NCBI RefSeq assembly: GCF_016938855.1
Contig: NZ_JAFHAP010000005.1
Location: 124,001 to 188,000, forward strand
DNA: 64,000 nucleotides
Reading direction: 5' to 3'
Source of the DNA: Polycladomyces zharkentensis
GTDB taxonomy: Bacteria > Bacillota > Bacilli > Thermoactinomycetales > JIR-001
This document shows positions 1-64,000 of the stretch, one piece after another. Within the stretch, counting starts at the first letter, position 1; each line of letters opens with the position of its first letter. The notes under the pieces are model-generated. The model worked only from the letters and a program-made list of their open reading frames with translations, was not told the DNA's origin and searched no databases. The position numbers and the translations under genes were made by a program.

Positions 1-1
1 T

Positions 2-259
2 ATCACTTATTCGTTGGAAGGGGCCACGATGCAGCGCAGTGCGTTCCTGTCCGGGTTCTTCACTCTGGTGGGCACACACGGTCTTCATGTTTCCCTGGGG
101 ATCGTCTGGATGATCTCTGTCGGGATCCAGCTGATTCGTGATCGGATCCAACCCACGACAGCCCGGAAATTATTCAACGCTGGATTGTATTGGCACTTCC
201 TGGATGTGGTATGGGTAATGATCTTTACGGTCGTTTATCTCATGGGGGTGATGAAATGA
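2..259 (+). CDS. qoxC: Quinol oxidase subunit III, 3' part (partial)
   Basis: Last 85 codons of subunit III of a heme-copper quinol oxidase; the 5' end lies before the window. The visible part has two to three membrane helices and ends with the family signature HFLDVVWVMIFT, found in CyoC/QoxC proteins. The subunit sits in the cytoplasmic membrane and stabilises the catalytic subunit I. Its stop overlaps the start of the next gene (ATGATGA arrangement), so the two are probably translationally coupled. A cytochrome c oxidase subunit III (CtaE) is the alternative, but the following subunit IV is of the quinol oxidase type, which favours QoxC. Confidence 0.88.
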   Translation: MTYSLEGATMQRSAFLSGFFTLVGTHGLHVSLGIVWMISVGIQLIRDRIQPTTARKLFNAGLYWHFLDVVWVMIFTVVYLMGVMK

Positions 260-570
260 TGAACAAAGAACATTTATCAAAGAAGACTTTCCCTTGGGCG
301 CATGTCATCGGTTATGTCGGATCCATTGTGCTGACGGTTTTGGCGCTGTGGTTCACTGTGAAAGCTCCCTTGTCCCAAGGGAGCATCATTACCATCTTAT
401 TGGCACTGGCCGTCCTTCAGATCCTGATACAATTGATCTTCTTTATGCATATCACAGAAAGCCGCGGTCCGGCTTATCATTCCATTGCGATCGCACTCGG
501 GTTTTTGTTCACGTTTGCCGTTGTTGCCGGATCGTTATGGGTCATGTCTTTTAATTCCCAGGTTCAATGA
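256..570 (+). CDS. qoxD: Quinol oxidase subunit IV
   Basis: A 104-residue membrane protein with three predicted helices (about residues 15-37, 43-65 and 75-97), the size and layout of CyoD/QoxD. The motifs FPWAHVIGY near the N terminus and FFMHITES after helix 2 are typical of Bacillus QoxD. The ATG at 256 was chosen because it overlaps the qoxC stop and the upstream in-frame extension lies inside qoxC. Subunit IV helps assembly of the aa3-type menaquinol oxidase. It is followed after 22 bases by the heme O synthase gene, consistent with one respiratory operon. Confidence 0.9.
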   Translation: MMNKEHLSKKTFPWAHVIGYVGSIVLTVLALWFTVKAPLSQGSIITILLALAVLQILIQLIFFMHITESRGPAYHSIAIALGFLFTFAVVAGSLWVMSFNSQVQ

Positions 571-592
571 TCTCCAGTGAGGAGTGGGAAAG

Positions 593-1531
593 ATGTCGGC
601 TCCGTTGTTGGATTCTGTTCAATCACCGCCACGCACCTTTTTGATGGCGATGAAAAAATGCAAAGCATACCTTACGCTCACCAAACTGCGAATCGTGATC
701 TTCATGATTTTTACGGCGATCTGCGCAGCAATCGTTGCCAAAGGAGAATTGCCCGATGTTTGGACAATGGCCGCAATGGCGATCGGTCTGGTTCTGTCCG
801 CCGCAGGGGCGTCGGCGATTAACATGTGGTACGACCGTGACATCGACGAAATCATGAAGCGAACGATGGGGCGACCGCTTCCGACCGGGCAGCTACGGCC
901 GCAATTTGCTCTGCTCTTCGGTATCGGATTGGAACTGTTGTCCGTGATTTGGCTATGGGTGTTTGTTAACGGTCTTACGTCGATATTGTCTCTTGTCGGT
1001 TTTTTGTATTACACCGTGATTTACACCATGTGGCTGAAAAGAAAAACACCGCAAAATATTGTGATAGGGGGTGGGGCTGGGGCCATTCCGCCCATGATAG
1101 GCTGGTCGGCAGTCACAGGGAATATTGGCTGGCCGGCCGTCATCATGTTCGCGATCATCTTCTTTTGGACCCCTCCCCATTTCTGGCCGCTGGCGATCGT
1201 GAAAAATGACGAATATGTACGTGCAGGCGTTCCGATGATGCCGGCCGTTCGGGGGCCCAGAAACACGAAAAGACAGTGCCTGTTTTACACTTTCGTTCTT
1301 TTGCTCACTACTTTCAGTCTGTATTTTACCGGTGCTGTAGGCGGTTTGTATTTGGCAGCAGCGATCATATCCGGCTTGGCATTTTTGTTCTTTCACATAC
1401 GCATGTGGTATGAACCGGATGATCGCACCGTGTGGGCGAAACGAACATTTTTCGCTTCACTGTTTTACTTGATGGTTTTGTTTGCCTCTATGGCGATTGA
1501 TTCACTGCTTTCGTTCTTCGTTTTCTCCTGA
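593..1531 (+). CDS. ctaB: Protoheme IX farnesyltransferase (heme O synthase)
   Basis: 312-residue UbiA-superfamily prenyltransferase that adds a farnesyl group to heme B to give heme O, in the cytoplasmic membrane. The Asp-rich motif NMWYDRDIDEIMKRT (about residues 82-96) binds the prenyl diphosphate through Mg2+, and a second polar region (KNDEYVRAGVPMMP) follows; about nine membrane helices are visible. ATG 593 is preceded by GAGGAGTGGG at a good distance; an in-frame GTG at 584 is possible. It lies between the oxidase subunits and ctaA, so it supplies the heme O that CtaA converts to heme A. Confidence 0.95.
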   Translation: MSAPLLDSVQSPPRTFLMAMKKCKAYLTLTKLRIVIFMIFTAICAAIVAKGELPDVWTMAAMAIGLVLSAAGASAINMWYDRDIDEIMKRTMGRPLPTGQLRPQFALLFGIGLELLSVIWLWVFVNGLTSILSLVGFLYYTVIYTMWLKRKTPQNIVIGGGAGAIPPMIGWSAVTGNIGWPAVIMFAIIFFWTPPHFWPLAIVKNDEYVRAGVPMMPAVRGPRNTKRQCLFYTFVLLLTTFSLYFTGAVGGLYLAAAIISGLAFLFFHIRMWYEPDDRTVWAKRTFFASLFYLMVLFASMAIDSLLSFFVFS

Positions 1532-1550
1532 AAAGGGGGGCTGTTAAGGT

Positions 1551-2501
1551 ATGATAAAATCTGGTGAGAAACCAACCAACCTCTTTCCATTGGCGCTCGT
1601 CACCCTTGTTGGGTTGTTTTTGGTCAATATCTTGGGCTTTATTGACACCCAAACCGGTTCAGAGCTAGGATGTGGGAGAGACTGGCCGTTTTGTAAAGGG
1701 GGGATCATTCCTGCCGAGTGGGATTTTCATACGGCTATTGAGTTTATTCATCGATTGATTGTGGTCATTGATCTCGTTCTCTTGGTCTTCCTGACTGTAG
1801 CCACATGGAAACGATACCGAACAAGAAAAGAGATCCGGGTTCTAATGGGGATCTGTTTTGCTGGCTTTGTTGGGGAAGCTGCTCTGGGAGCGATGACTGT
1901 TTTATTTGATAATCCCCCTTCAGTGCTAGCCCTTCATATGGGATTGTCACTCGTCTCATTTAGCGCTTTGTATTTGTGGACGGCCATCCTTCGACAGATC
2001 GAAACCGGAAAAGGCCAAATGCTTGTCACACGCGAGACCGACCGTGTGAAACAGCTGGGCAAATGGGCATGGGGAACGTTCATTTCCTGTTTTTTGGTCA
2101 TCTATTTTGGTTCGTATGTTTCGTTCACCGGATCGGGAGTCTATTTCCAGGGATGGCCCTTTCCAACGGAGTCCTACAGTCAGGTGCATGAAGCCTTGTT
2201 CATTGATTGGACTCACCGACTCATGGCCTTTGCGTTGTTGTTGTTGATTCTGAGAATGAACCTCTTGGCTTATCGGATACGCTTGGAAAGAAAAGATTTA
2301 TGGACAGGGAGCATTCACGCCCTTCTTCTGGCTGTTCTGCAAATACTCAGCGGTGCACTGCTGATTTTCACAAAGTTGCACCTAGTGGCGTTTCTACTCC
2401 ATGTTTCGATCGTGACCCTGTTGGTTTGTTCTTTAAGTTTGCTGGGATTCAAAACATTGCTTTCCACAAGGGGACTGACCTTGACCCGTCAGAACGGGTA
2501 A
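1551..2501 (+). CDS. ctaA: Heme A synthase (COX15/CtaA family)
   Basis: 316-residue membrane protein of the CtaA family, which oxidises the methyl group of heme O to give heme A. Eight hydrophobic helices are visible in two similar halves. Heme-ligand histidines lie in the motifs FIHRLIVV (about residue 66) and DWTHRLMAF (about 222), with further His near residues 130 and 285. A Cys pair (GCGRDWPFC, about residues 41-49) matches the conserved disulfide of Bacillus CtaA. An AAGGGGGG tract precedes the ATG, and the gene starts 19 bases after ctaB. Confidence 0.95.
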   Translation: MIKSGEKPTNLFPLALVTLVGLFLVNILGFIDTQTGSELGCGRDWPFCKGGIIPAEWDFHTAIEFIHRLIVVIDLVLLVFLTVATWKRYRTRKEIRVLMGICFAGFVGEAALGAMTVLFDNPPSVLALHMGLSLVSFSALYLWTAILRQIETGKGQMLVTRETDRVKQLGKWAWGTFISCFLVIYFGSYVSFTGSGVYFQGWPFPTESYSQVHEALFIDWTHRLMAFALLLLILRMNLLAYRIRLERKDLWTGSIHALLLAVLQILSGALLIFTKLHLVAFLLHVSIVTLLVCSLSLLGFKTLLSTRGLTLTRQNG

Positions 2502-2551
2502 CCCTCAAGCGTTCATAACGGAAAAATCCATCTCGAAAAGGAAGTGAAAAA

Positions 2552-3307
2552 ATGAGCCAAGCTGTAAGCACCTACGAAGGATGGTTTGTCTATCATGATT
2601 TTCGCAAGATCGATTGGAACAAATGGAAATCCATCCACCCCTCCAAAAGGGAACAAATGATGCAAGAGTTGCTTGACACCATCCGGGAATGGTCATCGGT
2701 TGAGAACAACCGTAAAGGCAGCTTTGGTCAATATGCCGTCCTTGGGCATAAAGCCGATCTGTTGTTTGTTCATCTTCGCCCCACAATCGACGAATTAAAC
2801 GAAGTAAAGTTGCAGTTTGACAAACTGGATTTTGCCGATGTCACTTCAACTCCCTATTCCTTTACTTCCGTTGTTGAACTCAGTTCTTACACGATTCCTC
2901 CGGGTACCGATCCCTTTAGTGATCCTGCTTTCCGGGAACGTCTCGAACCGATCCTGCCAAAAACGCAATATGTATGTTTCTACCCCATGAATAAGCGGAG
3001 ACTCGGGGACGATAACTGGTATATGCTCTCGGTTGAAGAACGCAGAAAAATGATGAAAAGCCACGGCATGATCGGCCGTTCGTATGCGGGTAGGGTTCGG
3101 CAGATCATTACAGGTGCGATCGGCTTCGATGATTGGGAATGGGGAGTTTCCTTGTTTTCAGACGACCCCTTGACTTTCAAAAAGCTGGTAACTGAAATGA
3201 GGTTTGATGAGGTAAGTGCGCGGTTTGGCGAATTTGGCCCCTTTTACGTCGGTTGCAGGCTGACGAGTGACGGGTTGAATGCTTTGCTCAGCGACAACAT
3301 CAAATGA
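2552..3307 (+). CDS. hemQ: Coproheme decarboxylase HemQ
   Basis: 251-residue chlorite-dismutase-fold protein. HemQ converts coproheme III to heme B by two oxidative decarboxylations, the last step of heme synthesis in Gram-positive bacteria. The catalytic tyrosine motif YVCFYPMNKRR (about residues 139-149) and the proximal heme ligand in MMKSHGMIGR (His about 171) are present. The N-terminal EGWFVYHDFRKIDW is also typical. The gene follows ctaA by 50 bases and fits the role of providing heme B, the precursor for the heme O/A pathway encoded just upstream. Confidence 0.95.
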   Translation: MSQAVSTYEGWFVYHDFRKIDWNKWKSIHPSKREQMMQELLDTIREWSSVENNRKGSFGQYAVLGHKADLLFVHLRPTIDELNEVKLQFDKLDFADVTSTPYSFTSVVELSSYTIPPGTDPFSDPAFRERLEPILPKTQYVCFYPMNKRRLGDDNWYMLSVEERRKMMKSHGMIGRSYAGRVRQIITGAIGFDDWEWGVSLFSDDPLTFKKLVTEMRFDEVSARFGEFGPFYVGCRLTSDGLNALLSDNIK

Positions 3308-3350
3308 TCCCATTGAAAAAGGAAGAATGAACCTCTCCTGAGTTGATGGA

Positions 3351-3390
3351 CAAACCCTCGACTTTTTCGAAAGAAATGGCCGAGGGTTTG
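3351..3390. repeat. Inverted repeat after hemQ
   Basis: A perfect 10-bp inverted repeat (CAAACCCTCG / CGAGGGTTTG) with a 20-base spacer lies 44 bases after hemQ. There is only a mixed AT tract after it, so it may be a weak or bidirectional terminator. The rest of 3308-3665 holds the repeat at 3405-3545 and a short promoter-like AT-rich stretch before the arginase-family gene. Confidence 0.5.
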
Positions 3391-3404
3391 ATATTTCAGC
3401 GATA

Positions 3405-3545
3405 CGAGCGACAATCCCAAACGCGACCGAGTTTCGATTCCGAAAGCGCAGGAGCAGATCGTGGGCAAATTCCCTCATGAATCGTACTTTGCCCGTACCC
3501 GCTCCCGGTTCGCAGCGGCCAAGACCGGGTTCCTTGCAGTACAGG
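3405..3545. repeat. Structured intergenic repeat, copy 1
   Basis: Shares a conserved core with copies near 21.8, 44.1 and 47.4 kb: AAAGCGCAGG, a spacer, GATCGTGGGCAAA, about 20 bases, then CTTTGCCCG. GGGCAAA and TTTGCCC can pair, so an RNA or single strand would form a hairpin at 3463-3495. Flanks are less conserved. No reading frame in it looks real. It behaves like a dispersed non-autonomous element; the terminal repeats seen in other copies are not recognisable here. Confidence 0.5.
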
Positions 3546-3665
3546 TGGTGTAAAGCCTCTTAACTCTCTTGTGTTATTTTGGTATATTGATATCGACCAA
3601 AGTTCATATCCATTCATGAAAAGGAACCTGATCGTTCATTTCGTTTTCGGAAGGAAAGGAAATTG

Positions 3666-4418
3666 ATGATCATGGGACTCCTTCATCATGACGTGACGTT
3701 GTTGAACTTTGGCGACGCTTATCCTTGGCAACGTGAGCTGTCCGGCTTTGCCGACGAATGGATCGAGCTTACGGACATCACGGAGGCCCATCTGTTTTGC
3801 TCGCACGAAGCGTTGACAGAAATTGGTCATCGGCTGTCCGGCCGGACCAGTCGCGGGATCACGTATATCGGAAGCGGAAATTACCACTATGTCACGTATC
3901 TTTTGCTCAGCAAAATCAACCGGCCATTCAGCCTCGTCCTGTTTGACAACCACACCGATGCGAAGCTGACGGACGGCATGTCCGGGCTGTTGTCGTGCGG
4001 ATCGTGGGTGGCCGAGGCGGCAGCGCGCTTTCCGCATCTGCGGCAAGTGCTGATCGTCGGGGTTTGTGCGGAGCAAAATCACTCTCCCTCTGAATCTCTC
4101 GGTAAAACCGTCCTTTGGCCGAGCGTAGGGGAACCGCAGAAACTGCTTTCCGTGATTCCGACTGAAGACGTTTATATCAGTATCGACAAGGATGTATTGG
4201 ATCGTTCGTTTGCCGTAACCAACTGGGATCATGGAAACATGCATCTGCGGGAACTGCTCGCGGCACTGCAAACACTCGTCCGGCAGAAGAACGTCCTCGG
4301 TATCGACGTCTGCGGCGAACTGCCGGTACCCCCTGCTGAAGTCTGGCGTTACACCGATCAACTCCGTCTGAACGAGCAGGCCAATCTGGCCATCCTCCAA
4401 TCCGTGCTGTGCGCGTAG
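3666..4418 (+). CDS. Arginase/agmatinase family protein
   Basis: 250-residue ureohydrolase-fold protein. Metal-ligand motifs of the arginase superfamily are visible: GSGNYHYVTYLLL (His, about residue 77), LFDNHTDA (Asp-x-His-x-Asp, about 96-102) and SIDKDVLD (about 172-179). The length is shorter than classical arginases (about 300), and the N-terminal third is divergent, so the substrate cannot be named; members of this superfamily hydrolyse arginine, agmatine, formiminoglutamate or acylated amines. ATG 3666 was chosen for its distance to AAAGGA; an in-frame ATG at 3672 is also possible. It stands alone between hemQ and an aldo/keto reductase. Confidence 0.8.
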   Translation: MIMGLLHHDVTLLNFGDAYPWQRELSGFADEWIELTDITEAHLFCSHEALTEIGHRLSGRTSRGITYIGSGNYHYVTYLLLSKINRPFSLVLFDNHTDAKLTDGMSGLLSCGSWVAEAAARFPHLRQVLIVGVCAEQNHSPSESLGKTVLWPSVGEPQKLLSVIPTEDVYISIDKDVLDRSFAVTNWDHGNMHLRELLAALQTLVRQKNVLGIDVCGELPVPPAEVWRYTDQLRLNEQANLAILQSVLCA

Positions 4419-4590
4419 TCCGCTGAGGCAGAAACATGCGGTGGGACAGCCGGATTTCCGCTCCGCACCCGGCCGTAAGCAGCCATCCCCAAAAAGTGAA
4501 TGAACACCACGATTCGAACAGTGCCATATCAAAATTGGAGTCGCGGCGGCTACCCATTTTTCGAAAACTTTCATGGGAAGGTGACCGAAA

Positions 4591-5544
4591 ATGAAGTACC
4601 GTCGTCTTGGAAACTCCGGATTGAAAGTAAGCGAAATCAGCCTGGGAAGCTGGCTGACATATGGCGGCTATGTCGGTAAAGAGCAGGCGATCTCCATCAT
4701 CGACAAGGCCTACGAACTGGGTATCAACTTCTTCGACACGGCCAACATTTATATGAACGGCGAAGCGGAGAAGATCGTCGGTGAGGCCTTACGGAAGTAT
4801 CCCCGCGAATCGTACGTGCTGGCGACAAAAGTTTGGGGACCGATGGGCGAACGTCCCAACGACCGGGGATTGTCCCGCAAGCACATCATGGAACAGTGCG
4901 AAGCCAGCTTGAAACGGCTGGGTCTAGATTACATCGACGTATACTACTGCCACGCCTTCGACTACGACACGCCCATGGAAGAAACCCTGCGGGCGATGGA
5001 CGATCTCGTCCGGCAGGGCAAAGTGTTGTACATTGGTATCAGCAACTGGACAGCGGCGCAAATCGCCGAAGCAGTTTCCATCGTGGATCAATATCTGCTG
5101 CACCGGATTGTGGTGAATCAGCCGCTGTACAACATGTTTGCGAGGGAGATCGAGGAGGAAATCATTCCGCTGTGTGAGCGGAACGGCATCGGACAAGTCG
5201 TCTACTCGCCACTTGCCCAGGGCGTGCTTGCCGGCAAATACAAAGCGGTGACAGATGCGCCTGCGGGCAGTCGGGCAACCGACAAACACGGCACGGAGAC
5301 GGTAAAATCGTGGCTGAAAGAGGAAAACTTGCGCAAGGTGGAACGTCTGCGTCCGATCGCCAAAGAACTCGGACTATCCTTGGCTCAGCTGGCGCTGGCC
5401 TGGACGCTGCGCCAACCGAACGTCTCCAGTGCGATCATCGGGGCGAGCAGGCCCGAACAGGTGGAAGACAATATCAAAGCCTCGGGAGTGGTGATTCCGG
5501 ACGAGGCACTGGCGAAGATCGACGAGATTTTGCAGGCATCCTGA
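4591..5544 (+). CDS. Aldo/keto reductase
   Basis: 317-residue NADPH-dependent oxidoreductase with a TIM-barrel fold. The catalytic tetrad is recognisable: Asp and Tyr in FFDTANIYMNG (about residues 46-56), Lys in ATKVWG (about 79) and His in YYCHAFDY (about 113). The C-terminal cofactor motif SAIIGASRPEQVEDN is of the potassium-channel beta-subunit/YhdN type. It likely reduces aldehydes or ketones in the cytoplasm; the natural substrate cannot be told. A GGAAGGTGACC stretch precedes ATG 4591, and a rho-independent terminator follows at 5602, so it is probably monocistronic. Confidence 0.92.
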   Translation: MKYRRLGNSGLKVSEISLGSWLTYGGYVGKEQAISIIDKAYELGINFFDTANIYMNGEAEKIVGEALRKYPRESYVLATKVWGPMGERPNDRGLSRKHIMEQCEASLKRLGLDYIDVYYCHAFDYDTPMEETLRAMDDLVRQGKVLYIGISNWTAAQIAEAVSIVDQYLLHRIVVNQPLYNMFAREIEEEIIPLCERNGIGQVVYSPLAQGVLAGKYKAVTDAPAGSRATDKHGTETVKSWLKEENLRKVERLRPIAKELGLSLAQLALAWTLRQPNVSSAIIGASRPEQVEDNIKASGVVIPDEALAKIDEILQAS

Positions 5545-5601
5545 TGTCAAAATGCAAAGCATCCGGCAGTTCAGACCGAGATTCATATACAAATGCAACA
5601 A

Positions 5602-5637
5602 GCCGGTTCCCCCTATGGAGAGGGAGCCGGTTTTTTC
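5602..5637 (+). terminator. Rho-independent terminator after the aldo/keto reductase
   Basis: GCCGGTTCCCCCT and AGGGAGCCGG form a GC-rich stem with a short loop, followed by TTTTTT at 5631. It ends the aldo/keto reductase transcript. Confidence 0.85.
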
Positions 5638-5757
5638 GTTGTTGGGTCTTGGATGTTATGGCTAAATGATTTCGGACTTTTTCGAATCAAGGATGGAGTC
5701 CGCATGTATCTTTCACGGAGTACCAGCTGTGCCGTGTGTTGACCTGCCCTGGCCGAC

Positions 5758-5786
5758 TTGTTTTTTTCCACGAATTAGTATATAAT
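5758..5786 (+). promoter_or_regulatory. SigA-type promoter of the mannose cluster
   Basis: TTGTTT and TATAAT with exactly 17 bases between them. A leader of about 175 bases follows before the first gene at 5970. It contains an inverted repeat GTTGTTA / TAACAAC (about 5796-5830), which could be an operator or a leader hairpin. Otherwise 5638-5969 shows nothing recognisable. Confidence 0.65.
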
Positions 5787-5969
5787 AAGTTTGTCGTTGT
5801 TATCAGCCGCTTGGTATGAGTGCTAACAACCTACGCAGTCGGTGATTTCGGCAGAAGACTTTGGCAGCGCTGCAAACGGTCTTGCTGTCCGGGATGGCCA
5901 CTCTCTTTCATTTACCTTTCTTCTCTCTTTGGTGATAGATTCCACATCTAGCCAAATGGGGGGATGTAA

Positions 5970-7001
5970 ATGAAAGCACTGTTGTTAGCTGGCGGGTTGG
6001 GAACACGTTTGAGACCTCTGACTGAACACCTCCCCAAGCCCATGGCTCCGGTCGTCAATCGGCCATGGCTTGAACACCTCATCCTACACCTCAAATCTCA
6101 AGGCATTTCTGAGTTCGTCATTGCTGTCAAACACAACGCGGATGTCATTCGGAGATACTTCGAAGACGGGAGCAAATTCGGCGTTCGCATTGAGTACAGC
6201 CAGGAGCCTGAGCTGCTCGGTACAGCTGGGGCCATCAAGCATGCGGAACAGTTGTTGACGGATCGGTTCATCGTCGTGAACGCCGACATCATCAATCATG
6301 TCGAGCTTGTGCCGTTGCTGGAATTCCATCAGACGAACGGTGCGCTGGTCACGATTGGGTTGACGGAAGTGGATGACCCCTCTCACTACGGTGTAGTCCT
6401 GCAAACCATGTCGGGCCGGATTGTCCGCTTTGTGGAGAAACCGCCCCGTCACGCCGCGCCTTCCAATCGTATCAATGCGGGCATTTACGTGATGGAGAAA
6501 GAGGCGTTGAAATGGATTCCGGCCGGGCGCGAGGTGTCGATCGAGCGTGAGACATTCCCGACGCTGATTCGCAAAGGGTTCCCCGTTTACGGCTGGCTCG
6601 TGCGTGGCTACTGGCTGGATATGGGGACGCTCGACCGTTATCTTGCGTTGCACCGGGATGTTCTCGACGGCAAGTGCGCTCTTCAGCTTTCTTACCCTGA
6701 GCAAAAAGAAGGCATATGGACAGGTGCGGACGTCGACATATCCGACGATGTGACGCTGGTACCACCCGTGGTCATCGGAAACGGCGTGAAGATTGGTCAC
6801 GGTTGCGTGGTCGGTCCCTATGCGGTGCTGGGTGACAAAGTGACAGTTGAATCCGGTAGCGCTTGCTCACACTCCGTCGCCTTGCCGGGTGCTCGCCTCG
6901 AGAGCAACCGTACAATCCGTAACGCCATCTTCGGCCAGGACTTTTTTGTTGAAGTACAACCTCCAGTTTATGCAGTCAACAAGAAGGTGGTTCAAAGATG
7001 A
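5970..7001 (+). CDS. NDP-sugar pyrophosphorylase, probably mannose-1-phosphate guanylyltransferase
   Basis: 343-residue nucleotidyltransferase with the signature LLAGGLGTRLRPLTE at residues 4-18 and KPMAPVVNRPWLEH just after, followed by VNADI and a C-terminal left-handed beta-helix region (hexapeptide-like repeats from about residue 250). It transfers NMP to a sugar-1-phosphate. The neighbouring phosphomannomutase and mannose-6-phosphate isomerase make GDP-mannose the likely product, by context; a glucose-1-phosphate enzyme cannot be excluded from sequence alone. GGGGGGATGTAA precedes the ATG. It overlaps the next gene by four bases and heads a five-gene operon. Confidence 0.85.
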   Translation: MKALLLAGGLGTRLRPLTEHLPKPMAPVVNRPWLEHLILHLKSQGISEFVIAVKHNADVIRRYFEDGSKFGVRIEYSQEPELLGTAGAIKHAEQLLTDRFIVVNADIINHVELVPLLEFHQTNGALVTIGLTEVDDPSHYGVVLQTMSGRIVRFVEKPPRHAAPSNRINAGIYVMEKEALKWIPAGREVSIERETFPTLIRKGFPVYGWLVRGYWLDMGTLDRYLALHRDVLDGKCALQLSYPEQKEGIWTGADVDISDDVTLVPPVVIGNGVKIGHGCVVGPYAVLGDKVTVESGSACSHSVALPGARLESNRTIRNAIFGQDFFVEVQPPVYAVNKKVVQR

Positions 7002-8188
7002 GTCATGTTGCGTATGTCAGCACGTATGTACCGAAGCGGTGCGGCCTCGCCACCTACACCGACCATCTCCGGCAGTACGTCCGGAACGCGGAGAAAGGGT
7101 GCGAGTCCGATACCGTGATCTCGATCGTCAACCAAAGCGACGACTTGCAGGCGTACGACCCGTCGCTGTGGTTTCTCCGTCGCGATGTCCGCGAGGATTA
7201 CCGCAAGTTGGCCCAACGCGTAAACGACAGCCCGGTCACCGTGATTTCGCTGCAGCACGAGTTCGGGATATTCGGCGGCGACGCCGGCGAATACGTGTTG
7301 GATTTCGTGCGCGAATTGCGCAAGCCGTTAGTCACCACATTCCACACGGTACTTGAGTCTCCCCAAGAGCCCCATCGCAGTGTGCAAGAGGAAATTGCGC
7401 GACACAGCGACCGCATTGTGGTAATGAATCGGCGGGCCATCGACCTGTTGGTCAATCAGTATCAATTGCCGAAGAGCAAATTGATGTACATCCCGCACGG
7501 CACCCCGGTGTCATCGCCGGACCGGCGCGAACCGATGCGCAAGCAACTTGGCTGGACTGACAAGCGAGTCGTGATGACATTTGGGCTGCTCAGCCGAAAC
7601 AAGGGCATTGAACTGATCCTCAAAGCCTTGCCAGAAGTGGTTCGCCGGATTCCGAACGTCCTGTACGCCATCGTTGGCCAAACCCACCCTGAGGTGAAAA
7701 AACACGAAGGAGAAGCGTACCGGGAACAGCTGAACGAGATGATCCGGGAGCTCAATTTGGAGCAACACGTCGTGATGATCGACCGCTACCTCTCCGAGGA
7801 CGAGTTGGTCGACCACATTATGGCTTGCGATCTGTACGTCACACCGTATCCCGGCATGCAACAGATCACGAGCGGAACGCTGGCCTACGCGGTGGGACTG
7901 GGTCGGCCTGTCTTGAGCACGCCGTACGTGTACGCACAAGACTTACTCGGTGAATTTGAGGATCTGCTCATCCCATACGGCGACGTGGATGCTTGGGCGC
8001 AGGCCATCGGCCGTCTCTTGTCCGATTCCGCCACTTTGCAGCAATGGGAGCGGCGAATCCAGCAGATTGGGCGCGAGATGTCTTGGCCGCGAGTCGGCGA
8101 GTCGCACGCCCGGTTGTTCGGTGAGCTGTCGCAGACACACCGGAAGTTTGAATCTGAAGGCAACGTCGTTGGGTCCGTTTCCCGTTAA
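6998..8188 (+). CDS. Family 4 glycosyltransferase
   Basis: 396-residue GT-B fold glycosyltransferase. The N-terminal acceptor domain includes PKRCGLATYT and SLQHEFGIFGG (about residues 83-93); the C-terminal donor domain has VVMTFGLLSRNKGIELIL (about 190-207) and PYPGMQQITSGTLAYAVGLGRP (about 285-305), which contacts the nucleotide-sugar. With GDP-mannose genes on both sides it is probably a mannosyltransferase. It starts inside the end of the upstream gene (ATGA overlap). Its 3' end overlaps the next gene by 20 bases in another frame; the two may derive from one fused protein (see the next entry). Confidence 0.88.
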   Translation: MSHVAYVSTYVPKRCGLATYTDHLRQYVRNAEKGCESDTVISIVNQSDDLQAYDPSLWFLRRDVREDYRKLAQRVNDSPVTVISLQHEFGIFGGDAGEYVLDFVRELRKPLVTTFHTVLESPQEPHRSVQEEIARHSDRIVVMNRRAIDLLVNQYQLPKSKLMYIPHGTPVSSPDRREPMRKQLGWTDKRVVMTFGLLSRNKGIELILKALPEVVRRIPNVLYAIVGQTHPEVKKHEGEAYREQLNEMIRELNLEQHVVMIDRYLSEDELVDHIMACDLYVTPYPGMQQITSGTLAYAVGLGRPVLSTPYVYAQDLLGEFEDLLIPYGDVDAWAQAIGRLLSDSATLQQWERRIQQIGREMSWPRVGESHARLFGELSQTHRKFESEGNVVGSVSR

Positions 8189-9284
8189 ACTGACCCACCT
8201 GCGCCGGCTCACCGACGACACGGGAATGATCGAACACTGCATCGGGAAAATCCCACGTCGAAAGGAAGGCTATTCCACGGACGACAACGCCCGGGCGCTT
8301 TGGGCATGCGTCGAATGGGGCCGATACGCCCATCGCACCTGGAACAACGAAGCAGGTGAACAATTGTCCGACCTGGCCGACACGTACCTGGCGTTCTTGG
8401 CTTGGGTACAAAAAGATGACGGTCACTTCCACAACAATGTCGCGTATGACCGCCAATGGGAACCTGAGCAGCCGTCGGACGACTGCCTGGGACGCGTCCT
8501 GTGGGCCACTGCGACTGCTGCGGTGTGGGATCTCAACCGGGATCGAGCCCGCGTAGCCCAGCGTTTGTGCCGAAACGGGTTTCGTGCGATCGGCAGCATC
8601 CAGTTTCCGCGCGGCATGGCGCACGTACTGTCAGCGGCGAGTCTGCTTGTGCGTGAAGCGGAAGCGAATCCTGAATTGGAACAACCGTTCCGAGATTGGG
8701 TGCTGCATGAGCTGCCGACTGTCGCTCAGCAGCTCGGCGAACGACTGCTCCATCAATACCGCAGCCATGCCAAACCGGGATGGCGGTGGTTTGAGGACAC
8801 CATGACCTACAGCAACGGCGTCTTCCCCTGGGCGTTGTTCCACTGGCATGAGACGTTCCCGTCCAGTGAGGCGAAACAGACGGCCAAGGACAGCCTTGAT
8901 TTCCTGATCGAAAAAATGACGGGATCACACGGCGTGATCCGGCCGATCGGCAACCGCGGATGGTGCACGCCGCAAAGCACCAGCCAATGGGATCAACAAC
9001 CGGTGGAAGTGATGAAGTTGGCGATGGCCTGCCAACAAGCGTACAAGGTCACCGGTGAAAAGGGTTACCTGACGGTGCTGGACAAGTGCCGGGCATGGTT
9101 CCACGGTAAAAACGACCTCGGTGTACCGATGGCCGATGCGTCGGACGGTTCCAGTTGCGACGGACTGACCGAGAACGGCCCCAATCGCAATCGAGGCGCC
9201 GAATCCACATTGGCCTACTTGATCACGGAAGCGATTTTCCATCAAACCATGGAGGGGGATGACGATGAGTGTGCTGACGAATAA
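8169..9284 (+). CDS. Alpha/alpha-barrel glycosidase-like protein linked to the glycosyltransferase
   Basis: About 371 residues, rich in helices, with motifs LTDDTGMIEH, GYSTDDNARAL and PSDDCLGRVLWA near the N terminus, which resemble the C-terminal domain found fused behind GT4 domains in longer bacterial proteins. The fold is probably an alpha/alpha toroid as in glycosidases; the function is not known. No ATG fits: a TTG at 8169 with GAAGG eight bases upstream is the best start and overlaps the glycosyltransferase end by 20 bases. Either this is a naturally split pair or a frameshift separates one gene into two. Confidence 0.7.
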   Translation: MGPFPVKLTHLRRLTDDTGMIEHCIGKIPRRKEGYSTDDNARALWACVEWGRYAHRTWNNEAGEQLSDLADTYLAFLAWVQKDDGHFHNNVAYDRQWEPEQPSDDCLGRVLWATATAAVWDLNRDRARVAQRLCRNGFRAIGSIQFPRGMAHVLSAASLLVREAEANPELEQPFRDWVLHELPTVAQQLGERLLHQYRSHAKPGWRWFEDTMTYSNGVFPWALFHWHETFPSSEAKQTAKDSLDFLIEKMTGSHGVIRPIGNRGWCTPQSTSQWDQQPVEVMKLAMACQQAYKVTGEKGYLTVLDKCRAWFHGKNDLGVPMADASDGSSCDGLTENGPNRNRGAESTLAYLITEAIFHQTMEGDDDECADE

Positions 9285-10683
9285 GGACAACGCGATCGTT
9301 TCGCATGTGTTTCGGGAGTATGACATCCGGGGAATCGTCGGCGAAGAAATCCACGAGTCATTCGCCTACTGGTTGGGTCGGGCGTTTGCGCGCCGGGTGC
9401 GCGCGGAAGGCCAACGAACGGTGGTCGTTGGACGCGACAACCGGCAAAGTTCGCCCGCGCTTGCCCGTGCGGTCGCCGCGGGGCTGGGTGACGAACAGTG
9501 TGAAGTATTGGACATCGGGGAAGTCACCTCGCCGATCTTCTATTTCAGCCTCGAACACCTCAATGTCCCGTCCGGCATCATGGTCACGGCGAGCCACAAC
9601 CCTCCCAACGAGAACGGATTCAAAGTGGCGCAGAACAAGACGACCCTGTTCGGCGAATCGGTCAAAAGCCTGTACAAGGAAATGGTGGCTGTAGCCGAAG
9701 AAACCGGCGCCAAACCGGTCATTCGGCAGGACGTTCCGACGAAAGCGGTTGACATTCGCACGCCGTACCTCGACATGTTGCAACAAAAGATCCAATTGGG
9801 CGACCGCAAGTTGAAAGTGGTCGTGGACTGCGGCAACGGTACCGCGTCTTCGTTCGCACCGGAGGCACTGAGGCTTTGGGGATGTGAAGTTGTGCCCCTG
9901 TACTGCACGTCGGACCCGACGTTCCCAAACCACCATCCAGACCCCGTTGATCCGAAGAACCTCACAGACCTCATCCGGATGGTGAAGGAGACGGGGGCGG
10001 ACCTCGGGATCGCATTTGACGGCGATGGCGACCGCCTCGGTGTGGTGGACGAAACCGGTCGCATCCGCTGGGGAGACCAGTTGATGATTCTTTACTGGCG
10101 TGAAATCCTGCCCAAATACCCGGGATGTGATGCGTTCGTCGAAGTCAAATGTTCGCAGGCGCTGGTCGAAGAAATCAAACGGCTCGGCGGCAAGCCCCAA
10201 TTCCACCGCACGGGTCACTCGCACATCAAGGCGACGCTGCGCAGGACCAACGCGCCGTTTGCAGGGGAAATGTCGGGCCACCTGTTCTTCAACGATGAGT
10301 TCTACGGATTTGACGATGCGCTGTATGCCGCGGGGCGGCTTTTGCGGATTCTGTCCCGGGACACGAAGCCACTCTCCGCTATGTTTGCAGACGTACCGCA
10401 GTACCATGCGACACCGGAGACGCGCGTAACCTGTGAGGAATCGCAAAAGTCGTTGGTCATCGAGCGGGTGAAAGAGCACTTCGCAAAGCAGTACCCGATT
10501 GTGGACGTGGACGGAGCGCGCATCCAGTTCCCGTCCGGGTGGGCGTTGGTGCGCAGTTCGAACACGCAACCCATTCTCGTGTTGCGGGCTGAAGCGGACA
10601 GCGCCGAGAGCCTGGAGAAGATTAAGCGCGAAGTAGAAGAAGTCGTGCGGGCCAGCGGCATCACCTCCACCATCCCGTGGTGA
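9265..10683 (+). CDS. Phosphomannomutase/phosphoglucomutase
   Basis: 472-residue alpha-D-phosphohexomutase. All domain signatures are present: substrate loop FREYDIRGIVGEE near the N terminus, active-site serine loop MVTASHNPPNENGFK (about residues 108-122; Ser phosphorylated), metal loop AFDGDGDRLGVVD (about 251-263), sugar loop AGEMSGHLFFND, and phosphate-binding loop VRSSNTQPILVLRAEA near the C terminus. It interconverts mannose-6- and mannose-1-phosphate. ATG 9265 was preferred over 9259 because GGAGGGGG ends at 9258. It overlaps the end of the preceding gene and belongs to the same operon. Confidence 0.95.
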   Translation: MSVLTNKDNAIVSHVFREYDIRGIVGEEIHESFAYWLGRAFARRVRAEGQRTVVVGRDNRQSSPALARAVAAGLGDEQCEVLDIGEVTSPIFYFSLEHLNVPSGIMVTASHNPPNENGFKVAQNKTTLFGESVKSLYKEMVAVAEETGAKPVIRQDVPTKAVDIRTPYLDMLQQKIQLGDRKLKVVVDCGNGTASSFAPEALRLWGCEVVPLYCTSDPTFPNHHPDPVDPKNLTDLIRMVKETGADLGIAFDGDGDRLGVVDETGRIRWGDQLMILYWREILPKYPGCDAFVEVKCSQALVEEIKRLGGKPQFHRTGHSHIKATLRRTNAPFAGEMSGHLFFNDEFYGFDDALYAAGRLLRILSRDTKPLSAMFADVPQYHATPETRVTCEESQKSLVIERVKEHFAKQYPIVDVDGARIQFPSGWALVRSSNTQPILVLRAEADSAESLEKIKREVEEVVRASGITSTIPW

Positions 10684-10739
10684 TGCCGCGGCATTTGCAG
10701 TGGACAACCTTGGATCGGGCGAGATGGTAGGTGAATCCG

Positions 10740-11711
10740 ATGAACAAATGGGAACCTGTCAAATTCACCCCCATCGCCGTGCCGCGGATCTGGGGTGGAC
10801 ACACGCTGAAATCTTGGTTCGGCACCGACACCGACCAACCGATTGGCGAATACTGGGTGGTTTCCAGCCATCCGCATGGCACGAGCGTCGTTGAACAGGG
10901 GGCGTTCCAAGGGAAGACGTTGAACGACTTGGTGCGGGAATACCCGGAAGCATACCTCGGCGACAGCCCGCAACCGCGGTTCCCGCTCCTGATTAAATTT
11001 ATCGAGGCAGCGCAAGATCTTTCCGTCCAGGTACACCCGGACGACGAGTACGCGCGCAGGACGGAGTCGGATTTCGGAAAGACAGAAGCATGGTACGTGC
11101 TGGATTGCCCGGACGATGGGCGCGTCATCTACGGTCATCGATTCAAGTCGCGCCGGGACTATATGCAGGCTGTCGAGGAGAAGCGCGTAAAACCATATCT
11201 TGAGTACGTGCCGATCGCGCCGGGGCGGCTGGTGTTCGTTCCGTCGCGGACGCTGCACGCGCTGTTGGCCGGTACGGTGGTGCTCGAGATCCAGCAAACC
11301 TCCGACGTGACGTACCGGGTCTACGATTGGGATCGCGTGGACGAACATGGACGGAGTCGTGAGTTGCACGTAGAGAAAGCAGCCGACGTCCTGCAGTACG
11401 GTCCTCAGCCTGACCCCTTCCCGGCGGTGCAGGAAATTCCCGCGGCAGCCGGCCTGCGAGGGTCCCGTTTGGCCGCTTGTCCGTATTTCACCATTGACAG
11501 GTGGAACTTGTTGTCCGGCCGGCACTCCTTTATGCACGGGCGAAAGGGCAATCCGGACATCGTGATTGTGACGGACGGCCAAGGTACCTTGCTATGGCCC
11601 GGCGGCGACATGCCACTGCGCCGCGGTGACGCCGTGATCGTCCCCGCCACGTTGTCCGGTTACGAAGTGTCCTGTGCGGGCGGGATGGAGTTGATTCGCG
11701 TGTTCTACTAA
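10740..11711 (+). CDS. manA: Mannose-6-phosphate isomerase, class I
   Basis: 323-residue cupin-type zinc isomerase that converts fructose-6-phosphate to mannose-6-phosphate. The zinc and active-site motif LSVQVHPDDEYA (about residues 95-106) and the second ligand region VPSRTLHAL (His about 171) followed by LEIQQTSDVTYRVYDW are typical of the family. ATG 10740 has GGTAGGTGA at a good distance; an in-frame GTG at 10731 is possible. It closes the mannose operon and completes a route from fructose-6-phosphate to GDP-mannose with its neighbours. Confidence 0.94.
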   Translation: MNKWEPVKFTPIAVPRIWGGHTLKSWFGTDTDQPIGEYWVVSSHPHGTSVVEQGAFQGKTLNDLVREYPEAYLGDSPQPRFPLLIKFIEAAQDLSVQVHPDDEYARRTESDFGKTEAWYVLDCPDDGRVIYGHRFKSRRDYMQAVEEKRVKPYLEYVPIAPGRLVFVPSRTLHALLAGTVVLEIQQTSDVTYRVYDWDRVDEHGRSRELHVEKAADVLQYGPQPDPFPAVQEIPAAAGLRGSRLAACPYFTIDRWNLLSGRHSFMHGRKGNPDIVIVTDGQGTLLWPGGDMPLRRGDAVIVPATLSGYEVSCAGGMELIRVFY

Positions 11712-11763
11712 TCGTGACCCTTGTAAACATAACAATTGGGTGCAATGCTGTTACGAGAGATCG

Positions 11764-12192
11764 TATAAAAAGCGAGCGGGAAAACTCAGCCTTGGAATGA
11801 AAGCGAGTGTCGGACGCGGGAGGGCTTTGTCCCTCTCGCGAGTCCGACATTTTTTGTTTCTTGTTCCCATTAAGTGGGCCGGTAGCAAGTGATGGAAGTG
11901 GACCCTTGCAACACGTCGCAAGTTTGCTCGCGGTCAGACCGTAAAGAAAACATTGAAAGAACGTATCCATTGTTCATGCGGTTATGTGGCAGACAGAGAT
12001 GTCAATGTCGCAAGAAATATCCTGTATCAAGGGATGGGATACGTTCCTGACCTGAGAGACGGACGATGAGAATCAACCTATTCCGGATTGGCCGAAGCCA
12101 TCGTGGATGGATGTGGGGTGCCACGCCGGATGTAGCGAGAAGCCCACGGCGACCTAAAGGGAGTGTCTCCGGTGCTTCAACCGTGTGGGACA
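11764..12192 (+). mobile_element. IS200/IS605-derived element with a tnpB relic (element 1)
   Basis: Left part: AAAGCGAGCGGGAAAACTC, then GAATGAAAGCGAGTGTCGGAC leading into a large hairpin (GTCGGACGCGGGAGGG / CCCTCTCGCGAGTCCGAC, 11810-11848) and TTTTTT. Middle: the C-terminal piece of tnpB. Right part: GAAGCCATCGTGGATGGATG, CCACGCCGGATGTAGCGAG, AAGCCCACGG and a terminal hairpin CCCACGG / CCGTGTGGG. The same left and right ends recur in elements 2 to 5. The right part has the position and shape of the omega RNA that overlaps and follows tnpB genes. Exact borders are uncertain. Confidence 0.7.
11892..12069 (+). pseudogene. tnpB: tnpB C-terminal fragment, frameshifted
   Basis: Conceptual translation reads EVDPCNTSQVCSRS in one frame (11895-11936), then after a one-base shift near 11942 KKTLKERIHCSCGYV followed by ADRDVNVARNIL in another, ending at TGA 12067. 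These match the end of TnpB, the RNA-guided nuclease of IS200/IS605 elements: DP-NTSQ, the zinc ribbon and the DRDxNxARN motif with the last catalytic Asp. The first zinc knuckle has lost its second Cys and the second has lost one residue, so the piece is inactive. The RuvC I and II parts are absent. Confidence 0.85.
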
Positions 12193-12346
12193 AAAATCGG
12201 ACGCCATCGTTGAAGCAGATCGGTGGGCAAACGTAGTGATGTCTCATGACGACCGAAAATATCCGGGCCATTGGCGCACAGGGTATCGGGTTTTTTGTGA
12301 CTGCAGCTGTCAGAGTAAGGTGTGCCTATGTGGCATCATCGATTGC

Positions 12347-12556
12347 TCACGGTGCACTGCTGTTGCTGACGAGGAGGATCGGTGGTTTTTCGCTTGGAAG
12401 AACCTTCTGCCAAACTAAAAATCCGCTAAATCCACCGAAGGGACCTCCAAAACCCCCGAAGGGAAATCCGCCCAATCCACCGAAGGGACCTTTTAAACCC
12501 CTGCCAATTTGATCAGTATATGCTGGATCTTGATGTTGAAGATACTCGTTTTCCAT
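12347..12556 (-). CDS. Small Gly/Phe/Pro-rich hypothetical protein
   Basis: 69-residue reading frame, MENEYLQHQDPAYTDQ then repeated GPFGGLGG/FPFGGFGG units and a short hydrophobic tail. AAGGGGGT lies about 10 bases before the ATG. Low-complexity Gly-rich proteins of this size are common among spore-coat and YjcZ-like proteins in Bacillales, but there is no clear family match. It may instead be a chance frame in a repetitive stretch. The surrounding 12193-12346 and 12557-12797 show no gene. Confidence 0.35.
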   Translation of the reverse strand: MENEYLQHQDPAYTDQIGRGLKGPFGGLGGFPFGGFGGPFGGFSGFLVWQKVLPSEKPPILLVSNSSAP

Positions 12557-12797
12557 GGATGATGTACCCCCTTTTTTGGTTTTGCAGCCTTATAATACTC
12601 AGGTGACGAAGATAGGTGCCTAATTTCGAGGATCGACATCACCAATCTCAATAACATCATCGGCGGGCCAGGGTCGGATGCCGATCACGACATATAACGG
12701 TGAACGGTGCAATCACTGCTCATTGTTGATCGGTAAGCTCATGTCGTGTATTCATACTTCGATCTAACTTAGACATCAGTTGTTCTAAAACTAGTAG

Positions 12798-12823
12798 ACC
12801 CCTGCCGTGGATGGCAGGGGTCC
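12798..12823 (-). terminator. Likely terminator of the sorbitol operon
   Basis: Perfect 10-bp inverted repeat GACCCCTGCC / GGCAGGGGTC with a six-base loop, 25 bases beyond the last gene of the minus-strand operon. The U-tract is weak on either strand. Confidence 0.6.
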
Positions 12824-12847
12824 TTATATATTTAAGCAATTTTCCTC

Positions 12848-13636
12848 TTAGTGCATAACTTGTCCGCCTGTCACATTGATCGACTGTCCCGTCATATAAG
12901 ACGCCTTGTCTGAGGCATAAAAGATAACTGCATTCGCGACATCGTCATATGTGCAGCCTCTTTTTAGCGGCACTTTGTCAATATACACCTGACGCACTTC
13001 TTCTGGTTTAATTCCCAATTTTTTCGCATATTGCGGTGTTAGACTCTGAAACATCGGGGAGTCTAAGAGATTTCCGGGCATAATGGCATTTACACGGATA
13101 TTGTGTTCAGCCAAATCGAGCGCCAAACTCTGTGTCAATCCAACTCCGCCAAATTTGGATGCAGAGTATGCCGTGTTATACTTGCTGCCCACTTTTCCGG
13201 ATTTGGAGTTGATTTGTATAATGTTACCGTATCCTTGCTTGATCATGACACGGGCGACTTCCCGTGCGCAAAGAAAATACCCGGTTAGGTTGACATCGAT
13301 GGTTTTTTGCCAATCTTCCAGACTATATTCAGTCACTTTAGCCGCTTTTGCTACCCCTGCATTATAGACGAGGAGATCGATTTTGGCAAACTTCTTGACT
13401 GTCTGGTCGACCATATGTTTTACTTGCTCTTCCTTTGTAAGATCCGTTGCAATTGCGATGGATTGAACGGGAAAACACTCTTGAATCCTTTTGGCAACTT
13501 TTAGGGCATTTTCAGCATTGATATCAGCAACAACGACATGGTATCCTTCTTCAGCCAATCGATAACTTAATGCCTCTCCGAGGCTTTGTCCTCCACCCGC
13601 AACAATAGCAACCCGGTTTTTGCGCTCTCCACCCAT
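12848..13636 (-). CDS. srlD: Sorbitol-6-phosphate 2-dehydrogenase
   Basis: 262-residue short-chain dehydrogenase that oxidises D-sorbitol-6-phosphate to fructose-6-phosphate with NAD. The cofactor loop is the SrlD-type variant VAGGGQSLGEAL near residue 12; the catalytic residues are Ser in INSKSG, and Tyr/Lys in TAYSASKFG (about 155-163). The C terminus SYMTGQSINVTGGQVMH fits the family. It is the last gene of a PTS operon encoding glucitol-specific IIA, IIB/C and IIC, which supports the substrate assignment. Confidence 0.93.
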   Translation of the reverse strand: MGGERKNRVAIVAGGGQSLGEALSYRLAEEGYHVVVADINAENALKVAKRIQECFPVQSIAIATDLTKEEQVKHMVDQTVKKFAKIDLLVYNAGVAKAAKVTEYSLEDWQKTIDVNLTGYFLCAREVARVMIKQGYGNIIQINSKSGKVGSKYNTAYSASKFGGVGLTQSLALDLAEHNIRVNAIMPGNLLDSPMFQSLTPQYAKKLGIKPEEVRQVYIDKVPLKRGCTYDDVANAVIFYASDKASYMTGQSINVTGGQVMH

Positions 13637-13657
13637 GAAAAACCCTCCTTTTTCTAT

Positions 13658-14023
13658 TTATCTTCTGATTACTTCAATGATTGTCCCAATTTTTACTTCT
13701 GCTATTTCACGATCCTCAAGAACAAGGTTTCCCGGCAAATCGGCTTCTTCGCTGCCAGTAAACTTTAGCGTAATATGCCCCAAGGAAGCGAGGTTTTGGT
13801 TAACCGCGTCGCCAACCGCAGTCACCAAATATTCGACGTCATCCAACTTTAACACGTCTCCGGCTTGAATCGATTCACTGAGTTCATTCACTTGATGGAG
13901 AAAACAATATTCCGCTAAGTCTTCCGGGGCGTTATCCTTAAAAAGAATCATCATCTTTTCATCCAAAAATTGCTCAGCCATCGGGCCAATTCCTGTGATC
14001 ACGGTGTAATAGATCGTTCTCAT
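13658..14023 (-). CDS. srlB: PTS glucitol/sorbitol-specific IIA component
   Basis: 121-residue EIIA of the glucitol family. It takes phosphate from HPr and passes it to the IIB domain; the N-terminal stretch TVITGIGPMAEQF and the later GHITLKF (His about residue 79) match the family. It lies 16 bases from the gene for the IIB/C component and 21 bases before srlD. Cytoplasmic, acting at the membrane transporter. Confidence 0.92.
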   Translation of the reverse strand: MRTIYYTVITGIGPMAEQFLDEKMMILFKDNAPEDLAEYCFLHQVNELSESIQAGDVLKLDDVEYLVTAVGDAVNQNLASLGHITLKFTGSEEADLPGNLVLEDREIAEVKIGTIIEVIRR

Positions 14024-14039
14024 GGTGATTACTCCTTTT

Positions 14040-15071
14040 TTATTGATAGAGCATGAGACTGGCTAGCCAAGCGATAAATACCGTTGGAGCTCCAGTTAGG
14101 AACCGTGAATACAGAACGGATGGCACGCCCACCTCTACGGTTTCTTTTTCAGCCTCAGCCAGCCCTAACCCAACCGGAATAAAGTCAGCAGCTGCTTGAG
14201 AGTTAATCGCAAATAACGCTGGCAATGCCAGATGAGGAGGAATATTTCCCCGTGCGATCTCCACTCCGATTAGAGTACCAACAACTTGTGCGATAACTGC
14301 CCCTGGACCCAGGAACGGAGACAATAGTGGAAAGGAGCATACCAAAGAAATGAGAATCAGCCCCGGCAGTGACCCTGCATAGGGAGACAGATATTTAGCA
14401 AAAAGGTTTCCGATTCCGGACTCCAAAATAATCCCAATCAAGAGAGACACAAAGGCCATAAAGGGCAAAATGGTACGAATCACAGTGTCGATGGCATCCC
14501 GACCTGCCTGGTAAAACACGCTAACCATATTGCCCATTCCCATGCCGATCTTCACCATAAAACCTTTGGGTTCTGTCTGTTCACTAATTTTTTTGTCTGT
14601 GCTATATTGATATTTGGTTATCTTTACATCTTCTTTTCTATTCACATCCGAAACGTTGGTTTTGGCTTCCTGACTTTCGGATGTTTTTTCTTGTTCTGCA
14701 TAAGGCTTGATTTGTTCCGGTGTTACACCGGAGACATAGATGTCTTCTGTGATAAACTTAGCGAGCGGACCACTTTTGCCCGATGCCATGATGTTAATGG
14801 TCTTTATTCTTTTTTGAGGGTATATTCCGCAACGAAGGGTTCCACCACAATTGATAATGACGCAGGCAAGCTCATCATCGGGAACTTTTGTTTTAAAACC
14901 ATCTACTAATTCGCACCCAGTGAGCAATGCAATTTTTTCGGCGATTTCCGGTTTTTCACCTCCGGTAATATAAGCTACTTTATTTTGCTTTTCGTTGGGA
15001 GTGATCACAAGAGGGCCACCAAATCCACCTGGGCCCGCCTCAACCACGATGGGTCGGTACTTTTGGCTCAT
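14040..15071 (-). CDS. srlE: PTS glucitol/sorbitol-specific IIB/IIC component
   Basis: 343-residue protein. The N-terminal IIB domain starts [16 protein letters not shown] and contains the phospho-cysteine region [15 protein letters not shown] (about residues 72-86); a Lys/Glu-rich linker follows (about 125-165), then a membrane domain with four to five helices ending in [19 protein letters not shown] 15071 was chosen over an upstream in-frame start because GGAGGTAACAAAC precedes it. The IIC half is shared with the separate srlA product. Confidence 0.93.
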
Positions 15072-15088
15072 GTTTGTTACCTCCAATC

Positions 15089-15634
15089 TCAAAGCTTGAC
15101 TGTATCCTTCAATTGGATATTTTGTTGTCTAGAGACATACGCAGTGGTAAGGTCCGTCACCCATCCACGAAGAAAGTTGGTCAACACACCTACCAAAAAG
15201 TACATCAGAGCCAAGTTGGTTACCGGTAAACCGCGTTTGGTAATTCCGGCTGCAATTCCTAAAAAGACGAACAGTTCACCTGGGTTCACATGGGGGAATA
15301 AGCCATTCATCGTATGGCAGGAAAACGAAGCTGCTACATAATAGCTGGGTTTATATTTTTCAGGTAAGAATCGCCCCAGTGAGAGTGTCATCGGATTGGC
15401 CAATACAAAGGTACCGATGACAGGCAGGATCAAATAACGGGTAAAGACGTTTTTTCCACATTTTTGTGCAAGCCTTTCAACTCGTTTCTCTCCGATTAAT
15501 CGGACCAGTGCATTCATCGCAACAAGCAACATGATCAAAAGAGGAACAATACCCGTTACTAAGTCGACGAAAACCTTCCCCCCATGCTCAAACAAGGACA
15601 TAAAGCGGTCTGCGTATTTAGCAATTACGTCCAT
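15089..15634 (-). CDS. srlA: PTS glucitol/sorbitol-specific IIC component
   Basis: 181-residue integral membrane protein. It has four to five helices and the motifs [19 protein letters not shown] (residues 27-45) and [20 protein letters not shown] of EIIC-Gut. It forms part of the sorbitol channel with SrlE. ATG 15634 is preceded by GAGGAGTGAGAGGG, which decides the start. The gene is followed after 17 bases by srlE. Confidence 0.92.
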
Positions 15635-15684
15635 CCCTCTCACTCCTCTTTTATACTTGACTATTTCGCAATAAGGGATCAAAT

Positions 15685-16080
15685 CTAGGTATTCAGTAGA
15701 GCTTCACCTCCTTTGTAGACGGTTTTGAAGTTATTTATGGCATTTTGAATAGCCTTGGCAGTCAATTGATCATACTCTCGCAAGTCGCTGTCCGTTAAGC
15801 GAAGCAGGTTTTTCCCTTCAAGCTTCTTCATACTCCTCAGCCGGGAGAAAACCGTTACTCCTTGTATCTTTTCGGCTTTGATGATTGAATGGTTTTTGTC
15901 GATCGCAATGAGGACCACTGTTCCCGCTCGAAATCTGCCAGTGTTTCGTCCTACTACCACTTGACCCAGTTTACACATGGCACGGAATCGTTGGTTAAAA
16001 TGTTTAATTTGCAGATAACCAAGTACACTTTGAACAGCCCAAGATAGTCCAATCATAAGCAGGATCGACCCAGCCATCAC
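15685..16080 (-). CDS. gutM: Glucitol operon activator GutM
   Basis: 131-residue GutM/SrlM-family protein with an N-terminal hydrophobic segment ([20 protein letters not shown]) and the conserved [18 protein letters not shown] region. GutM proteins activate transcription of sorbitol operons; the mechanism is poorly known. It lies between the SorC-type regulator gene and the PTS genes. Two adjacent ATGs are possible starts (16080 and 16077). Confidence 0.88.
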
Positions 16081-16123
16081 TTCACCACCTTTCTTGGTAA
16101 GCGATTACAATTATCTCAATGAA

Positions 16124-17074
16124 TTATTGCTCTTTTAAAATCGCTTCAGCCGTCTCCTCAGTTGTGATCAGAACATTAATAAATTTTCCGCGCATGGCTC
16201 CGATAATGGAAGGAACTTTTTCTACGGACTCGGCAATTCCAATCGAGTACTTCAGCTTTTTAAGTCGATCCAGTTCAATAGCAATCGTTCGTTCGGATAT
16301 TTCGGAGTAGATGATATTACCATTTTGATCAAAATAGCGGGAACAAATATCGCCGATTGCCCCTAATTGATTGAGTTCCTCAATCTCTTTATCACCGAAG
16401 AAGCCTGTCCAAATTAAATTGGATGAACTAATTGGTGCACCGATTCCAACCACTGCAATCGTCAGATGTTTCCAAAGTTCAATGATCTTTTTGAAGTAGT
16501 GAGCGTTGATAATTTCTTCTTTTGTCTCAACCTTTTCGACAATGGCTGCTGCGTCAATAAAGTAGGAAGTTCCGCCGAAAGCGTTTGCAATGGTGTATAC
16601 GATTCTATTTACATGATATTTACTGTCGACAATTCCCGGCCCGCCAACCAGAGGTACGAAGTGAGCATCTCTTTTTGGACATTCACCCAATTGATCAATC
16701 ATTGCTGCCAAAGTAGTTCCCCAGGCAAATCCAACCACATCACCGTCTTTAACAATCCGTTTCAAAAAATGAGCACCAGCCCAGCCGATTGCTTTTTTCC
16801 TCTCTTCCCTGGATTGAACACGACGGGATGGAACAATGATAATTTCTTTCATTCCGTACTTTTTTTCCAAACAATCTTCCAAATCAAAAATCCGATCAAA
16901 TTCACTATTTATGCTGATGGTGACGATTCCCATATCACGGGCCTTTTTTAACATCCGACCTATTGTTGTTCGATAGATGCCAGTTTTAGAGGCGATTTCA
17001 CTTTGTGTCATTTCATCCTCATAATACATTCGGGCAACTTTAACTAAGAGACGTTTTTCCTCCCACTTATCCAC
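16124..17074 (-). CDS. SorC-family sugar-binding transcriptional regulator
   Basis: 316-residue regulator. The N-terminal helix-turn-helix is seen in MTQSEIASKTGIYRTTIGRMLKKAR (residues about 21-45; shown only as its ends here: MTQSEIASKTG and RTTIGRMLKKAR). The C-terminal sugar-phosphate-binding domain begins near residue 60, with GFAWGTTLAAMI and VGIGAP motifs typical of DeoR/SorC effector domains. It most likely controls the sorbitol operon in which it lies, with sorbitol-6-phosphate as the plausible effector; this is inference from context. Confidence 0.9.
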   Translation of the reverse strand: MDKWEEKRLLVKVARMYYEDEMTQSEIASKTGIYRTTIGRMLKKARDMGIVTISINSEFDRIFDLEDCLEKKYGMKEIIIVPSRRVQSREERKKAIGWAGAHFLKRIVKDGDVVGFAWGTTLAAMIDQLGECPKRDAHFVPLVGGPGIVDSKYHVNRIVYTIANAFGGTSYFIDAAAIVEKVETKEEIINAHYFKKIIELWKHLTIAVVGIGAPISSSNLIWTGFFGDKEIEELNQLGAIGDICSRYFDQNGNIIYSEISERTIAIELDRLKKLKYSIGIAESVEKVPSIIGAMRGKFINVLITTEETAEAILKEQ

Positions 17075-17137
17075 AGTTCCTTATCATCCTTATCCTTTGA
17101 AAATCAGACATTACAAATTTCGCCATATTGGTAAACC

Positions 17138-17791
17138 TTACATGTTCGCGTTGTTCCAATCTGTCATAAACTGCTCCAATCCAATGTCAGTCATAGGATT
17201 TCTCACCATCGATAGCAATACCTGATACGGCATCGTTACGGCATGAACGCCAGTGCGCAAGGCGTCAATCACCTGTTGCGGTCCACGGATGCTTGCTGCA
17301 ATCACTTTTGTCTTCACCTGCAGGCTCTGAAACACATCGACGATCTCCTTAATCAGGCTCATTCCATCCCAACCGGTGTCATCCACTCTTCCGACGTAGG
17401 GACTTACATAAGAAACGCCGGCCTTCGCCGCCAAAACAGCTTGCGGAACGGAATAGACAAGGGTCATGTTGGTTTCAACTCCCTTGCGCGACAGTATACT
17501 GGCTGCTTTAAGCCCTTCCATTCCCATGGGGAGCTTGATCACGATGTTCTTAGCCCAGCTGTTTATCTCCAACGCCTCATTTACCATCGACTCTGCTTCC
17601 GTACTGGTAACTTGACACCAGATCTTCCCGTCAACCAGTTTCGCGATGTTCCTGATCAGCGTTTGAAAATCCCGTTTTTCCTTGGCGATTAACGTAGGGT
17701 TTGTCGTTACCCCCTGCAAAATTCCCAATGGCATCACTTGTGCAATCTGCTCGATATTAGCCGAATCAATATAAAGCTCCACGTTCCTCAC
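17138..17791 (-). CDS. Transaldolase-like fructose-6-phosphate aldolase
   Basis: 217-residue TIM-barrel aldolase of the TalC/FSA group, the short transaldolase subfamily. The N terminus ELYIDSANIEQI, the Schiff-base lysine in NIVIKLPMG (about residue 85), and PYVGRVDD (about 131-138) are typical. It either moves dihydroxyacetone units like transaldolase or cleaves fructose-6-phosphate to dihydroxyacetone and glyceraldehyde-3-phosphate. It is the first gene of the sorbitol operon, whose end product is fructose-6-phosphate, so a role in its further use is plausible. Confidence 0.88.
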   Translation of the reverse strand: MRNVELYIDSANIEQIAQVMPLGILQGVTTNPTLIAKEKRDFQTLIRNIAKLVDGKIWCQVTSTEAESMVNEALEINSWAKNIVIKLPMGMEGLKAASILSRKGVETNMTLVYSVPQAVLAAKAGVSYVSPYVGRVDDTGWDGMSLIKEIVDVFQSLQVKTKVIAASIRGPQQVIDALRTGVHAVTMPYQVLLSMVRNPMTDIGLEQFMTDWNNANM

Positions 17792-17835
17792 CTTTTTTCT
17801 GCGTTTTTGAAAAAAGCGATGATATTTTTAGTAGA

Positions 17836-18210
17836 TTACTCCATCATCTGCTTGATTGCCTCGGCGGTGGCTGACACGTTATACGGAGTGATAATCACAA
17901 TTTATCCAGACTTCGCAACGGGAACTGTTCCGGTGGTCGCAACTGGAAAACGTTCTGTCAACGCTTTACTGGCCAACTCCTCGTACAGCGCTTCTTCGTC
18001 GAATATTTTGCCCCGCCCTGCGAGAGTACGGTTTTATAAATCGGCAAACAGATGTTCGGCGTACGCGTCATACGGGTACAGGTCGTACGCGAGGGTGCGC
18101 ATGCAAAATCCTTTCTTCCGCTTGGCTACCGCCTTTCTGATAGCACCCAAGCCGAGAATCCCAACATCTTGCCCCAAATTTCCCCTCCGACCGATTTGCT
18201 CCACCCGCTA
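17836..18210 (-). pseudogene. Degraded 2-hydroxyacid dehydrogenase (SerA-like)
   Basis: On the minus strand the reading frame gives VGILGLGAIRKAVAKR followed by GFCMRTLAYDLYPYDAYAEH, then a stop; a later piece gives AGRGKIFDEEALYEEL, and the last VIITPYNVSATAEAIKQMME before TAA. These are the NAD-binding fold, the ARGG/DEEAL region and the C-terminal TPH-ASTAEA segment of D-2-hydroxyacid dehydrogenases, with two internal deletions. The catalytic Arg-Glu-His parts are missing or changed (TPYN for TPH). The gene is dead. It lies upstream of the sorbitol operon on the same strand. Confidence 0.75.
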
Positions 18211-18490
18211 AGCAGGACGGAAATGACTTTTCGGGATTTCCAACGCTAGCGCAAGCAGCTGCACATTTGTGCAATAGCATGTCATTTGTGCCTGTTTGTA
18301 ATATTAGTATATTTTATTCGTTATCGGCATGTCAACCATTCTGATTCTTTCAAACAACTAGTATTAATATATTTGATGATAGATTCTGATCAGGGAAATA
18401 CTCTTTAATGCCATCAGAGTAAGTTAAAGTGGAGATTTGTACCTTTCGGCCTAAAAGGCAACTATAAATGAACGCTATAACTGTAAAAGA

Positions 18491-18521
18491 AAAAAGTCCT
18501 CAAACAGTGAGGACTTTATCC
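18491..18521 (-). terminator. Minus-strand terminator
   Basis: AAAGTCCTCA / TGAGGACTTT with a five-base loop; read on the minus strand it is followed by TTTTTTCTTTT. It overlaps the end of the decayed regulator gene at 18500-18800. Confidence 0.75.
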
Positions 18522-18800
18522 GCGACTTCCTCGAGACGATGGATCAGGGGGCATCCAGAGCATCTGCCATCTTACTTGCACTACTCATTGCGTTCGTCTC
18601 GAGATACTTAAGCATTGGAGACTCCCAGACGTTCTGCCAGTTCAGTTTGTGCAATTCCTTTGACTTCTCAGTTTTGAACGTGATCCAATCGACATGCAGG
18701 TCCCAAGAGGGGCGAAACCTACGAAACCTGGACCCGAACGGAGCGGGCAAAACCCTCCATCACCTTGTCGATCCGAATCTTCCGATGGGAGTTGAAAAAC
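18500..18800 (-). pseudogene. Decayed helix-turn-helix regulator
   Basis: One minus-strand frame reads KGIAQTELAERLGVSNA, then after a stop VSRDERNE, and ends LIHRLEEVADKVLTV. This is an XRE-like helix-turn-helix with the recognition-helix region and C-terminal tail, interrupted by at least three stops; the N-terminal part is spread over other frames. The intact ancestor was probably a small antitoxin-like or phage-like repressor. A proper terminator still follows it. Confidence 0.5.
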
Positions 18801-18944
18801 ACAAGTTGTAGTATTGGCTAAAAAAACCTCATACAAGGTATGGTGTTTGAATAGATCCTCCGCGATTCATTTTTCGTCCGTTTTTGATAGAGGAAGAGAT
18901 TGGACATGGAAAAACCGGTAAGATACAATGGACCTGCTTTTGGA

Positions 18945-19255
18945 CAACGACATACCGGGGGAAAAGGTGGAGTGGTTCACCCACTCCCGAAGAGGGAAGC
19001 CGGTGAAAATCCGGCGCGGTCCCGCCACTGTGAATGGGGAGCCGGGCCGTATGTCACTGTCGAAAGACGGGAAGACACGGCCGCCAGGGGGCTGGAGGAT
19101 CTCTGGTATTCTCAGGTTGATGGAAAGATGGGTTTTCCAGCGACTTTAGCCAGGCGAAGTAGGAGCGAGTGGGAAAGAGATCCACCAGAATCAACCTGTT
19201 TACCACACTTGCAGCCCCCATGCGATGATCCATGAGCCAGGAGACCTGCCTTTTC
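18945..19255 (+). ncRNA. Cobalamin riboswitch with an enlarged internal arm
   Basis: The B12 box is intact: GGGAAGCCGGTG, AAAATCCGGCGCGGTC, CCGCCACTGTGAATGGGGAG (18995-19042), CACTGTCGAAAGACGGGAAG, and the 3' box GAGCCAGGAGACCTGCC (19234-19250). Adenosyl- or other cobalamins bind this aptamer. Between the last two conserved parts there is an extra stretch of about 135 bases (19085-19220) enclosed by GGGGGCTG / CAGCCCCC. A transcription terminator at 19381 forms the expression platform. It precedes nrdA, so ribonucleotide reductase is expected to be off when B12 is abundant. Confidence 0.93.
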
Positions 19256-19282
19256 CGACAACACCGTTGACCTACGAGGATA

Positions 19283-19406
19283 GGGAGGTGTTTGATGTGC
19301 CGCGTGTCGCGATCGGTACGATCGGCCTGTGCGGGTCGTGCCGTTTTTGTGTTCACGGTTGGACAGGTGCTTCATCAAACACTTCCCTTGACAGGGAAGT
19401 TTTTAT
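19283..19406 (+). terminator. Riboswitch expression platform: antiterminator and terminator
   Basis: Terminator: ACTTCCCT / AGGGAAGT with loop TGAC, then TTTTTA (19381-19406). An upstream segment GGGAGGTGTTTGATG (19283-19297) is complementary, with one mismatch, to CATCAAACACTTCCC (19373-19387), which includes the left arm of the terminator, so the two structures exclude each other. The upstream segment also looks like a ribosome site followed by ATG, but the short frame it opens shows no conserved protein. Confidence 0.8.
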
Positions 19407-19442
19407 ATTTGTCCGCATCTGAAATGGAAAGGGTGCTGGTAG

Positions 19443-21656
19443 ATGGAACTAGTAGAGATGAAAAAAGAAACGGAATGGGAGTCGCTCGTTCGCTCGGTGT
19501 GCGCAGAGACAGGAGATCTCGATGCCCAATCGCTGATTGTCGCCGCCAAAGCGCAGCTAAGGGAAGGGATGACGGATCGGGAGATTCTGCGGACATTGGC
19601 GCAGACGGCGGTGGAACAAACCAGCATCGAACAACCGGGTTGGCAGTTTGTTGCGGCCCGTTTGCTGGCGGAGGAATTGTATCGTGCGGCGGCCCACAAC
19701 CGGGGATATGACCGTGTGCAGGGCGAGTACGGCGATTTTTATGATTTACTGCAAAAGCTGACGGCAAAAGGGTTGTACGGTTCCTATCTGCTGGAACATT
19801 ACACCGAGGCGGAAATCCGCGAACTGGAAGCCTCCATCTGTCCGGAGCGGGACCGGTTGTTTCATTACATCGGATTGAAGATACTGGCGGACCGGTATCT
19901 CGTGCGGGATTACGACGGTGCGGTGATGGAGTTGCCGCAAGAGCGGTTTATGGTCATCGCCATGCATCTGGCAATGAAGGAACGGGATCGGTTGACGTGG
20001 GCCAAACAGATGTACGACGTGTTGTCCCGGTTGGAGGTGACGGTGGCGACACCGACGATGAGCAATGCCGGGCGGCCATTGCACCAGCTTTCTTCCTGTT
20101 TCATCGATACCGTGGACGATTCGCTGTGGTCCATTTACAATACCAACACCGCTACCGCCCAGGTGTCCAAACACGGTGGTGGTGTGGGCATCTATCTGGG
20201 AAAAGTGCGGGCCAAGGGGTCCAAAATTCGCGGACACAAAGGCGCTTCCGGCGGTGTCATCCCTTGGGTGCGCAATTTCAACAACACGGCCGTGGCGGTG
20301 GATCAACTGGGGGTGCGCAAAGGGGCGTTTGCCATCTATCTGGATGTGTGGCATGCGGACATCCTTGACTTTTTGAACCTGAAGACCAATAACGGTGATG
20401 ACCGGTTAAAAGCGCACGACATCTTTCCCGGCGTATGCATCCCCGACCTGTTTATGCGCCGGGTGAAGGAACGGGGGATGTGGTACCTGTTCGACCCGCA
20501 CGAAGTACGTGAAGTGATGGGGTTCAGCCTGGAAGACGCTTGGGGAGAGGAGTTTGAACGGCGGTATGAGGCGTGTGTCAATCACCCGGAACTGAGTCGT
20601 AAGGAAATCCCGGCGATTGAAGTGATGAAGCGCATCATGGTGAGCGCCTATGAGACCGGGACGCCGTTCCTGTTCTTCCGCGATACGGTCAATCGGCTCA
20701 ATCCCAACAAACACAAGGGAATGATCTATTCTTCCAACTTGTGCACGGAAATTTGCCAAAACATGTCCCCAACCGAGCTGATCAGTGAGGAGTTGGAGGA
20801 TGGCGTCATCGTCACCAAGCAAAAACCGGGGGACTTCGTCGTCTGCAACCTGTCGTCCATCAATTTGGGACGGATCACATCCCTGGAGGATTTGGCACGC
20901 ATCATCCCGATCCAGATGCGCATGTTGGACAATGTGATCGACCTCAACCTGTATCCGGTCAAACAGGCGGAAGTAACCAACCGCAAGTACCGGGCCGTCG
21001 GATTGGGTACGAGCGGATACCATCAATACCTGGCACAGAAAGGAATCGATTGGGAGTCGGAAGAACATTTGGCCGAAGCGGACCGGTTGTTTGAGGAGAT
21101 TGCCTATCAGACGATTCGGGCCTCCATGGAGCTGGCCAAGGAAAAAGGAGCGTATCCGGCATTTGAAGGAAGCGAGTGGCAAACCGGCGCGTTCTTCGAT
21201 CAGCGCGGCTACACCGGAGAACGTTGGCAAACACTGCGGGAGGAAGTGAGACGATACGGGGTGCGCAATGCTTGGATGATCGCCATCGCACCGACGGGTT
21301 CCACCTCGCTCATTGCCGGTTCGACCGCCGGGATCGATCCGGTCTATGCCAAGTTTTTTGTCGAGGAAAAACGGGGAGCGCTCATTCCGCAGACAGCACC
21401 CAACCTCTCAAAGCAAACTTTCTGGTATTACAAGGAGGCACACCGGATCGACCAGATGTGGAGCATTCGCGCCGCCGGCATTCGCCAACGCCATATCGAC
21501 CAGTCGCAGTCGTTCAATCTGTTTATTACGCCGGACACCAACGCCAAGGCATTTTTGTCCATGTACCTGGCCGCATGGGAAAACGGGCTGAAAACCGTCT
21601 ACTACGTGCGCAATCAATCGTTGGAAGTGGAAGAGTGCGTCAGCTGTTCGTCCTAA
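19443..21656 (+). CDS. nrdA: Class I ribonucleotide reductase, large (alpha) subunit
   Basis: 737-residue NrdA/NrdE-type subunit that reduces ribonucleoside diphosphates to deoxy forms. The N-terminal 90 residues resemble an ATP-cone remnant. Active-site features are TPTMSNAGRP and QLSSCF (redox Cys), SSNLCTEICQN (the N-x-C-x-E catalytic triad, about residues 435-445), and a C-terminal ECVSCSS tail with the Cys pair that shuttles electrons. It follows the cobalamin riboswitch, so it is predicted to be made when B12 is scarce, as a partner to a B12-dependent class II enzyme that would be elsewhere in the genome. Confidence 0.95.
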   Translation: MELVEMKKETEWESLVRSVCAETGDLDAQSLIVAAKAQLREGMTDREILRTLAQTAVEQTSIEQPGWQFVAARLLAEELYRAAAHNRGYDRVQGEYGDFYDLLQKLTAKGLYGSYLLEHYTEAEIRELEASICPERDRLFHYIGLKILADRYLVRDYDGAVMELPQERFMVIAMHLAMKERDRLTWAKQMYDVLSRLEVTVATPTMSNAGRPLHQLSSCFIDTVDDSLWSIYNTNTATAQVSKHGGGVGIYLGKVRAKGSKIRGHKGASGGVIPWVRNFNNTAVAVDQLGVRKGAFAIYLDVWHADILDFLNLKTNNGDDRLKAHDIFPGVCIPDLFMRRVKERGMWYLFDPHEVREVMGFSLEDAWGEEFERRYEACVNHPELSRKEIPAIEVMKRIMVSAYETGTPFLFFRDTVNRLNPNKHKGMIYSSNLCTEICQNMSPTELISEELEDGVIVTKQKPGDFVVCNLSSINLGRITSLEDLARIIPIQMRMLDNVIDLNLYPVKQAEVTNRKYRAVGLGTSGYHQYLAQKGIDWESEEHLAEADRLFEEIAYQTIRASMELAKEKGAYPAFEGSEWQTGAFFDQRGYTGERWQTLREEVRRYGVRNAWMIAIAPTGSTSLIAGSTAGIDPVYAKFFVEEKRGALIPQTAPNLSKQTFWYYKEAHRIDQMWSIRAAGIRQRHIDQSQSFNLFITPDTNAKAFLSMYLAAWENGLKTVYYVRNQSLEVEECVSCSS

Positions 21657-21714
21657 TCTCATGTTCCAACGCTGAGATCTGCGCGGTGGAACGATTTTTC
21701 CGGATGAGAGACTG

Positions 21715-21912
21715 AGGTGTGCCTGGCAGTCCATAGGGGAGCAATGTTTTTCTCGGGCGAGCGACTGACCAAGTCCTGATGGAGCGAAGCCACGGGAAGC
21801 GCAGGATTGAATCGCGGGCAATTTCCATAAAGAGAAGCGTTCTTTGCCCGAGTCCTGTGCTGAAAGGGTCGGATCATCATCTGCTTAACAACTGTATTCA
21901 CCAGTCACACCT
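21715..21912. repeat. Structured intergenic repeat, copy 2
   Basis: Lies between nrdA and nrdB. Ends are near-perfect inverted repeats: AGGTGTGCCTGG at 21715-21726 and CCAGTCACACCT at 21901-21912. The core (21796-21860) is GAAGCGCAGG, ATCGCGGGCAAT, about 20 bases, TTTGCCCG, AGTCCTGTGC, which folds as two nested stems. It matches the cores at 3.4, 44.1 and 47.4 kb. It separates the two reductase genes without a clear terminator of its own. Confidence 0.6.
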
Positions 21913-21955
21913 TCATCCGGCTCTGATGATGATCGATCGAGAGGAGAAAAGAGAC

Positions 21956-22990
21956 ATGGAAAAACTGCAACGAAAAAAGATTTTCAACGAACACGGCCAA
22001 CGCGGCACCCAGCGGATGATCAACGGCAATACCACCAACCTGCGGGAGTGGAACCGGATCAAGTATGATTGGGCGTACAAAATGTATCGCACGATGCTGA
22101 ACAACTTCTGGATTCCCGAAGAGATTTCGCTGACGGGTGACGCCAAGCAATTTGAAGAGCTGACACCGGCCGAGCGGCGTGCTTTTGACAAAACGATTTC
22201 GTTTCTCAACTTTTTGGATTCCATTCAGTGTGAAAACCTTCCCAACATCCGGGAGTACGTCACTGCACCGGAAGTGGCGTCACTGCTCAATATCCAGGCG
22301 TTTCAGGAAGAGATTCACGCCCAATCCTACAGCTATATCCTGGATACCGTCTGTTCGCCGCAGACGCGGGAAAATATCTATGATGAGTGGCGGAACGACG
22401 AGCACCTGCTGCGCCGCAACCGATTCATCGCCGATCTCTACCAACAGTTCGTCGAACATCAGGACGACTGGCAGTTCGTCAAAACGTGCATGGCCAACTT
22501 TCTGCTGGAATCGCTCTACTTTTACAGCGGATTCACCTTCTTCTACACGTTGGCCCGGCAAGGGAAAATGACGGCCACAGCCACGATCATCAAATATATT
22601 CAACGTGATGAGCTGACCCATGTCGTGCTCTTTCAAAACATGATGAAAGAGATGCAAAAAGAGAATCCGGACTTGTTCACGCCGGAACGGATCGAAGAGT
22701 TGCGTAACATGACCCGTACAGCCGTGGACCATGAAATCCGGTGGGGGCAATATATCACCAACAATGAAATCGACGGGTTGAGCAATGAGCTGATTGAACG
22801 ATACATCAAATATTTGGCCAATGAGCGGATGAAACGGCTCGGCTTCGGCATTCTGTATCCGGAACAGACAGAACATCCTTTACGCTGGGTGGAGCATTTC
22901 TCCAACCTGAACCAAACCAAAACCGATTTCTTCGAACAAAAGGTGACCAATTACGCCAAAGCGGGCGGACTGGACTTCGGCGATTTGTGA
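21956..22990 (+). CDS. nrdB: Class I ribonucleotide reductase, small (beta) subunit
   Basis: 344-residue ferritin-like radical subunit. All metal and radical residues are visible: LDSIQ (first Asp ligand, about 81), EEIHAQSY (Glu, His and the radical Tyr, about 117-124), ESLYFY and RDELTHVVLF (remaining Glu and His ligands). It is therefore a tyrosyl-radical type enzyme (class Ia/Ib), not the Tyr-less class Ic. GAGAGGAGAAAAGAG precedes ATG 21956. It follows nrdA by 299 bases that contain a repeat element, and both probably depend on the upstream riboswitch. Confidence 0.95.
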   Translation: MEKLQRKKIFNEHGQRGTQRMINGNTTNLREWNRIKYDWAYKMYRTMLNNFWIPEEISLTGDAKQFEELTPAERRAFDKTISFLNFLDSIQCENLPNIREYVTAPEVASLLNIQAFQEEIHAQSYSYILDTVCSPQTRENIYDEWRNDEHLLRRNRFIADLYQQFVEHQDDWQFVKTCMANFLLESLYFYSGFTFFYTLARQGKMTATATIIKYIQRDELTHVVLFQNMMKEMQKENPDLFTPERIEELRNMTRTAVDHEIRWGQYITNNEIDGLSNELIERYIKYLANERMKRLGFGILYPEQTEHPLRWVEHFSNLNQTKTDFFEQKVTNYAKAGGLDFGDL

Positions 22991-23014
22991 TTATTGTTGA
23001 TTTGGCGACGGAAA

Positions 23015-23250
23015 CATGGTGAAATGAAAGGGAATCGGTTCGGGAGTCCAGGTGGTTGATAAAGACCGCGGACTCTGCATTTCCCGTCTTCGCTACATAG
23101 CAGCTTTGGATCGTTTGACGGGGAATGCGAACCCGCTCCCCGAGGGTGTCTGTTTTTCCCATGAGTAAACCTTTGAGCGCAGCGATTCCGGAGCGACCCG
23201 GGAATCGCATGTGGTGAAAATGCTTTGTCAGCTGTGTCTTTTGACACCAC
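23015..23250 (+). other. Structured leader region upstream of the cobinamide salvage operon
   Basis: The 337-base gap after nrdB contains several inverted repeats: GGGAA...GAGTCC with GGACTC...TTCCC (23030-23092), GCGATTCC / GGAATCGC (about 23180-23207) and GTGTC / GACAC (about 23235-23248). GGGTGTCTG at 23144 and GGAGCGACCCGGGAA resemble pieces of the intergenic repeat family. No B12 box is present. It could be a decayed repeat copy or a leader RNA of unknown type. Confidence 0.35.
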
Positions 23251-23270
23251 GGGAGTCATGAGTTTCTCAG

Positions 23271-23295
23271 GCAGGGCATCAGGCCCTGCTTTTTG
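23271..23295 (+). terminator. Terminator 33 bases upstream of cobD
   Basis: GCAGGGC / GCCCTGC with loop ATCAG, then TTTTT. It ends transcription coming from nrdB, or acts as an attenuator for the following cob operon. Confidence 0.8.
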
Positions 23296-23327
23296 GCGAA
23301 TGAACAAAGTTTGGGGAGGGGATCAGT

Positions 23328-24458
23328 TTGTCCCGATTGGAACGTTACGGTCATGGCGGCGACAGAGTGACAGCATCCGAGTTGTTCGGACGTGATCCTC
23401 ATTCGTTCCTGGATTTCAGTGCCAACATCGTCCCTTTCGGTCCTCCGCCGTCGGTGAAGCGGGCTTTGACAGAAATGATGGAAATGGAAGGATTGCCGGT
23501 GATCACACAATACCCTGATCCCCGGTCGCGCAGGTTGAAGGCATTGTTGGCGGAGCGGCACAACTTGACTCCGACCCGGATCGCCCTTGGCAACGGTGCC
23601 GCCGAGCTGATCGAGCTGATTCTGGATGTGGTGCAGCCGTCGACTGTCGGGATCGTTTATCCCGCATTTTCGGCTTATACCAGCAGTGCCAAAAAGCGTA
23701 ACATCGAGATTGTCCCGCTCTATGGGGAAGAAGAAAGTCATTTTTTGCCTCCGGTTGAACGCCTTTGCGAACTGGTTCGAAAAACCGATCTGATCTTTCT
23801 GGGCTATCCCAATAACCCGACCGGGCTTCGCATTGCCTTCAACGAACTGAAACAGGTGGCCGAAGAAGCGGTACGTTGCCAGACGGTACTGGTGGTGGAT
23901 GAAGCGTTTCTCGATTTCATCCCCGACGGGGAGAGTATGTCGTTAATCGGTCGGATCGAGTCGCACCCGAGCGTGATCCTGCTCCGCTCTCTCACCAAAT
24001 TCTATGCGTTGGCAGGGATTCGCCTCGGCTATGCGGTGGCCAGTCCCAAGTGGGTCAAACGGTTGGAACAACGTCAGATCCCATGGAGCGTCAATGCGGT
24101 CGCGCAAGTGCTTGGCGAAGCGGCCCTTCAGGATCAGGAGTATGAACAGAAGGTGCGGGATTGGGTGCAAAAGGCGCGGATGTCTTTGCGCATGCGGTTG
24201 AGCCGGATTCCGGAGTTGAAAGTGTATCCCAGCGAAACCAACTACCTCCTGGTTCGTCTCGAACGGGAGGGGAAAACAGCGTCATGGTTGCAGGAACACT
24301 TGGGACGGCAGGGTATTCTGATTCGCAACTGCGCTGATTTCCCCGGTTTGGACGAGCGTTATTTCCGGGTGGCTGTGCGTACCGACGAAGATCATGAACG
24401 GTTGGTGAAGGCCTTGCAACAATGTCTGGAACCGACTGAGGAGGCGGCTTCTTCGTGA
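23328..24458 (+). CDS. cobD: Threonine-phosphate decarboxylase
   Basis: 376-residue fold-type I PLP enzyme. It decarboxylates L-threonine-O-3-phosphate to (R)-1-amino-2-propanol phosphate for the cobalamin nucleotide loop. Motifs are LDFSANIVPFG near the N terminus, GYPNNPTG (about 161-168), VVDEAFLDF, and the PLP lysine in LRSLTKFYALAGIRLGY (about 221-237). Histidinol-phosphate aminotransferases are similar, but the next three genes are cobU, cobS and cobC. The start is TTG 23328 with GGGGAGGGG seven bases upstream. Confidence 0.9.
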   Translation: MSRLERYGHGGDRVTASELFGRDPHSFLDFSANIVPFGPPPSVKRALTEMMEMEGLPVITQYPDPRSRRLKALLAERHNLTPTRIALGNGAAELIELILDVVQPSTVGIVYPAFSAYTSSAKKRNIEIVPLYGEEESHFLPPVERLCELVRKTDLIFLGYPNNPTGLRIAFNELKQVAEEAVRCQTVLVVDEAFLDFIPDGESMSLIGRIESHPSVILLRSLTKFYALAGIRLGYAVASPKWVKRLEQRQIPWSVNAVAQVLGEAALQDQEYEQKVRDWVQKARMSLRMRLSRIPELKVYPSETNYLLVRLEREGKTASWLQEHLGRQGILIRNCADFPGLDERYFRVAVRTDEDHERLVKALQQCLEPTEEAASS

Positions 24459-24994
24459 GCGTGGTGATGGTGACCGGTGGGGTTCGTTCCGGTAAAAGCG
24501 CCTTCGCGGAAGAGGTCTGCCGGTCGTGGGGAGGGCGCGTCCTCTACGTCGCCACGGGGGGAGCGCCCCGGGATGAAGAGATGCGGGCGAGAGTGGAGCT
24601 GCATCGCCAACGTCGCCCGCATCATTGGGGATTGATCGAGGAACCGCTGGAACCAGAAAAATGGCTGTCCCATTCCGAACCCTACGACATCGTGCTGATA
24701 GACTCTCTTTCCGCATGGGTGGCCAACCGGGTGATGGATGTCGATGAATCGGACCGGGAGAGATTTCGCCGATTGCCTGAAGAGCTGGAAACGGAATGGA
24801 ACCGGCTCCTTCCCTGTTTTGGACAACAAAAAACGGTGATTGTCACGGATGAAACAGGATGGGGCGGTGTGGCCCTGTCACCGATGGGACGGTTGTTTCA
24901 GGAGGCGTTGGGGAGAGTCAATCAACTCACTGCCCGATTCGCCGATGAAGTGTGGATGGTGGTTTCGGGGATTCCCTGGAGGTTGAAGGGATGA
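24455..24994 (+). CDS. cobU: Adenosylcobinamide kinase / adenosylcobinamide-phosphate guanylyltransferase
   Basis: 179-residue bifunctional enzyme. The P-loop GGVRSGKSAFAEE lies at residues 8-20, and the active-site His region is HHWGLIEEP, with DSLSAWVANR and VTDETGWG (about 129-136) typical of CobU/CobP. It phosphorylates adenosylcobinamide and adds GMP to give adenosyl-GDP-cobinamide. The start is a GTG overlapping the cobD stop, and its own stop overlaps the cobS ATG, so the four cob genes are coupled. Confidence 0.93.
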   Translation: MSVVMVTGGVRSGKSAFAEEVCRSWGGRVLYVATGGAPRDEEMRARVELHRQRRPHHWGLIEEPLEPEKWLSHSEPYDIVLIDSLSAWVANRVMDVDESDRERFRRLPEELETEWNRLLPCFGQQKTVIVTDETGWGGVALSPMGRLFQEALGRVNQLTARFADEVWMVVSGIPWRLKG

Positions 24995-25719
24995 AAGGGT
25001 TTTGGTCCGCATTGGCCTTTTTGACGCGCATCCCCGTCCCCGTTCGTTGGCTGCATCCGGACGGATGGAGAACGAGTCCCGCGTTCTACCCTGCGGTGGG
25101 CGGCGTGATTGGATTGTGCCTCGTCGGGTTCAACTGGTTGACGGCGTCGTGGTTGTCGCCTTGGGTTCGCGCTGTGCTGGTCGTGGGGATGTGGGTGCGA
25201 CTGACAGGGGGCCTTCATCTGGACGGATTGATGGATACAGCAGACGGGATGGGAGCCAATCGGGACCGGGAACAAACTCTGGCCATCATGAAGGACAGCC
25301 GGATCGGTGCGATGGGCGTTTTGGCTGCATTGTTTGTGGTATTGGTGAAAGTGGCGGCGGTTCATGATTTGAGCTTTTTCGCCACCATTGCGCTGTTTTC
25401 CGCTCCCGTGGCCGGCAGGATGGCGATTCTGTCGGCCTTGTATTTCTGGCCGTATGTTCGGCAAGACGGGATTGGCTCCCAGTTGAAAGCGGCACTAACA
25501 GGGTGGCGGGTGGCCGGGGCGTGGGCATTCGGCATCATCCTGCTTACGGTGGCAAGCGGTTGGCTTGCCGTATTGACATTGGCAGTCACCCTGGTGGTGA
25601 CGGTGTGGATGGCGCGGCGGGTTGTTCACAAGATTGGCGGATTGACGGGTGACGTGTACGGCGCGATCGTGGAAGTGGCGGAGGCGGCGGTGTTGATCGC
25701 TTTCTGCGTCTGGAGGTGA
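24991..25719 (+). CDS. cobS: Adenosylcobinamide-GDP ribazoletransferase (cobalamin synthase)
   Basis: 242-residue membrane enzyme with about six helices. Family motifs are ALAFLTRIPVP at residues 6-16, FYPAVGGVIG (about 32-41), GGLHLDGLMDTADG (about 72-85; Asp residues bind Mg2+) and MKDSRIGAMGV (about 101-111). It joins GDP-cobinamide and alpha-ribazole(-phosphate) to give cobalamin(-phosphate). ATG 24991 was chosen because it overlaps the cobU stop and starts the typical MKGFWSAL sequence. Confidence 0.94.
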   Translation: MKGFWSALAFLTRIPVPVRWLHPDGWRTSPAFYPAVGGVIGLCLVGFNWLTASWLSPWVRAVLVVGMWVRLTGGLHLDGLMDTADGMGANRDREQTLAIMKDSRIGAMGVLAALFVVLVKVAAVHDLSFFATIALFSAPVAGRMAILSALYFWPYVRQDGIGSQLKAALTGWRVAGAWAFGIILLTVASGWLAVLTLAVTLVVTVWMARRVVHKIGGLTGDVYGAIVEVAEAAVLIAFCVWR

Positions 25720-25723
25720 GGGC

Positions 25724-26317
25724 GTGCGGCTGATCTGGGTGCGTCACGGAGAGACGGAGGGCAACCGGCAGGGGCGGTATGTCGGCCATTGGGATGATCC
25801 GCTCAACAAACAGGGGAGACAACAGGCGCGTATGACGGAACGGCTGTCGCGGGAACGGGTGTCGGCGATCTACACCAGTGATTTGTGTCGCTCGAAAGAA
25901 ACAGCATCCATGATTGCCGCTCATCATCCGTCAGTGCCGCTTGCGATCACGCCTTTGTTGCGTGAATGTGCCTTCGGAGAATGGGAAGGGCGAACATACG
26001 ACGAGATTGCGGCGCATGGGGAGGCATATTTGCGACGGTGGTACGATGATCCCTGGCATGTGTCGCCGCCCGGCGGCGAATGTTTGCAGCAGATGGAACA
26101 ACGCATCAGCCGGTGGCTGGAAACGTTGGCTGTTCGTCACGGACGCGGGGATACGGTAGTGGCGGTTGCCCATGCAGGTCCGATTCGCCTGTTTTATGCG
26201 AAGTGGGTGAAACGGAATCCGCGTGCACTGTGGGATTTTTCGCTGCGGCACGGTGGAGTGTGGGTCGTTCGCCGAAGGGAAGACGGATGGGAGGAAGAAT
26301 CATGGAACCCGTCATGA
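25724..26317 (+). CDS. cobC: Histidine phosphatase, probable alpha-ribazole phosphatase
   Basis: 197-residue member of the histidine phosphatase family. The catalytic motif VRHGETEGN lies at residues 5-13, with a second His in VAVAHAGPIR (about 145-154) and the acid in ECAFGEWEG (about 80-88). In this operon it most likely removes the 5'-phosphate from alpha-ribazole or cobalamin phosphate. The start is GTG 25724, four bases after cobS, preceded by GAGGTGAG. A general phosphoglycerate-mutase-like phosphatase is the alternative. Confidence 0.88.
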   Translation: MRLIWVRHGETEGNRQGRYVGHWDDPLNKQGRQQARMTERLSRERVSAIYTSDLCRSKETASMIAAHHPSVPLAITPLLRECAFGEWEGRTYDEIAAHGEAYLRRWYDDPWHVSPPGGECLQQMEQRISRWLETLAVRHGRGDTVVAVAHAGPIRLFYAKWVKRNPRALWDFSLRHGGVWVVRRREDGWEEESWNPS

Positions 26318-26886
26318 TGCATACGTGGGATCTCGCTCCAGGCGAAGCGGAGCGGCTTCAGCGCAGTCTGTCGGCTCAAGTGATCAAAACGGACCAACTG
26401 GATGATGTCCGGTACGTGGCCGGAGTGGATGCCGCCTGCGATCCAAAAACGGATAAGCAATTGGCCGCCGTAGTTGTATTGGATGCACATTCGCTCCAGG
26501 TGGTTGAAACCGCCGTGGCGGAGGAGCAGGTGTCGTTTCCCTACATGCCCGGATTGTTTTCGTTTCGGGAATTGCCCTCCATCGTGAAAGCATTGAAACG
26601 GTTGAATACCACTCCGGATTTGATCGTCTGCGACGGACATGGGATCGCCCATCCCCGACGGTTCGGTTTGGCTTGTCACTTGGGAGTGATGTTTGACGTG
26701 CCCGCGATCGGTTGCGGTAAAACGATCCTGACGGGGGTAGCGGCAGAACCGGGGAAAACCCGGGGGGACCGCGTCCCTCTGGTTGACAGGGATGAAGTGA
26801 TCGGATATGCATTGCGGACGCAGGACAACATCAAGCCCGTCTACGTTTCCATCGGTCACCGTAATATCCTTGCCCACCGCTTGTGA
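26302..26886 (+). CDS. nfi: Endonuclease V
   Basis: 194-residue DNA repair nuclease that cuts one base 3' of deoxyinosine. The catalytic acids are in VAGVDAACD (Asp about residue 38), FSFRELPSI (Glu about 82) and [20 protein letters not shown] (Asp about 106). At 194 residues it is slightly shorter than typical bacterial Nfi (about 220), with both ends compact, but all motifs are present. It overlaps the end of cobC by 16 bases, so it is co-transcribed with the cobalamin genes although functionally unrelated. Confidence 0.92.
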
Positions 26887-27180
26887 CTGGATTCTTCGAC
26901 TATCCCCCCGGTACCGTCTGCCCGAAACCACACGAATGGCAGATCAACTCGTCAGAGCTTGGGCGAAGAAACGATTCACTAGATGAGTCATATTCGCTCG
27001 GTTTTCAATCTGGTGCTGTTGCCTCCCAAACGGAAAATCAATACAACAAGCCGGATTTTCCAATATCAGCAAATCGGATGCCGGGTGTTTGCAGCATCTT
27101 TTCTTTTAGATAGATCCGTCAGTAAAAGTTGTGAAGAATACCAGTGAACTGGACCAAAAAGAGAAGAGTGACGGAAAGTG

Positions 27181-27217
27181 ATTCTCAAATATGAGAATAT
27201 CGGCCCTTTTAGGCCGA
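27181..27217. repeat. Two adjacent small hairpins in the gap after nfi
   Basis: ATTCTCA / TGAGAAT (27181-27198) and CGGCC / GGCCG (27200-27216), each with a short loop. Neither has a T-tract. Nothing else is recognisable in 26887-27273. Confidence 0.4.
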
Positions 27218-27317
27218 AAATAGAATAGTTGGAATAAGAGGCCCGTCATCTGATAATGACTTGTATTGAGGAAATGCCGTTTTACTTGTTTTTTTGGCGT
27301 GGATACTAATGCGATTT

Positions 27318-27595
27318 ATAAAGCGCGGGAGGGAAAACCCAACCCTTCAGGTTTGCGATGAAAGCGAGCGTCGGATGCGGAAGGGCTTTGTTCCTTGCTC
27401 AAGTCCGGCAGAATTTTATTCAATCGATCCGAGAAATTCCAAAACACTGAAAACTACGATACGAGCAACAACTCGCAGAATGAAAATCACGGCTTGGCCT
27501 AAGCCATCGTGTATGGATGTGGGCAGCTACGCCAGATGAAAGCCCGGCACCCCAAAGTGAGTGCCTATGGTGTTTCACCGTGTGGGGCAAGTCAG
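27318..27595 (+). mobile_element. IS200/IS605-derived element without genes (element 2)
   Basis: Left end: AAAGCGCGGGAGGG, GATGAAAGCGAGCGTCGGATG and the hairpin GTCGGATGCGG...AAGTCCGGC, followed by a promoter-like GAATTTTATTCAATC. Right end: AAGCCATCGTGTATGGATG, CTACGCCAGATGAAAGCCC, then a hairpin with CCGGCACC and GGTG...CCGTGTGGGG. About 280 bases with no tnpA or tnpB codons. The layout matches element 4 almost block for block. It lies inside the DUF3592-type gene. Confidence 0.65.
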
Positions 27596-27767
27596 GGGGT
27601 CTTGTTCCATTTCCGCAAATATGGCGTGGAGGTAACAGGAGAAATGATTGACCTGGAAGCGAAGGATCACGTCGAAGATGGTGTCAAATCCGTCGTTTAT
27701 CTCCCAACGTTCCGATTCATCGATTAAGGGGGGAGGAACGGATTTACAGAAAAAGCCGTCTGAAAGC

Positions 27768-28203
27768 CCATGGTTTCAATCGTGGGATGAAAGGTGGCGT
27801 TGCTCGGCATCTCCTTTTGGGGATGGTAAGAACAACCAATTTTCTGTATAATCGAACGTATGAGCGGTGCTCATTCCACTGGTAGTGGGTTTATTCCTGT
27901 GGACGTCATGGTATGGTGTTCCAGTGACGAACTCATCTCTCCCACTGGGTAAAACCATGAGAGTGGGAAAAAGGAACTAGCGTACTGGTAATACCACGGG
28001 CACTTCCGTTGGTCGCAGGTATGCCGCCCATGTGGGTACATGTGCCCAGTGGCGCAGAACTATATGGGACGGGGTGATGACACACCCCTTAGCTTGAGGG
28101 TTGCCCGAAGCAGAAATGGAATGAGGGCGTTAACTACTCAAGAATCCCACGGCGACCAAAGATAGTATCTGTGTACTTTAGCCGTGTGGAGTGTCAAAAG
28201 CTG
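27768..28203 (+). mobile_element. IS200/IS605-derived element carrying a long structured RNA (element 3)
   Basis: The left end (CCATGGTTTCAATCGTGG, GATGAAAG, GCGTTGCTCGG, ATCTCC...GGGGATG, AACAAC, then TATAAT at 27847) matches the left end of element 5 over about 80 bases. The right end (CCCACGGCGACC ... GCCGTGTGG, 28146-28189) matches elements 1 and 2. The 290 bases between hold no reading frame. Sequences on both sides belong to one DUF3592-type gene, which sets the borders to within a few bases. Confidence 0.7.
27857..28195 (+). ncRNA. Candidate HEARO/IscB-type omega RNA
   Basis: Begins about 5 bases after a TATAAT box with ATGAGCGGTGCTC and contains a series of strong hairpins: CTCTCCCACTGG...GAGAGTGGG, GGTAATACC, GGGCACTTCC, CCCATGTGGGTACATG, GGGGTGATGACACACCCC. 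The 3' part GGGCGTTAACTACTCAAGAATCCCACGG runs into the transposon right-end hairpin. From memory this order resembles the HEARO RNAs that guide IscB nucleases; a covariance search was not possible. No iscB gene is nearby, so any partner would act in trans. Confidence 0.5.
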
Positions 28204-28399
28204 TTGTTGGCCCCCATCAGGCGCCCCAAGATTGGAGAAAAAGTTCCACTTCGCTATGTGCCGGGAAAAAGAGAGATTGTGAGTGAAGGTGTTGGATTTG
28301 AAACGGCCATGATTGTGCTGTACATGATTGCCGGTTCGATGGTGATGTGGTTGGGTGTTTGCATATTCAATATCCTTTAGAGAAGACCCGTATTCTTGA

Positions 28400-28858
28400 T
28401 CATTTGTCTCCCTTTACAAAAAACCATCTCCCTGTATTCGTGGCGACCATGGTGGGCGTCAACGTCCGGAACGGTTCACTCCAATTGATCATGGGGAAGC
28501 TCAGTTCTTTCATCATGTATGCATAACAGGATTGGCGTATGTCGGCGGGGACGCCTTTTCGCTTGATCAGTCGAACGGCCTCTTTGAAAGCCCCCTGTTT
28601 CACCAACATGCGGAAATAGGGAGGGATCACTTCCTGCAGGGGGCGCTTGAACTGCAATTTGGAACGTTTTCCCCGTCCCCCGCCCGATTTCCAATAGATC
28701 AGCCCCTCGTCTTCCAATTTGTCGAGGATGCGTTTCGCATTGCGTACCGTACAATACCATGTTTCCGCCAGTTCCTCCAGGCTCACGTAGAACGATTGAT
28801 GGTCTGCCACTTCACTGTATTTCAGGCGCACTTCAATGTACTGCTCCAGGATTCTCAT
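28400..28858 (-). CDS. Small SgrR-like DNA-binding regulator
   Basis: 152-residue protein whose first 70 residues (MRILEQYIEVRLKY, VSLEELAETWYCTVRNAKR, DEGLIYWKSGGGRGKRSKLQF) match the winged-helix DNA-binding domain of SgrR-type regulators. Full SgrR proteins are about 550 residues and carry a solute-binding domain, which is absent here; either this is a truncated gene or a stand-alone regulator. It is divergent from an ABC transporter, and an inverted repeat lies in its own promoter, so self-regulation and control of that transporter are plausible. ATG 28858 follows GGGGGT by seven bases. Confidence 0.7.
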   Translation of the reverse strand: MRILEQYIEVRLKYSEVADHQSFYVSLEELAETWYCTVRNAKRILDKLEDEGLIYWKSGGGRGKRSKLQFKRPLQEVIPPYFRMLVKQGAFKEAVRLIKRKGVPADIRQSCYAYMMKELSFPMINWSEPFRTLTPTMVATNTGRWFFVKGDK

Positions 28859-28869
28859 CGTCATACCCC

Positions 28870-28924
28870 CGACCTTAGTATAAAACAGGGACATTTTGCG
28901 TTGTCAATGTCCCTTTTTTTCTTT
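28870..28924 (-). promoter_or_regulatory. Promoter with overlapping inverted repeat between the regulator and the ABC transporter
   Basis: GGGACATT (28888-28895) and AATGTCCC (28906-28913) form an 8-bp inverted repeat with a 10-base centre. On the minus strand TTGACA overlaps one arm and TATACT lies 18-19 bases further, so the repeat covers the regulator promoter and is a likely operator. On the plus strand the same repeat is followed by TTTTTTT and would also work as a terminator. Confidence 0.6.
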
Positions 28925-28988
28925 TAAGGGAACCATACAATATTTTTTAGAAGAAGTGGTGTATACGCAGAAAGAATGGAGGGCATTC

Positions 28989-29930
28989 ATGACAGTCACT
29001 CCTGTGATGGAGATTCGCAACCTGAGCAAACAAATCGGTCGCCGAACGATCGTCCAATCCGTTTCGCTGGACGTATATCCGGGGGAAGTGCTCGGACTTT
29101 TGGGACCCAACGGTGCCGGGAAAACAACGCTGATCCGCATGATGACGGGACTGATTGCTCCCAGCCAAGGAGATATCCGCATTCATGGCTTCAGCGTACG
29201 AACCCAATTCGAGCAGGCAATCCAACATGTGGGAGCCATCGTGGAAAATCCGGAATTCTACAAGTTTCTGTCGGGATACAAAAATTTGGTTCATTTTGCC
29301 CGCATGGTGCCGGGCGTGGACGAAGAACGCATCCATGAAGCGATCTTATTGGTGAAGCTGGAGGAGGCCATTCACGATCCGGTCAAAACTTATTCTCTGG
29401 GAATGCGGCAGCGTCTCGGCGTGGCCCAGGCAATATTGCACCGACCTTCTGTGTTGATCCTGGACGAGCCGACCAATGGGTTGGACCCGGCCGGCATTCG
29501 CGAACTGCGCGATTATTTGCGCCGTCTGGTCAAAACGGAAGGAACGGCCGTGGTGGTGTCGAGTCATTTGTTGTCCGAAATGGAGCTGATGTGTGATCGG
29601 GTGGCGATCATTCAGCGCGGAAAGCTGATCGATGTTCGCCGGGTGAATGAAATGGTTCACCATGAGGGATTGATCCGGGTACGATTTGAGGTGGATCGGA
29701 CAGAACCCCTCCCGTTGATTTTACGCCGATTGGGTTGGGAACGCGAATGGGAGGAACTGCCTCTCGGGTTTGAAATCCGGTTGCAAAAGGAAGAGATTGC
29801 GGAATTGAACAGGCAGTTGGCACTGATGGGCGTCCGCGTTTTCGGAATCGACAAAGTGGAACAAACGCTGGAAGATCGGTTTTTGGAAATGACGGAAGGG
29901 GATGAATCGTGGTCTCGTTATGGCGACTGA
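28989..29930 (+). CDS. ABC transporter ATP-binding protein (BcrA type)
   Basis: 313-residue ATPase of an ABC-2 exporter. Walker A LGPNGAGKTT (about residues 38-47), the signature YSLGMRQRLG (about 136-145), Walker B VLILDEPTNGLD (about 154-165) and the switch His in VVSSHLLSE are all present. The C-terminal 90 residues form the domain typical of BcrA/NatA-like exporters. ATG 28989 follows GGAGGG. It pairs with the permease that overlaps its end by 22 bases. The substrate is unknown; relatives export antibiotics, lantibiotics or sodium. Confidence 0.92.
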   Translation: MTVTPVMEIRNLSKQIGRRTIVQSVSLDVYPGEVLGLLGPNGAGKTTLIRMMTGLIAPSQGDIRIHGFSVRTQFEQAIQHVGAIVENPEFYKFLSGYKNLVHFARMVPGVDEERIHEAILLVKLEEAIHDPVKTYSLGMRQRLGVAQAILHRPSVLILDEPTNGLDPAGIRELRDYLRRLVKTEGTAVVVSSHLLSEMELMCDRVAIIQRGKLIDVRRVNEMVHHEGLIRVRFEVDRTEPLPLILRRLGWEREWEELPLGFEIRLQKEEIAELNRQLALMGVRVFGIDKVEQTLEDRFLEMTEGDESWSRYGD

Positions 29931-30688
29931 CACGAAACGAAAACATGAAAATCATGGAGCGGACGCGAACAGTGATCATGATGGGGTTGTTGATCCTTAT
30001 GCTTTTTATCATGGCGTTCGCCATGAGATGGATGGTCACCGTGGCAGGTTCTACCCTGGATATGTGGGAGTTTGCCGTCAAATGCACTCACCTGCTGTTT
30101 GGCGTGCAGTTGTTTGCCGTGGTGATTGCGGGGGACATCGTGTCCAGTGAATTTGCATGGGGAACAGTAAAAATGCTCCTCATCCGCCCCGTCGGACGAA
30201 CCAAAATCCTGCTGTCCAAATATATGGCCGTATTGTGGTGGATTTTTGTCTGCATGGCAGTACTGTTGATCGGTTCGTTGCTGTTTGGTATGGTCTTTTT
30301 CCGATTGACGCTCGATCCGGAACGGATTATCACCGTTTTCAAGCACCTGGGGACGGTATACGTGCTGTATGCGGTGGAAGTGATCATGATGGCCACACTC
30401 GCCTTTATGCTTTCCGCGGTGTCGCGCAGCAGCACCCTGTCCGTCGGTTTGTCCATTTTTTTGCTGTTCTCCGGGTCCGTCTTGGCGGAAATCATGAAGT
30501 TGTGGGGATGGAGCTGGGGGAAATATCTGTTGTTTGCCAACTTGGACCTGACCTCATACGTCGTTGACACGGGTACGCACTTTCCGGGTATGTCTCTTGG
30601 TTTCTCCCTTACGGTGCTGGCGGCTTATTTCTTGTTGTTTCATCTGATCGCCTGGTTGGTTTTTACGAAAAAGGATGTTTCGGTATGA
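29909..30688 (+). CDS. ABC-2 type permease
   Basis: 259-residue membrane protein with six helices. It starts with a short cytoplasmic segment (LWRLTRNENMKIMERTRT), typical of ABC-2 permeases, and contains SSEFAWGTVKMLLIRPVGR (about residues 84-102) in the coupling region. The GTG start at 29909 lies inside the ATPase gene, with GGAAGGGGAT upstream, showing translational coupling. With the ATPase it forms an exporter of unknown substrate. Confidence 0.9.
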   Translation: MVSLWRLTRNENMKIMERTRTVIMMGLLILMLFIMAFAMRWMVTVAGSTLDMWEFAVKCTHLLFGVQLFAVVIAGDIVSSEFAWGTVKMLLIRPVGRTKILLSKYMAVLWWIFVCMAVLLIGSLLFGMVFFRLTLDPERIITVFKHLGTVYVLYAVEVIMMATLAFMLSAVSRSSTLSVGLSIFLLFSGSVLAEIMKLWGWSWGKYLLFANLDLTSYVVDTGTHFPGMSLGFSLTVLAAYFLLFHLIAWLVFTKKDVSV

Positions 30689-30736
30689 TGGGGCGGGAGG
30701 GGATAGGAGACTTGGGGCTTATTCTCGGTTTGAAAC

Positions 30737-30771
30737 TCCCCCGGGGCTTGGCTAACATCAAGCCCCGGGCT
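30737..30771. repeat. GC-rich inverted repeat between the permease and GDPD genes
   Basis: CCCCGGGGCTTG / CAAGCCCCGGG with a short loop between two convergent genes. The T-tract is missing, but the position suggests a shared, perhaps weak terminator. Confidence 0.55.
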
Positions 30772-30832
30772 GTCCAGGCTTCGTGGGGCCACACAGGTGC
30801 GCCTTATTCATGTTTACACATGATTGATTCAA

Positions 30833-31681
30833 TCAATCCTTGTGGCGGGGAACATAATCGGGATAATCGGTAATAATGCCATCCACCCCGGCCTCCAGTA
30901 GAGGTGCGACTTGGGACTGATCGCGGACCGTCCAAGCCATGATCCCCATATCCAGCGCATGGATGCGATTCACCAAATCTTTATTGACATATGACAAATG
31001 AGGATTGACATAGTCGGCATAGGCTTTAAATTCTTGCAGCATGTGATCAGTAAGATGGCTGGCGCCTGAAGTCAAAACCCCGATCGGTACATCCGGAAGG
31101 ATATTGTGAAATTTTTTCAGTGAATGGAAGTCGAACGACTGAACGATGATCTTCCCGTTTTTCGGTTTGTCCAAATTTCGCTCCGCCAGCGCATCCGCCA
31201 CTTTTTGCTCAATGCCGGGATAGAGATGAGGAGCTTTCATTTCGATTAAAATCCCTGTTTTACCGCGGAAAGCATCTAAAACCTCTTCGAGCGTGGGAAT
31301 ACGTTCACCCGCAAATTCCGGGCCAAAGTAGCTGCCGGCATCCAGTTTGCGCAGCTCTTCCAATGTCAGGTTACCCACTTTGCCGGTACCGTCCGTAGTA
31401 CGGTCGACAGTGGTATCATGAATCACTACCAAATGACCGTCTTTGCTTAACTGTACATCCAGCTCAATGTAGTCTGCTTTCATCTCTACTGCTTTTTCAA
31501 ATGCGGCCATCGTGTTTTCCGGCGCATATCCAGAAGCGCCGCGATGGGCAACCGTTATCACTTTGTCCGCATTCTCGTCAGGCATCCCGCCAGAAGCGGC
31601 CAAGGCCGCCGTTGCTTGGGAAATAAACAAACCAACAAACAGTGTTGTAACGATGAGCAACTTCTTTCCGAAGTGAAACAT
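30833..31681 (-). CDS. glpQ: Glycerophosphodiester phosphodiesterase, secreted
   Basis: 282-residue GDPD-family enzyme with an N-terminal signal peptide (about residues 1-29, AALAASGG cleavage region). The catalytic motif VAHRGASGYAPENT (His, Arg, Glu, about 43-56) and ELDVQLSKDGHLVVIHD (Glu, Asp, His, about 74-90) are complete. It hydrolyses glycerophosphodiesters to glycerol-3-phosphate and an alcohol at the outer face of the membrane. It is monocistronic and convergent with the ABC permease. Confidence 0.93.
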   Translation of the reverse strand: MFHFGKKLLIVTTLFVGLFISQATAALAASGGMPDENADKVITVAHRGASGYAPENTMAAFEKAVEMKADYIELDVQLSKDGHLVVIHDTTVDRTTDGTGKVGNLTLEELRKLDAGSYFGPEFAGERIPTLEEVLDAFRGKTGILIEMKAPHLYPGIEQKVADALAERNLDKPKNGKIIVQSFDFHSLKKFHNILPDVPIGVLTSGASHLTDHMLQEFKAYADYVNPHLSYVNKDLVNRIHALDMGIMAWTVRDQSQVAPLLEAGVDGIITDYPDYVPRHKD

Positions 31682-31957
31682 GGATACGCCTCCTTATATA
31701 TAAATCTTCTAAATCACAAAGGAGAATCGGTTTCAACCATGTAAAAAGGATACTTGACAATATGCGCAAACTGTCCCGGCTTTTGATAGGAAGATTCGGT
31801 ATGTTTTCACCATTCGTGCTGCATCCTCTTCATTCTGTTCCAAACATTATGCGAAGTTCAGTTCTGCCGAAACGGGATCGTGATAACTCGGGAACTGATT
31901 CTTCTCCCTGCTTCAATTTCAAACTATATCAGTCAAATGTAAAAGAGGGATTAGTAT

Positions 31958-32140
31958 ATGTTTGATAAACTGTTGAATCTCTTCTGGGGTAAGTGGTTTG
32001 GGCCGATCAAAAGATCCAAGACGAATCAGCACAGAGACAAGCAAAAAACAAATCATCATGATCATTCGTGGGTCCACCCGCGAGGAGGGATGAGCGCATG
32101 GCAAGGGATGAACGAATCGAATTGGGTTTATTTTATTTGA
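31958..32140 (+). CDS. Small hypothetical protein
   Basis: 60-residue frame starting MFDKLLNLFWGKWFGP, basic and His-rich in the middle (NQHRDKQKTNHHDH). AAGAGGGA lies about nine bases before the ATG. There is no family match, and it overlaps the end of the convergent lipoprotein gene by 13 bases. It may be a chance frame. The gap 31682-31957 shows only AT-rich sequence. Confidence 0.28.
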   Translation: MFDKLLNLFWGKWFGPIKRSKTNQHRDKQKTNHHDHSWVHPRGGMSAWQGMNESNWVYFI

Positions 32141-32526
32141 AAACTGCCTTCAGCTATCTTGTCTTCACCTTTATATACTCTTACGATATATTTTCCCGAT
32201 CCATTTGGATTAGAAAACCCAGACCAAAACTTACTCCAACTTGGATCTACATTTACTGATTCACGAGAAATCATTTCTTCGTTTCCATTTTTATCTGACA
32301 TATAGGTAGTGATGGTCAGCTTATTCGTGCCAAATTCGTTTAAAGTGTTGATCTCGATAAATATATCATGATTTTTGTTGAATATATTCGTTTTACCGGT
32401 AATGCCAGAATCGTTATATCCTGTTCCGAAATCAACATGCCCCTCATTGGATAAAAGATTTTCGACTTTGATCTGGCATCCAACCAGAAACAAGCAAGCC
32501 AAAAGCACAATTGCTTTTTTCATCAT
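32128..32526 (-). CDS. Putative lipoprotein
   Basis: 132-residue protein with a lipoprotein signal peptide: MMKKAIVLLACLFLVGC, with the lipobox LVGC at residues 14-17. The mature part is beta-rich (YMSDKNGNEEMISRESV, GSGKYIVRVYKGEDKIAEG) and ends in FQIK, suggesting an Ig-like or PLAT-like small fold facing the outside. It is not recognised as a named family. A GGGAGGAG sequence lies before the ATG. No neighbour suggests a role. Confidence 0.75.
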   Translation of the reverse strand: MMKKAIVLLACLFLVGCQIKVENLLSNEGHVDFGTGYNDSGITGKTNIFNKNHDIFIEINTLNEFGTNKLTITTYMSDKNGNEEMISRESVNVDPSWSKFWSGFSNPNGSGKYIVRVYKGEDKIAEGSFQIK

Positions 32527-32699
32527 AACTCCTCCCTGTTCCCGAAAGCTTATTCGTATTTATGGTACTTCTCTTTCATTGAAGGATTTTTATGGGTTTC
32601 GTGTGATTAAATTGATTTATCGTAAAAAGTGTTGACATCATGCCGATACATAAGCGAAGCGCCTTTGGGGTGTTAATCTTATTCGAGGAGGTCACGCAA

Positions 32700-32845
32700 A
32701 AGATGAGCGAAAATAAACGCTCTGTCAAAGCGGGCGAAGTGGTTGTGTCGAATTAATGTTGAAGGGCTGGAGGACGGGCTAAAGCTGATGAAAGCCGCGG
32801 AAAAATCGTCGCGTAGGATTGAGAAGGCTTTCCGGGAATGAGAGG
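32700..32845 (+). pseudogene. Small frameshifted remnant, possibly phage-derived
   Basis: GAGGAGGTCACGC precedes ATG 32703, reading MSENKRSVKAGEVVVSN before a stop; a neighbouring frame continues INVEGLEDGLKLMKAAEKS to REGKAFRE-like residues and a stop at about 32841. Together they look like one small protein broken by a one-base shift. No family is recognised. The surrounding 32527-33156 has no other support for a gene. Confidence 0.35.
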
Positions 32846-33156
32846 ATCTTATCGGTGAGTCCGAAATGATCGCGGAAATGTTTCGCGGCGGGACGTTGGT
32901 TGTTGGTGAACTGGGTTCATCGATTAAATTTGTCTATCACGGAACTCATTCCACTAGCTGGCGTAAAAAAATCGCCGGCAACAGAACGAGATTGTTCCGT
33001 TAATCTTCACGTTCTCCGCTACTTGTGGAATCCATGCTTTCCTGAAGACTGCGGAAGCCTATGCCCCTCAACGTCGTTCGTGTGGGATGATTGTGCAGAA
33101 GGAGTCTGAGGAGCGGATCGCGTTCCTTTCTTCGGCATCCGGCGGAGAAAGGGGAG

Positions 33157-33270
33157 ATGATGAATGTGGCGGAAACGATCGCTTTGCTATCAATGGTGTT
33201 GCAGGTTATCGCAACGACCGTACAGGTGATACAAGTCGTCGTTCACGTCGTAACATCACGAAAAAAGTGA
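33157..33270 (+). CDS. Holin-like toxin micro-protein candidate
   Basis: 37 residues: MMNVAETIALLSMVLQVIATT then a second hydrophobic stretch ending in VVHVVTSRKK-type basic residues. One membrane helix with a short basic tail is the build of type I toxins and of the putative holin-like toxin family in Bacillales. AAAGGGGAG lies directly before the ATG and a strong terminator overlaps its stop codon (33262-33307), which argues for a real short transcript. No antisense antitoxin RNA could be identified by eye. Confidence 0.5.
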   Translation: MMNVAETIALLSMVLQVIATTVQVIQVVVHVVTSRKK

Positions 33271-33307
33271 CCCGTGGGACGGCAAGCTTTCGGGGTCACT
33301 TTTTTAT
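33262..33307 (+). terminator. Terminator overlapping the micro-protein stop
   Basis: AAAAGTGACCC / GGGGTCACTTTT with an 18-base loop that may fold further, then TTTTTT. Beyond it, 33308-33628 shows no gene. Confidence 0.8.
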
Positions 33308-33628
33308 AGTATAGAGGTGCCATGGGTTGGCGTACTTTTAAAAATGAAGTAAAACAATAGTTCCCTCCTGATCAATAGGGGTAAAATTTTTTAATAAACA
33401 AATGAAGAAAGGATGGAATTGTGAAGTTCAATCACCTTTTAAACCATCCATATCCGAACTCGTAACAGAAAAAAGGCACGGAATAACGCGCCAACGATGA
33501 AACAATGAAAGGTTAAGGAGTATGTGCTGGAAGGGCACTTTCCCGAATAGGAAAACGAACGGCGGGAGGATGTGTTGGCCTCTTTTCAGATTCCCACTGC
33601 CGCGACCACTGACAGGGTTTGAATCCCC

Positions 33629-34447
33629 TCAAGGTTTCGGTGAGGGAGAGATCTTTCTGATTTTCGCTTTCTCCGCGATCTTTTCAGCGTTCAGCCCGGC
33701 CATCGCATTGAAAAACCGCCATTTGAAACTGCCTGGTCCGTCCGCCTGTTCCCCGCCGATCTCTCCCGCGATCGTGTAGGCGGTGACGCCGGCGACAGCA
33801 GCGATCCAAGGATCGTCAACGACCGGGGCAAAACACCCGAGAACGGAGGCACCCATACAGCCGGTTCCGGTGATGCACCCCATCATGTGGTGCCCGTTGT
33901 CGACGCAAGCTGTTCGGGTTCCGTCGGTGATGATGTCTGTTTTCCCCGTCACCACCACCACGGAGTTCAGTTGTCTGGCCAACGATTGAGCCGCCTGAAT
34001 CGGATCAGCGGCCACTTCTCCGGCGTCCACACCGCGTACTTCGGCCTGTTCCCCGGCCAATGTGGCGATTTCCGCCGCATTCCCCTTCACGATGGTCACT
34101 TGAACCTCTTCCAAAATGCGGTGAACACTTTCTGTTCGAAAACGGGTCGCACCGGCACCCACCGGGTCCAACACCACGGGGATGCCGCGGCGGTTTGCCT
34201 GTTTCCCCGCCAACAGCATGGCCTCCACCTGAAGCGTCGTCAACGTGCCGATGTTCAGCACCAGGGAGGATGCCAACCCTACCATATCCTCCACTTCTTC
34301 CGGTGCGTGCGCCATGACGGGAGCACCGCCGGTGTGCAGGGTGATATTGGCACAATCGTTGATCGTCACCGTGTTGGTGATATGATGGACCAACGGGCGC
34401 ATTTCCCTCACCCGGTTCAACAGTTGCGCGAATGGCAGAATGTTCAT
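33629..34447 (-). CDS. thiM: Hydroxyethylthiazole kinase
   Basis: 272-residue ribokinase-like kinase that phosphorylates 4-methyl-5-(2-hydroxyethyl)thiazole in thiamine salvage. Family motifs are PLVHHITNTVTINDCAN (about residues 18-34), VLDPVGAGATRFR (about 118-130) and the catalytic loop GCITGTGCMGASVLGCF (about 189-205, Cys in the active site). No thiamine riboswitch was found upstream. It is monocistronic and divergent from uppP with a 431-base gap. Confidence 0.94.
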   Translation of the reverse strand: MNILPFAQLLNRVREMRPLVHHITNTVTINDCANITLHTGGAPVMAHAPEEVEDMVGLASSLVLNIGTLTTLQVEAMLLAGKQANRRGIPVVLDPVGAGATRFRTESVHRILEEVQVTIVKGNAAEIATLAGEQAEVRGVDAGEVAADPIQAAQSLARQLNSVVVVTGKTDIITDGTRTACVDNGHHMMGCITGTGCMGASVLGCFAPVVDDPWIAAVAGVTAYTIAGEIGGEQADGPGSFKWRFFNAMAGLNAEKIAEKAKIRKISPSPKP

Positions 34448-34624
34448 TATAAGTCCCCCTTACGGACGAAAACTGTACATCGCTATTCTAACAGATCATC
34501 GGAGTAGGCAGGGGCGGGCGTTGGAAATCTTGTCATCACGAACTCCGTTTCGGTTTTTTGAACAGTGTGTCCCGGATATGGAGTGGCGGTGAAACACTTT
34601 GCTACAATAGGCGTTAGGTACAGA

Positions 34625-34650
34625 TGACAGGTGTGTCCGGTTTGTAACCT
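34625..34650. promoter_or_regulatory. Inverted repeat in the thiM-uppP gap
   Basis: ACAGGT and ACCTGT arms separated by 14 bases lie midway between the divergent genes, downstream of a TACAAT box at about 34602. It could be an operator or a leader hairpin. No known riboswitch motif was seen in 34448-34878. Confidence 0.3.
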
Positions 34651-34878
34651 GTGGGAAGGGCGGTCTATCCCGAGAGCGCTTTGTATGAAATAAAATGGAA
34701 GCGAGAGGGAAGAGACCATCCTGACAATGGGTTTTCTCTGACACACCTCATTGGAAACAAACCGCTTTGGACACAGTTTCGGAAAACGAAAGGGTGGTGC
34801 GGGGATCGGTTCTGGTATGGGCTGGAAAAACCAATGGAAACGCCGTCATCAAGAATAAGAACATGGAGTTGAAACCAC

Positions 34879-35694
34879 ATGCCGGACATCATCATCGGTC
34901 TTATCTTGGGCATGGTGGAAGGGTTGACGGAGTTTGCACCCGTTTCTTCCACCGGTCACATGATTCTGGTCGGTCATTTACTCAAATTTCAAGGGACAGA
35001 TCGTGCTTCCACGTTTGAAGTGGTCGTTCAGCTTGGATCGATTTTGGCTGTTGTGGTGGTCTTCTGGAAGAGAATCCTCAGCATCGTGGGGTTGTACAAA
35101 TTGCCGGAAGAAGGGACGAATGGGGAAAAGGGCCATCTCAACGCTCTTCACATCCTGTGCGGGATGATTCCCGCCGTGATCGTGGGCGGATTATTCCATG
35201 ATTACATCAAAGAGAATTTATTTACTGCCAATACCGTACTGATCGGCTTGGTTGCCGGCGGGGTGATCATGATCATCGCGGAGTTGTTCCGCCGGGCGCG
35301 TCCCAAAGCCACCAGTCTGGATCAGGTTACATACGGACAGGCATTTACGGTCGGCTTGTTTCAATGTTTGGCCCTGTGGCCCGGATTTTCGCGGTCGGGT
35401 TCGACGATTTCGGGCGGATTGTTGGTGGGCATGAACCACAAAACCGCTTCGGAGTTCACGTTTATTCTCGCCGTACCCATGATGGTGGCCGCTTCGGCCA
35501 AAGATTTGTATGAAAGCTGGGACAAGCTGTCCGTTCATGATCTGCCGTTGTTCATCACAGGTTTTGTGACAGCGTTTGTGGTGGCGATGTTGGCAATCAA
35601 ATACTTCCTCAAGCTGATCGACAAGGTGAAGCTGACCCCGTTTGCCCTCTACCGTTTCGCCGTTGCGGTGGTGTACGGGCTGCTTGTCCTTTAG
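34879..35694 (+). CDS. uppP: Undecaprenyl-diphosphatase UppP (BacA)
   Basis: 271-residue membrane phosphatase with about eight helices. Conserved motifs are [17 protein letters not shown] at residues 10-26 (the catalytic Glu cluster and first Ser/His) and [18 protein letters not shown] (about 173-190, catalytic Arg and Ser). It recycles undecaprenyl pyrophosphate for cell-wall synthesis and gives bacitracin resistance. It stands alone; element 5 begins three bases after its stop. Confidence 0.95.
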
Positions 35695-35696
35695 GA

Positions 35697-35949
35697 TAAG
35701 CGAGTGAGAATCCTCCCCATTTCAATGGGGCAGATGAAAGCGAGCGTTGCTCGGTATCCCCCTTGCGGGGATGCTTGGAGCAACAATATAATACTGACAT
35801 GGAGTGCGGAAACACTTAAAACGATATCTGAGCGAAAACTCGGTAAACGAAACCAAACCAGGCATGGGACGTGCCTTCGTGGATGGATGCAGGGCACTGC
35901 GCCAGATGAAGCGAGAAGCTCGCCATTTCAATGGCGATGTAGTTCACAG
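35697..35949 (+). mobile_element. IS200/IS605-derived element without genes (element 5)
   Basis: Left-end hairpin CCCCATTTCAATGGGG (35715-35730) and right-end hairpin CGCCATTTCAATGGCG (35921-35936) share the core CATTTCAATG. After the left hairpin come GATGAAAGCGAGCGTTGCTCGG, a second hairpin (CCCC..GGGG) and AATATAAT. The right part has CTTCGTGGATGGATG, GCGCCAGATGAAGCGAGAAG and ends GTAGTTCAC. The two subterminal hairpins are what TnpA transposases recognise. It has no coding capacity, and the right part is the place of an omega RNA. Confidence 0.75.
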
Positions 35950-35956
35950 TATCGAA

Positions 35957-35997
35957 AAAAACCTGTTGGGTTGATCCAACAGGTTTTCCTTTTTTCA
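35957..35997 (+). terminator. Terminator before cbiZ
   Basis: AACCTGTTGG / CCAACAGGTT with a short loop, then TTCCTTTTTTC. It probably ends uppP or element 5 transcripts. Confidence 0.85.
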
Positions 35998-36068
35998 TCA
36001 TCCCATCGTTTTCCTTTCCCATTTTCGATATGATAGAAAAAGAACCAAGCGGAACCCGGAGGGTTGAC

Positions 36069-36752
36069 ATGCATTCGACGCAGATACGACAATGGACGGA
36101 AAACGGTGTCTCCTATCGTATCGGAGCCGATTATGTGGCTGTGAGGATGGAGCGGGAGTGGTGTGTGCTCAGCAACGCGCCGGTCAACGGCGGCTGGCGC
36201 CGGACCAACCATTTGGTGAATCGGCACGTTCCGAAGGGATATTGTGAGGCGGATCCCATCCGTGAGACAAAAGAGTGGATGGCGGATCACGGATTTGATG
36301 CCGAGCGGACCGTTACCCTGTTGACAGCGGCATGGACCGACCGGGCCGCTGTGGTGAAGCGGTCGGAAACAGGGGTGACGGTGACGGCCGTGGTGACGGC
36401 GGGGGTGAGCAATGCGGCACGGGCGGGCAAACCGGGGACTGTTTATACGGATGTGCCGTCACCGGGAACGATCAATATCCTGCTGTTGGTGGACGGCAGG
36501 CTGACCGAAGCCGCCATGGTCAACGCGGTGATAACGGCGACCGAAGCGAAAACGGCTGCATTGCAGGTACTGGGCGTGACGGACAGGGACGGAGATCAGG
36601 CGACGGGAACGACGACCGATGTGGTGGCGGTGGCGGTTTCCCAGCGTATCGTGGACGGCGTGGTGCATCATTATGCCGGATTGGCCACTCCTCTGGGACA
36701 GGCGGTCGGACAAGCTGTATACCGCGCGGTGATTGAGGCGTTGGGCGGATGA
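36069..36752 (+). CDS. cbiZ: Adenosylcobinamide amidohydrolase CbiZ
   Basis: 227-residue CbiZ-family hydrolase. It removes the aminopropanol side chain from adenosylcobinamide or pseudo-B12, giving adenosylcobyric acid that can be rebuilt into the cell's own cobalamin. Typical stretches are LSNAPVNGGWRRTNHLVNRHV (near residue 35; quoted only as LSNAPVNGGWRR) and VTAVVTAGVSNAARAG (about 108-123), followed by GTINILLLVDG. GGAGGGTTGAC precedes ATG 36069. It overlaps cbiB by four bases, and both act in succession. Confidence 0.9.
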   Translation: MHSTQIRQWTENGVSYRIGADYVAVRMEREWCVLSNAPVNGGWRRTNHLVNRHVPKGYCEADPIRETKEWMADHGFDAERTVTLLTAAWTDRAAVVKRSETGVTVTAVVTAGVSNAARAGKPGTVYTDVPSPGTINILLLVDGRLTEAAMVNAVITATEAKTAALQVLGVTDRDGDQATGTTTDVVAVAVSQRIVDGVVHHYAGLATPLGQAVGQAVYRAVIEALGG

Positions 36753-37738
36753 TGACTGCATGGATGTTGCTGGTCGCGTACATATTGGACCGGTTGGTCG
36801 GTGATCCCCGCTGGCTGCCGCATCCCGTCGTCGGTATGGGAAAAGCGATCACGGCCACCGAAAAGATGTTGCGGCGCATCATGGGCAGATGGAAAGAAAA
36901 GGGGAAACTTACACCGATACGCACACGTCTCTTGGGGACCGTATTACCGGTCGTGGTGGCGGGGGGAGCGTTTGCCGTCACTTGGTTGTTGGTGATATCG
37001 GCTGATGCCGTCCACCCATGGTTGGGGTGGGGAGTGGAAACCGTGTTGGTCGCCATCACCATCGCCACGAAAGGATTGGCGGACGCGGGCAGGGCGATCT
37101 GGTCGCCGCTGGTCAAAGGTGATCTGAGAGAAGCCAGGCGCGCGTTATCCATGGTGGTGGGCAGGGACACCGAGCGGTTGGATGAAACGGAAATCGTGCG
37201 GGGAGGGGTGGAGACGATCGCCGAAAATATCGTGGACGCGGTGACGGCGCCGTTGTTTTTTGCGGCGATCGGCGGTGCCCCGTTGGCGATGGCGTACCGG
37301 GCGGTCAACACGCTGGACGCCATGGTCGGGTATCGGGATGAGCGGTATCTGCATTTGGGATGGGCTTCCGCCCGGCTTGACGATCTCGCCAATTGGTTGC
37401 CGGCCCGCTTGACCGTTTGGCCCATGTTGGCTGCCATGTGGGTTTTACGTTTGGATGGGCGTAACGCTTGGCAAATAATAAAGAGAGATGCACATCGGCA
37501 TCCCAGCCCCAACAGCGGCATACCCGAGGCTGCGATGGCCGGCGGCTTGCACATCCGGTTGGGTGGAACCAATTGGTATCGAGGCGTGCCTTCTCACCGG
37601 GCGTATTTGGGCGATCCGACGGAGGCGTTGCATCCGCGTCATATTTGCCAATCCATCCGTGTATTGTATTGGACGACGGGGTTGTTTGTCTGGATGCTGG
37701 CAGTCGTCATCATCGGGATCGATGTTGCCACCAAGTAA
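36749..37738 (+). CDS. cbiB: Adenosylcobinamide-phosphate synthase CbiB
   Basis: 329-residue membrane protein (also called CobD in other nomenclature). It joins cobyric acid to aminopropanol phosphate, the product of the decarboxylase encoded at 23.3 kb. Motifs are AYILDRLVGDPRWLPHPVVGMG (about residues 10-31), RDTERLDETEIVRGGVETIAEN (about 137-158; only partly quoted as LDETEIVRGGVETIAEN) and HPSPNSGIPEAAMAG (about 249-263). It is coupled to cbiZ through an ATGA overlap. Its last 29 bases overlap the convergent DUF3054 gene. Confidence 0.94.
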   Translation: MMTAWMLLVAYILDRLVGDPRWLPHPVVGMGKAITATEKMLRRIMGRWKEKGKLTPIRTRLLGTVLPVVVAGGAFAVTWLLVISADAVHPWLGWGVETVLVAITIATKGLADAGRAIWSPLVKGDLREARRALSMVVGRDTERLDETEIVRGGVETIAENIVDAVTAPLFFAAIGGAPLAMAYRAVNTLDAMVGYRDERYLHLGWASARLDDLANWLPARLTVWPMLAAMWVLRLDGRNAWQIIKRDAHRHPSPNSGIPEAAMAGGLHIRLGGTNWYRGVPSHRAYLGDPTEALHPRHICQSIRVLYWTTGLFVWMLAVVIIGIDVATK

Positions 37739-38096
37739 ACCCCCATCTCCACAACCATATCATCAACAGCAGCGTGACCGTCGTGATCACGTAAAAAATG
37801 AAAATGATATGGTGCCCGAGAAGAATGCCGCGCAAATATGAACCCAACGGTGCGGCGACCAACACCGCCAGCCCTGTGCGCCAGGTTACGGAAAGAAAAC
37901 GGGTCTGAATGTCCGGGCGGTACAGCCCCGTCAACGGGGCGATCACCAGCCAAGCCAGTGCAAATGGAAACGTGGTCCAAAGGACTGCACCGACGGACAA
38001 AGGCAGGTTATGACTGATTCGGCCGATCACGGTAAACAGCACCAATACCAACAGATCACCGATGATCAGACTGATGATAGATTTGCTTTTTTGCAT
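37710..38096 (-). CDS. DUF3054 family membrane protein
   Basis: 128-residue protein with four helices. The N terminus IIGDLLVLVLFTVIGRISH and the middle PFALAWLVIAPLTGLY match DUF3054, a family of unknown function found in Bacillales, actinobacteria and haloarchaea. GGAGTGATACG lies before the ATG. It is convergent with cbiB and divergent from the kinase-like gene. Confidence 0.85.
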   Translation of the reverse strand: MQKSKSIISLIIGDLLVLVLFTVIGRISHNLPLSVGAVLWTTFPFALAWLVIAPLTGLYRPDIQTRFLSVTWRTGLAVLVAAPLGSYLRGILLGHHIIFIFYVITTVTLLLMIWLWRWGFTWWQHRSR

Positions 38097-38242
38097 CGTA
38101 TCACTCCTTTCCCCTGTCTCAGTATAACCGAAAGATGGGGAAGGTTGGACCGATGCGACCGAAAAAGAAGGCGGCGGCCTGCGGGATCAAAGATATGTCG
38201 TCGCGACAAAACGCGAGCTTTCAACCAACGAGGAGGGCCTGG

Positions 38243-38926
38243 ATGTTCTGGAAACCGGTTGAACCGCTGTTAGAGAAAATCGACTTGCAATACAACCCGG
38301 AAAATGAGCCCGTCACTGTCAAGTTTTTGCCGCCGCCGTTGGAATTGATCGGCGTTGGTACGGATGCGGTGGTCGTGCGACACCCGGAATACCCGGATAT
38401 CGTGTTCAAGGTATACGCAAAGGAACGGGCGGACGCCAAAGAGGACGAATATCGAGCATATCAACGACTGGACGGCTCCCCTTACTTTGCTGTGTGCCAC
38501 GGTGCGGGAGACCGATATCTTGTGTTGAGCTACGAGGAAGGCATGACCTTGTATGATTGTCTGGTCCAAGGCGTGAACATCCCCGAAAGCATCATCGATG
38601 AAGTGGAGGAAGCCCGTCAGTACGCACGCAGTGTCGGCTTGAATCCACGCGATATCCATCTGAAAAACGTGCTGTTGCAGGATGGTCACGCCAAAATCAT
38701 TGACGTGTCCGAGTATGTGAAACCGGGCAATGACGGACGTTGGGACCATTTGGTTCAATCCTATCATTTGTTCTATCCGTATATTGCGGGAAAGAAGATC
38801 CCGGTTTGGATGCTGGAGATGGTAAAACGGGCCTACTATGTGCAACAAGGGGCCGGGGATTTTTCCGTACAGGAATTTGGTCGGCAATTGTTGAACGTCC
38901 TGTTGAAAAAATGGATGAAACATTGA
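38243..38926 (+). CDS. YrzF-like serine/threonine kinase-fold protein
   Basis: 227-residue protein with a shortened protein-kinase fold. The phosphate loop is LIGVGTDAVVV (about residues 35-45), the conserved Lys is in IVFKVYAKE (about 57), the catalytic loop appears as LNPRDIHLKNVLLQ (about 148-161) and the metal-binding Asp as KIIDVSEY in place of DFG. These match YrzF of Bacillus. Substrates are unknown. An AGGAGGGCCTGG sequence fixes the start at ATG 38243, although the frame is open further upstream. Confidence 0.85.
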   Translation: MFWKPVEPLLEKIDLQYNPENEPVTVKFLPPPLELIGVGTDAVVVRHPEYPDIVFKVYAKERADAKEDEYRAYQRLDGSPYFAVCHGAGDRYLVLSYEEGMTLYDCLVQGVNIPESIIDEVEEARQYARSVGLNPRDIHLKNVLLQDGHAKIIDVSEYVKPGNDGRWDHLVQSYHLFYPYIAGKKIPVWMLEMVKRAYYVQQGAGDFSVQEFGRQLLNVLLKKWMKH

Positions 38927-38997
38927 GGGAATGGCCTTATGTGAGTGGAGAGCACCAACCAGGTGCATGTCCGGTGGATACCTTTCCGCGAAGCTTT

Positions 38998-39027
38998 GTC
39001 AAGCAGACCCATCGGGTCTGCTTGACG
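38998..39027. repeat. Perfect inverted repeat after the kinase-like gene
   Basis: GTCAAGCAGACCC / GGGTCTGCTTGAC with loop ATC. There is no T-tract, so termination would be inefficient; it may be a protein-binding site or an RNA stabiliser. The rest of 38927-39276 shows nothing recognisable. Confidence 0.6.
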
Positions 39028-39276
39028 TATGCTTGATGGGAGTGGTGTTGCCCGAGGCATGACACGGACCAGGTTTGGGCGTATCTGTGATCAATGTTGT
39101 CTGCATCGTTCCACATATGATCTGAATATTAAAATTATTTTAAATTATACTCCGGCTGTTTCAGCAGTCGATGGCGATCACAGGCGGTCATATCAGGAGT
39201 AAGTTCGCACGATCGATGCGGATGGGTATTTTCCTGTCAGAAATGACCGTTGTCAGGTCAAGGCAAAGGGTTGTTT

Positions 39277-40212
39277 TTAGCATTTCACCGTCAAAAACTG
39301 TTTTCCGTAATCTCCATGATCATGAATGGCCGGATGTTCAATTTGAATGGTCGAATGCTCGATCCCATATTTTTCTTTGAGTATGTGATTGATTGCTTGG
39401 ATCACTTCAAACGGTTGAACATCTTCGTGAATGAAAACATGTGCCGTCAGGGAGTAATGATCCGTGGAGACAGCCCACAAATGCAATTCATGGACGTCCT
39501 TTACCCCTTCCACCTTGCTGATTTCTTGGCGGATTGAATCAAGATCAAACTTCTCAGGCACAGCTTCCATCAAAATCAGGTAGGATTCTCGGATAATCTT
39601 TGAACCTCCATAGAAAATGATCCCGCCGATGATCATACTGATCAACGGATCAAAAATGTAATAACCGGTAAGGTATATCAAAACGGAAGAAACAATAATC
39701 CCGACGGAGCTGAGCAAGTCGCCGATAAAGTGCCAGAGTGCACTTTTGATGTTCAAATTTTCTTCTTTCTTGGAGCTGCGACTTAGAATGATGGTGAGAA
39801 CAATGTTTACGAACAATCCCACCGTAGCGATGATCAGCATCAGCTGCATGTGAATGTCTCGCGGCTGAATCAATCGGTGTATGCTCTCAATGAATATTCC
39901 GATGGCAATCACGACGAGTGCCAGTCCGTTGAGGAATGAAGCGATAATCTCAAAACGAAGGAAACCGAAAGTGTATTTCCGATTGGGGTTCCGTGTTGCC
40001 AGGTAGCTGGCGGTCAGACTCAAGCCCAAAGCGAGAACGTCCGAAATCATGTGAGCAGAATCGGACAATAGAGCGAGAGAATGGGATAACAAACCACCCA
40101 CAATCTCTACGACCGTGAAAAATAAAGTCAGCAACAGGGTGATCCATAATGTTTTCGTTGATGATTGCCGTTCTTTTACGTGATTCAGGTGGTGGTAATC
40201 ATAAGCTTTCAC
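39277..40212 (-). CDS. czcD: Cation diffusion facilitator (zinc/cobalt/cadmium efflux)
   Basis: 311-residue CDF transporter with six helices and a C-terminal cytoplasmic ferredoxin-like domain. The metal site is formed by SDSAHMISD in helix 2 (His/Asp) and WHFIGDLLSS in helix 5 (His/Asp), as in zinc-type CDFs. A His-rich tail ends HPAIHDHGDYG. The start is GTG 40212, nine bases after GGCGGGG. It exports divalent metals in exchange for protons. A SigA promoter is visible directly upstream. Confidence 0.92.
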   Translation of the reverse strand: MKAYDYHHLNHVKERQSSTKTLWITLLLTLFFTVVEIVGGLLSHSLALLSDSAHMISDVLALGLSLTASYLATRNPNRKYTFGFLRFEIIASFLNGLALVVIAIGIFIESIHRLIQPRDIHMQLMLIIATVGLFVNIVLTIILSRSSKKEENLNIKSALWHFIGDLLSSVGIIVSSVLIYLTGYYIFDPLISMIIGGIIFYGGSKIIRESYLILMEAVPEKFDLDSIRQEISKVEGVKDVHELHLWAVSTDHYSLTAHVFIHEDVQPFEVIQAINHILKEKYGIEHSTIQIEHPAIHDHGDYGKQFLTVKC

Positions 40213-40254
40213 ATCATTCCCCGCCTTAATTAGAATAATTATCATCAAGTATCT

Positions 40255-40282
40255 GTTATAATCGTACACTTTCTTTTCACAA
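40255..40282 (-). promoter_or_regulatory. Promoter of the CDF transporter gene
   Basis: On the minus strand TTGTGA and TATAAC are 16 bases apart. AT-rich TGATGATAATTATTCTAA follows between the promoter and the ribosome site and could be a metalloregulator operator. The rest of the gap up to 40620 has a hairpin GAATCAaGGG / CCCcTGATTC (40578-40603) and no gene. Confidence 0.6.
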
Positions 40283-40633
40283 ACTTCAAGTGAACGTTCT
40301 ATGGATCATACAAATGATTTTCATTTGCGGATTTGTCTGGATGGACTGGCGATCAGCCTGCATCACCTCTCATGTTGAGCCTCCAAAGCCTCAACTTTCG
40401 CGGAATTCAACATCCATAACCCGTATTCACCTTGTCATTGCACGGATTGCATGGTGAGATTCCGGCTCGGTTTTCCGCAAATGGGGGAATCATCACGATC
40501 CCAGGGGTATTGTATGCGAACAGGAATGTGGAGGTGGAAAAAAGGGAATCAAAATGGGAGGATTGCCATCCATCTCTGAATCAAGGGAAACATCCCCTGA
40601 TTCATCCATAACAACTTACTTTTTACAATTTGC

Positions 40634-40665
40634 TTTACTTTATGATGATGAATTTGTTATCATAA
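40634..40665 (+). promoter_or_regulatory. Promoter and palindromic operator of namA
   Basis: TTTACT and TATCAT with 18 bases between form a plausible promoter. An inverted repeat TTATGAT / ATCATAA (40640-40646 and 40659-40665) covers the -10 box, as expected for a repressor site. Confidence 0.5.
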
Positions 40666-40705
40666 ATGAGGAACGGCACTTCACGATGGAGGAGTGGAAG
40701 AAAAG

Positions 40706-41725
40706 ATGGCGGGTTTGTTCGATCCCATCACATTGCGAGGCATGACGGTCAAAAACCGCATCATGATGTCTCCGATGTGTCAGTACAGCGTGGACACTCT
40801 GGACGGTCATCCCAACGAATGGCATTACGTTCACTACGTCTCCCGGGCTGTCGGTGGAACAGGCCTGATCATGATCGAAATGACGGACGTGCATCCGGAC
40901 GGTCGAATCACCGACAGGGACTTGGGTATCTGGTCGGATGAACATATTCCGTCGTTCCGGCGGATCGTGGAAGCATGTCACCAATACGGAGCCAAAGTCG
41001 GTATCCAAATCGCACACGCAGGTCGGAAGGCGGAGTCGGAAAGCCTTCGTCCCCAGGCACCATCGGCCATTCCGTTTTCGGAGCGTTTTCGTGTCCCGCA
41101 CGAGTTGACCACCGAAGAAGTGAAAGAATTGGTGGAGGCGTTCGGAAAGGCCGCGGAACGGGCAGTGGCCGCCGGAGTCGATACGATCGAATTGCATGGT
41201 GCTCATGGGTATTTGATCCATCAATTTTTGTCCAAGCTTTCCAACCGTCGTACGGACGAATACGGAGAACCGGAACGGTTTGCCGCCGAGGTGATTCAGA
41301 CAGTTCGCCGACGGATTCCCGACGACATGCCGCTCTTGATGAGACTGTCGGCCGTGGAATATACGGAAGGCGGGTACACTTTGGAAGATACGATCGAGCG
41401 TTGCCGTCTGTTCCACGAGCTGGGGGTGGATGCGTTCGACGTAAGCAGTGGAGGCGAAAGCCCTGTGGCTCCGCCGATCAAAACGGGTGTACCGGGTTAC
41501 CAGGTACCGTTTGCCGCCGCCATTCGGGAAGCGGTGGGAGTGCCGGTGATCGCCGTCGGCGGTTTGGATGACCCGAAAGTGGCGGAAATGGTGTTGCAAA
41601 ACGAGCAAGCCGATATGGTGGCTGTTGGAAGGGCCATGCTGCGTGATCCGTATTGGGCCAATAACGCAGCGTTGGCGTTGGGACAGTCTCACGTGTTGCC
41701 CAAGCAGTATGCGCGGGCGTTTTAA
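40706..41725 (+). CDS. namA: NADPH dehydrogenase NamA (old yellow enzyme family)
   Basis: 339-residue FMN TIM-barrel ene-reductase of the YqjM type. It reduces activated C=C bonds, nitro compounds and quinones with NADPH. Typical features are MSPMCQYS (Cys that tunes FMN, about residues 22-29), IQIAHAGRKAE (substrate His pair), ELHGAHGYLIHQFLS and VAVGRAMLRDP near the C terminus. ATG 40706 has GGAGGAG ten bases upstream. The operator in its promoter suggests induction by electrophiles, which is inference. Confidence 0.93.
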   Translation: MAGLFDPITLRGMTVKNRIMMSPMCQYSVDTLDGHPNEWHYVHYVSRAVGGTGLIMIEMTDVHPDGRITDRDLGIWSDEHIPSFRRIVEACHQYGAKVGIQIAHAGRKAESESLRPQAPSAIPFSERFRVPHELTTEEVKELVEAFGKAAERAVAAGVDTIELHGAHGYLIHQFLSKLSNRRTDEYGEPERFAAEVIQTVRRRIPDDMPLLMRLSAVEYTEGGYTLEDTIERCRLFHELGVDAFDVSSGGESPVAPPIKTGVPGYQVPFAAAIREAVGVPVIAVGGLDDPKVAEMVLQNEQADMVAVGRAMLRDPYWANNAALALGQSHVLPKQYARAF

Positions 41726-41829
41726 GGAAAGGTCCGTCAGTGGGAAACACCCTCCTCATGAGAAGCGGGTGCCGGCGCAAAAACGGGAATGGGTGCCCGC
41801 GTGACTCGACCGATCATCTTGGCCGGGTC

Positions 41830-41872
41830 AAACCCTTTTCAAGGGTGAACCCGGCTTTTTCTGTGGAATCTC
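41830..41872 (+). terminator. Terminator after namA
   Basis: GCCGGGTCAAACCCTT / AAGGGTGAACCCGGC with a three-base loop, then TTTTT. The remainder of the gap to 42044 has no gene. Confidence 0.9.
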
Positions 41873-42044
41873 CGTTGACAAAGTCGCGCGAGCTCCGATT
41901 TCCCTTCTCCCCTCCGCACGCGACGGAAAATCGGTTCACCCGGAACCGCGGTACTCCAACCACTTTGTAGTAGCCTCTTTTCTTTTTTTCTCCCCGGCTG
42001 AATAAGGTGTTAGGTAGCAGGAGAAAGAACGGAGGGGGAGAGGC

Positions 42045-43936
42045 ATGCCTTTGATGGAACGGGTGGAGGCGACGATCGATCGTTTGCGTGAAACCCTGTT
42101 ACGGTGTCAGAAATCCGACGGCCGATGGTCCTTTTGTTTTGAAAGCGGCGTAATGACCGATGCCTACATGATCTTGCTGATGAAGTTGTTGGAAATGCGG
42201 GATCAACGACTGGAACAGGGATTGGTGGAGCGGATTTTGGCCAGGCAGGACAATGACGGGATCTGGCGGGTGTTTGAGGATGAGAGTGAAGGGAATCTTT
42301 CGTCGACGGTGGATGCCAGTTTGGCGGTGTCTGGCAAAAAGGGAACCCGGCCGCGAGACGGGCGCGTGAATACGTGCGGCACTGCGGTGGCTTGCGATAT
42401 GCAGGGTCACTTACCCAAGTGGTGCTGTCGCTGTTGGGACATCTCTCTTGGGATCGATATCCCAAGGTGCCTGTGGAATTTTTGCTGCTGCCCCCGTGGT
42501 TTCCCGTCAATCTGTTTGACTTTGTCGGATTTACCCGTGTGCATGTGGTGCCCATACTGGTGGCGGCGGATCGGAAGTATGCAGCCTGTCTTCCGGAACG
42601 CCCCGATCTGTCCGGTTGGGAGGAGCCGAAACCGAACGATATTCCCTTCATTCTGTCGGATTCGCCGTTGAACGAGTGGGTGAACAGCGCATTCTCGTCT
42701 TTACCCGTCGGAACATCACGGGTATTCTCCAGACGCGAGGCTGCGTTAAAATGGGCGGAGACGTTTATGCTTGAACGGTTGGAGCCGGACGGCACGCTGT
42801 ACAGTTACTTCACGTCCACGTTTTTGATGGTGTTTGCTTTATTGGCGCTGGGCTATCCCAAGGATCATCCGGTTATGGTGCGAGCGTTGCGGGGATTGCG
42901 GTCTTTTGTCTGTCCGCTGGCCGAAGGTCTTCATCTGCAGGAAACCACTTCCACGGTGTGGGATACGTCCCTGATCACACACGCATTGCTGGAAAGCGGT
43001 TTGAAACCGGATCATCCCGCCATCGGTCAAAGTCTCCGATATCTGTTGTCCCGTCAACAGACGAAACGGTCGGACTGGGAACTGAGAAATCCGGGCGTGC
43101 CCGCGGGAGGATGGGGATTTTCCGATCTCAACACCCTGAATCCGGATATGGACGACACGTCGGCGTGTTTGCGTGCCTTGACACCCGCCGCATGTCTATG
43201 GGGAGGCAAATATCAGTCGGCGTGGGATCGCGGCATGACCTGGATGATTTCCATGCAAAACCGGGACGGCGGCTGGTCGGCGTTTGAAAAAAATACGGAC
43301 AAGAAATGGCCGCAGTGGTTGTTGCCGTTTCACGACGCGCGAACGGTGTGGACCGATCCGTCCACGGCCGACCTGACAGGCCGAACACTGGAGTGCGTGT
43401 GCCGTTACACGGGTTTGGATCGCCGTCATCCGGTGATCAGGAGAGCTGCCGCCTGGTTGGTGGAACAACAGCAGCGGGACGGATCGTGGTTCGGCCGTTG
43501 GGGAATTGCGTACGTGTATGGAACGTGGGCGGCATTGACCGGTTTGGCTGCAGCGGGATGGGATCTGCGTCACCCGACAGTGCGACGGGGCGTTCGTTGG
43601 CTGTTGCGCGTGCAACGTCCGGACGGCGGCTGGGGGGAATCCTGTCGGAGTGATCGGGAGCGGCGATATGTACCGCTTCCCTTCAGCACGCCTTCCCAGA
43701 CGGCGTGGGCCCTTGATGCACTGATTGCAGTACACGACCGACCGACGCCGGAGATCAAGGCGGGCGTCCGCTGTCTGCTGGATCTGCTGGAAAAGAAAGA
43801 TCCCCGCGTTTTCCGATACCCGACAGGTGCCGGTTTGGCGGGGCAATTTTACATTCATTATCACAGTTATGGCTACATATGGCCGTTGTTGGCCTTGTCC
43901 CATTACCGAAACAAATACGGTGATGTCGACAATTGA
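42045..43936 (+). pseudogene. sqhC: Sporulenol/squalene-hopene cyclase gene with a frameshift
   Basis: Two overlapping frames together encode about 630 residues of a triterpene cyclase, the length of Bacillus SqhC. The first (from ATG 42045) gives RCQKSDGRWSFCFESG and ends in register at DASLAV near 42328; the second continues from QKGNPAARRAREYVRHCGGL to the C terminus at 43936. The catalytic DxDDT motif is intact as NPDMDDTSACL, and several QW repeats (QNRDGGWSAFE, QQQRDGSWFGRWG, QRPDGGWGES) are present. One base is missing near 42328. This is either a recent inactivation, a sequencing error, or a programmed -1 event. The product would make tetracyclic membrane terpenes linked to spores. 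Confidence 0.85.
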
Positions 43937-44025
43937 CGACAGGAGAAGTCCGTAGCGGATCGAAATGTGAAAGTGTCCAGGGCGCTTGCCCGGAAACATG
44001 TTGCCGCCTATGGATATACCAGATT

Positions 44026-44237
44026 GGGGTGTGTCTGGCCGTTTCCCAGGTGGACCTAAACCCGGCCAAATCGAAGACCCGGAAAGCGCAGGTATGGAAT
44101 CACGGGCAAAATCCCCGTGGAGCATCCTTGTCCGCGTCCTGCGTTCCCGGGCGGAGCGGTCATGGTCTGCTTCCTTGGCAGGGCGCTGGTGGAGTGAACC
44201 GGGAAAACAATGCGGACGGTATTCACCGACACGCCCC
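44026..44237. repeat. Structured intergenic repeat, copy 3
   Basis: Ends are imperfect inverted repeats, GGGGTGTGTCTGG (44026) and CACCGACACGCCCC (44224). The core (44083-44146) is AAAGCGCAGG, ATCACGGGCAAA, spacer, CTTGTCCGCG, GTCCTGCG. A 3' block GGGCGCTGGTGGAGTGAACC then GGGAAAAC is shared with the copy at 47.4 kb. It fills most of the gap between sqhC and the isomerase gene. Confidence 0.6.
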
Positions 44238-44274
44238 AGAAGAACGTATGGCAAGAAACAGAGGAGGGACGCAT

Positions 44275-45039
44275 ATGCCTCAAATCGGACTTCAACTGTA
44301 CACCTTGCGGAGGGAAATGGGACAGGATATGGCGAGCGTGCTGCACGCCATTGCCCGATTGGGTTACCGCGGGGTGGAATTTGCCGGATTTCACGGAAAG
44401 TCCACGGAGGAAATCCGGCGGTTGTTGCATGAGACCGGATTGTATCCGATCGCCAGCCATGTGGGATTGCAGGAGCTGAAAACGACTCTCCCGGACGTGA
44501 TTTCCTTTCATCGGGCCATCGGTTGCGACACGCTGATTTGCCCGTGGGTGGAGCCGGAACGGATCACCCGACCGGATGAGGCGCAAGCGTTGGCCCGCGA
44601 TCTGATCGACATCGCCCGCGTATGTCGGGAACACGGTTTGCGGTTTGGTTATCACCATCACGACTTTGAACTGGAACATCGGGTGCAGGATCGACCGGTA
44701 CTGGATTGGTTGTTGGAGCAAACGGCGGAAGCGGGTGTAAAGGTGGAACTGGATGTTTATTGGCTGAAAAAAGCGGGAATGTCGGAAACCGGGTATATTC
44801 GTCGCTATGCCGGCCGCGTACCGTTGATCCATCTGAAGGATATGGAGGATGCACCGGACCGCTTTTTCGCCGCCGTCGGTTCCGGTCTGCTCGATGTGGG
44901 GGCGGTGATGACGGCCGGGACGGAAGCGGGTACAGAATGGTTTATTGGGGAACAGGATGCGTGCAGGGAGGGAGTTTCTCCGATAGAGGAAGTGAAACGG
45001 AGTGCGGCTTATCTGAAAGCCGAAGGATGGATGGAATGA
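44275..45039 (+). CDS. Sugar phosphate isomerase/epimerase family protein
   Basis: 254-residue AP-endonuclease-2-like TIM barrel. It opens with QIGLQLYTLRREM, and metal ligands are expected at FGYHHHDFELE (about residues 123-133), ELDVYWLKKAG (about 158-168), IHLKDMED and the Glu in EWFIGEQDAC. Relatives such as IolE and YcjR act on sugars or inositol derivatives, but nothing nearby names a substrate. GAGGAGGGACGCAT precedes ATG 44275. It overlaps the GNAT gene by four bases. Confidence 0.85.
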   Translation: MPQIGLQLYTLRREMGQDMASVLHAIARLGYRGVEFAGFHGKSTEEIRRLLHETGLYPIASHVGLQELKTTLPDVISFHRAIGCDTLICPWVEPERITRPDEAQALARDLIDIARVCREHGLRFGYHHHDFELEHRVQDRPVLDWLLEQTAEAGVKVELDVYWLKKAGMSETGYIRRYAGRVPLIHLKDMEDAPDRFFAAVGSGLLDVGAVMTAGTEAGTEWFIGEQDACREGVSPIEEVKRSAAYLKAEGWME

Positions 45040-45497
45040 AGGTGCGTTTGCGACCGTCCACGGAGGCAGATTTCGCGTTTGTGTTTACGCTGAACAAAAC
45101 CAACATGCGCCGGTACGTGGAGCGTTTGCGCGGATGGAACGACGCCGCCGAGCGGGCGGACATGAAACGAAAATTCCGACCCGGATCAGATCAGATCATC
45201 GAAGTGGACGGACGTCCCGCCGGCGTTTTCGCTGTGGATCGCCGGGCGGATGAGTGGCATCTGCGTCATATCGAGCTGTTGCCCGCTTTCCAAAACCGCG
45301 GGATCGGCACGGCTCTGATCCGGCAGCTGCTCGAGGAAGCGCATCAACAGGGGGTGGCTGTCACGCTGCAGGTGCTCAAAATGAACCCTGCCCGCCGTTT
45401 GTACGAGCGTCTGGGATTTCGCGTGGTGGGGGAAACGGAGATCAAATACCGAATGAAAGCAAAGGAGGAGAAACATGCGAATCGCCCTGTTTTCTGA
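45036..45497 (+). CDS. GNAT family N-acetyltransferase
   Basis: 153-residue acetyltransferase. The acetyl-CoA loop is PAFQNRGIGTALI (about residues 84-96), preceded by LRHIELL and followed by LKMNPARRLYERLGFRVV, typical motifs A and B. The substrate is unknown. It starts within the stop of the isomerase gene and overlaps the phosphoesterase gene by 23 bases, forming a tight three-gene operon. Confidence 0.9.
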   Translation: MKVRLRPSTEADFAFVFTLNKTNMRRYVERLRGWNDAAERADMKRKFRPGSDQIIEVDGRPAGVFAVDRRADEWHLRHIELLPAFQNRGIGTALIRQLLEEAHQQGVAVTLQVLKMNPARRLYERLGFRVVGETEIKYRMKAKEEKHANRPVF

Positions 45498-46194
45498 CGT
45501 TCACGGAAACGTGACGGCTCTGCAAGCGGTGTTGCGGGAGCTCCGCGAGCGGGGGCCGTTTGATGCCGTGGTGTGTGCGGGGGATATGGTCTTGATGGGT
45601 CCTTCCCCGGAGGAAGTGGTGGATCTCTTACGGGCAGAAGGCGTCAAAATGGTGCGTGGCAATTGCGATGATATGGTGTCGGGACTGCTTCCGATCGAGA
45701 CAGAAGCAGGTTCCGATCCGGTACGGCTGGAACGGTTTCGTGTCCATGTCAAATGGACCCGCGAACGGTTGGGTGAAGAACGGCTGGACTTTCTCCGTTC
45801 GTTGCCGGTGACGCGGACATTTGATCCCGCTCCCGGTCAATCCCTGTTGGTATGCCATGCTTCTCCGTCATTTACGAACCAACCGTTGCCCCGTCCGGAT
45901 CTGTTGAGAACGGAAGGCGCAAAATATTACGGTGATACGGAAGCACGCGTCATCGCTGTCGGTCATTGGCATCAGCCTTCCTTAACATTGTTGGGAGAGC
46001 GGATCGTGTTAAACGTTTCTTCCGTTTCCATTCCCATGGACGGACGGCCGATCGCCTGCTTCACGATCGCCGAATGGCGGGACGGCATTTGGAGCTTTGA
46101 GCAATATCGGGTGGATTATGACATTGCGCCGGAAATCCATCGGATCAGAGAACGGAATATGCCTTTGCCGCCGTGGCCCAAGCTGGAGGAATGA
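45475..46194 (+). CDS. Metallophosphoesterase
   Basis: 239-residue calcineurin-like phosphoesterase. Metal-binding motifs are LFSDVHGN (residues 5-12), CAGDMVLMG (about 37-45), RGNCDDM (about 62-68), a His in VCHASPS and GHWHQPS (about 163-169). It is of the YfcE/MJ0936-like type that acts on phosphodiesters or phosphoproteins. AAAGGAGGAGAAAC precedes the ATG. It is the last gene of the small operon. Confidence 0.9.
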   Translation: MRIALFSDVHGNVTALQAVLRELRERGPFDAVVCAGDMVLMGPSPEEVVDLLRAEGVKMVRGNCDDMVSGLLPIETEAGSDPVRLERFRVHVKWTRERLGEERLDFLRSLPVTRTFDPAPGQSLLVCHASPSFTNQPLPRPDLLRTEGAKYYGDTEARVIAVGHWHQPSLTLLGERIVLNVSSVSIPMDGRPIACFTIAEWRDGIWSFEQYRVDYDIAPEIHRIRERNMPLPPWPKLEE

Positions 46195-46520
46195 TGGAAG
46201 ACCGGGACATCATTACGGGTGCATGATGTCCGTGGGGCGGTGGTGCTAGTGGAGCATTTTTCGGAAGCGAAGACCAACAGGTGACGGTGAAACGACAGGT
46301 GTGACTCAATCCATCGCCTGGGACGGGTGTTTTGGGGCGAGTTCGTTCAGTTGTGAATTCGGTTTGTCCGTTTTCTTTGACGGAGACGGTTTTCTTCTCA
46401 AATTTGTTAAAGAAAGGAGCTGCGGAACCGATTGTTTCACACCGGATAAGGGATGGGCGTATCTCATTCAGTGAAGTGTGTTGCGATCAGTCCACAGCTC
46501 CTCGAGCGGGGAGGTGAAGG

Positions 46521-46546
46521 GGACAATGGAAGCGGAATCATTGTCC
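46521..46546 (+). repeat. Small hairpin in the gap after the phosphoesterase gene
   Basis: GGACAATG / CATTGTCC with a ten-base loop, followed by a T-rich stretch (TTACTTCTATTATT); perhaps a weak terminator. The rest of 46195-46829 contains no gene or motif I can name. Confidence 0.45.
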
Positions 46547-46829
46547 TTACTTCTATTATTCCCGCGATTTTCGTTGTTGAAAATAGAGAAAAATATTCCA
46601 TCCAGAAATTGATAGGGATGCAGGCACTGAGGTGTCTGAGAGCGAAGTGGGTGTTTTTTGTCTGGTCCTGCGGTATAGTAAGTGTTGAAACCGGATCATG
46701 GATCAGGAGAAAGGTGGACTGTTTTCCACGATCAACCTTTCGGTCCGGCGATACGGGAGAGAGGAAATAAGCACACCTGGATCAAAAAATGAATGGGCCA
46801 GATATGCCCTTTGTAAAGGAGCGGTTGTG

Positions 46830-47246
46830 ATGCATCAAAATCCGAGTGATGCCGTGCGGCGCGAAATTTTGTCGTCGGCCCGAAACATTGCCGTCGTCGG
46901 TTTGTCCGACAACCCGGAGCGAACCAGCCATATGATCGCCAAAGCCATGCAGGATGCCGGTTACCGGATTTTTCCCGTCAATCCCAATCTATCCGGTCCG
47001 GTGCTGGGAGAAAGGCCGTATGCCTCGCTGTTGGAGATCGAGGAGCCGATCGATATCGTTGACGTGTTCCGCCGCAGTGAGCATGTAATGCCGATTGCCA
47101 AGGAAGCGGTGGAGGCGGGGGCCAAAGTGCTGTGGCTGCAACAGGGGATTGTGAATGAGGAAGCGGCCGATTATGCCAAAAAACACGGCATGACCGTCGT
47201 GATGGATCGTTGTATCAAGGTGGATCATGCCTTGTTGGTACGGTGA
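46830..47246 (+). CDS. CoA-binding protein (YccU/YneT family)
   Basis: 138-residue Rossmann-fold protein. The nucleotide loop is NIAVVGLSDNPERTSHMI (about residues 16-33), followed by YRIFPVNPN and LWLQQGIVNEEAA, all conserved in the CoA-binding domain also found in succinyl-CoA synthetase. Its function in bacteria is unclear, perhaps CoA-dependent regulation or protein CoAlation defence. AAAGGAGCGG before ATG 46830 fixes the start, although the frame is open further upstream. Confidence 0.9.
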   Translation: MHQNPSDAVRREILSSARNIAVVGLSDNPERTSHMIAKAMQDAGYRIFPVNPNLSGPVLGERPYASLLEIEEPIDIVDVFRRSEHVMPIAKEAVEAGAKVLWLQQGIVNEEAADYAKKHGMTVVMDRCIKVDHALLVR

Positions 47247-47360
47247 GCAAACAGCGTCCATCGAGGTTGCATGCGGGATCAAACACAATCTGCAGTTGTC
47301 AGGCTGGGAACAAGCGGTGTCCTCAAAGGGTTCGGGTGGCCGGGTATGTTTACAGTTGAA

Positions 47361-47560
47361 GGCGTGTCTGAGGGGGCATTGTTTTTCCAGGCGAACGACG
47401 GACTGGATGCTTCGAAACGATAAGCGCGGGAGTAAGATCGCGGGTTGTTCCCTCCCGACGGAGCGAACTTGCCCGTGTTCTGATCTTCAAGGCTCCTGGC
47501 GGCTTTTTGCATTGCCTTCTTGCGGGCGCTGGTGGAGCGATCCGGGAAAACGGTGTGCGT
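47361..47560. repeat. Structured intergenic repeat, copy 4
   Basis: Begins with GGCGTGTCTG (47361). The core (47420-47486) is ATAAGCGCGGGAG, GATCGCGGGTTG, spacer with GGAGCG, ACTTGCCCG, GTGTTCTG. A 3' block GGGCGCTGGTGGAGCGATCC then GGGAAAAC matches copy 3. The right terminal repeat is not clear. Confidence 0.5.
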
Positions 47561-47733
47561 GAGATTTGCCGGACATATTTTCGGCAATGGATGTACCCGA
47601 GCCACAGACGGTGTTTTCCTCTTCCGCAAAATTGGGTAGCCCAAGGTTGCAACACGTCGGAGTCCGGTTCATAATAAAAGTTAAGGAATGGTTAACAGTC
47701 AGCACATCAACGAACACCGAAGAGGTGATTCCG

Positions 47734-47919
47734 GTGGAAGCGATGAAGTTGTCCACGCTGGTACTGACTGTTTCACCCGATCTGTACGATCTGTTGAAGG
47801 AAGAGGAGCTGAACTCCCACATCGTGATCCGGGGAGACGTGTCTTCCATCGGACCGGAAGACCTGAATGAAATCATCGCTCGCACGATCGAGTATCATCA
47901 TAGCGCCCCTTATCACTAA
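47734..47919 (+). CDS. Small conserved-looking protein of unknown function
   Basis: 61 residues: MEAMKLSTLVLTVSPDLYD, then LKEEELNSHIVIRGDVSSI and PEDLNEIIARTIEYHH. It is acidic and likely alpha/beta. The start GTG 47734 has GAGGTG six bases upstream; ATG 47743 is the alternative. Codon use and the following terminator favour a real gene. I do not recognise the family. Confidence 0.6.
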   Translation: MEAMKLSTLVLTVSPDLYDLLKEEELNSHIVIRGDVSSIGPEDLNEIIARTIEYHHSAPYH

Positions 47920-47928
47920 GGGGCGCGT
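47902..47928. terminator. Bidirectional terminator
   Basis: GCGCCCCTTA / TAAGGGGCGC with a four-base loop between convergent genes; T-rich on both sides only weakly (GTTGTTGTG). Confidence 0.7.
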
Positions 47929-47936
47929 TGTTGTGT

Positions 47937-49304
47937 TCATTCGTATTTCTTTTGCATCTCCTGCTGTTTCTGTTCGATGAAAGCCTGCAGCTTGTCTCTT
48001 TTCTCGGTCAAAATTTGATCCAATTTGTCATAGCGTTGTTGTCGGTATGATTCCAACGCATTGTATCGATCGATGATTTTGTTGCTCAGTTCGGAATACT
48101 GACCGTCCTGCAGCTTGTTTTTACGATCCAAAAATTCCAAGGCGCTATCCAGATGTTTGCGTTCCGTCTGCAGTTTGTTGTCGAACTGGCTGCCGGCATA
48201 TCCGGCGATCAGCTCAAGACGTTGCCATTTGGCATTGTATTGATCGTTGACGTCCAGCCAGTTGGTGTTGCCCCAGTCGTTCCAGGCCAACCACATTTGG
48301 GTGTATTGCTCTTCCAGATACATCTCCAGATCCTGTTGATCCTTGGCCGTTGAATATTCCCCGCCCCCGGCATCGGCCACCGCCTGCAACGCTTTTTGTC
48401 CGGCATTGTCCACATCAAATCCGATAATGTTGACCACCGCCTGGATGTTGGATTGATGCAAAGACTGTGCCGCCGCTACCGGATCGCCGCCGCAAGTTTC
48501 AATGCCGTCGCTGACGATGTAGACGATATTCTCCGTATTTGGACCGTTGTGTGCGGCCAAGTCCGATTGGGCGTCCCGGATGGCCTTGGCGAGCGGGGTC
48601 CAGCCGGCCGGGCGGAAACGTCCCAGCGCTTGTTGGAATCGGGCGGCGTCGTAGGTACCGGAGGGATACACCACTTCGCTGCTGTTGCAGGACATCGCTT
48701 TGTCCTTGGCCTGATTGGTCCCTTTGTGACCGTAGACCCGCAGGGAAACGGTCGTCCCGTCCGGAAGCTGGGAGGCAAACCGCCCGATCGCCTCTTTGGC
48801 CTGTTCCATTTTGGTTTTCCCGTCAATTTTCCCGGCCATGCTGCCGCTGGCGTCCAGCAGGATGGCGACATTCAGCTTTTTGGCGTCCGGAGCTTGAACG
48901 CGCAAGTCATCCGGTGCTTTGTTGCGGATTTCGAAGGACGTGTCAAAGTGATCCAGCTTGTCCACGATCGGTTTGTAATTCTCGGCCAGATAATAGATCA
49001 GCCGGTTGTATAATTGATCGGTGGAAAGGCCGTTCGGCAATTTGGCCAATTCGCTTTGCAGGGCCGCCGCATCATAGTCGTAACCCGCATATTTGCCGGG
49101 TCCTTCCTTCACCATGCCTTCCGGTGTCGTGGCTGCGCGGAAATCTTCGGGTTTGATTTTTTGCCAAGGTTCAAGTGGTTCTGTTTTTTTGGCCTGTGGT
49201 TTTGTCTGACCCGGTTTGGATGTCTGGGCCGTTTGCATCAGCAAAGAGCAACCCGAAAGCAACAAAACGGAAAAAATGATGACAAAGGACAACCACTTCT
49301 TCAC
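47937..49304 (-). CDS. VWA-domain lipoprotein
   Basis: 455-residue surface protein. The signal peptide has a lipobox (LLLSGC, about residues 14-19). A von Willebrand A domain spans about residues 140-340 with a complete metal site: DASGSMAGK (Asp-x-Ser-x-Ser), a Thr after TWPSG-like loops, and IVSDGIETCGGDP (Asp). The C-terminal 110 residues are charged and helical (EQKQQEMQKKYE), likely a coiled coil. It probably binds another envelope protein. GAGGTGATCAT precedes the GTG start at 49304; an upstream frame exists but lacks a ribosome site. Confidence 0.88.
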   Translation of the reverse strand: MKKWLSFVIIFSVLLLSGCSLLMQTAQTSKPGQTKPQAKKTEPLEPWQKIKPEDFRAATTPEGMVKEGPGKYAGYDYDAAALQSELAKLPNGLSTDQLYNRLIYYLAENYKPIVDKLDHFDTSFEIRNKAPDDLRVQAPDAKKLNVAILLDASGSMAGKIDGKTKMEQAKEAIGRFASQLPDGTTVSLRVYGHKGTNQAKDKAMSCNSSEVVYPSGTYDAARFQQALGRFRPAGWTPLAKAIRDAQSDLAAHNGPNTENIVYIVSDGIETCGGDPVAAAQSLHQSNIQAVVNIIGFDVDNAGQKALQAVADAGGGEYSTAKDQQDLEMYLEEQYTQMWLAWNDWGNTNWLDVNDQYNAKWQRLELIAGYAGSQFDNKLQTERKHLDSALEFLDRKNKLQDGQYSELSNKIIDRYNALESYRQQRYDKLDQILTEKRDKLQAFIEQKQQEMQKKYE

Positions 49305-49397
49305 ATGATCACCTCGGATGGATTGGGTTGACAAATTTCATGGTACAACACGTTGAAATGAAAATCACTACGAAAAAAGTTTGAATGTGAAAGGCCA

Positions 49398-50657
49398 TCA
49401 CATCGGCAATGACTGCTGCCGCTCGGCAGGAACCGTCTCCGTCGAGCGCAACAACCGGGGCAGGCGGAAACTCATGATCATGGCGTAAAGGATCAACCCG
49501 GCACCGGAGACGATAAACACCCGGCTCACCCCGATCCACTCGGCCAGCCAAGCGCCGACCATCGGGGCGATCAGGATGGCGGCGTTTTGTACGGCGGTGA
49601 CGACGCCACTCACCCGTCCCATCAAGTGTTCCGGGGTTTCGGTTTGCAACAGGGTACTGAAGGAAACCGTGGAGAATGCGTTGATAAAACCGATCATCCA
49701 CCAAATGCACACGTAAAAAACGAAGTCTCGTGGTAACCATCCCATGCCGCCAAGTCCTTTGAGTAAAGTGAGCAAGCCGAACAACACATGGGAGCCCAGG
49801 ATCAGCCCCAACGGATGCGGGGCTTTTCGCCACGCTCCCAACACGATCGAACCGATCACGTTGCCGCAACCGACCACAGCCACCAGCGTGCCGTAGGCGG
49901 TGGAAGGCATGCCCATCACGCGGGTCCACACGGAACCCAAACCCTCGATCAAAAAGATCATCCACATGGCGATGGAGGAACAGATCAGACCGGACAGGAG
50001 AACCGACCGCGCCCCGATGTGACCGATTCCCTCGCGAAATTCCAACCAAAAGTGCTGTGTTTGCCGTTCTTCTTTCAGTGCCGATCTTGTTTTCGGTAAA
50101 AACATCAAAAAACAAGCGGATAACACGAAACCGACCGCTTCCACCAGAAAGGCCGTGTGCGGGGATGTCACCGTCAAAAGTGCCGCTCCCAGTGAAGGAC
50201 CGATTATTTTGGCGGCGGTCAGCACCGCCTGACTGAGTGCGTTGGCTTGTTTCAGCAGATCGGCCGGGACGGTGCTGCGGATCATCCCTTGCCGTGCGGG
50301 GTCGAACATCGCGCCGCATGTGCCTTTCAAAAAGACCAGCAACAGGAGCAGATAGTAGTTGTCCACCCAGTACAGTCCCAATACGAGCAGTACCCGGGCG
50401 ATGTCGCAACCAATCATGATTGTCTTGCGGGAGTAACGATCGCTCCATACGGCCAGGAGCGGCCCGCACATGATCCACGGCAAGCCGAAGACAACAAGAA
50501 ACAGTCCCATTTCACCTGGACCCATTTTCCACTGAAACACCAAAATGGCGTTCAATGCGATGAAATCCAACCAATTGCCCAGATCGGAAAAAATCTGACC
50601 GCTCATCAACAGGCGGAATGGTCGGACTTTTAGCGGCAAGAACAGAGAGGCTTTCAT
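49398..50657 (-). CDS. MFS transporter
   Basis: 419-residue major facilitator with 12 helices. The loop between helices 2 and 3 reads GPLLAVWSDRYSRKTIMI, the MFS signature D-R-x-x-R-K. It is closest in style to EntS/multidrug exporters (DHA3 group), with PARQGMIRSTVPADLLKQAN around residues 115-134. The substrate is unknown. AGGGAGTATACG precedes ATG 50657. The upstream gap contains element 4. Confidence 0.9.
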   Translation of the reverse strand: MKASLFLPLKVRPFRLLMSGQIFSDLGNWLDFIALNAILVFQWKMGPGEMGLFLVVFGLPWIMCGPLLAVWSDRYSRKTIMIGCDIARVLLVLGLYWVDNYYLLLLLVFLKGTCGAMFDPARQGMIRSTVPADLLKQANALSQAVLTAAKIIGPSLGAALLTVTSPHTAFLVEAVGFVLSACFLMFLPKTRSALKEERQTQHFWLEFREGIGHIGARSVLLSGLICSSIAMWMIFLIEGLGSVWTRVMGMPSTAYGTLVAVVGCGNVIGSIVLGAWRKAPHPLGLILGSHVLFGLLTLLKGLGGMGWLPRDFVFYVCIWWMIGFINAFSTVSFSTLLQTETPEHLMGRVSGVVTAVQNAAILIAPMVGAWLAEWIGVSRVFIVSGAGLILYAMIMSFRLPRLLRSTETVPAERQQSLPM

Positions 50658-50761
50658 CGTATACTCCCTTTCGACAAAAAATGGGATCACCCTGTTTTCT
50701 TATCCCATTGTAGCAATTTTCGGACCGTCATATCAGTGTAATTCAAAAAATAGGGAATAAT

Positions 50762-51022
50762 AAGCCCGTTGTCGAGTGAGAGGGAAAACACAGCCTTTTC
50801 GAATGGGGATACCAATGTCGTCGGATGGGAAAGTGCTTCCGCCCTCTCGCAAGTCCGACGGAATTTTGATACAATCAAGCCGAGGAGTGTGCAATGCAAA
50901 ACCACAATGCGAGCGGTGACTCGTGAAACAAGCGGAAACAGGCTTGGATGCAGCCATCGCGGATGGAGTGGGTGGCCACGCCGGATGAAGAGAGAAGCCC
51001 GCGACTTTGGCTGTGTGAGCAA
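50762..51022 (+). mobile_element. IS200/IS605-derived element without genes (element 4)
   Basis: Left part: GTCGAGTGAGAGGGAAAAC, GTCGTCGGATGGGAAAG with the hairpin partner CTCTCGCAAGTCCGACGG, then GAATTTTGATACAATC. Middle: CACAATGCGAGCGGTGACTCG. Right part: GGCTTGGATGCAGCCATCG, GGCCACGCCGGATGAAGAG, AGAAGCCCGCGACTTTGG, CTGTGTGAG, which is very like the 3' end of TnpB-type omega RNAs. It has no transposase codons. It ends about 57 bases before the ypuI start. Confidence 0.72.
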
Positions 51023-51079
51023 GCCTGCTTACGGAAAAGCCAAGATTTGGATGTCTTCCAAGGGGGTACTCACAACCGC

Positions 51080-51604
51080 ATGCCTGCTGAGCAGACCAAA
51101 GAATTGTGTGTGTTGACTCGTGAGAAGCTGAAAGAAGCCAAGACGATGCTGGAGTCCTTTCTGAACTACACCAGTGTTCCGCAGTTGTTGGAAGAGACCG
51201 GTGACCAAGAGGGGATGGAGGAATATTACCGGGAATTTCTGAGTGACCTCCGGCACTTGAGTGTGGCCTGTGAGATCGGTTATGAGAAGGTCAGCCTTGT
51301 TCTCCGCCGGGCCAAGTTCAATCAGGATTTCGCCGAAAAAGTCCTGAACGAGATCGTGCACACGTGCGTGTACAATTTCTACTATCCCCGGAACGAAGTG
51401 TACGAAGAGGACGGGCGGTACTGCTACACCAGCATGGACGCGATTTCGTTTCGCAGGAAGCCGGCAGAGTCGCTTCGACAACTCGTGCTGTCGCTCTCCA
51501 AAATCTTTGAACAGCTTCGCGACGAGCTGGAATATTACGAGACGGACTACATCACGCGGGTGCGGATGCAGAAGCACATCACCAACGTATCATCCGCAAC
51601 GTGA
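51080..51604 (+). CDS. ypuI: YpuI-like DUF3907 protein
   Basis: 174-residue cytoplasmic protein of a Bacillales-specific family. Matching stretches are SFLNYTSVPQLLEE (about residues 26-39), FFYPRNEVYEEDGRYCYTS-type sequence (about 93-111; here NFYYPRNEVYEEDGR) and EQLRDELEYYETDY near the C terminus. The function is unknown. ATG 51080 lies 13 bases after AAGGGGG, a long spacing; the frame is open upstream into element 4, so the true start could have been altered by that insertion. Confidence 0.82.
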   Translation: MPAEQTKELCVLTREKLKEAKTMLESFLNYTSVPQLLEETGDQEGMEEYYREFLSDLRHLSVACEIGYEKVSLVLRRAKFNQDFAEKVLNEIVHTCVYNFYYPRNEVYEEDGRYCYTSMDAISFRRKPAESLRQLVLSLSKIFEQLRDELEYYETDYITRVRMQKHITNVSSAT

Positions 51605-51792
51605 ATATCATAACGGAAAAAATGAGCGGGAGAGAAAAATCCCGCTTTTTTTCGTGAAAAATTTGTCGAAAAACCGTGACAAGAATTGTCGAATGCGATA
51701 CAATCAAAGCGTTATTCCGTGGCACGGTTGTGATCGGCATAGGTGTGAAATGCTTCGGATCGAGCAGAAAAAGGGAAGAGGAGGAATCTTTC

Positions 51793-52536
51793 ATGGCAGG
51801 CTCCGGCACGGCACTGGGGTCCGATTGGTCTTTTCAACCTTCGGACAAGCTCTTGGGTTCCCTTGATTACCGTCGTTCCCGCGCGCGTTTGCTGCGCCGC
51901 ATCGCATCGGATCCGCAAGCCTCTCACTATCTGGAATTGGCTTGGTTGGAATACCGCAAGCGCCATTATGAAGCGGCCAAAGAAACGGTGGAAAAAGCCC
52001 TTCAACAGATGCCGCAATCAGCCGAAGGATATTTGCTTCTCGCCATGATTTTCGAACGGTTGGAGCAAACGGCGGAAGCCGGAGAGACGTATCGCAAACT
52101 CCTGCGGGAACATCCCGATTTCAGTCCCGCCTATCGCGAATACGCCCGGTATCTGCTCGCAACGGAAGGGATGTTGCAAGCGGCGGAATCGCATTTGTTG
52201 CGCGGTTTGGAGTTGAATCCGCGTGACGGTCTGGGACACGCCCTGCTGGCGGAAGTGTATGCCGGTACAGGTCGGCGGCGGCAGGCGCTGTTGCATTTGG
52301 AAATCGCCAACTGGTATCACGAAGGGGACACGCTTTTGCACCAGCGTTGTGCCAAAGTGTTGATGCAAGTGGGGGAATTTCATCAGGCCGTGGAACACCT
52401 CCGGTTGGCAGTCGAAGCCGACCCGAGAAACAAAGAGATCCGTTCCCTGTTTCGCGTCGTGAAACGTTCGCAGGAAAAGAAGCGCGCCTTTTCGTTCCCG
52501 GTATTTCCGTTCTTTCGCAAAAGGGTTCGCTCTTAA
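51793..52536 (+). CDS. TPR-repeat protein
   Basis: 247-residue protein with about five tetratricopeptide-like helix pairs between residues 40 and 220 (for example HYLELAWLEYRKRHYEAA, EGYLLLAMIFERLEQTAEA and HALLAEVYAGTGRRRQAL). The C terminus is basic and Phe-rich (FSFPVFPFFRKRVRS), perhaps membrane-associated. It is probably a scaffold for protein contacts, and no specific partner is suggested. GAAGAGGAGGAATC precedes ATG 51793. Confidence 0.75.
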   Translation: MAGSGTALGSDWSFQPSDKLLGSLDYRRSRARLLRRIASDPQASHYLELAWLEYRKRHYEAAKETVEKALQQMPQSAEGYLLLAMIFERLEQTAEAGETYRKLLREHPDFSPAYREYARYLLATEGMLQAAESHLLRGLELNPRDGLGHALLAEVYAGTGRRRQALLHLEIANWYHEGDTLLHQRCAKVLMQVGEFHQAVEHLRLAVEADPRNKEIRSLFRVVKRSQEKKRAFSFPVFPFFRKRVRS

Positions 52537-52655
52537 CTTTTCCTCAAGAAAAATTCAAGCAAATATCGACAAATTTCGAGAATAATGGTACAATGTCCAA
52601 CGAAGGTGAACGATGTTCATCTTCCTTGCTCAATCGTGCCGGTCATCGGTGCGCA

Positions 52656-52725
52656 GATCCCATGACCACTCACGCATGGGATCCGGCTGGCAACAGCCCG
52701 TAGCTTTAAGCTACCACGCTTCATA
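52656..52725. repeat. Two perfect hairpins, possible degenerate right end of an IS605-type element
   Basis: GATCCCATG / CATGGGATC (52656-52683) is followed by AGCCCGTAGCTTTAAGCTACCACG (hairpin GTAGC...GCTAC, 52700-52714). The second looks like the AGCCC-hairpin end of elements 1 to 5 but nothing else of the element is present. Confidence 0.35.
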
Positions 52726-52753
52726 ACTCCTAATCTTGACCCTCTTTCATGTG

Positions 52754-52781
52754 GCCAGGAATCTCCTGGTCTTTTTCTTTA
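52754..52781 (+). terminator. Terminator after the TPR gene
   Basis: CCAGGA / TCCTGG with loop ATC, then TCTTTTTCTTT. It ends the upstream transcript. Confidence 0.8.
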
Positions 52782-52791
52782 TGAGCGGGTA

Positions 52792-52849
52792 TTGACCGAT
52801 CCGATAAAATCGGGTATCCTATAATTGATATTGAGAATCAATATCAATT
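52792..52849 (+). promoter_or_regulatory. Fur-box promoter
   Basis: AATTGATATTGAGAATCAATATCAATT-like palindrome at 52823-52849 (arms AATTGATATTG / CAATATCAATT); its central 19 bases agree with the classical Fur box at 16 positions. TTGACC (52792) and TATCCT (52815) with 17 bases between, or TATAAT at 52820, give a promoter whose start site the palindrome covers. This is the arrangement of an iron-repressed promoter. Confidence 0.75.
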
Positions 52850-52926
52850 AAGCTTTTGATCCTTCCCTTTTGATGGAATGTGCATGAAACCCCTTTTGCC
52901 TGCCTGCCCGGCGGGCTTTTCTTTTT
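52850..52926 (+). ncRNA. Candidate iron-regulated small RNA
   Basis: From the Fur-box promoter only about 75-100 bases run to a strong terminator (GCCTGCC / GGCGGGC, loop TGCCC, then TTTTCTTTTT; 52898-52926). The transcript has unpaired C-rich stretches (ATCCTTCCCTTTTG and AACCCCTTTTG), as in the Fur-controlled small RNA FsrA of Bacillus. No convincing reading frame is present. Alternatively it is the leader of nagA with an attenuator. Confidence 0.5.
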
Positions 52927-53020
52927 ATCCGTTGGGGGAGTTCGGTTGACGATGATTCTTCAGCGGGGTAAGCTGAGAGAAAACCATGTGTACCCTACGG
53001 GCGCGGGTGAGGTGAAGGGA

Positions 53021-54199
53021 ATGATGTCTTCGGGCGAGTGGACCGCCATATGCGGTCGCGTGGTACTGGCGGATGGCATATTGGATGACGGAATGGTGGT
53101 TTTTCAGGGGGAACGAATCCTGTATGCAGGTCCGTGTTTGGAGGAGTACGGGCAACGGGGGGTTGTGCAAAAAACGACCGGGTTTATCTGGCCCGGCTTG
53201 ATCGATGTACATGTTCACGGTGCAGGTGGAGCGGATGTGATGGACGGAACGCCGTCATCGCTTCGCACCATGGCGAAGACATTGGCACGACACGGGGTTA
53301 CCGGTTTTTTGGCTACGACCGTGACGATGGATCGCCCACGTCTGGAGAAGGCATTGGCCAATGTGGCCGCAGAAGCTCCACGAATGCGGGAAGGTGCGGA
53401 AGTATTGGGGGTCCATCTGGAAGGGCCGTGGATTTGTCCGCGTCATCGTGGTGCACAAAACCCGGCGTACATCACCGATCCCCGACCGCAAGATGCCGAA
53501 TGGGCATGGAATGCCTCTGACGGATGGCTCAGATGGGTGACATTGGCCCCGGAACGTCCGGGAGCGCCGGAGTTGATTCGCCGTTTTGCCGATCGCGGTG
53601 TGGTGGTTTCCGCCGGTCACACAGGTGCGACATATGAGGAGATGCAGGAAGCGATCGCTGCCGGGGTGACACACGCCACGCACTGTTTCAATGCCATGAC
53701 CGGTCTTCACCACCGTCAACCGGGGACAGTCGGAGCGGTGTTGTCGGATGACCGCTTGACAACAGAAGTGATCGCTGACGGCTTTCATGTTCATCCCGCA
53801 GTGATTCGCTTGCTGGCCAAGGTGAAGGAACGGGACAGTCTGTTGTTGATCACCGACGGCATTCGTGCCGTTGGACTCCCGGACGGCAGATATGAGCTGG
53901 GAGGTCTGACCGTATATGCCAAAGCGGGGAAAGCGACGCTGGAGGACGGTGGATTGGCCGGCAGTTTGCTGACGATGGATGAAGCGGTTCGCAATATGGC
54001 GCGTTATGCGCATATCCCCCTATGGAAAGCAGTCCGTATGGCATCCCTCGCACCTGCGAAAAAACTGGGGTTGGATGACCGGATGGGCAGTCTGGAAACC
54101 GGGAAACTGGCCAATATTGTGTTGACGGACGAAAATTGCCGGGTTCTTCGCGTATGGGTCAAGGGGCGCTTGATCGCAGAAGCGGAGAAAAAGGAGTGA
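53021..54199 (+). CDS. nagA: N-acetylglucosamine-6-phosphate deacetylase
   Basis: 392-residue amidohydrolase. It removes acetate from GlcNAc-6-phosphate in cell-wall and chitin sugar recycling. The metal and catalytic residues are visible: DVHVHGAGGAD (about residues 62-72), GVHLEGPWI (Glu about 131), VSAGHTGATYE and THCFNAM (zinc His residues, about 197-222), and LITDGIRA (catalytic Asp about 276). GAGGTGAAGGGA fixes ATG 53021; the frame is open further upstream. It ends 11 bases before the DUF309 gene. Confidence 0.94.
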   Translation: MMSSGEWTAICGRVVLADGILDDGMVVFQGERILYAGPCLEEYGQRGVVQKTTGFIWPGLIDVHVHGAGGADVMDGTPSSLRTMAKTLARHGVTGFLATTVTMDRPRLEKALANVAAEAPRMREGAEVLGVHLEGPWICPRHRGAQNPAYITDPRPQDAEWAWNASDGWLRWVTLAPERPGAPELIRRFADRGVVVSAGHTGATYEEMQEAIAAGVTHATHCFNAMTGLHHRQPGTVGAVLSDDRLTTEVIADGFHVHPAVIRLLAKVKERDSLLLITDGIRAVGLPDGRYELGGLTVYAKAGKATLEDGGLAGSLLTMDEAVRNMARYAHIPLWKAVRMASLAPAKKLGLDDRMGSLETGKLANIVLTDENCRVLRVWVKGRLIAEAEKKE

Positions 54200-54210
54200 A
54201 GAGATGCACC

Positions 54211-54630
54211 ATGGGTTTTCATCCGCTGTATCTAGCTTTTTTTTCGCACTATCACACTGAGGAGTATTGGGAGGCGCACGAAGTACTGGAGGAGCTGTGG
54301 CAAACCCAGCGGCACAACGATTTTTACCATGGCCTGATCCAAGTGGCTGCGGTGATGCATCAGCTGAAACGGGGAAAAATCCGCGGCGCCCGCAAGCTGG
54401 CCCGCTCCGCGATCGGATATTTGTCGCCTTTTTTCCCTGAGAAGGACGGTGTCAATGTGAGCCGCGTGCTGGAGTGGTTGCGGCAGTGTCTGTCTACGCT
54501 TCCCGAAGAATCGTCGATCCTCGACCCTCAGGAAGTGGAGGCACTGGGGCTGGGTGTCTGTCCTCTGCCGGCTCTGCACCTGGAGAACGGGAATGAATCG
54601 CATGATGAAGGCGGTTCAGACGCCTCTTGA
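54211..54630 (+). CDS. DUF309 domain protein
   Basis: 139-residue helical protein. The family motif YWEAHEVLEELW is at residues 19-30 and FYHGLIQVAAVMHQLKRG at 37-54. The function is unknown; relatives are widespread in Bacillales, often near unrelated metabolic genes. No strong ribosome site fits ATG 54211 (AAGGAG is 14 bases away), and the gene may be translated by coupling to nagA. Confidence 0.85.
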   Translation: MGFHPLYLAFFSHYHTEEYWEAHEVLEELWQTQRHNDFYHGLIQVAAVMHQLKRGKIRGARKLARSAIGYLSPFFPEKDGVNVSRVLEWLRQCLSTLPEESSILDPQEVEALGLGVCPLPALHLENGNESHDEGGSDAS

Positions 54631-54888
54631 GAACAAGAACGGACGGGTGATGGAGCCATCGCGAGAATGGTTGTGCCCTGATCATGGATCGACTTGCGTG
54701 AAGGGTGACCATTCGTTAGTGGAAACGGAAGCGAGCGGAAAAAGGCTTAACCGGACGCGTCCCGGTTCATCAGATGATAGTCCCCCGGTTTTGGGCGGAC
54801 TTTTTTTTGAAATACAAAGAAACGGTATGCACCATCCGCCCGTGTTCTCAATAAGTTAGAGGTAGAATGAGGCAAAGGAGAGAGAACG

Positions 54889-55482
54889 ATGAAAGGGCGC
54901 AGATGGACGGAAGAAGAAGATCGTTTGCTGGTAGACACCGTTCTCCGCTGTATCCGGGAAGGTGGATCACAATTGGATGCGTTCGCTGAAGTAGGCGAAA
55001 AGGTGGGTCGAACACCCGGTGCCTGCGGTTTTCGGTGGAACGCGGTGTTGAGGAGAAAAGAAGCGGCCGCTTTTCAGGAAGCCAAGCGGCAGCGTGTGGC
55101 CAAACAATTGAAAAAACGACAATCCGCGGAGCAGTTCCACTTTCGGGACATCCTCTCGTTTCTCCAAAAACATGGGGAAGAGTGGGAACGAACTCGTAAG
55201 CGTATAGAGGAGCTGGAAAACAAGAAAAAAGAGCAGGAGCAGGAGTTGGCACGACTGATGGCGGAGCGAGAACAACTCACCCAACCCGTTTTTAGCGGGG
55301 ATTCGATGAGCCGATTGCTGAAGCAGTATCAGCAACTGCTGAAAGTGATGCAGGTGTTGCGTAAGTCGGACCCGATTGTATCGGAAGCGAGACAACGGAT
55401 GACCGTACCTGCCGACCCGACGGAAGCCGATTCTTTATTGGATCAGACGAGCGTGGATACGAACAGTGACTCCCATTCATAA
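54889..55482 (+). CDS. RsfA-family prespore-type regulator 1
   Basis: 197-residue protein with an N-terminal Myb/SANT-like domain ([17 protein letters not shown] and [17 protein letters not shown], residues 2-50), then a basic linker and a long coiled coil ([20 protein letters not shown], about 100-150). This is the build of RsfA, which modulates sigma-F dependent gene expression in the forespore, and of related regulators. It is followed 38 bases later by a shorter homologue. Confidence 0.88.
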
Positions 55483-55520
55483 ACTGAGTTAGAGAGTCAG
55501 CCGAGAAAGAGGTGCAGTCG

Positions 55521-55940
55521 TTGTCCCGTTCGTGGAGTGAAGAAGAGGACCGGAAGTTGATCCATTGGGTGACTTTGTGTCAAAAGGTGGGATTGGCAAA
55601 AAAACAGGTATTTGAAAAAACAGCAGAAAAAATCGGAAAAACGCCGAACTCTTGTTATGAACGGTGGAAGCAGATTCAAAGCGCCCCCCAAGAGACATTG
55701 TGGATCTCGTCGAAAAGATTTCGAAACCAATGGGAACGGGAACAAAAGCAACTGTCAGAACGAATCAATAAGTTGGAGAAACTGGTCGAATCCCAACAAA
55801 AGCAATACGAAACGTTGTTAAAAGAGAATCAGAAGCTGAAAGGTGACATGAAGTTTTTTGAGATGATGCTGCTGGAGGAGTATCATTTGTTGCTGGAGTT
55901 GTTGGGCAAACGAAATCATGCGCGCATTCATGATTTTTGA
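55521..55940 (+). CDS. RsfA-family prespore-type regulator 2
   Basis: 139-residue homologue of the preceding gene product. It has a SANT-like domain (SRSWSEEEDRKLIHWV, then GKTPNSCYERWKQI) and a C-terminal coiled coil (QLSERINKLEKLVESQQKQ). The start is taken as TTG 55521 with AGAGGTG six bases upstream; GTG 55512 is the alternative. A terminator follows at 55967. The tandem pair suggests duplication and divergence. Confidence 0.85.
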   Translation: MSRSWSEEEDRKLIHWVTLCQKVGLAKKQVFEKTAEKIGKTPNSCYERWKQIQSAPQETLWISSKRFRNQWEREQKQLSERINKLEKLVESQQKQYETLLKENQKLKGDMKFFEMMLLEEYHLLLELLGKRNHARIHDF

Positions 55941-55966
55941 TTGCAAGTCGTATGGTCCGGATTGGC

Positions 55967-55994
55967 TCCCCCTTTTGTAAAAAAGGGGGTTTTG
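55967..55994 (+). terminator. Terminator after the rsfA pair
   Basis: CCCCCTTTT / AAAAGGGGG with a short loop, then TTTTG. A second hairpin, AAAGGACCC / GGGTCCTTT (56006-56031), follows and probably ends the minus-strand yjcZ transcripts. Confidence 0.8.
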
Positions 55995-56086
55995 TCGATA
56001 ACGAACAAAGGACCCTGTTGCGGGTCCTTTGCAAAAACGATGGATGGAAAAGTCCCCTGAGGGAACAGGGGAGCAACAGGTCAGCA

Positions 56087-56197
56087 TCAGTAACCGAAGC
56101 CGACACCGGCGAAGACAAAGATAGTGGCGATGACCAACAGGAAGATCAGCAGTCGGCGCAGGCCGATGCCGAAACCGTAGCCGTAACCGTAGCTCAC
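56087..56197 (-). CDS. YjcZ-like sporulation micro-protein, copy 1
   Basis: 36 residues: MSYGYGYGFGIGLRRLL followed by a membrane helix (IFLLVIATIFVFAGVGFGY end region). A Gly/Tyr-rich start plus one helix is the build of YjcZ/SscA-type proteins made in the mother cell during spore formation. The GTG start has AAAGGGGA seven bases upstream. Copies 1 to 3 are almost identical in the helix at the DNA level. Confidence 0.85.
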   Translation of the reverse strand: MSYGYGYGFGIGLRRLLIFLLVIATIFVFAGVGFGY

Positions 56198-56239
56198 GCG
56201 ATCGTCCCCTTTAACAGAATTTTGTTTTTGCTGTCGTCC

Positions 56240-56356
56240 TTAGTAGCCACCAAAACCGACACCGGCGAAGACGAAGATGGTGGCGATGACCAACAGGAAG
56301 ATCAGCAGTCGGCGCAGGCCAATGCCGAAGCCGTAGCCATAACCGTAGTAGCCCAT
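56240..56356 (-). CDS. YjcZ-like sporulation micro-protein, copy 2
   Basis: 38 residues: MGYYGYGYGFGIGLRRLL, the same helix as copy 1, ending VGFGGY. The ATG is preceded by GAAAGGAGGGGAG, a very strong ribosome site. It is too short for most gene finders. It lies 42 bases upstream (in transcription order) of copy 1. Confidence 0.87.
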   Translation of the reverse strand: MGYYGYGYGFGIGLRRLLIFLLVIATIFVFAGVGFGGY

Positions 56357-56399
56357 TTTCTCCCCTCCTTTCAATGGCATCATGGGATGTCGGTCAACA

Positions 56400-56510
56400 C
56401 TAGTAACCGAAGCCGACACCGGCGAAGACGAAGATAGTGGCGATGACCAACAGGAAGATCAGCAGTCGGCGCAAACCGATGCCGAAGCCGTAACCGTAAC
56501 CATAGCCCAT
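56400..56510 (-). CDS. YjcZ-like sporulation micro-protein, copy 3
   Basis: 36 residues: MGYGYGYGFGIGLRRLL and the shared helix, ending GVGFGY. GAAAGGGGGG lies before the ATG. The intergenic sequence differs from copy 2 while the coding part is nearly the same, which suggests recent duplication or gene conversion. Confidence 0.87.
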   Translation of the reverse strand: MGYGYGYGFGIGLRRLLIFLLVIATIFVFAGVGFGY

Positions 56511-56546
56511 GGATCGTCCCCCCTTTCTTTCTATCTCAAAATGAAG

Positions 56547-56653
56547 CTAACAAGTGTAACCGAAGCCGATACTGGAGTAAACGAAGATATGGGAAATTAC
56601 CAACAGGAAAATCAGGAGGCGGCAGAGGCCGAAGCCAAATCCGTAGCAGGCAT
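56547..56653 (-). pseudogene. YjcZ-like micro-protein, copy 4, frameshifted at its start
   Basis: The frame CYGFGFGLCRLLIFLLVIS followed by HIFVYSSIGFGYTC is intact, but the only ATG (56653), preceded by a strong AAAGGAGG, is one base out of register. No alternative start exists in the coding frame before a stop at 56684. Loss of one G after ATG (ATGGCC to ATGCC) would explain it. The sequence has diverged more than copies 1-3. Confidence 0.7.
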
Positions 56654-56743
56654 TTCGGCTTCCTCCTTTTGTTCCCGGTTGCTATACCTTATGCTATGCA
56701 GATTTTCGGTGTACAGGCGGATACCCGTGGGCAAAAGAACCAA

Positions 56744-56866
56744 TTACAGAAAGTCGTCGAAAGCGCCGAAAAACCAGAAAATCGTGGCGATGATCAGAAG
56801 GTACAGCAACAGTACTCTGTAAACAGCGTTCTCGTAGTAAGGGTAGTCGTACCAGTAATCCCACAA
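56744..56866 (-). CDS. YjcZ-like micro-protein, copy 5, divergent
   Basis: 40 residues: MWDYWYDYPYYENAVYRVLL then LYLLIIATIFWFF and an acidic end GAFDDFL. Tyr and Trp replace Gly at the N terminus, but the helix (LLIIATIF) keeps the family pattern. The start is TTG with GAGGTG seven bases upstream; no ATG fits. It is the first gene of the array in the direction of transcription. Confidence 0.65.
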   Translation of the reverse strand: MWDYWYDYPYYENAVYRVLLLYLLIIATIFWFFGAFDDFL

Positions 56867-57050
56867 GGGCCAACACCTCTTCTTTTTTTGCTGCGGTGAG
56901 GGTGATGTTTTAGCATATTCCATTTTGCAGCAGACGGTTTTTGAACGTCTGTCCCGTTTTGATGTGCGGCGGGATTTGGGCGCCCAAACGGGGCGGTTGT
57001 CCGTTCCGTGCCCGGTGTCCCGACATAAGGTGAAGGGAGGATATTAACTG

Positions 57051-57356
57051 ATGGAGGGATTGGACATGGCGGGACGCGAGCCGTCTATCAGAGAGTTGAC
57101 GCATATGATCAACTCCATTTTGGGCCAACAGGTGTTGACCGAACAGCAGTTGCAGGGCATTTTGGAAGGTGCCAGAAGAGCGGGGGAAAGAGGCGGCATG
57201 AGTGCCGTGTTGGACTATTTGCTCCATGTGACGCAAGCCGACGTGGACAAGAAGGAATTGCAACAATTTGCCGATTCGGTTCGTTCCAACCCACAGATGG
57301 GCATGGATATCTTGCATGGCAAACGAAAACGTCCCGGTGGCGGGGGAAGGCGCTGA
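57051..57356 (+). CDS. Hypothetical protein, helical
   Basis: 101 residues, mostly helical (SIRELTHMINSILGQQVLTE, QGILEGARRAGERGGMSAVLD), with a basic Gly-rich tail KRKRPGGGGRR. The arrangement next to yjcZ genes suggests a sporulation context, but I do not recognise the family. GGGAGGATATTAACTG precedes ATG 57051; ATG 57066 is a second possible start. A strong terminator follows. Confidence 0.7.
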   Translation: MEGLDMAGREPSIRELTHMINSILGQQVLTEQQLQGILEGARRAGERGGMSAVLDYLLHVTQADVDKKELQQFADSVRSNPQMGMDILHGKRKRPGGGGRR

Positions 57357-57427
57357 CAAGAAGGAAAAGTTCACCGGACAAAAGTTTTAACTGACATATC
57401 CAGGACGCGGAACGCTGTCGGCAGTCT

Positions 57428-57454
57428 CGACGGGTCTCCCGTCTTTTTTCTTTT
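57428..57454 (+). terminator. Terminator after the hypothetical gene
   Basis: GACGGG / CCCGTC with loop TCT, then TTTTTTCTTTTTT. Confidence 0.9.
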
Positions 57455-57545
57455 TTAGCTGACCGCTGGTATAGCGATCAACAGGAAGACCAGACTAATG
57501 TCATGGAATAACGGAAGTGCAGGATTGAGAAGAAGGTGTGGTTTG

Positions 57546-58667
57546 ATGCAAATCAAAGCGGTGGAAACATACCCATTGTTTTGGCAACTCTCGGAGTCTT
57601 ACGGTGATGCCAACGGATGGAAAAATTATCGGGCAAGTATGTGGTTTCGGATTTGTACCTCTTCTGGCCTCACGGGGTGGGGAGAGTGTACGGACTGGCT
57701 ACCCACGTTGGTGAAGGGTTTCAAAGATCGTGTCATTCCTTATTTGCTCGGCAAATGTTGTCTCAACCGCGGCGAGCTGGTGGCCACTGTCCGCAAGTGG
57801 CATCCGCGCATCGCGGCGGGTCTCAGCATGGCGCTGACAGAGATCGTAGCCAAACGTGCAGGGTTGTCAGTTTGCGATTTGTGGGGTGGCCGGAGGAGAA
57901 ACGAGGTGCCGGTCTACGCCTCCTTCCAATCCTACACGGATCGGCCCGACTGGATCGACCGATCCGTTCACATGGTGAAACAAGCGGTTGACAAGGGCGG
58001 ATTCAGTCTGGTCAAGGTAAAAGTGGGCGGAAAGCCGATCAAAGAAGATCAACAGCACATCGCCGCATTGATCTCCACCCTGCGGGGAGCCGTGAAGTGG
58101 GCGGTGGATGCCAATCAGAGTTACGACATGGCTGCAGCCAGTCAGTGGATCAAAGTATTTAGCGAAAACGATCACTGGTTGTGGTTTGAAGAACCGCTTC
58201 CATTGGATTCGGTTGCCGCTTACCGGATGTTCAGGTCTCGATGCCCGATTGCGGTTGCGGGGGGAGAAAACGGTTCGAAACCGCAGCGCTTTCTATACTG
58301 GTGGCAGCAGGGTGTCTTGGATGTGATCCAACCGGACCCGGCTCATCTGGGTGGAGTGGGAAATTTCCTCGATACGCTCCGGATGGCACGTAATCTCGGG
58401 GTGCGAGTTTCCCCGCACGCGTTTGACGGGATATTGTCCCGGCTATACGCCGTACTGGCACAAAGCTGTCTCCCGCCATGGAGCAAAATGGCGGGAGAGG
58501 ATGTCGAGCCGGTGGAGTGGGATGCAATGGAGAATCCGTTATCAAACCTGTTGCCCGTTCAACCGGTCGGAGGACGGGTTCGCGTACCGAACGGACCGGG
58601 AATCGGGGTGGAAATCGAACCTCGTTCACTTCAACAATATTTGTGGGACGGTACGATCTATTATTAA
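57546..58667 (+). CDS. Enolase-superfamily enzyme (mandelate racemase/muconate cycloisomerase type)
   Basis: 373-residue TIM-barrel enzyme. The N-terminal capping domain is followed by the catalytic K-x-K in SLVKVKVGGKP (about residues 158-168), and metal ligands in WAVDANQSYD (Asp), WFEEPLP (Glu) and VAGGEN (Glu). A His in VRVSPHAFDG (about 292) fits the mandelate racemase subgroup, whose members are sugar-acid dehydratases or racemases. The actual substrate is unknown. AGAAGGTGTGG precedes ATG 57546. Confidence 0.88.
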   Translation: MQIKAVETYPLFWQLSESYGDANGWKNYRASMWFRICTSSGLTGWGECTDWLPTLVKGFKDRVIPYLLGKCCLNRGELVATVRKWHPRIAAGLSMALTEIVAKRAGLSVCDLWGGRRRNEVPVYASFQSYTDRPDWIDRSVHMVKQAVDKGGFSLVKVKVGGKPIKEDQQHIAALISTLRGAVKWAVDANQSYDMAAASQWIKVFSENDHWLWFEEPLPLDSVAAYRMFRSRCPIAVAGGENGSKPQRFLYWWQQGVLDVIQPDPAHLGGVGNFLDTLRMARNLGVRVSPHAFDGILSRLYAVLAQSCLPPWSKMAGEDVEPVEWDAMENPLSNLLPVQPVGGRVRVPNGPGIGVEIEPRSLQQYLWDGTIYY

Positions 58668-58753
58668 ATTGGAAGGGAACGTACATATGTTCGCAGAATG
58701 AGTAAGAGGCGCAACCGGTTCAACATGTTGACAAATGGCAGGAGGGATTGAAC

Positions 58754-59140
58754 GTGATCGAGAAATTGACGCATGTCACCTTGGTGGTGGATGACTATGA
58801 TCGGGCACTGTCGTGGTACTCGGAAAAATTGGGATTCGAGGTACAGGACAATGTCGAATACGGTCCCGGTTACCGCTGGGTGACGGTTTGTCCCCGGGAA
58901 CAGCGGGATGTCGTGATTGTGCTTCACAAACCGCATGAGACGGAGACGGCACTCAAAACGGGCAATGCGTCCCACTGGGTGTTCAGCACCCGCGACTGTC
59001 GAAAAACGGTGGAGGAACTGCGCAACCGGGACGTGAAGATCGTCCGAGAGCCGGAGGAAGTGCCGTGGGGTGTACAAGCCGTCTTTGAAGACCTGTACGG
59101 CAACCACTTCGTGCTGGTCCAACCGGCTGAAGGAATGTAG
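58754..59140 (+). CDS. VOC-family (glyoxalase-like) protein
   Basis: 128-residue vicinal-oxygen-chelate fold protein with two beta-alpha-beta-beta-beta repeats. It starts IEKLTHVTLVVDDYDRAL with a metal-ligand-like His, and YGNHFVLVQPAEG near the end carries another. Such proteins include glyoxalases, dioxygenases and fosfomycin-type resistance proteins; no choice is possible here. GTG 58754 has AGGAGGGA seven bases upstream. Confidence 0.88.
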   Translation: MIEKLTHVTLVVDDYDRALSWYSEKLGFEVQDNVEYGPGYRWVTVCPREQRDVVIVLHKPHETETALKTGNASHWVFSTRDCRKTVEELRNRDVKIVREPEEVPWGVQAVFEDLYGNHFVLVQPAEGM

Positions 59141-59214
59141 CGGCCGCACTTGCCAATCCCCTCACACGTTCTCTATGCTGAAATGGGAGCAGGGAACGGA
59201 GAGGGGGTTTTTTC

Positions 59215-59913
59215 ATGCGGATTTTGGTGGCGGAGGATGATCCGGCCGTTTGCGAAATGCTGTCATTATTTTTCGATAAAGAAGGGTATGCCGCCCAATT
59301 TGTCCATGACGGCCAAGCGGCATGGGAAATGTGGAAAAGTCAGCCGTACGATATGTTAATCCTGGATTGGATGTTGCCCAAAATGGACGGAATCACGATT
59401 TGCCGACGCGTCCGTCGGGAATCGGATGTACCCATCATCCTGTTGACAGCCCGGATACAAGAGTCAGATCAGGTGTTGGGTTTGGAAATCGGGGCGGATG
59501 ATTACGTGACCAAGCCGTTCAGCCCATTGGCGTTGATGGCCAGGATCAAAGCGATCCGACGGCGGTGTTCGCTCAAGGAGGGAGACAGAGAAGAAGACTG
59601 GATTCGTACCCGTCATTTTGCCGTACGTCGTGAAACGAAGGAAGTATGGCGGGACGGCGTGAAGATTGAGCCATTGACACCCAGGGAATTTGATCTGTTG
59701 TGCCATTTTCTGCGTCATCCGCGCCGCGTGTTTTCACGCGAGGAGTTGTTGGATGCCGTCTGGGGATACGATTTCTATGGAGACGAGCGCACGGTGGATG
59801 CGCATATCAGGCGGTTGCGAAAAAAGATTGCCGTCCCGGGGAAGGAATGGATCCATACCGTGTGGGGTGTGGGGTACAAGTGGGAAGAGGCGGAAGTCGA
59901 TGAAGAACGGTAA
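59215..59913 (+). CDS. OmpR/PhoB-family response regulator
   Basis: 232-residue two-component regulator. The receiver domain has the acidic pair EDD (residues 6-8), the phospho-Asp in LILDWMLPKMDG (about 51), Thr in LLTAR and Lys in VTKPFSP (about 101). The C-terminal winged helix (LTPREFDLLCHF, then DERTVDAHIRRLRKKI) binds DNA. GGAGAGGGGG lies before the ATG. It overlaps the kinase gene by 14 bases, so the two form a pair. Confidence 0.94.
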   Translation: MRILVAEDDPAVCEMLSLFFDKEGYAAQFVHDGQAAWEMWKSQPYDMLILDWMLPKMDGITICRRVRRESDVPIILLTARIQESDQVLGLEIGADDYVTKPFSPLALMARIKAIRRRCSLKEGDREEDWIRTRHFAVRRETKEVWRDGVKIEPLTPREFDLLCHFLRHPRRVFSREELLDAVWGYDFYGDERTVDAHIRRLRKKIAVPGKEWIHTVWGVGYKWEEAEVDEER

Positions 59914-61306
59914 GTTGTTTCACAAGATGTTGGCCGCACAGATCGCGGTGTTGCTGACGGCTGTCATGCTGATGTCGGCCATCACATCCGTGGCCGTACA
60001 AAAATTTTTGTATCAGCAGAAATGGAAGGAATTGCGGGAGATCGGCCAGTTGGTGATTCCCAGTACCCCTACGGACGGCGAATTGGTACGTCGATGGAGG
60101 CAGTTGCGACCGGTGTTGGGTGCCAGAGACATCCATGTACTGCAAGTGGATGGACGCGGACGGGTATTGTTTCCCGTCGGGTTCAGGGGAAACAGTGTGA
60201 CGATCAGCTCCGATGTGAGAAACAGGTTGATGCGTGGAAAAGTGGTGGAAGGGAGGGATAGAATCGGGAACCAACCGGTGACATGGGTGATTTTCCCCGA
60301 CCGGAGACAAACCGATCTGCGGGCGTGGATTCTTTTTTCCCCCGTGGAAGGAATCAACCGGGCAATCCGGCGGATCCGTGCCGGACTCCTGTTGGCGGCA
60401 TCGATCGCGTTGGTGGTGGCATTGGTGCTCAGCGGATGGTTCACACGGGGATGGGTCCGCCGTATTGAGGTCTTGCGCAGGTTGACCGGTGAGATTCGGC
60501 AGGGTCGTTATCACGCACGTGCGGAGGTGGAAAGCGGCCCGCTGGAGTTGATGGAGCTGACCCGTGATCTGAATGCCATGGCTGAACGGTTGGCGGAATG
60601 GGAAAAGGAGATCCGTCAATTCGAACTGCGCCGGCAGCAGTTTGTCTCGGACGTTTCCCATGAATTGCGCACACCGCTCACCTCCATTCGCGGGTGGTTG
60701 GAAGGATTGGAGTCCCGTATGGTGACGGAAGAGGAGCGAATGCGGGCGGTGGCGTCCATGAAGCGGGAGACGATGAGGTTGATTCGGTTGATCAACGAAT
60801 TGCTCGATCTGGAAAAGATTCGGTCGGGGACAATCGAGTTGAAACAGGAGCAGATTCCAATCGCCGAGGTATTGGAGATCGTGGTCGAACAACTGGGTCC
60901 CGTCGCCGAGGAAAAAGGATTGCGGTTGGAGATCGATGCACCTCGTGACCTGATGGTTATCGCCGATTACGACCGATTGATGCAAATCCTCATCAATCTG
61001 GTGAAAAATGGACTCCAATTCACCGAGCGTGGATGGGTGCGTGTCACGGCTGACAAAACCGACGGTGGAACCCGGATCTGTGTGGAGGATACGGGGATCG
61101 GGATGACGGAGGAGCAATTGGCCCGGATCTGGGATCGATTTTTCAAAGCCGATCCCTCCCGATCGCGGCAGGGAGGAGAAACGGGTCTGGGATTGGCGAT
61201 CGTCCGTCAATTGGTGAAGGCTCACGGCGGTCAGATTCGGGTGGACAGCACACCGGGGAAAGGCACCTGTTTCACCGTTTGGTTGCCGGATGGAAACGGC
61301 GGGTGA
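59900..61306 (+). CDS. Sensor histidine kinase
   Basis: 468-residue membrane kinase. Two helices (about residues 10-32 and 160-180) enclose an extracellular sensor of about 125 residues, followed by a HAMP domain, the phospho-acceptor FVSDVSHELRTPLTSIRG (about 245-262) and a HATPase domain with NLVKNGLQFT, EDTGIGM and GETGLGLAIV boxes. It phosphorylates the regulator encoded just upstream. The signal is unknown; the secreted repeat protein downstream may be a target or part of the same response. Confidence 0.94.
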   Translation: MKNGKLFHKMLAAQIAVLLTAVMLMSAITSVAVQKFLYQQKWKELREIGQLVIPSTPTDGELVRRWRQLRPVLGARDIHVLQVDGRGRVLFPVGFRGNSVTISSDVRNRLMRGKVVEGRDRIGNQPVTWVIFPDRRQTDLRAWILFSPVEGINRAIRRIRAGLLLAASIALVVALVLSGWFTRGWVRRIEVLRRLTGEIRQGRYHARAEVESGPLELMELTRDLNAMAERLAEWEKEIRQFELRRQQFVSDVSHELRTPLTSIRGWLEGLESRMVTEEERMRAVASMKRETMRLIRLINELLDLEKIRSGTIELKQEQIPIAEVLEIVVEQLGPVAEEKGLRLEIDAPRDLMVIADYDRLMQILINLVKNGLQFTERGWVRVTADKTDGGTRICVEDTGIGMTEEQLARIWDRFFKADPSRSRQGGETGLGLAIVRQLVKAHGGQIRVDSTPGKGTCFTVWLPDGNGG

Positions 61307-61433
61307 TTCGGATGCCCGTTTTGATCTTCTTCCTTGCATGGTCTGATTATGATTTTTCGTCGCAGCTTCGTCATCATTTCGTCATGATTTGTGGTTAAGA
61401 TAATAGACAAAAGTCATGACGGGAGTGAGAAGC

Positions 61434-62306
61434 ATGCGCAAACTGAAAAAGGTGGTCATCACGGGAACCGCGGCGGGACTGTTGATAGGCGGCGTGCTGG
61501 GCGTTCATCACATCGCGCAGGCAAAGCAAAGCGGATCGTCCTCGGATTCGTGGTTCGCATCCACGGCCCGCACTCAGTTGTTGACGAGTGGCGGGACAAC
61601 AACGGATGCGAAAAAGGACAAACAGGCACTGGTGCAACGGGTGGCGCGGTATTTGGGCGTCAGTGTCACTGAGATCCAGTCGCTGACGGAGCGGGGTATC
61701 CAACCCCGACAGCTGGTGCCGGCGGCAGTGATCGCCAAATTGAGCAGACAGAAAATCGAGACGGTTCTGGCGGCAAAAAAGGGGAAAACATGGGGGCAAG
61801 TGGCACAATCTTTCCATGTTGACCGTCAGGCGTTCAGACGGGAACTGTCGCGTGTGCTGCCGAAGCATCGTTTGCTCCGGCTGTTCATTCAGCGTCATCC
61901 TGAAGTCGCGTTGCAGACGGTGTCCGCGTACTTGGGAAAAGATCCGCTGCAACTGGCGCAATTGATCAGACAATCTCAATTAAAGCCGAGAGACGTGATC
62001 AAAGCGGCGGTGTTGGCCAAGGCCAGCGGAAAGGACATCGCACAGGTGGTCGCGATGAAAACGTCCCAAAACACTTGGCGCGATGTGGCGCAATCGTTGG
62101 GATTGAAGCGGGAGGATGTCCGTGATGAAGCACGACAGTTGAAAAAGTTGTTCCGCCAACAGTTGAAAAAATGGCATGACCAACATCGTTCCGATGAATC
62201 CGGTGACAAAAAAACCTCTTCAACCGGCAAAACCGACGATCAGCTGCAAACGGAACGCTTGCTGGACGGGTTCGATCCGTTCTCAGCATCGTCTGATACA
62301 TTGTGA
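61434..62306 (+). CDS. Secreted protein with internal repeats
   Basis: 290 residues with a signal peptide (about 1-31, VHHIAQA cleavage region). Two to three copies of a helical unit of about 55-60 residues follow, each like YLGVSVTEIQSLTERG...AAVIAKLS...VLAAKKGKTWGQVAQS, seen again as YLGKDPLQLAQL...VVAMKTSQNTWRDVAQS. The C terminus is charged (QQLKKWHDQHRSDESGDKK). No family name is offered. GGGAGTGAG precedes ATG 61434. It lies 127 bases after the kinase gene. Confidence 0.8.
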   Translation: MRKLKKVVITGTAAGLLIGGVLGVHHIAQAKQSGSSSDSWFASTARTQLLTSGGTTTDAKKDKQALVQRVARYLGVSVTEIQSLTERGIQPRQLVPAAVIAKLSRQKIETVLAAKKGKTWGQVAQSFHVDRQAFRRELSRVLPKHRLLRLFIQRHPEVALQTVSAYLGKDPLQLAQLIRQSQLKPRDVIKAAVLAKASGKDIAQVVAMKTSQNTWRDVAQSLGLKREDVRDEARQLKKLFRQQLKKWHDQHRSDESGDKKTSSTGKTDDQLQTERLLDGFDPFSASSDTL

Positions 62307-62323
62307 GCAATCCATAGTCGAAG

Positions 62324-62356
62324 GCCCGCTCTTCTGGGAGCGGGCGTTTGTATTTT
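62324..62356. terminator. Terminator between convergent genes
   Basis: GCCCGCTC / GAGCGGGC with loop TTCTGG, then GTTTGTATTTTC on the plus strand. Confidence 0.8.
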
Positions 62357-62357
62357 C

Positions 62358-63443
62358 TCAGAAACCTTGCAGCGTGTTCCACACTTCCAGTTTGGTTTGC
62401 ACCTTGTTGATGATTTCATTGGTGAATTCAGTTGTCGTGGCGTTGCCGCCCAAATCGGCTGTTCGCACTCCTTCGCGCACCGTTTCGATCGTGGCTTCGT
62501 AAATGGCGCGAGAGGCGGCGCTGGCTTTGGGATCATTGAAATAAGTGAGCAGAGAAGCACCTGCCAGTATCATGGCCATGGGATTGGCGATATTTTTGCC
62601 ATACAACGAAGGAGCAGTCCCGTGCGGCGCTTCCGCCATTACCACTTTCGGGTTGAAATCTTCGTCGAAGCTCATCAGGATCGATTCGGCACCGGCGATC
62701 GATCCGAACAACTGCAATACCATATCACTCAGGCAATCACCGTCCCGGTTGAGGGCCGGGATCACCATCGGTTCTCCCGAGCTGTTGAGCAGCAAGGCAT
62801 AAGTGGCATCGATCAGTTGCGGCTCGTAGCGCACTTCGGGATACCGCTTGCTGGCCGCGTCCATTTCTTCCTTCAGCATGCCTTCGTATACCGGACTGAC
62901 GGTGTATTTGGGGCCTCCGAACACTTTGGCGTTTGTCTTCTTGGCGTGGCGGAAGGCGAACTCAGCCACGGCACGGCACGTTTTGCGGTCGATTTTTTCC
63001 GTCCGGTACGCCACTTCATCCATTCCTTCGCCTTCGCGCCATTCCTTGGCGCCATAGGCATCACCGACCGCCATCCGAATGATGGAGATCGGGGCATACG
63101 TACCGGCGACCGGTCGCACACCGGGGATTCTGCGTCCTGTTCGGACGATCACCTTGCCGTCGATTTCCCGCCGCAGGATGGCGTTGGGACTGCCCACATC
63201 CCCTTTTTCCTCAGGTGTAATCGTGGCCGCTTTCAGACCGAATCCGGTCCGTTTCATCGCTTGCGCCGCTTCCAATACGACTTGGTTGTTCGTTTTCCGG
63301 CGGTTTTCCAGACTGAGGTCAAATTCCAGAAACTCCAAGTCCAATCCGATCACGTTGGGATCGAGAACACGCAGTGCTTCTTCCAACAACTCCTGACCCG
63401 TCTGGTCCCCTTTCATCACGACGATCGATTTGACATTCGACAT
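62358..63443 (-). CDS. Isocitrate/isopropylmalate dehydrogenase family protein
   Basis: 361-residue beta-decarboxylating dehydrogenase. Substrate and metal motifs are IVRTGRRIPGVRP (about residues 92-104), the Lys/Asp region PVYEGMLKEEMD, and NRDGDCLSDMVLQLFGS (about 241-257); the cofactor part is EAPHGTAPSLYGKNIANP (about 284-301). The short length and lack of the E. coli Icd insertions point to an NAD-type isocitrate or homologous dehydrogenase, without certainty on substrate. GGAGAAAGGAGAAC fixes the ATG at 63443. Confidence 0.88.
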   Translation of the reverse strand: MSNVKSIVVMKGDQTGQELLEEALRVLDPNVIGLDLEFLEFDLSLENRRKTNNQVVLEAAQAMKRTGFGLKAATITPEEKGDVGSPNAILRREIDGKVIVRTGRRIPGVRPVAGTYAPISIIRMAVGDAYGAKEWREGEGMDEVAYRTEKIDRKTCRAVAEFAFRHAKKTNAKVFGGPKYTVSPVYEGMLKEEMDAASKRYPEVRYEPQLIDATYALLLNSSGEPMVIPALNRDGDCLSDMVLQLFGSIAGAESILMSFDEDFNPKVVMAEAPHGTAPSLYGKNIANPMAMILAGASLLTYFNDPKASAASRAIYEATIETVREGVRTADLGGNATTTEFTNEIINKVQTKLEVWNTLQGF

Positions 63444-63477
63444 GATGTGTTCTCCTTTCTCCACGGTCTTATTTGCA

Positions 63478-63608
63478 GGGCGTGTCTGATGGATACGTTC
63501 GCTCCGCTTGTGCACATTGCCCTTGGCCGGCATGCTTGTTTTTCGGCTTCTGCGTTCAGTTTGGCAACTCAAAAAACATGGCTGCCCGTTGGATTGATCA
63601 GACACCCC
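63478..63608. repeat. Small element with terminal inverted repeats
   Basis: GGGCGTGTCTGAT (63478-63490) and ATCAGACACCCC (63597-63608) bound 131 bases without a gene. The ends match the GGNGTGTCTG ends of the structured repeats at 21.7, 44.0 and 47.4 kb, though the inside is different. It lies just upstream of the dehydrogenase gene. The remainder of 63444-63833 has no further feature. Confidence 0.6.
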
Positions 63609-63833
63609 TGGAGCTGGATGGGGATATCGGAATGATCTCCATTTCATGTTGCGAAACTGTGTTTCATTTCTCACCTATCCCATTATAGCGCGCGCAATCC
63701 ATTACGACCAGCGGGAAAGATTCGAACAACTTTACAGGATTTCGGATAGTCTTTCCCGACCGACTGTGATAGGATGCAGGTGTGAAAAAGAATTCCCCGC
63801 AGTCGATCCGAAAGATAGAAAGGAGGGAAAGGA

Positions 63834-64000
63834 ATGAATCATGGACGGATCGGCAGGTGGAGCATCACAGCATTGGTGGTGTGGGTGTTGATCTGTCTTC
63901 CGTCGGCCGTTCCGAGTCCGCTCAACATCCACAGCCCGTTGCCGGAGGTGGACGCCACTTGGGTGAACAGGACGTTGGCCCGAATGAGTCTGGACGAAAA
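63834..64000 (+). CDS. GH3 beta-N-acetylhexosaminidase, 5' part (partial)
   Basis: The first 55 codons of a gene that runs out of the window. The product starts MNHGRIGRWS, has a hydrophobic signal segment (ITALVVWVLICLPSAV) and then WVNRTLARMSLDEK, the typical opening of secreted NagZ-like GH3 glycosidases (L-x-x-M-x-x-x-EK). Such enzymes release GlcNAc from cell-wall muropeptides. GGAGGGAAAGGA precedes ATG 63834. With nagA in the window it fits amino-sugar recycling. Confidence 0.75.
   Translation, partial: MNHGRIGRWSITALVVWVLICLPSAVPSPLNIHSPLPEVDATWVNRTLARMSLDE

Follow-up and report, generated by a model that had tools for sequence, protein, structure and literature searches.

The solo units described here, short elements that lack tnpB between IS200/IS605-type ends, are PATE-type elements that carry a predicted TnpB guide RNA. 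We think it probable that they are selfish elements which are mobilised by TnpA and supply guides in trans to TnpB, with selection acting on the lineage while it spreads. They came to light through five elements in a 64,000-nucleotide stretch of the Polycladomyces zharkentensis genome (the window), and all five were compared with the host genome (G000, a 3.32 Mb draft in 22 contigs).

In TnpB systems the omega-RNA, or reRNA, has a covarying scaffold at the right end of the element, its guide lies in the right flank, and the target motif corresponds to the left flank. The right ends studied here are abundant. Used alone as a query, the right end of the first element (A) gave 40 scored places in G000. 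A covariance model built from 27 right ends (R1) gave at least 117 matches at E <= 0.001 in the 3.3 Mb of G000, some of them to the terminal-hairpin part of the model only. Two other genomes of the genus have at least 35 and at least 39 matches, and matches occur in at least 21 of the 61 genomes searched, G000 included. Among the candidates scored, none of the 19 genomes that belong to the class but not to the order has a match. All copy counts are lower bounds: with R1, 150 of 1657 candidates were scored in G000; with the module model R2 described below, 150 of 670; and in the relatives, 60 or 67 candidates per genome. With at least 117 matches in 3.3 Mb and none in the 19 genomes outside the order, the five elements are above chance.

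The right end is a covarying RNA, and its structure and position point to the TnpB omega-RNA kind. In an alignment of 106 matches (104 distinct) fitted to the structure, 92.9% of the cells in five helices are paired and 24 of 32 pairs show a double change. Double-change cells number 190, against 37 in shuffles. The covariation score is 0.259, compared with 0.136 when shuffled and at most 0.045 when slid, and on all five measures 0 of 500 shuffles were as high. As a check on the fitted 104-sequence alignment, we aligned 32 right ends picked for diversity with MAFFT, which involves no such fitting, using the structure of the tnpB-bearing element L005. Here 93.2% of cells are paired, with 147 double-change cells against 48 in shuffles and a covariation score of 0.505 against 0.198. 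The measure 'further pair types' was not above shuffles (313 of 500), and the number of pairs changed on both sides was equalled or exceeded by 20 of 500. Our first alignment, of 27 sequences alone, gave a weak signal (28 of 500 shuffles for double-change pairs). Helix P1 has changed from GGCTT/AAGCC to GGCAT/GTGCC and GGCTC/GAGCC, and P3 from GTGG/CCAC to GCAG/CTGC. The compensatory changes in both alignments mean that the right-end structure is real and old. Single-sequence folding is modestly better than for shuffles (z -1.5 to -2.35). The conserved structure sits at the right end and stops at the element border, the mark of an omega-RNA. The first-pass annotation had assigned the right part of the elements to the guide-RNA region of TnpB, and the strength of the covariation bears it out.

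A known Rfam family was considered and rejected: at the gathering score the window gives a cobalamin riboswitch only (18948-19267, 95.7 bits). Below that score there are weak matches for element D and for L126, a solo unit of the sister genome G001, and C has no match up to E 1.

R1 has five matches in the window (12082-12198, 27488-27595, 28142-28189, 35858-35947 and 50938-51027). These coincide with the five elements of the first-pass annotation, all of which are present near the places it gave. All lie on the plus strand, and their borders were set from empty-site junctions and common ends. The annotation had joined them in one family, and here we differ from it: A derives from a tnpB copy that has decayed, B and E from type-1 solo units that have decayed too, D is a solo unit in good condition, and C belongs to a second TnpB lineage. 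The common ends proposed for the five fail in C, where the left end shares no more than short stretches with the others (by eye) and on the right only the terminal hairpin fits the model (R1 positions 58-106, window 28142-28189, E ~4e-4). Similarly, the -10-like box ascribed to each left end is there in C, D and E, is changed in B and was not seen in A.

Element A (11764 to ~12198) is a type-1 element with a left end at 11764-11849, a tnpB remnant (by eye) and a right end whose tip is eroded (12082-12198). It alone has tnpB codons, as had been noted before (PF07282, 25.1 bits, below the cut-off of 26.3); no transposase or tnpB frame lies inside B, C, D or E. The module model R2 gives no match to A. 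Its counterparts in G001 (L125) and a second sister genome, G002 (L205), adjoin the same left-flank gene; its right flank aligns poorly. With a decayed tnpB and the same neighbour gene on the left in all three species, A was ruled out as a solo unit.

The solo units of the window are kept to different degrees. B (27320-27594) matches R1 and the module model and is eroded: it has TTTAT on its left, its -10 box is changed and the partner strand of P2 is deleted. E (50771 to ~51028), recognised by the same two models, keeps its -10 box (50870-50875) and has an eroded P2 and right tip; the tip is lost in both A and E. D (35695-35947) is the best preserved, and alone among the type-1/D copies of the window it still looks complete. 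To its left is TTTAG (35690-35694). Inside are a -10-like TATAAT (35787-35792), two module hairpins (h1 at 35803-35816 and h2 at 35828-35843, together 35803-35843) and a core of P1-P3 with the terminal hairpin (35858-35947), predicted to be omega-RNA from the R1 match and covariation. A promoter scan found none in D. The guide of D would begin at 35948. A terminator-like stem follows at 35958-35987, and would stop the RNA of D about 50 nt into the flank.

What distinguishes the solo copies is the sequence 5' of P1, which in tnpB copies is the end of tnpB and in solo copies a dedicated module. In type-1 and D-type copies, a -10-like box (TTTTGGTACAAT or ACAATATAAT) and a gap that is usually ~10 nt (5-12) precede h1 (AGTGCGAAAACACT); then come a stretch like TTAAAACTACTAT, h2 (GAGCGAAAACTC), ~18 nt and P1. 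The -10 box is conserved among solo units. A model of the module built from 20 copies (R2) finds at least 56 places in G000. The module abuts 51 of the 117 R1 matches with a nearly constant overlap, and two further R2 places lie 109 and 216 nt before an R1 match. A tnpB domain precedes 11 of the 117, and module and tnpB occur together in none of them. The two are alternatives at the 5' side of the core: independent draws would give zero overlap with a chance of 0.0009, though the exclusion follows from the anatomy. Moreover, the TnpB of L005 and two TnpA queries found no homolog in 30 module loci searched up to 1.5 kb on each side.

The module is found across the order. At E <= 0.01, R2 matches at least 16 of the 61 genomes (G000 included), from 12 genera and three families, and none of the 19 genomes outside the order, among the candidates scored. 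Of the matched genomes, thirteen belong to other genera and hold between one and four R2 places each, some weak; several of those places are without a recognisable right end. In L126, a young copy, the promoter-like sequence is TTGCAA, 17 nt and TACAAT with TG before it, and L124 and L125 have promoter-like sequence of the same form (by eye). For h1 and h2, just two of nine pairs show double changes and 225 of 500 shuffles were as high; double-change cells (3 of 500) and score (2 of 500) were above most shuffles.

C (27748-28197) was assigned to the second lineage by its ends. Over 66 nt at the left end and 89 nt at the right it is 92% identical to L007, an element that has a TnpB with a 379-aa frame and a fragment of tnpA. 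A place for C in one family with A, B, D and E was accordingly rejected. In L007 the RNA core directly follows the tnpB stop codon; C-type solo copies have a module of ~120 nt in place of tnpB. In C itself a -10-like TATAAT (27847-27852) is followed by the dedicated 5' RNA module (27862-27978), which is absent from the tnpB copies L007, L013 and L012, and by a putative omega-RNA core with terminal hairpin (27979-28197), delimited by the L007 comparison and RNA structure. C gives 43 match rows in G000. Eleven cover at least positions 20-397, and some of the others are pieces of one element. Four C-type copies in G000 (L270, L271, L272 and L275) are 98.1-99.5% identical over aligned positions. 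RNAalifold of 15 C-type copies gives 78 pairs, 19 with double changes, at -95.6 kcal/mol.

One feature recurs in both lineages. A similar insert in the loop of the terminal hairpin, of the type GCGACC..AGGGAGTGCC..GGTGCTT, is found in the window at ~12147-12182 and 28157-28182, and in L150; copies that lack it occur in both lineages as well (L005, L007). Conversion between the lineages, or one common TnpA, is perhaps the source.

The elements insert 3' of a short fixed motif, TTTAT/TTAT for type 1 and TTTAG for the D type. A typical unit starts with AAAGAGCGAGCGGG directly after TTAT and ends on GGGGCAAGTCAC. Subterminal hairpins at both ends are common to type 1 and L005, and to C and L007; for D, the right end alone was compared with D-type tnpB elements. 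We compared the joined flanks of eight elements with sister genomes. The uninterrupted sites for L124, L127, L041 and L024 read TTTAT (GTTAT in L127) and then the right flank, with no target duplication. Matches for L126, L076 and L048 span the join, but the motif is changed or an indel lies there, and L125 has no empty site in this comparison. The empty site of the D-type elements L101 and L102 is TTTAG and then the right flank, again with no target duplication. Within the window, the site of D has diverged at the join in G001 and G002, B and E have no clean empty site in the sister genomes, and C has TTTAC on its left. IS200/IS605 elements insert 3' of a short motif without target duplication, and by this rule the empty site is the motif plus the guide.

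We also considered L125 and L170 as a shared insertion and rejected this on the alignment, which has different sequence in G002. Where G001 carries the solo unit L125:1559-1825, the same two flanks in G002 enclose ~180 nt that differ from it, and a TTAT-like motif lies at both breakpoints.

The host genome encodes predicted nuclease-competent TnpBs of both lineages, L005 and, for C, L007. The 394-aa frame of L005 keeps VGVDLG, FEDLN and DRDVNAARN, the three acidic motifs (by eye), scores above the cut-off for PF07282, PF01385 and PF12323, and matches ISDra2 TnpB (8bf8) with E 1.7e-63. Its right end agrees at 88 of 92 positions with the right ends of L124-L126, three young solo units of G001. 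A matching TnpB elsewhere in the genome had been anticipated, and these full-length frames, one with almost the same right end, are what was expected. Full-length frames are also present in G001 (L131) and G002 (L138), and in other genomes six full-length TnpB matches that adjoin right ends of this kind share 62-76% identity with the L005 protein. Among the 11 right ends with tnpB in G000 none is D-type (by eye), so that D would depend on a cousin TnpB; the D-type TnpB L059 is 76% identical to that of L005. Relic tnpB copies are A, L009, L014, L016, L017 and L019.

The first-pass annotation had suggested a search of the genome for an intact TnpA, and none turned up. The G000 search yielded three fragments and no full tnpA, in a 22-contig draft where a copy at a contig break could be missed, and in the one-contig G001 it yielded one fragment and no full tnpA. 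Several full-length tnpA genes are found in G002, G009, G018 and G034, one of them in G018 beside a TnpB that resembles the host type (by eye).

L005 has another small frame. On the minus strand, between its left end (302-401) and tnpB, is a ribbon-helix-helix-like frame (PF20605, E 7.8e-6, 26.4 bits, below the cut-off of 27.2) that points away from tnpB and occupies the expected place of tnpA. It is also in L009 and, in another form, in L004 (by eye). By title, the literature searched holds no TnpB with a ribbon-helix-helix protein.

Several of the window's five elements are on the path of decay. We made 15 ortholog comparisons (several on a common locus). In each of the 10 where the right flank could be aligned, conservation is lower in the right end (0.78-0.91) than in that flank (0.88-0.97), some flanks being coding. 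Fixed copies therefore decay, without strong selection. Young copies look different in G001. The right ends of L124, L125 and L126 are identical at 92 of 92 positions, against 17, 18 and 6 differences between the pairs in the other 171 sites (p 0.0009, 0.0005 and 0.09). The pairs are not independent, and L125-L126 taken by itself falls short of significance (p 0.094). The right end of a fourth copy, L127, agrees at 91 of 92. Such identity could come from gene conversion or, alternatively, from a requirement of TnpA. A conservation profile (65 rows picked from 106 matches, 40 kept as full length) gives a mismatch of 0.080 in the core and 0.162 in the middle, and is biased because the copies were found by their right end; we rely on the pairwise comparisons of young copies in its stead.

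Elsewhere in the window, at 56091-56494, three similar stretches of ~90 nt lie ~155 nt apart and match a flank of L127 too. They resemble a very small gene repeated in tandem.

Guide supply in trans is the most likely mechanism for the solo units, in which we infer transcription, TnpB binding, cutting and the role of TnpA from sequence. The units would be non-autonomous IS200/IS605-type elements turned into short guide-RNA genes between transposon ends. A promoter right behind the left-end hairpins of a well-kept copy would start an RNA in which the dedicated 5' module comes first and the omega-RNA core and terminal hairpin follow, with the opening bases of the right flank as guide. A TnpB that a different element of the lineage encodes would bind it. 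The site cut would be the target motif joined to the right flank, which is the empty site left by excision or present on a copy without the unit, and repair after cutting would restore or spread the unit. TnpA would move the unit in trans. Single fixed copies decay, and selection would act on the lineage while it spreads. That the elements express guides for a TnpB encoded elsewhere had been the proposal of the first-pass annotation. The covarying RNA, the full-length TnpBs and the conserved -10 box speak for it, and it withstood those of its refuting conditions that were put to the test. Function in all five finds no support, with A a tnpB copy in decay and B and E eroded.

The units resemble PATEs (palindrome-associated transposable elements) and IS200/IS605 MITEs, which are short, have IS605 ends only and are presumed to be moved by TnpA in trans. 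PMC7290912 describes one of ~271 nt in Halanaerobium. Unlike the PATEs described there, units of the window type combine a promoter-like box with an RNA module that is conserved at the 5' side, and they are numerous in a genome that also encodes TnpBs of their lineage. It is unlikely, though worth serious weight, that ours are plain miniature elements in which only the hairpin ends matter, which TnpA moves and whose omega-RNA core is baggage that came along with the right end. Fixed copies decay, and type-1 and D-type copies insert as ordinary IS200/IS605 elements do; yet the core is kept in young copies though the middle differs, and kept with compensatory changes across the order, and transposition alone has no known need of a promoter-like box and a conserved module. 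The use of solo units by TnpB is, for its part, something we infer.

Neither of two further explanations fares as well. TldR systems set a precedent for guides that serve the host, and it is very improbable that some copies here have likewise been domesticated as small RNAs of the host, for example guides or the 5' leaders of genes. In two species, G001 and G002, a right end of the solo type with no left end recognised (L136:2497-2603 and L142:2800-2915) lies directly before the ribosome site of a cmk-like gene (by eye), and its guide position would be the ribosome site. This right end is less well kept than the flank to its right (0.88 against 0.95), nine other ortholog comparisons agree, and a host role of fixed copies finds no support in them. 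We give hardly any credence to independent internal deletions of tnpB elements, each leaving a dead relic. A, L009, L014, L016, L017 and L019 fit that description, but 51 solo copies have one module and core spacing that is absent from all 11 tnpB copies, and some solo copies are young. The deletion reading holds for A; in the case of B, C, D and E the shared module contradicts it.

Supply of guides in trans, the reading we prefer, has partial parallels. The omega-RNA or reRNA of TnpB in ISDra2 and ISGst elements, reportedly described by Karvelis in 2021 and Meers in 2023, has the same right-end scaffold, right-flank guide and left-flank motif; unlike it, the RNA of solo units would have as its 5' part a separate module and not the tnpB end, and TnpB would act on these units in trans. 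Altae-Tran is said to have described standalone trans-acting omega-RNAs of IscB in Ktedonobacter in 2021. These too are guide-RNA genes apart from the nuclease gene; IscB is of another nuclease family. Among the papers listed in the literature searched, which include PMC7290912, PMC9956272, PMC11870625 and PMC12558985, none dealt with tnpB-less IS605 elements that supply guides. As far as that literature goes, what is new is a dedicated 5' module that occurs in two lineages unrelated to each other.

A wider reading can be offered tentatively. At least two unrelated TnpB lineages in the order may each have given rise to solo guide-RNA genes with their own promoter and 5' module, and one or two TnpBs with dozens of guides, one per insertion, could then sustain or drive elements that encode no protein; we hold both parts to be possible and short of probable. 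If this is true, TnpB would serve protein-less elements as a common resource, beyond protecting its own copy. It would also be a natural multi-guide system, near the step from a transposon nuclease to CRISPR-Cas12 with its separate effector and guide genes. The two unrelated kinds of 5' module are concrete RNAs to test, and the empty sites of the young copies would be ready targets.

Follow-up and report, generated by a model that had tools for sequence, protein, structure and literature searches.

The region 27862-28197 of the window, i.e., the whole 64,000-nt stretch of Polycladomyces zharkentensis DNA analysed here, contains a structured RNA that is devoid of open reading frames (ORFs) and lies inside a 450-nt IS200/IS605-type element (27748-28197) placed after TTTAC. 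Judging by its sequence, this element is PATE-like (PATEs are palindrome-associated transposable elements), with a complete TnpB-type guide RNA scaffold alongside its own conserved RNA domain. It is probably non-autonomous, producing an extended omega-RNA of its own and exploiting TnpA and TnpB in trans, with predicted loading and cleavage by TnpB. Guide-bearing PATEs of such kind may already be in print; work by Meers et al. from 2023 on IS605 guide RNAs may mention them.

Structure of the element and of its RNA

The limits of the element were set by alignment of copies with their flanks (Table 1). The first-pass annotation had proposed a long, structured RNA without a reading frame that starts just after a TATAAT and runs into the right end; this proposal is borne out, with coordinates correct to a few bases, and so is the description of a solo guide-type RNA that has no nuclease gene, sits in an IS605-like shell whose ends are of the tnpB type and lies directly 5' of the insertion flank. 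The folding is unbroken from the first hairpin (GAGC-GGT-GCTC, beginning at 27862) to the right end, and there is no same-strand ORF of at least 60 aa within 27860-28170. A scan upstream of the TATAAT box found no -35 consensus, which counts against the preferred reading.

The single-sequence fold is only moderately better than those of dinucleotide shuffles (z of -2.5; 1 of 100 shuffles as good), so that the case rests on the comparison of copies. In an alignment of 29 homologous full elements from the same genome and from other genera, 95.0% of the cells are paired and 34 of the 81 pairs show compensatory changes, with 199 compensatory cells altogether and none of 500 shuffles as good; when the structure is slid along the alignment as a control, pairing drops to 37-43%. 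Because of the compensatory changes in 34 pairs, it is clear that the RNA of the solo elements is under selection at the RNA level.

Table 1. Coordinates of the element in the window and of its parts
Feature	Position	Strand	Basis or remark
TTTAC target/TAM motif left of the element	27743..27747	+	NTTAC precedes 34 of 41 distinct left ends (own and other genomes); TTTAC in 26
Left end (LE), subterminal palindrome AAGCCCATGGTTTCAATCGTGGGATGAA	27748..27810	+	Alignment of copies including tnpB element L025
TATAAT, -10-like box	27847..27852	+	In register among subfamily A copies
5' RNA domain	27862..27980	+	Covariance model R1 and pair counts
Helix P3	27906-27912/27954-27960	+	Encloses P4
Helix P4	27922-27927/27942-27947	+	Within P3
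3' scaffold P6-P10	27981..28142	+	Homology with the omega-RNA region of elements that carry tnpB
24-nt mini-hairpin unit in P6 loop	27992..28015	-	Absent in L007, L019, L025 and most other genera
Right end (RE), terminal palindrome CCCACGG...CCGTGTGG, TGTCAA end	28143..28197	+	Copy comparison; TGTCAA at 28192-28197, TGTCAA or TCTCAA across copies
Degenerate mini-hairpin unit in RE palindrome loop	28153..28175	+	Absent in L004, L007, L009, L025
Predicted guide, 16 nt of flanking DNA AAGCTGTTGTTGGCCC	28198..28213	+	Inferred by analogy with TnpB reRNA (ISDra2, PMC8612924)

The 5' domain, of about 120 nt, follows the promoter-like box, precedes the scaffold and consists of the hairpins P1 and P2, helix P3 around P4, and a further 5' closing interaction that could be either a GGUUC/GAACY pseudoknot or a nested GUUCC/GGAAC helix, the data fitting both. 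P3 and P4 covary well; P3 reads UCAUGGU/ACCAUGA in the window, and UUAUGGU/ACCAUAA and UAAUAGU/ACUAUUA elsewhere. The covariance model R1, built from the 5' domain alone, matches 24 loci in the same genome, all of which lack tnpB, with no such gene between the element ends, and none of the 8 tnpB-linked loci (L025, L095, L099, L118, L119, L120, L185 and L187). Thus, the 5' domain is limited to tnpB-less elements and, being missing from the tested tnpB elements, is not a remnant of these. No Rfam family matches the domain. In several copies (L091, L094, L109 and L131), the domain contains a string like GTTCYTTGAAAA, which we take to resemble the rRNA boxA antiterminator of Gram-positive bacteria.

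Relation to TnpB elements and distribution of the copies

The 3' portion of the RNA, about 215 nt comprising the scaffold and the right end, matches the omega-RNA scaffold of TnpB. The scaffolds of G000 subfamily A are 85-87% identical to the nearest scaffolds of tnpB elements, and the base pairs derived from the solo elements are all kept in the tnpB-linked scaffolds of six genomes and to 89% in those of a seventh. This conservation of pairs identifies the 3' portion as a TnpB omega-RNA scaffold and, by the same token, puts the guide, like that of TnpB, in the 3' flank. The first-pass annotation had likened the order of hairpins to HEARO RNA, a resemblance that does not hold up given this scaffold and the lack of any match to RF02033. 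Of the two findings which that annotation had taken to weigh jointly against its reading, the lack of a model match is indeed what is seen; the other, a lack of conservation of the hairpins, clearly is not.

The guide of the TnpB omega-RNA (reRNA) comes from the 3' flank (ISDra2; Karvelis 2021, PMC8612924). The solo elements share with this system a right-end scaffold, the 3'-flank guide position and a TAM-like motif at the left end (PMC8612924), and their scaffold is homologous to, and structurally conserved in, tnpB elements from the same lineages; they are inserted 3' of a fixed TAM, and their right end adjoins the guide flank. In contrast to such elements, they have no tnpB inside, a promoter-like sequence of their own and the additional conserved 5' domain. 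Elements that have these ends and carry tnpB occur both in this genome and in relatives. One of them is L025 (contig 10, 41550-43120), which has the same left end, right end and TTTAC as the solo elements, a truncated tnpA and an intact TnpB ORF of 351 aa (NF040570 guided_TnpB, PF07282 and PF01385) with RuvC-type motifs GIDLG, RMED and HADLNG identified by eye; its last 160-200 nt or so are homologous to 27981-28197 of the window. A Desulfosporosinus acididurans-type genome encodes five solo copies beside a complete IS605 element with a TnpA of 132 aa and a TnpB of 385 aa, which shares its ends and scaffold with the solo copies (94-98%) and has no 5' domain; hence the same pair of element types recurs in distant lineages. 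The Desulfosporosinus solo scaffolds show an identity of 0.94 to their own TnpB element compared with 0.56-0.62 to other lineages; in these distant lineages, each solo type bears the scaffold that belongs to its lineage. No such one-to-one correspondence between solo scaffolds and the TnpB of the same genome is seen within the order, however, which counts against the preferred reading.

A search of the 3.3-Mb genome with a 601-bp query returned about 50 matches. The copies form two main subfamilies that are 25-30% apart; L002 and L003 are 98-99% identical to L004, which indicates a spread that is recent on the evolutionary scale. Many copies are damaged, and the Y1 transposases found in the assembly are all truncated, which puts the present mobility of the element in doubt; both observations speak against the preferred reading, although intact transposase copies could possibly lie at contig breaks. 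Among 61 genomes (this one and 60 relatives), DNA matches were found in 31, representing 21 genera nearly all within the order, and many of these matches are full-length solo elements. R1 together with a degenerate DNA pattern additionally matches Marinithermofilum, Thermoflavimicrobium and Paenactinomyces and, outside the order, Desulfosporosinus, Clostridiales MAGs and one Symbiobacteriaceae MAG; the plasmid and phage collections searched gave no match. A search for empty sites identified a syntenic site in a congener that lacks the element, but the flank is deleted there as well. Apparent copies consisting only of the left end and the 5' domain proved not to be new arrangements of genes: they are cut off by the end of a contig, are without the mini-hairpin insert, or are truncated.

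Possible origins and functions

In TnpB systems, the guide RNA normally overlaps the tnpB gene and the right end of the same element. In the solo elements, the place of tnpA and tnpB would have been taken by a promoter-like sequence together with the 5' RNA domain, the latter continuous with the omega-RNA scaffold and the right end. Transcription is predicted to start at about 27859 and to continue into the 3' flank, the first 16 nt or so of which would serve as the guide. The RNA would then be loaded by TnpB supplied in trans, which would cut the TTTAC donor joint left by TnpA-mediated excision, and repair of the cut would restore the element. Cutting of the donor joint after excision, followed by restoration through repair, has been proposed for tnpB elements themselves (PMC8612924). 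The 5' domain probably replaces the context of the tnpB mRNA, i.e., provides stability, the correct 5' end or loading, or else competes for TnpB; candidate roles are definition of the 5' end or stability, preferential loading, and inhibition. More tentatively, and with rather more reserve than for the reading as a whole, the domain could represent a new RNA family that nuclease-less IS605 elements alone have long carried across Bacillota and that converts the TnpB omega-RNA into a dedicated trans-acting RNA (a hijacker or an inhibitor), that is, an RNA-only parasite of an RNA-guided nuclease. A conserved family with nothing but an extended guide RNA would imply that exploitation of TnpB in trans is feasible, and would offer a natural split system for omega-RNA recognition and for selfish elements that parasitise one another; in its arrangement, it is reminiscent of CRISPR systems, in which the guide loci are separate. 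As for the 5' domain itself, it is a covariation-supported RNA family that is open to direct testing.

The most serious rival, itself rather unlikely, is that the solo RNA acts as a competitor or regulator: the shared scaffold would bind TnpB (or TnpA) and the 5' domain would render the RNA inactive or repressive, so that it damps the autonomous element or regulates genes beside the insertion. The exclusive association of the 5' domain with tnpB-less copies, and its conservation across distant Bacillota beyond the needs of a passive passenger, fit such a role, whereas the intact scaffold and right end up to the guide position and the retention of TTAC at the left are what guiding predicts. It is very unlikely that the copies are plain internal-deletion derivatives, functionless relics of a tnpB element in which only the ends matter for TnpA. 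Truncated or end-only copies without tnpB do exist (L029, L225 and L234), but the 5' domain is found in none of the tested tnpB elements and so is no deletion remnant, and the 34 pairs with compensatory changes, those in the 5' domain already by themselves, contradict this reading.

The solo elements are non-coding and multi-copy, with subterminal palindromes and ends in common with autonomous IS605 elements; the PATEs of Haloquadratum, in the part of the source available to us (PMC3119063), are likewise non-coding and of IS605 type, with near-terminal palindromes, no target duplication and co-occurring IS605 elements, but are described there as deletion derivatives or short non-coding elements, a conserved structured RNA not being part of that description.

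The two remaining rivals concern the identity of the RNA. An IStron-like element, with a catalytic or splicing RNA as the 5' domain, has precedent in the fusions of IS605 elements with group I introns (IStrons, PMC4227781), and in both cases an IS605-type element carries an additional RNA module. Unlike IStrons, the solo element has neither a group I intron nor genes; with a 5' domain of only about 120 nt, and with Rfam models of introns and ribozymes matching neither the window nor the distant homologues, this reading is quite improbable. A HEARO/IscB-class guide RNA inside an IS605 shell can be given hardly any credence. What favours it is a general look, that of a long, hairpin-rich, guide-type RNA borne by a transposon as in RF02033. 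However, Rfam searches at the gathering threshold (window) and at E<10 (region) gave no relevant match, only a chance miRNA match, and a scan of the distant homologues likewise gave nothing relevant. HEARO (RF02033) is absent from this genome; among 299 genomes of the phylum, by contrast, the same search recovers it in 26, which serves as a positive control. The 3' scaffold belongs to TnpB elements, and its guide position is 3' whereas the guide of IscB lies 5'. The N-terminal domain of IscB (RRXRR, PF14239) has no match in the genome, a result to be read together with the control set, which likewise gave no match.

Mini-hairpin units and other features of the window

Units of 24-26 nt (about CGACCAnnGGaAGTGCCnnnGGTA) that form mini-hairpins are present in some copies and absent from others, with no target duplication. 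They occupy the palindromes of both ends and, in reverse orientation, the P6 loop, as well as two more RNA sites in L088 from a relative; the left end of the copy in the window lacks the unit that other copies have there. Altogether, they are found in hairpin loops at at least five sites of IS605-type elements, in both orientations (L002, L003, L088, L194 and others), and once in tandem (L194). The corresponding pattern has 91 matches in the genome compared with 9 in the control, and a stricter one 80 compared with 1; the pattern is enriched in both congeners too. Apart from two chance-like matches, the inspected contexts in this genome are ends or loops of IS605-type elements, including other tnpB families. 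The same palindromes are targeted in Haloquadratum by SMR-A, small mobile repeats of about 110 bp (PMC3119063). Like the units, these are small, come without a target duplication and sit in near-terminal palindromes of IS605/PATE elements; the units differ from SMR-A in being only 24-26 nt long and in occurring also in internal RNA hairpin loops. Our literature search found no report of mobile units so small or inside RNA hairpins. L225, L234 and L058 are ultra-short elements (about 80-90 nt) in which the left half of the left end is joined to the right half of the right end via one hairpin with a mini-hairpin unit.

Directly upstream of the element, at about 27290-27590, there is a remnant of a second IS605-type family with the end CCGTGTGGGGCAAGTCA and a degenerate mini-hairpin unit near 27555-27580. 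This right end is also found on elements beside TnpB on contigs 8 and 17, and at about 11900-12200 of the window, where it follows a C-terminal remnant of TnpB and a mini-hairpin unit lies near 12149-12173. The window further contains a cobalamin riboswitch (18948-19267, 95.7 bits), whose aptamer is interrupted by an insertion of more than 100 nt and which precedes a ribonucleotide reductase-like ORF at 19443, and four consecutive copies of a 118-nt repeat (56079-56662) spaced about 155 nt from start to start.
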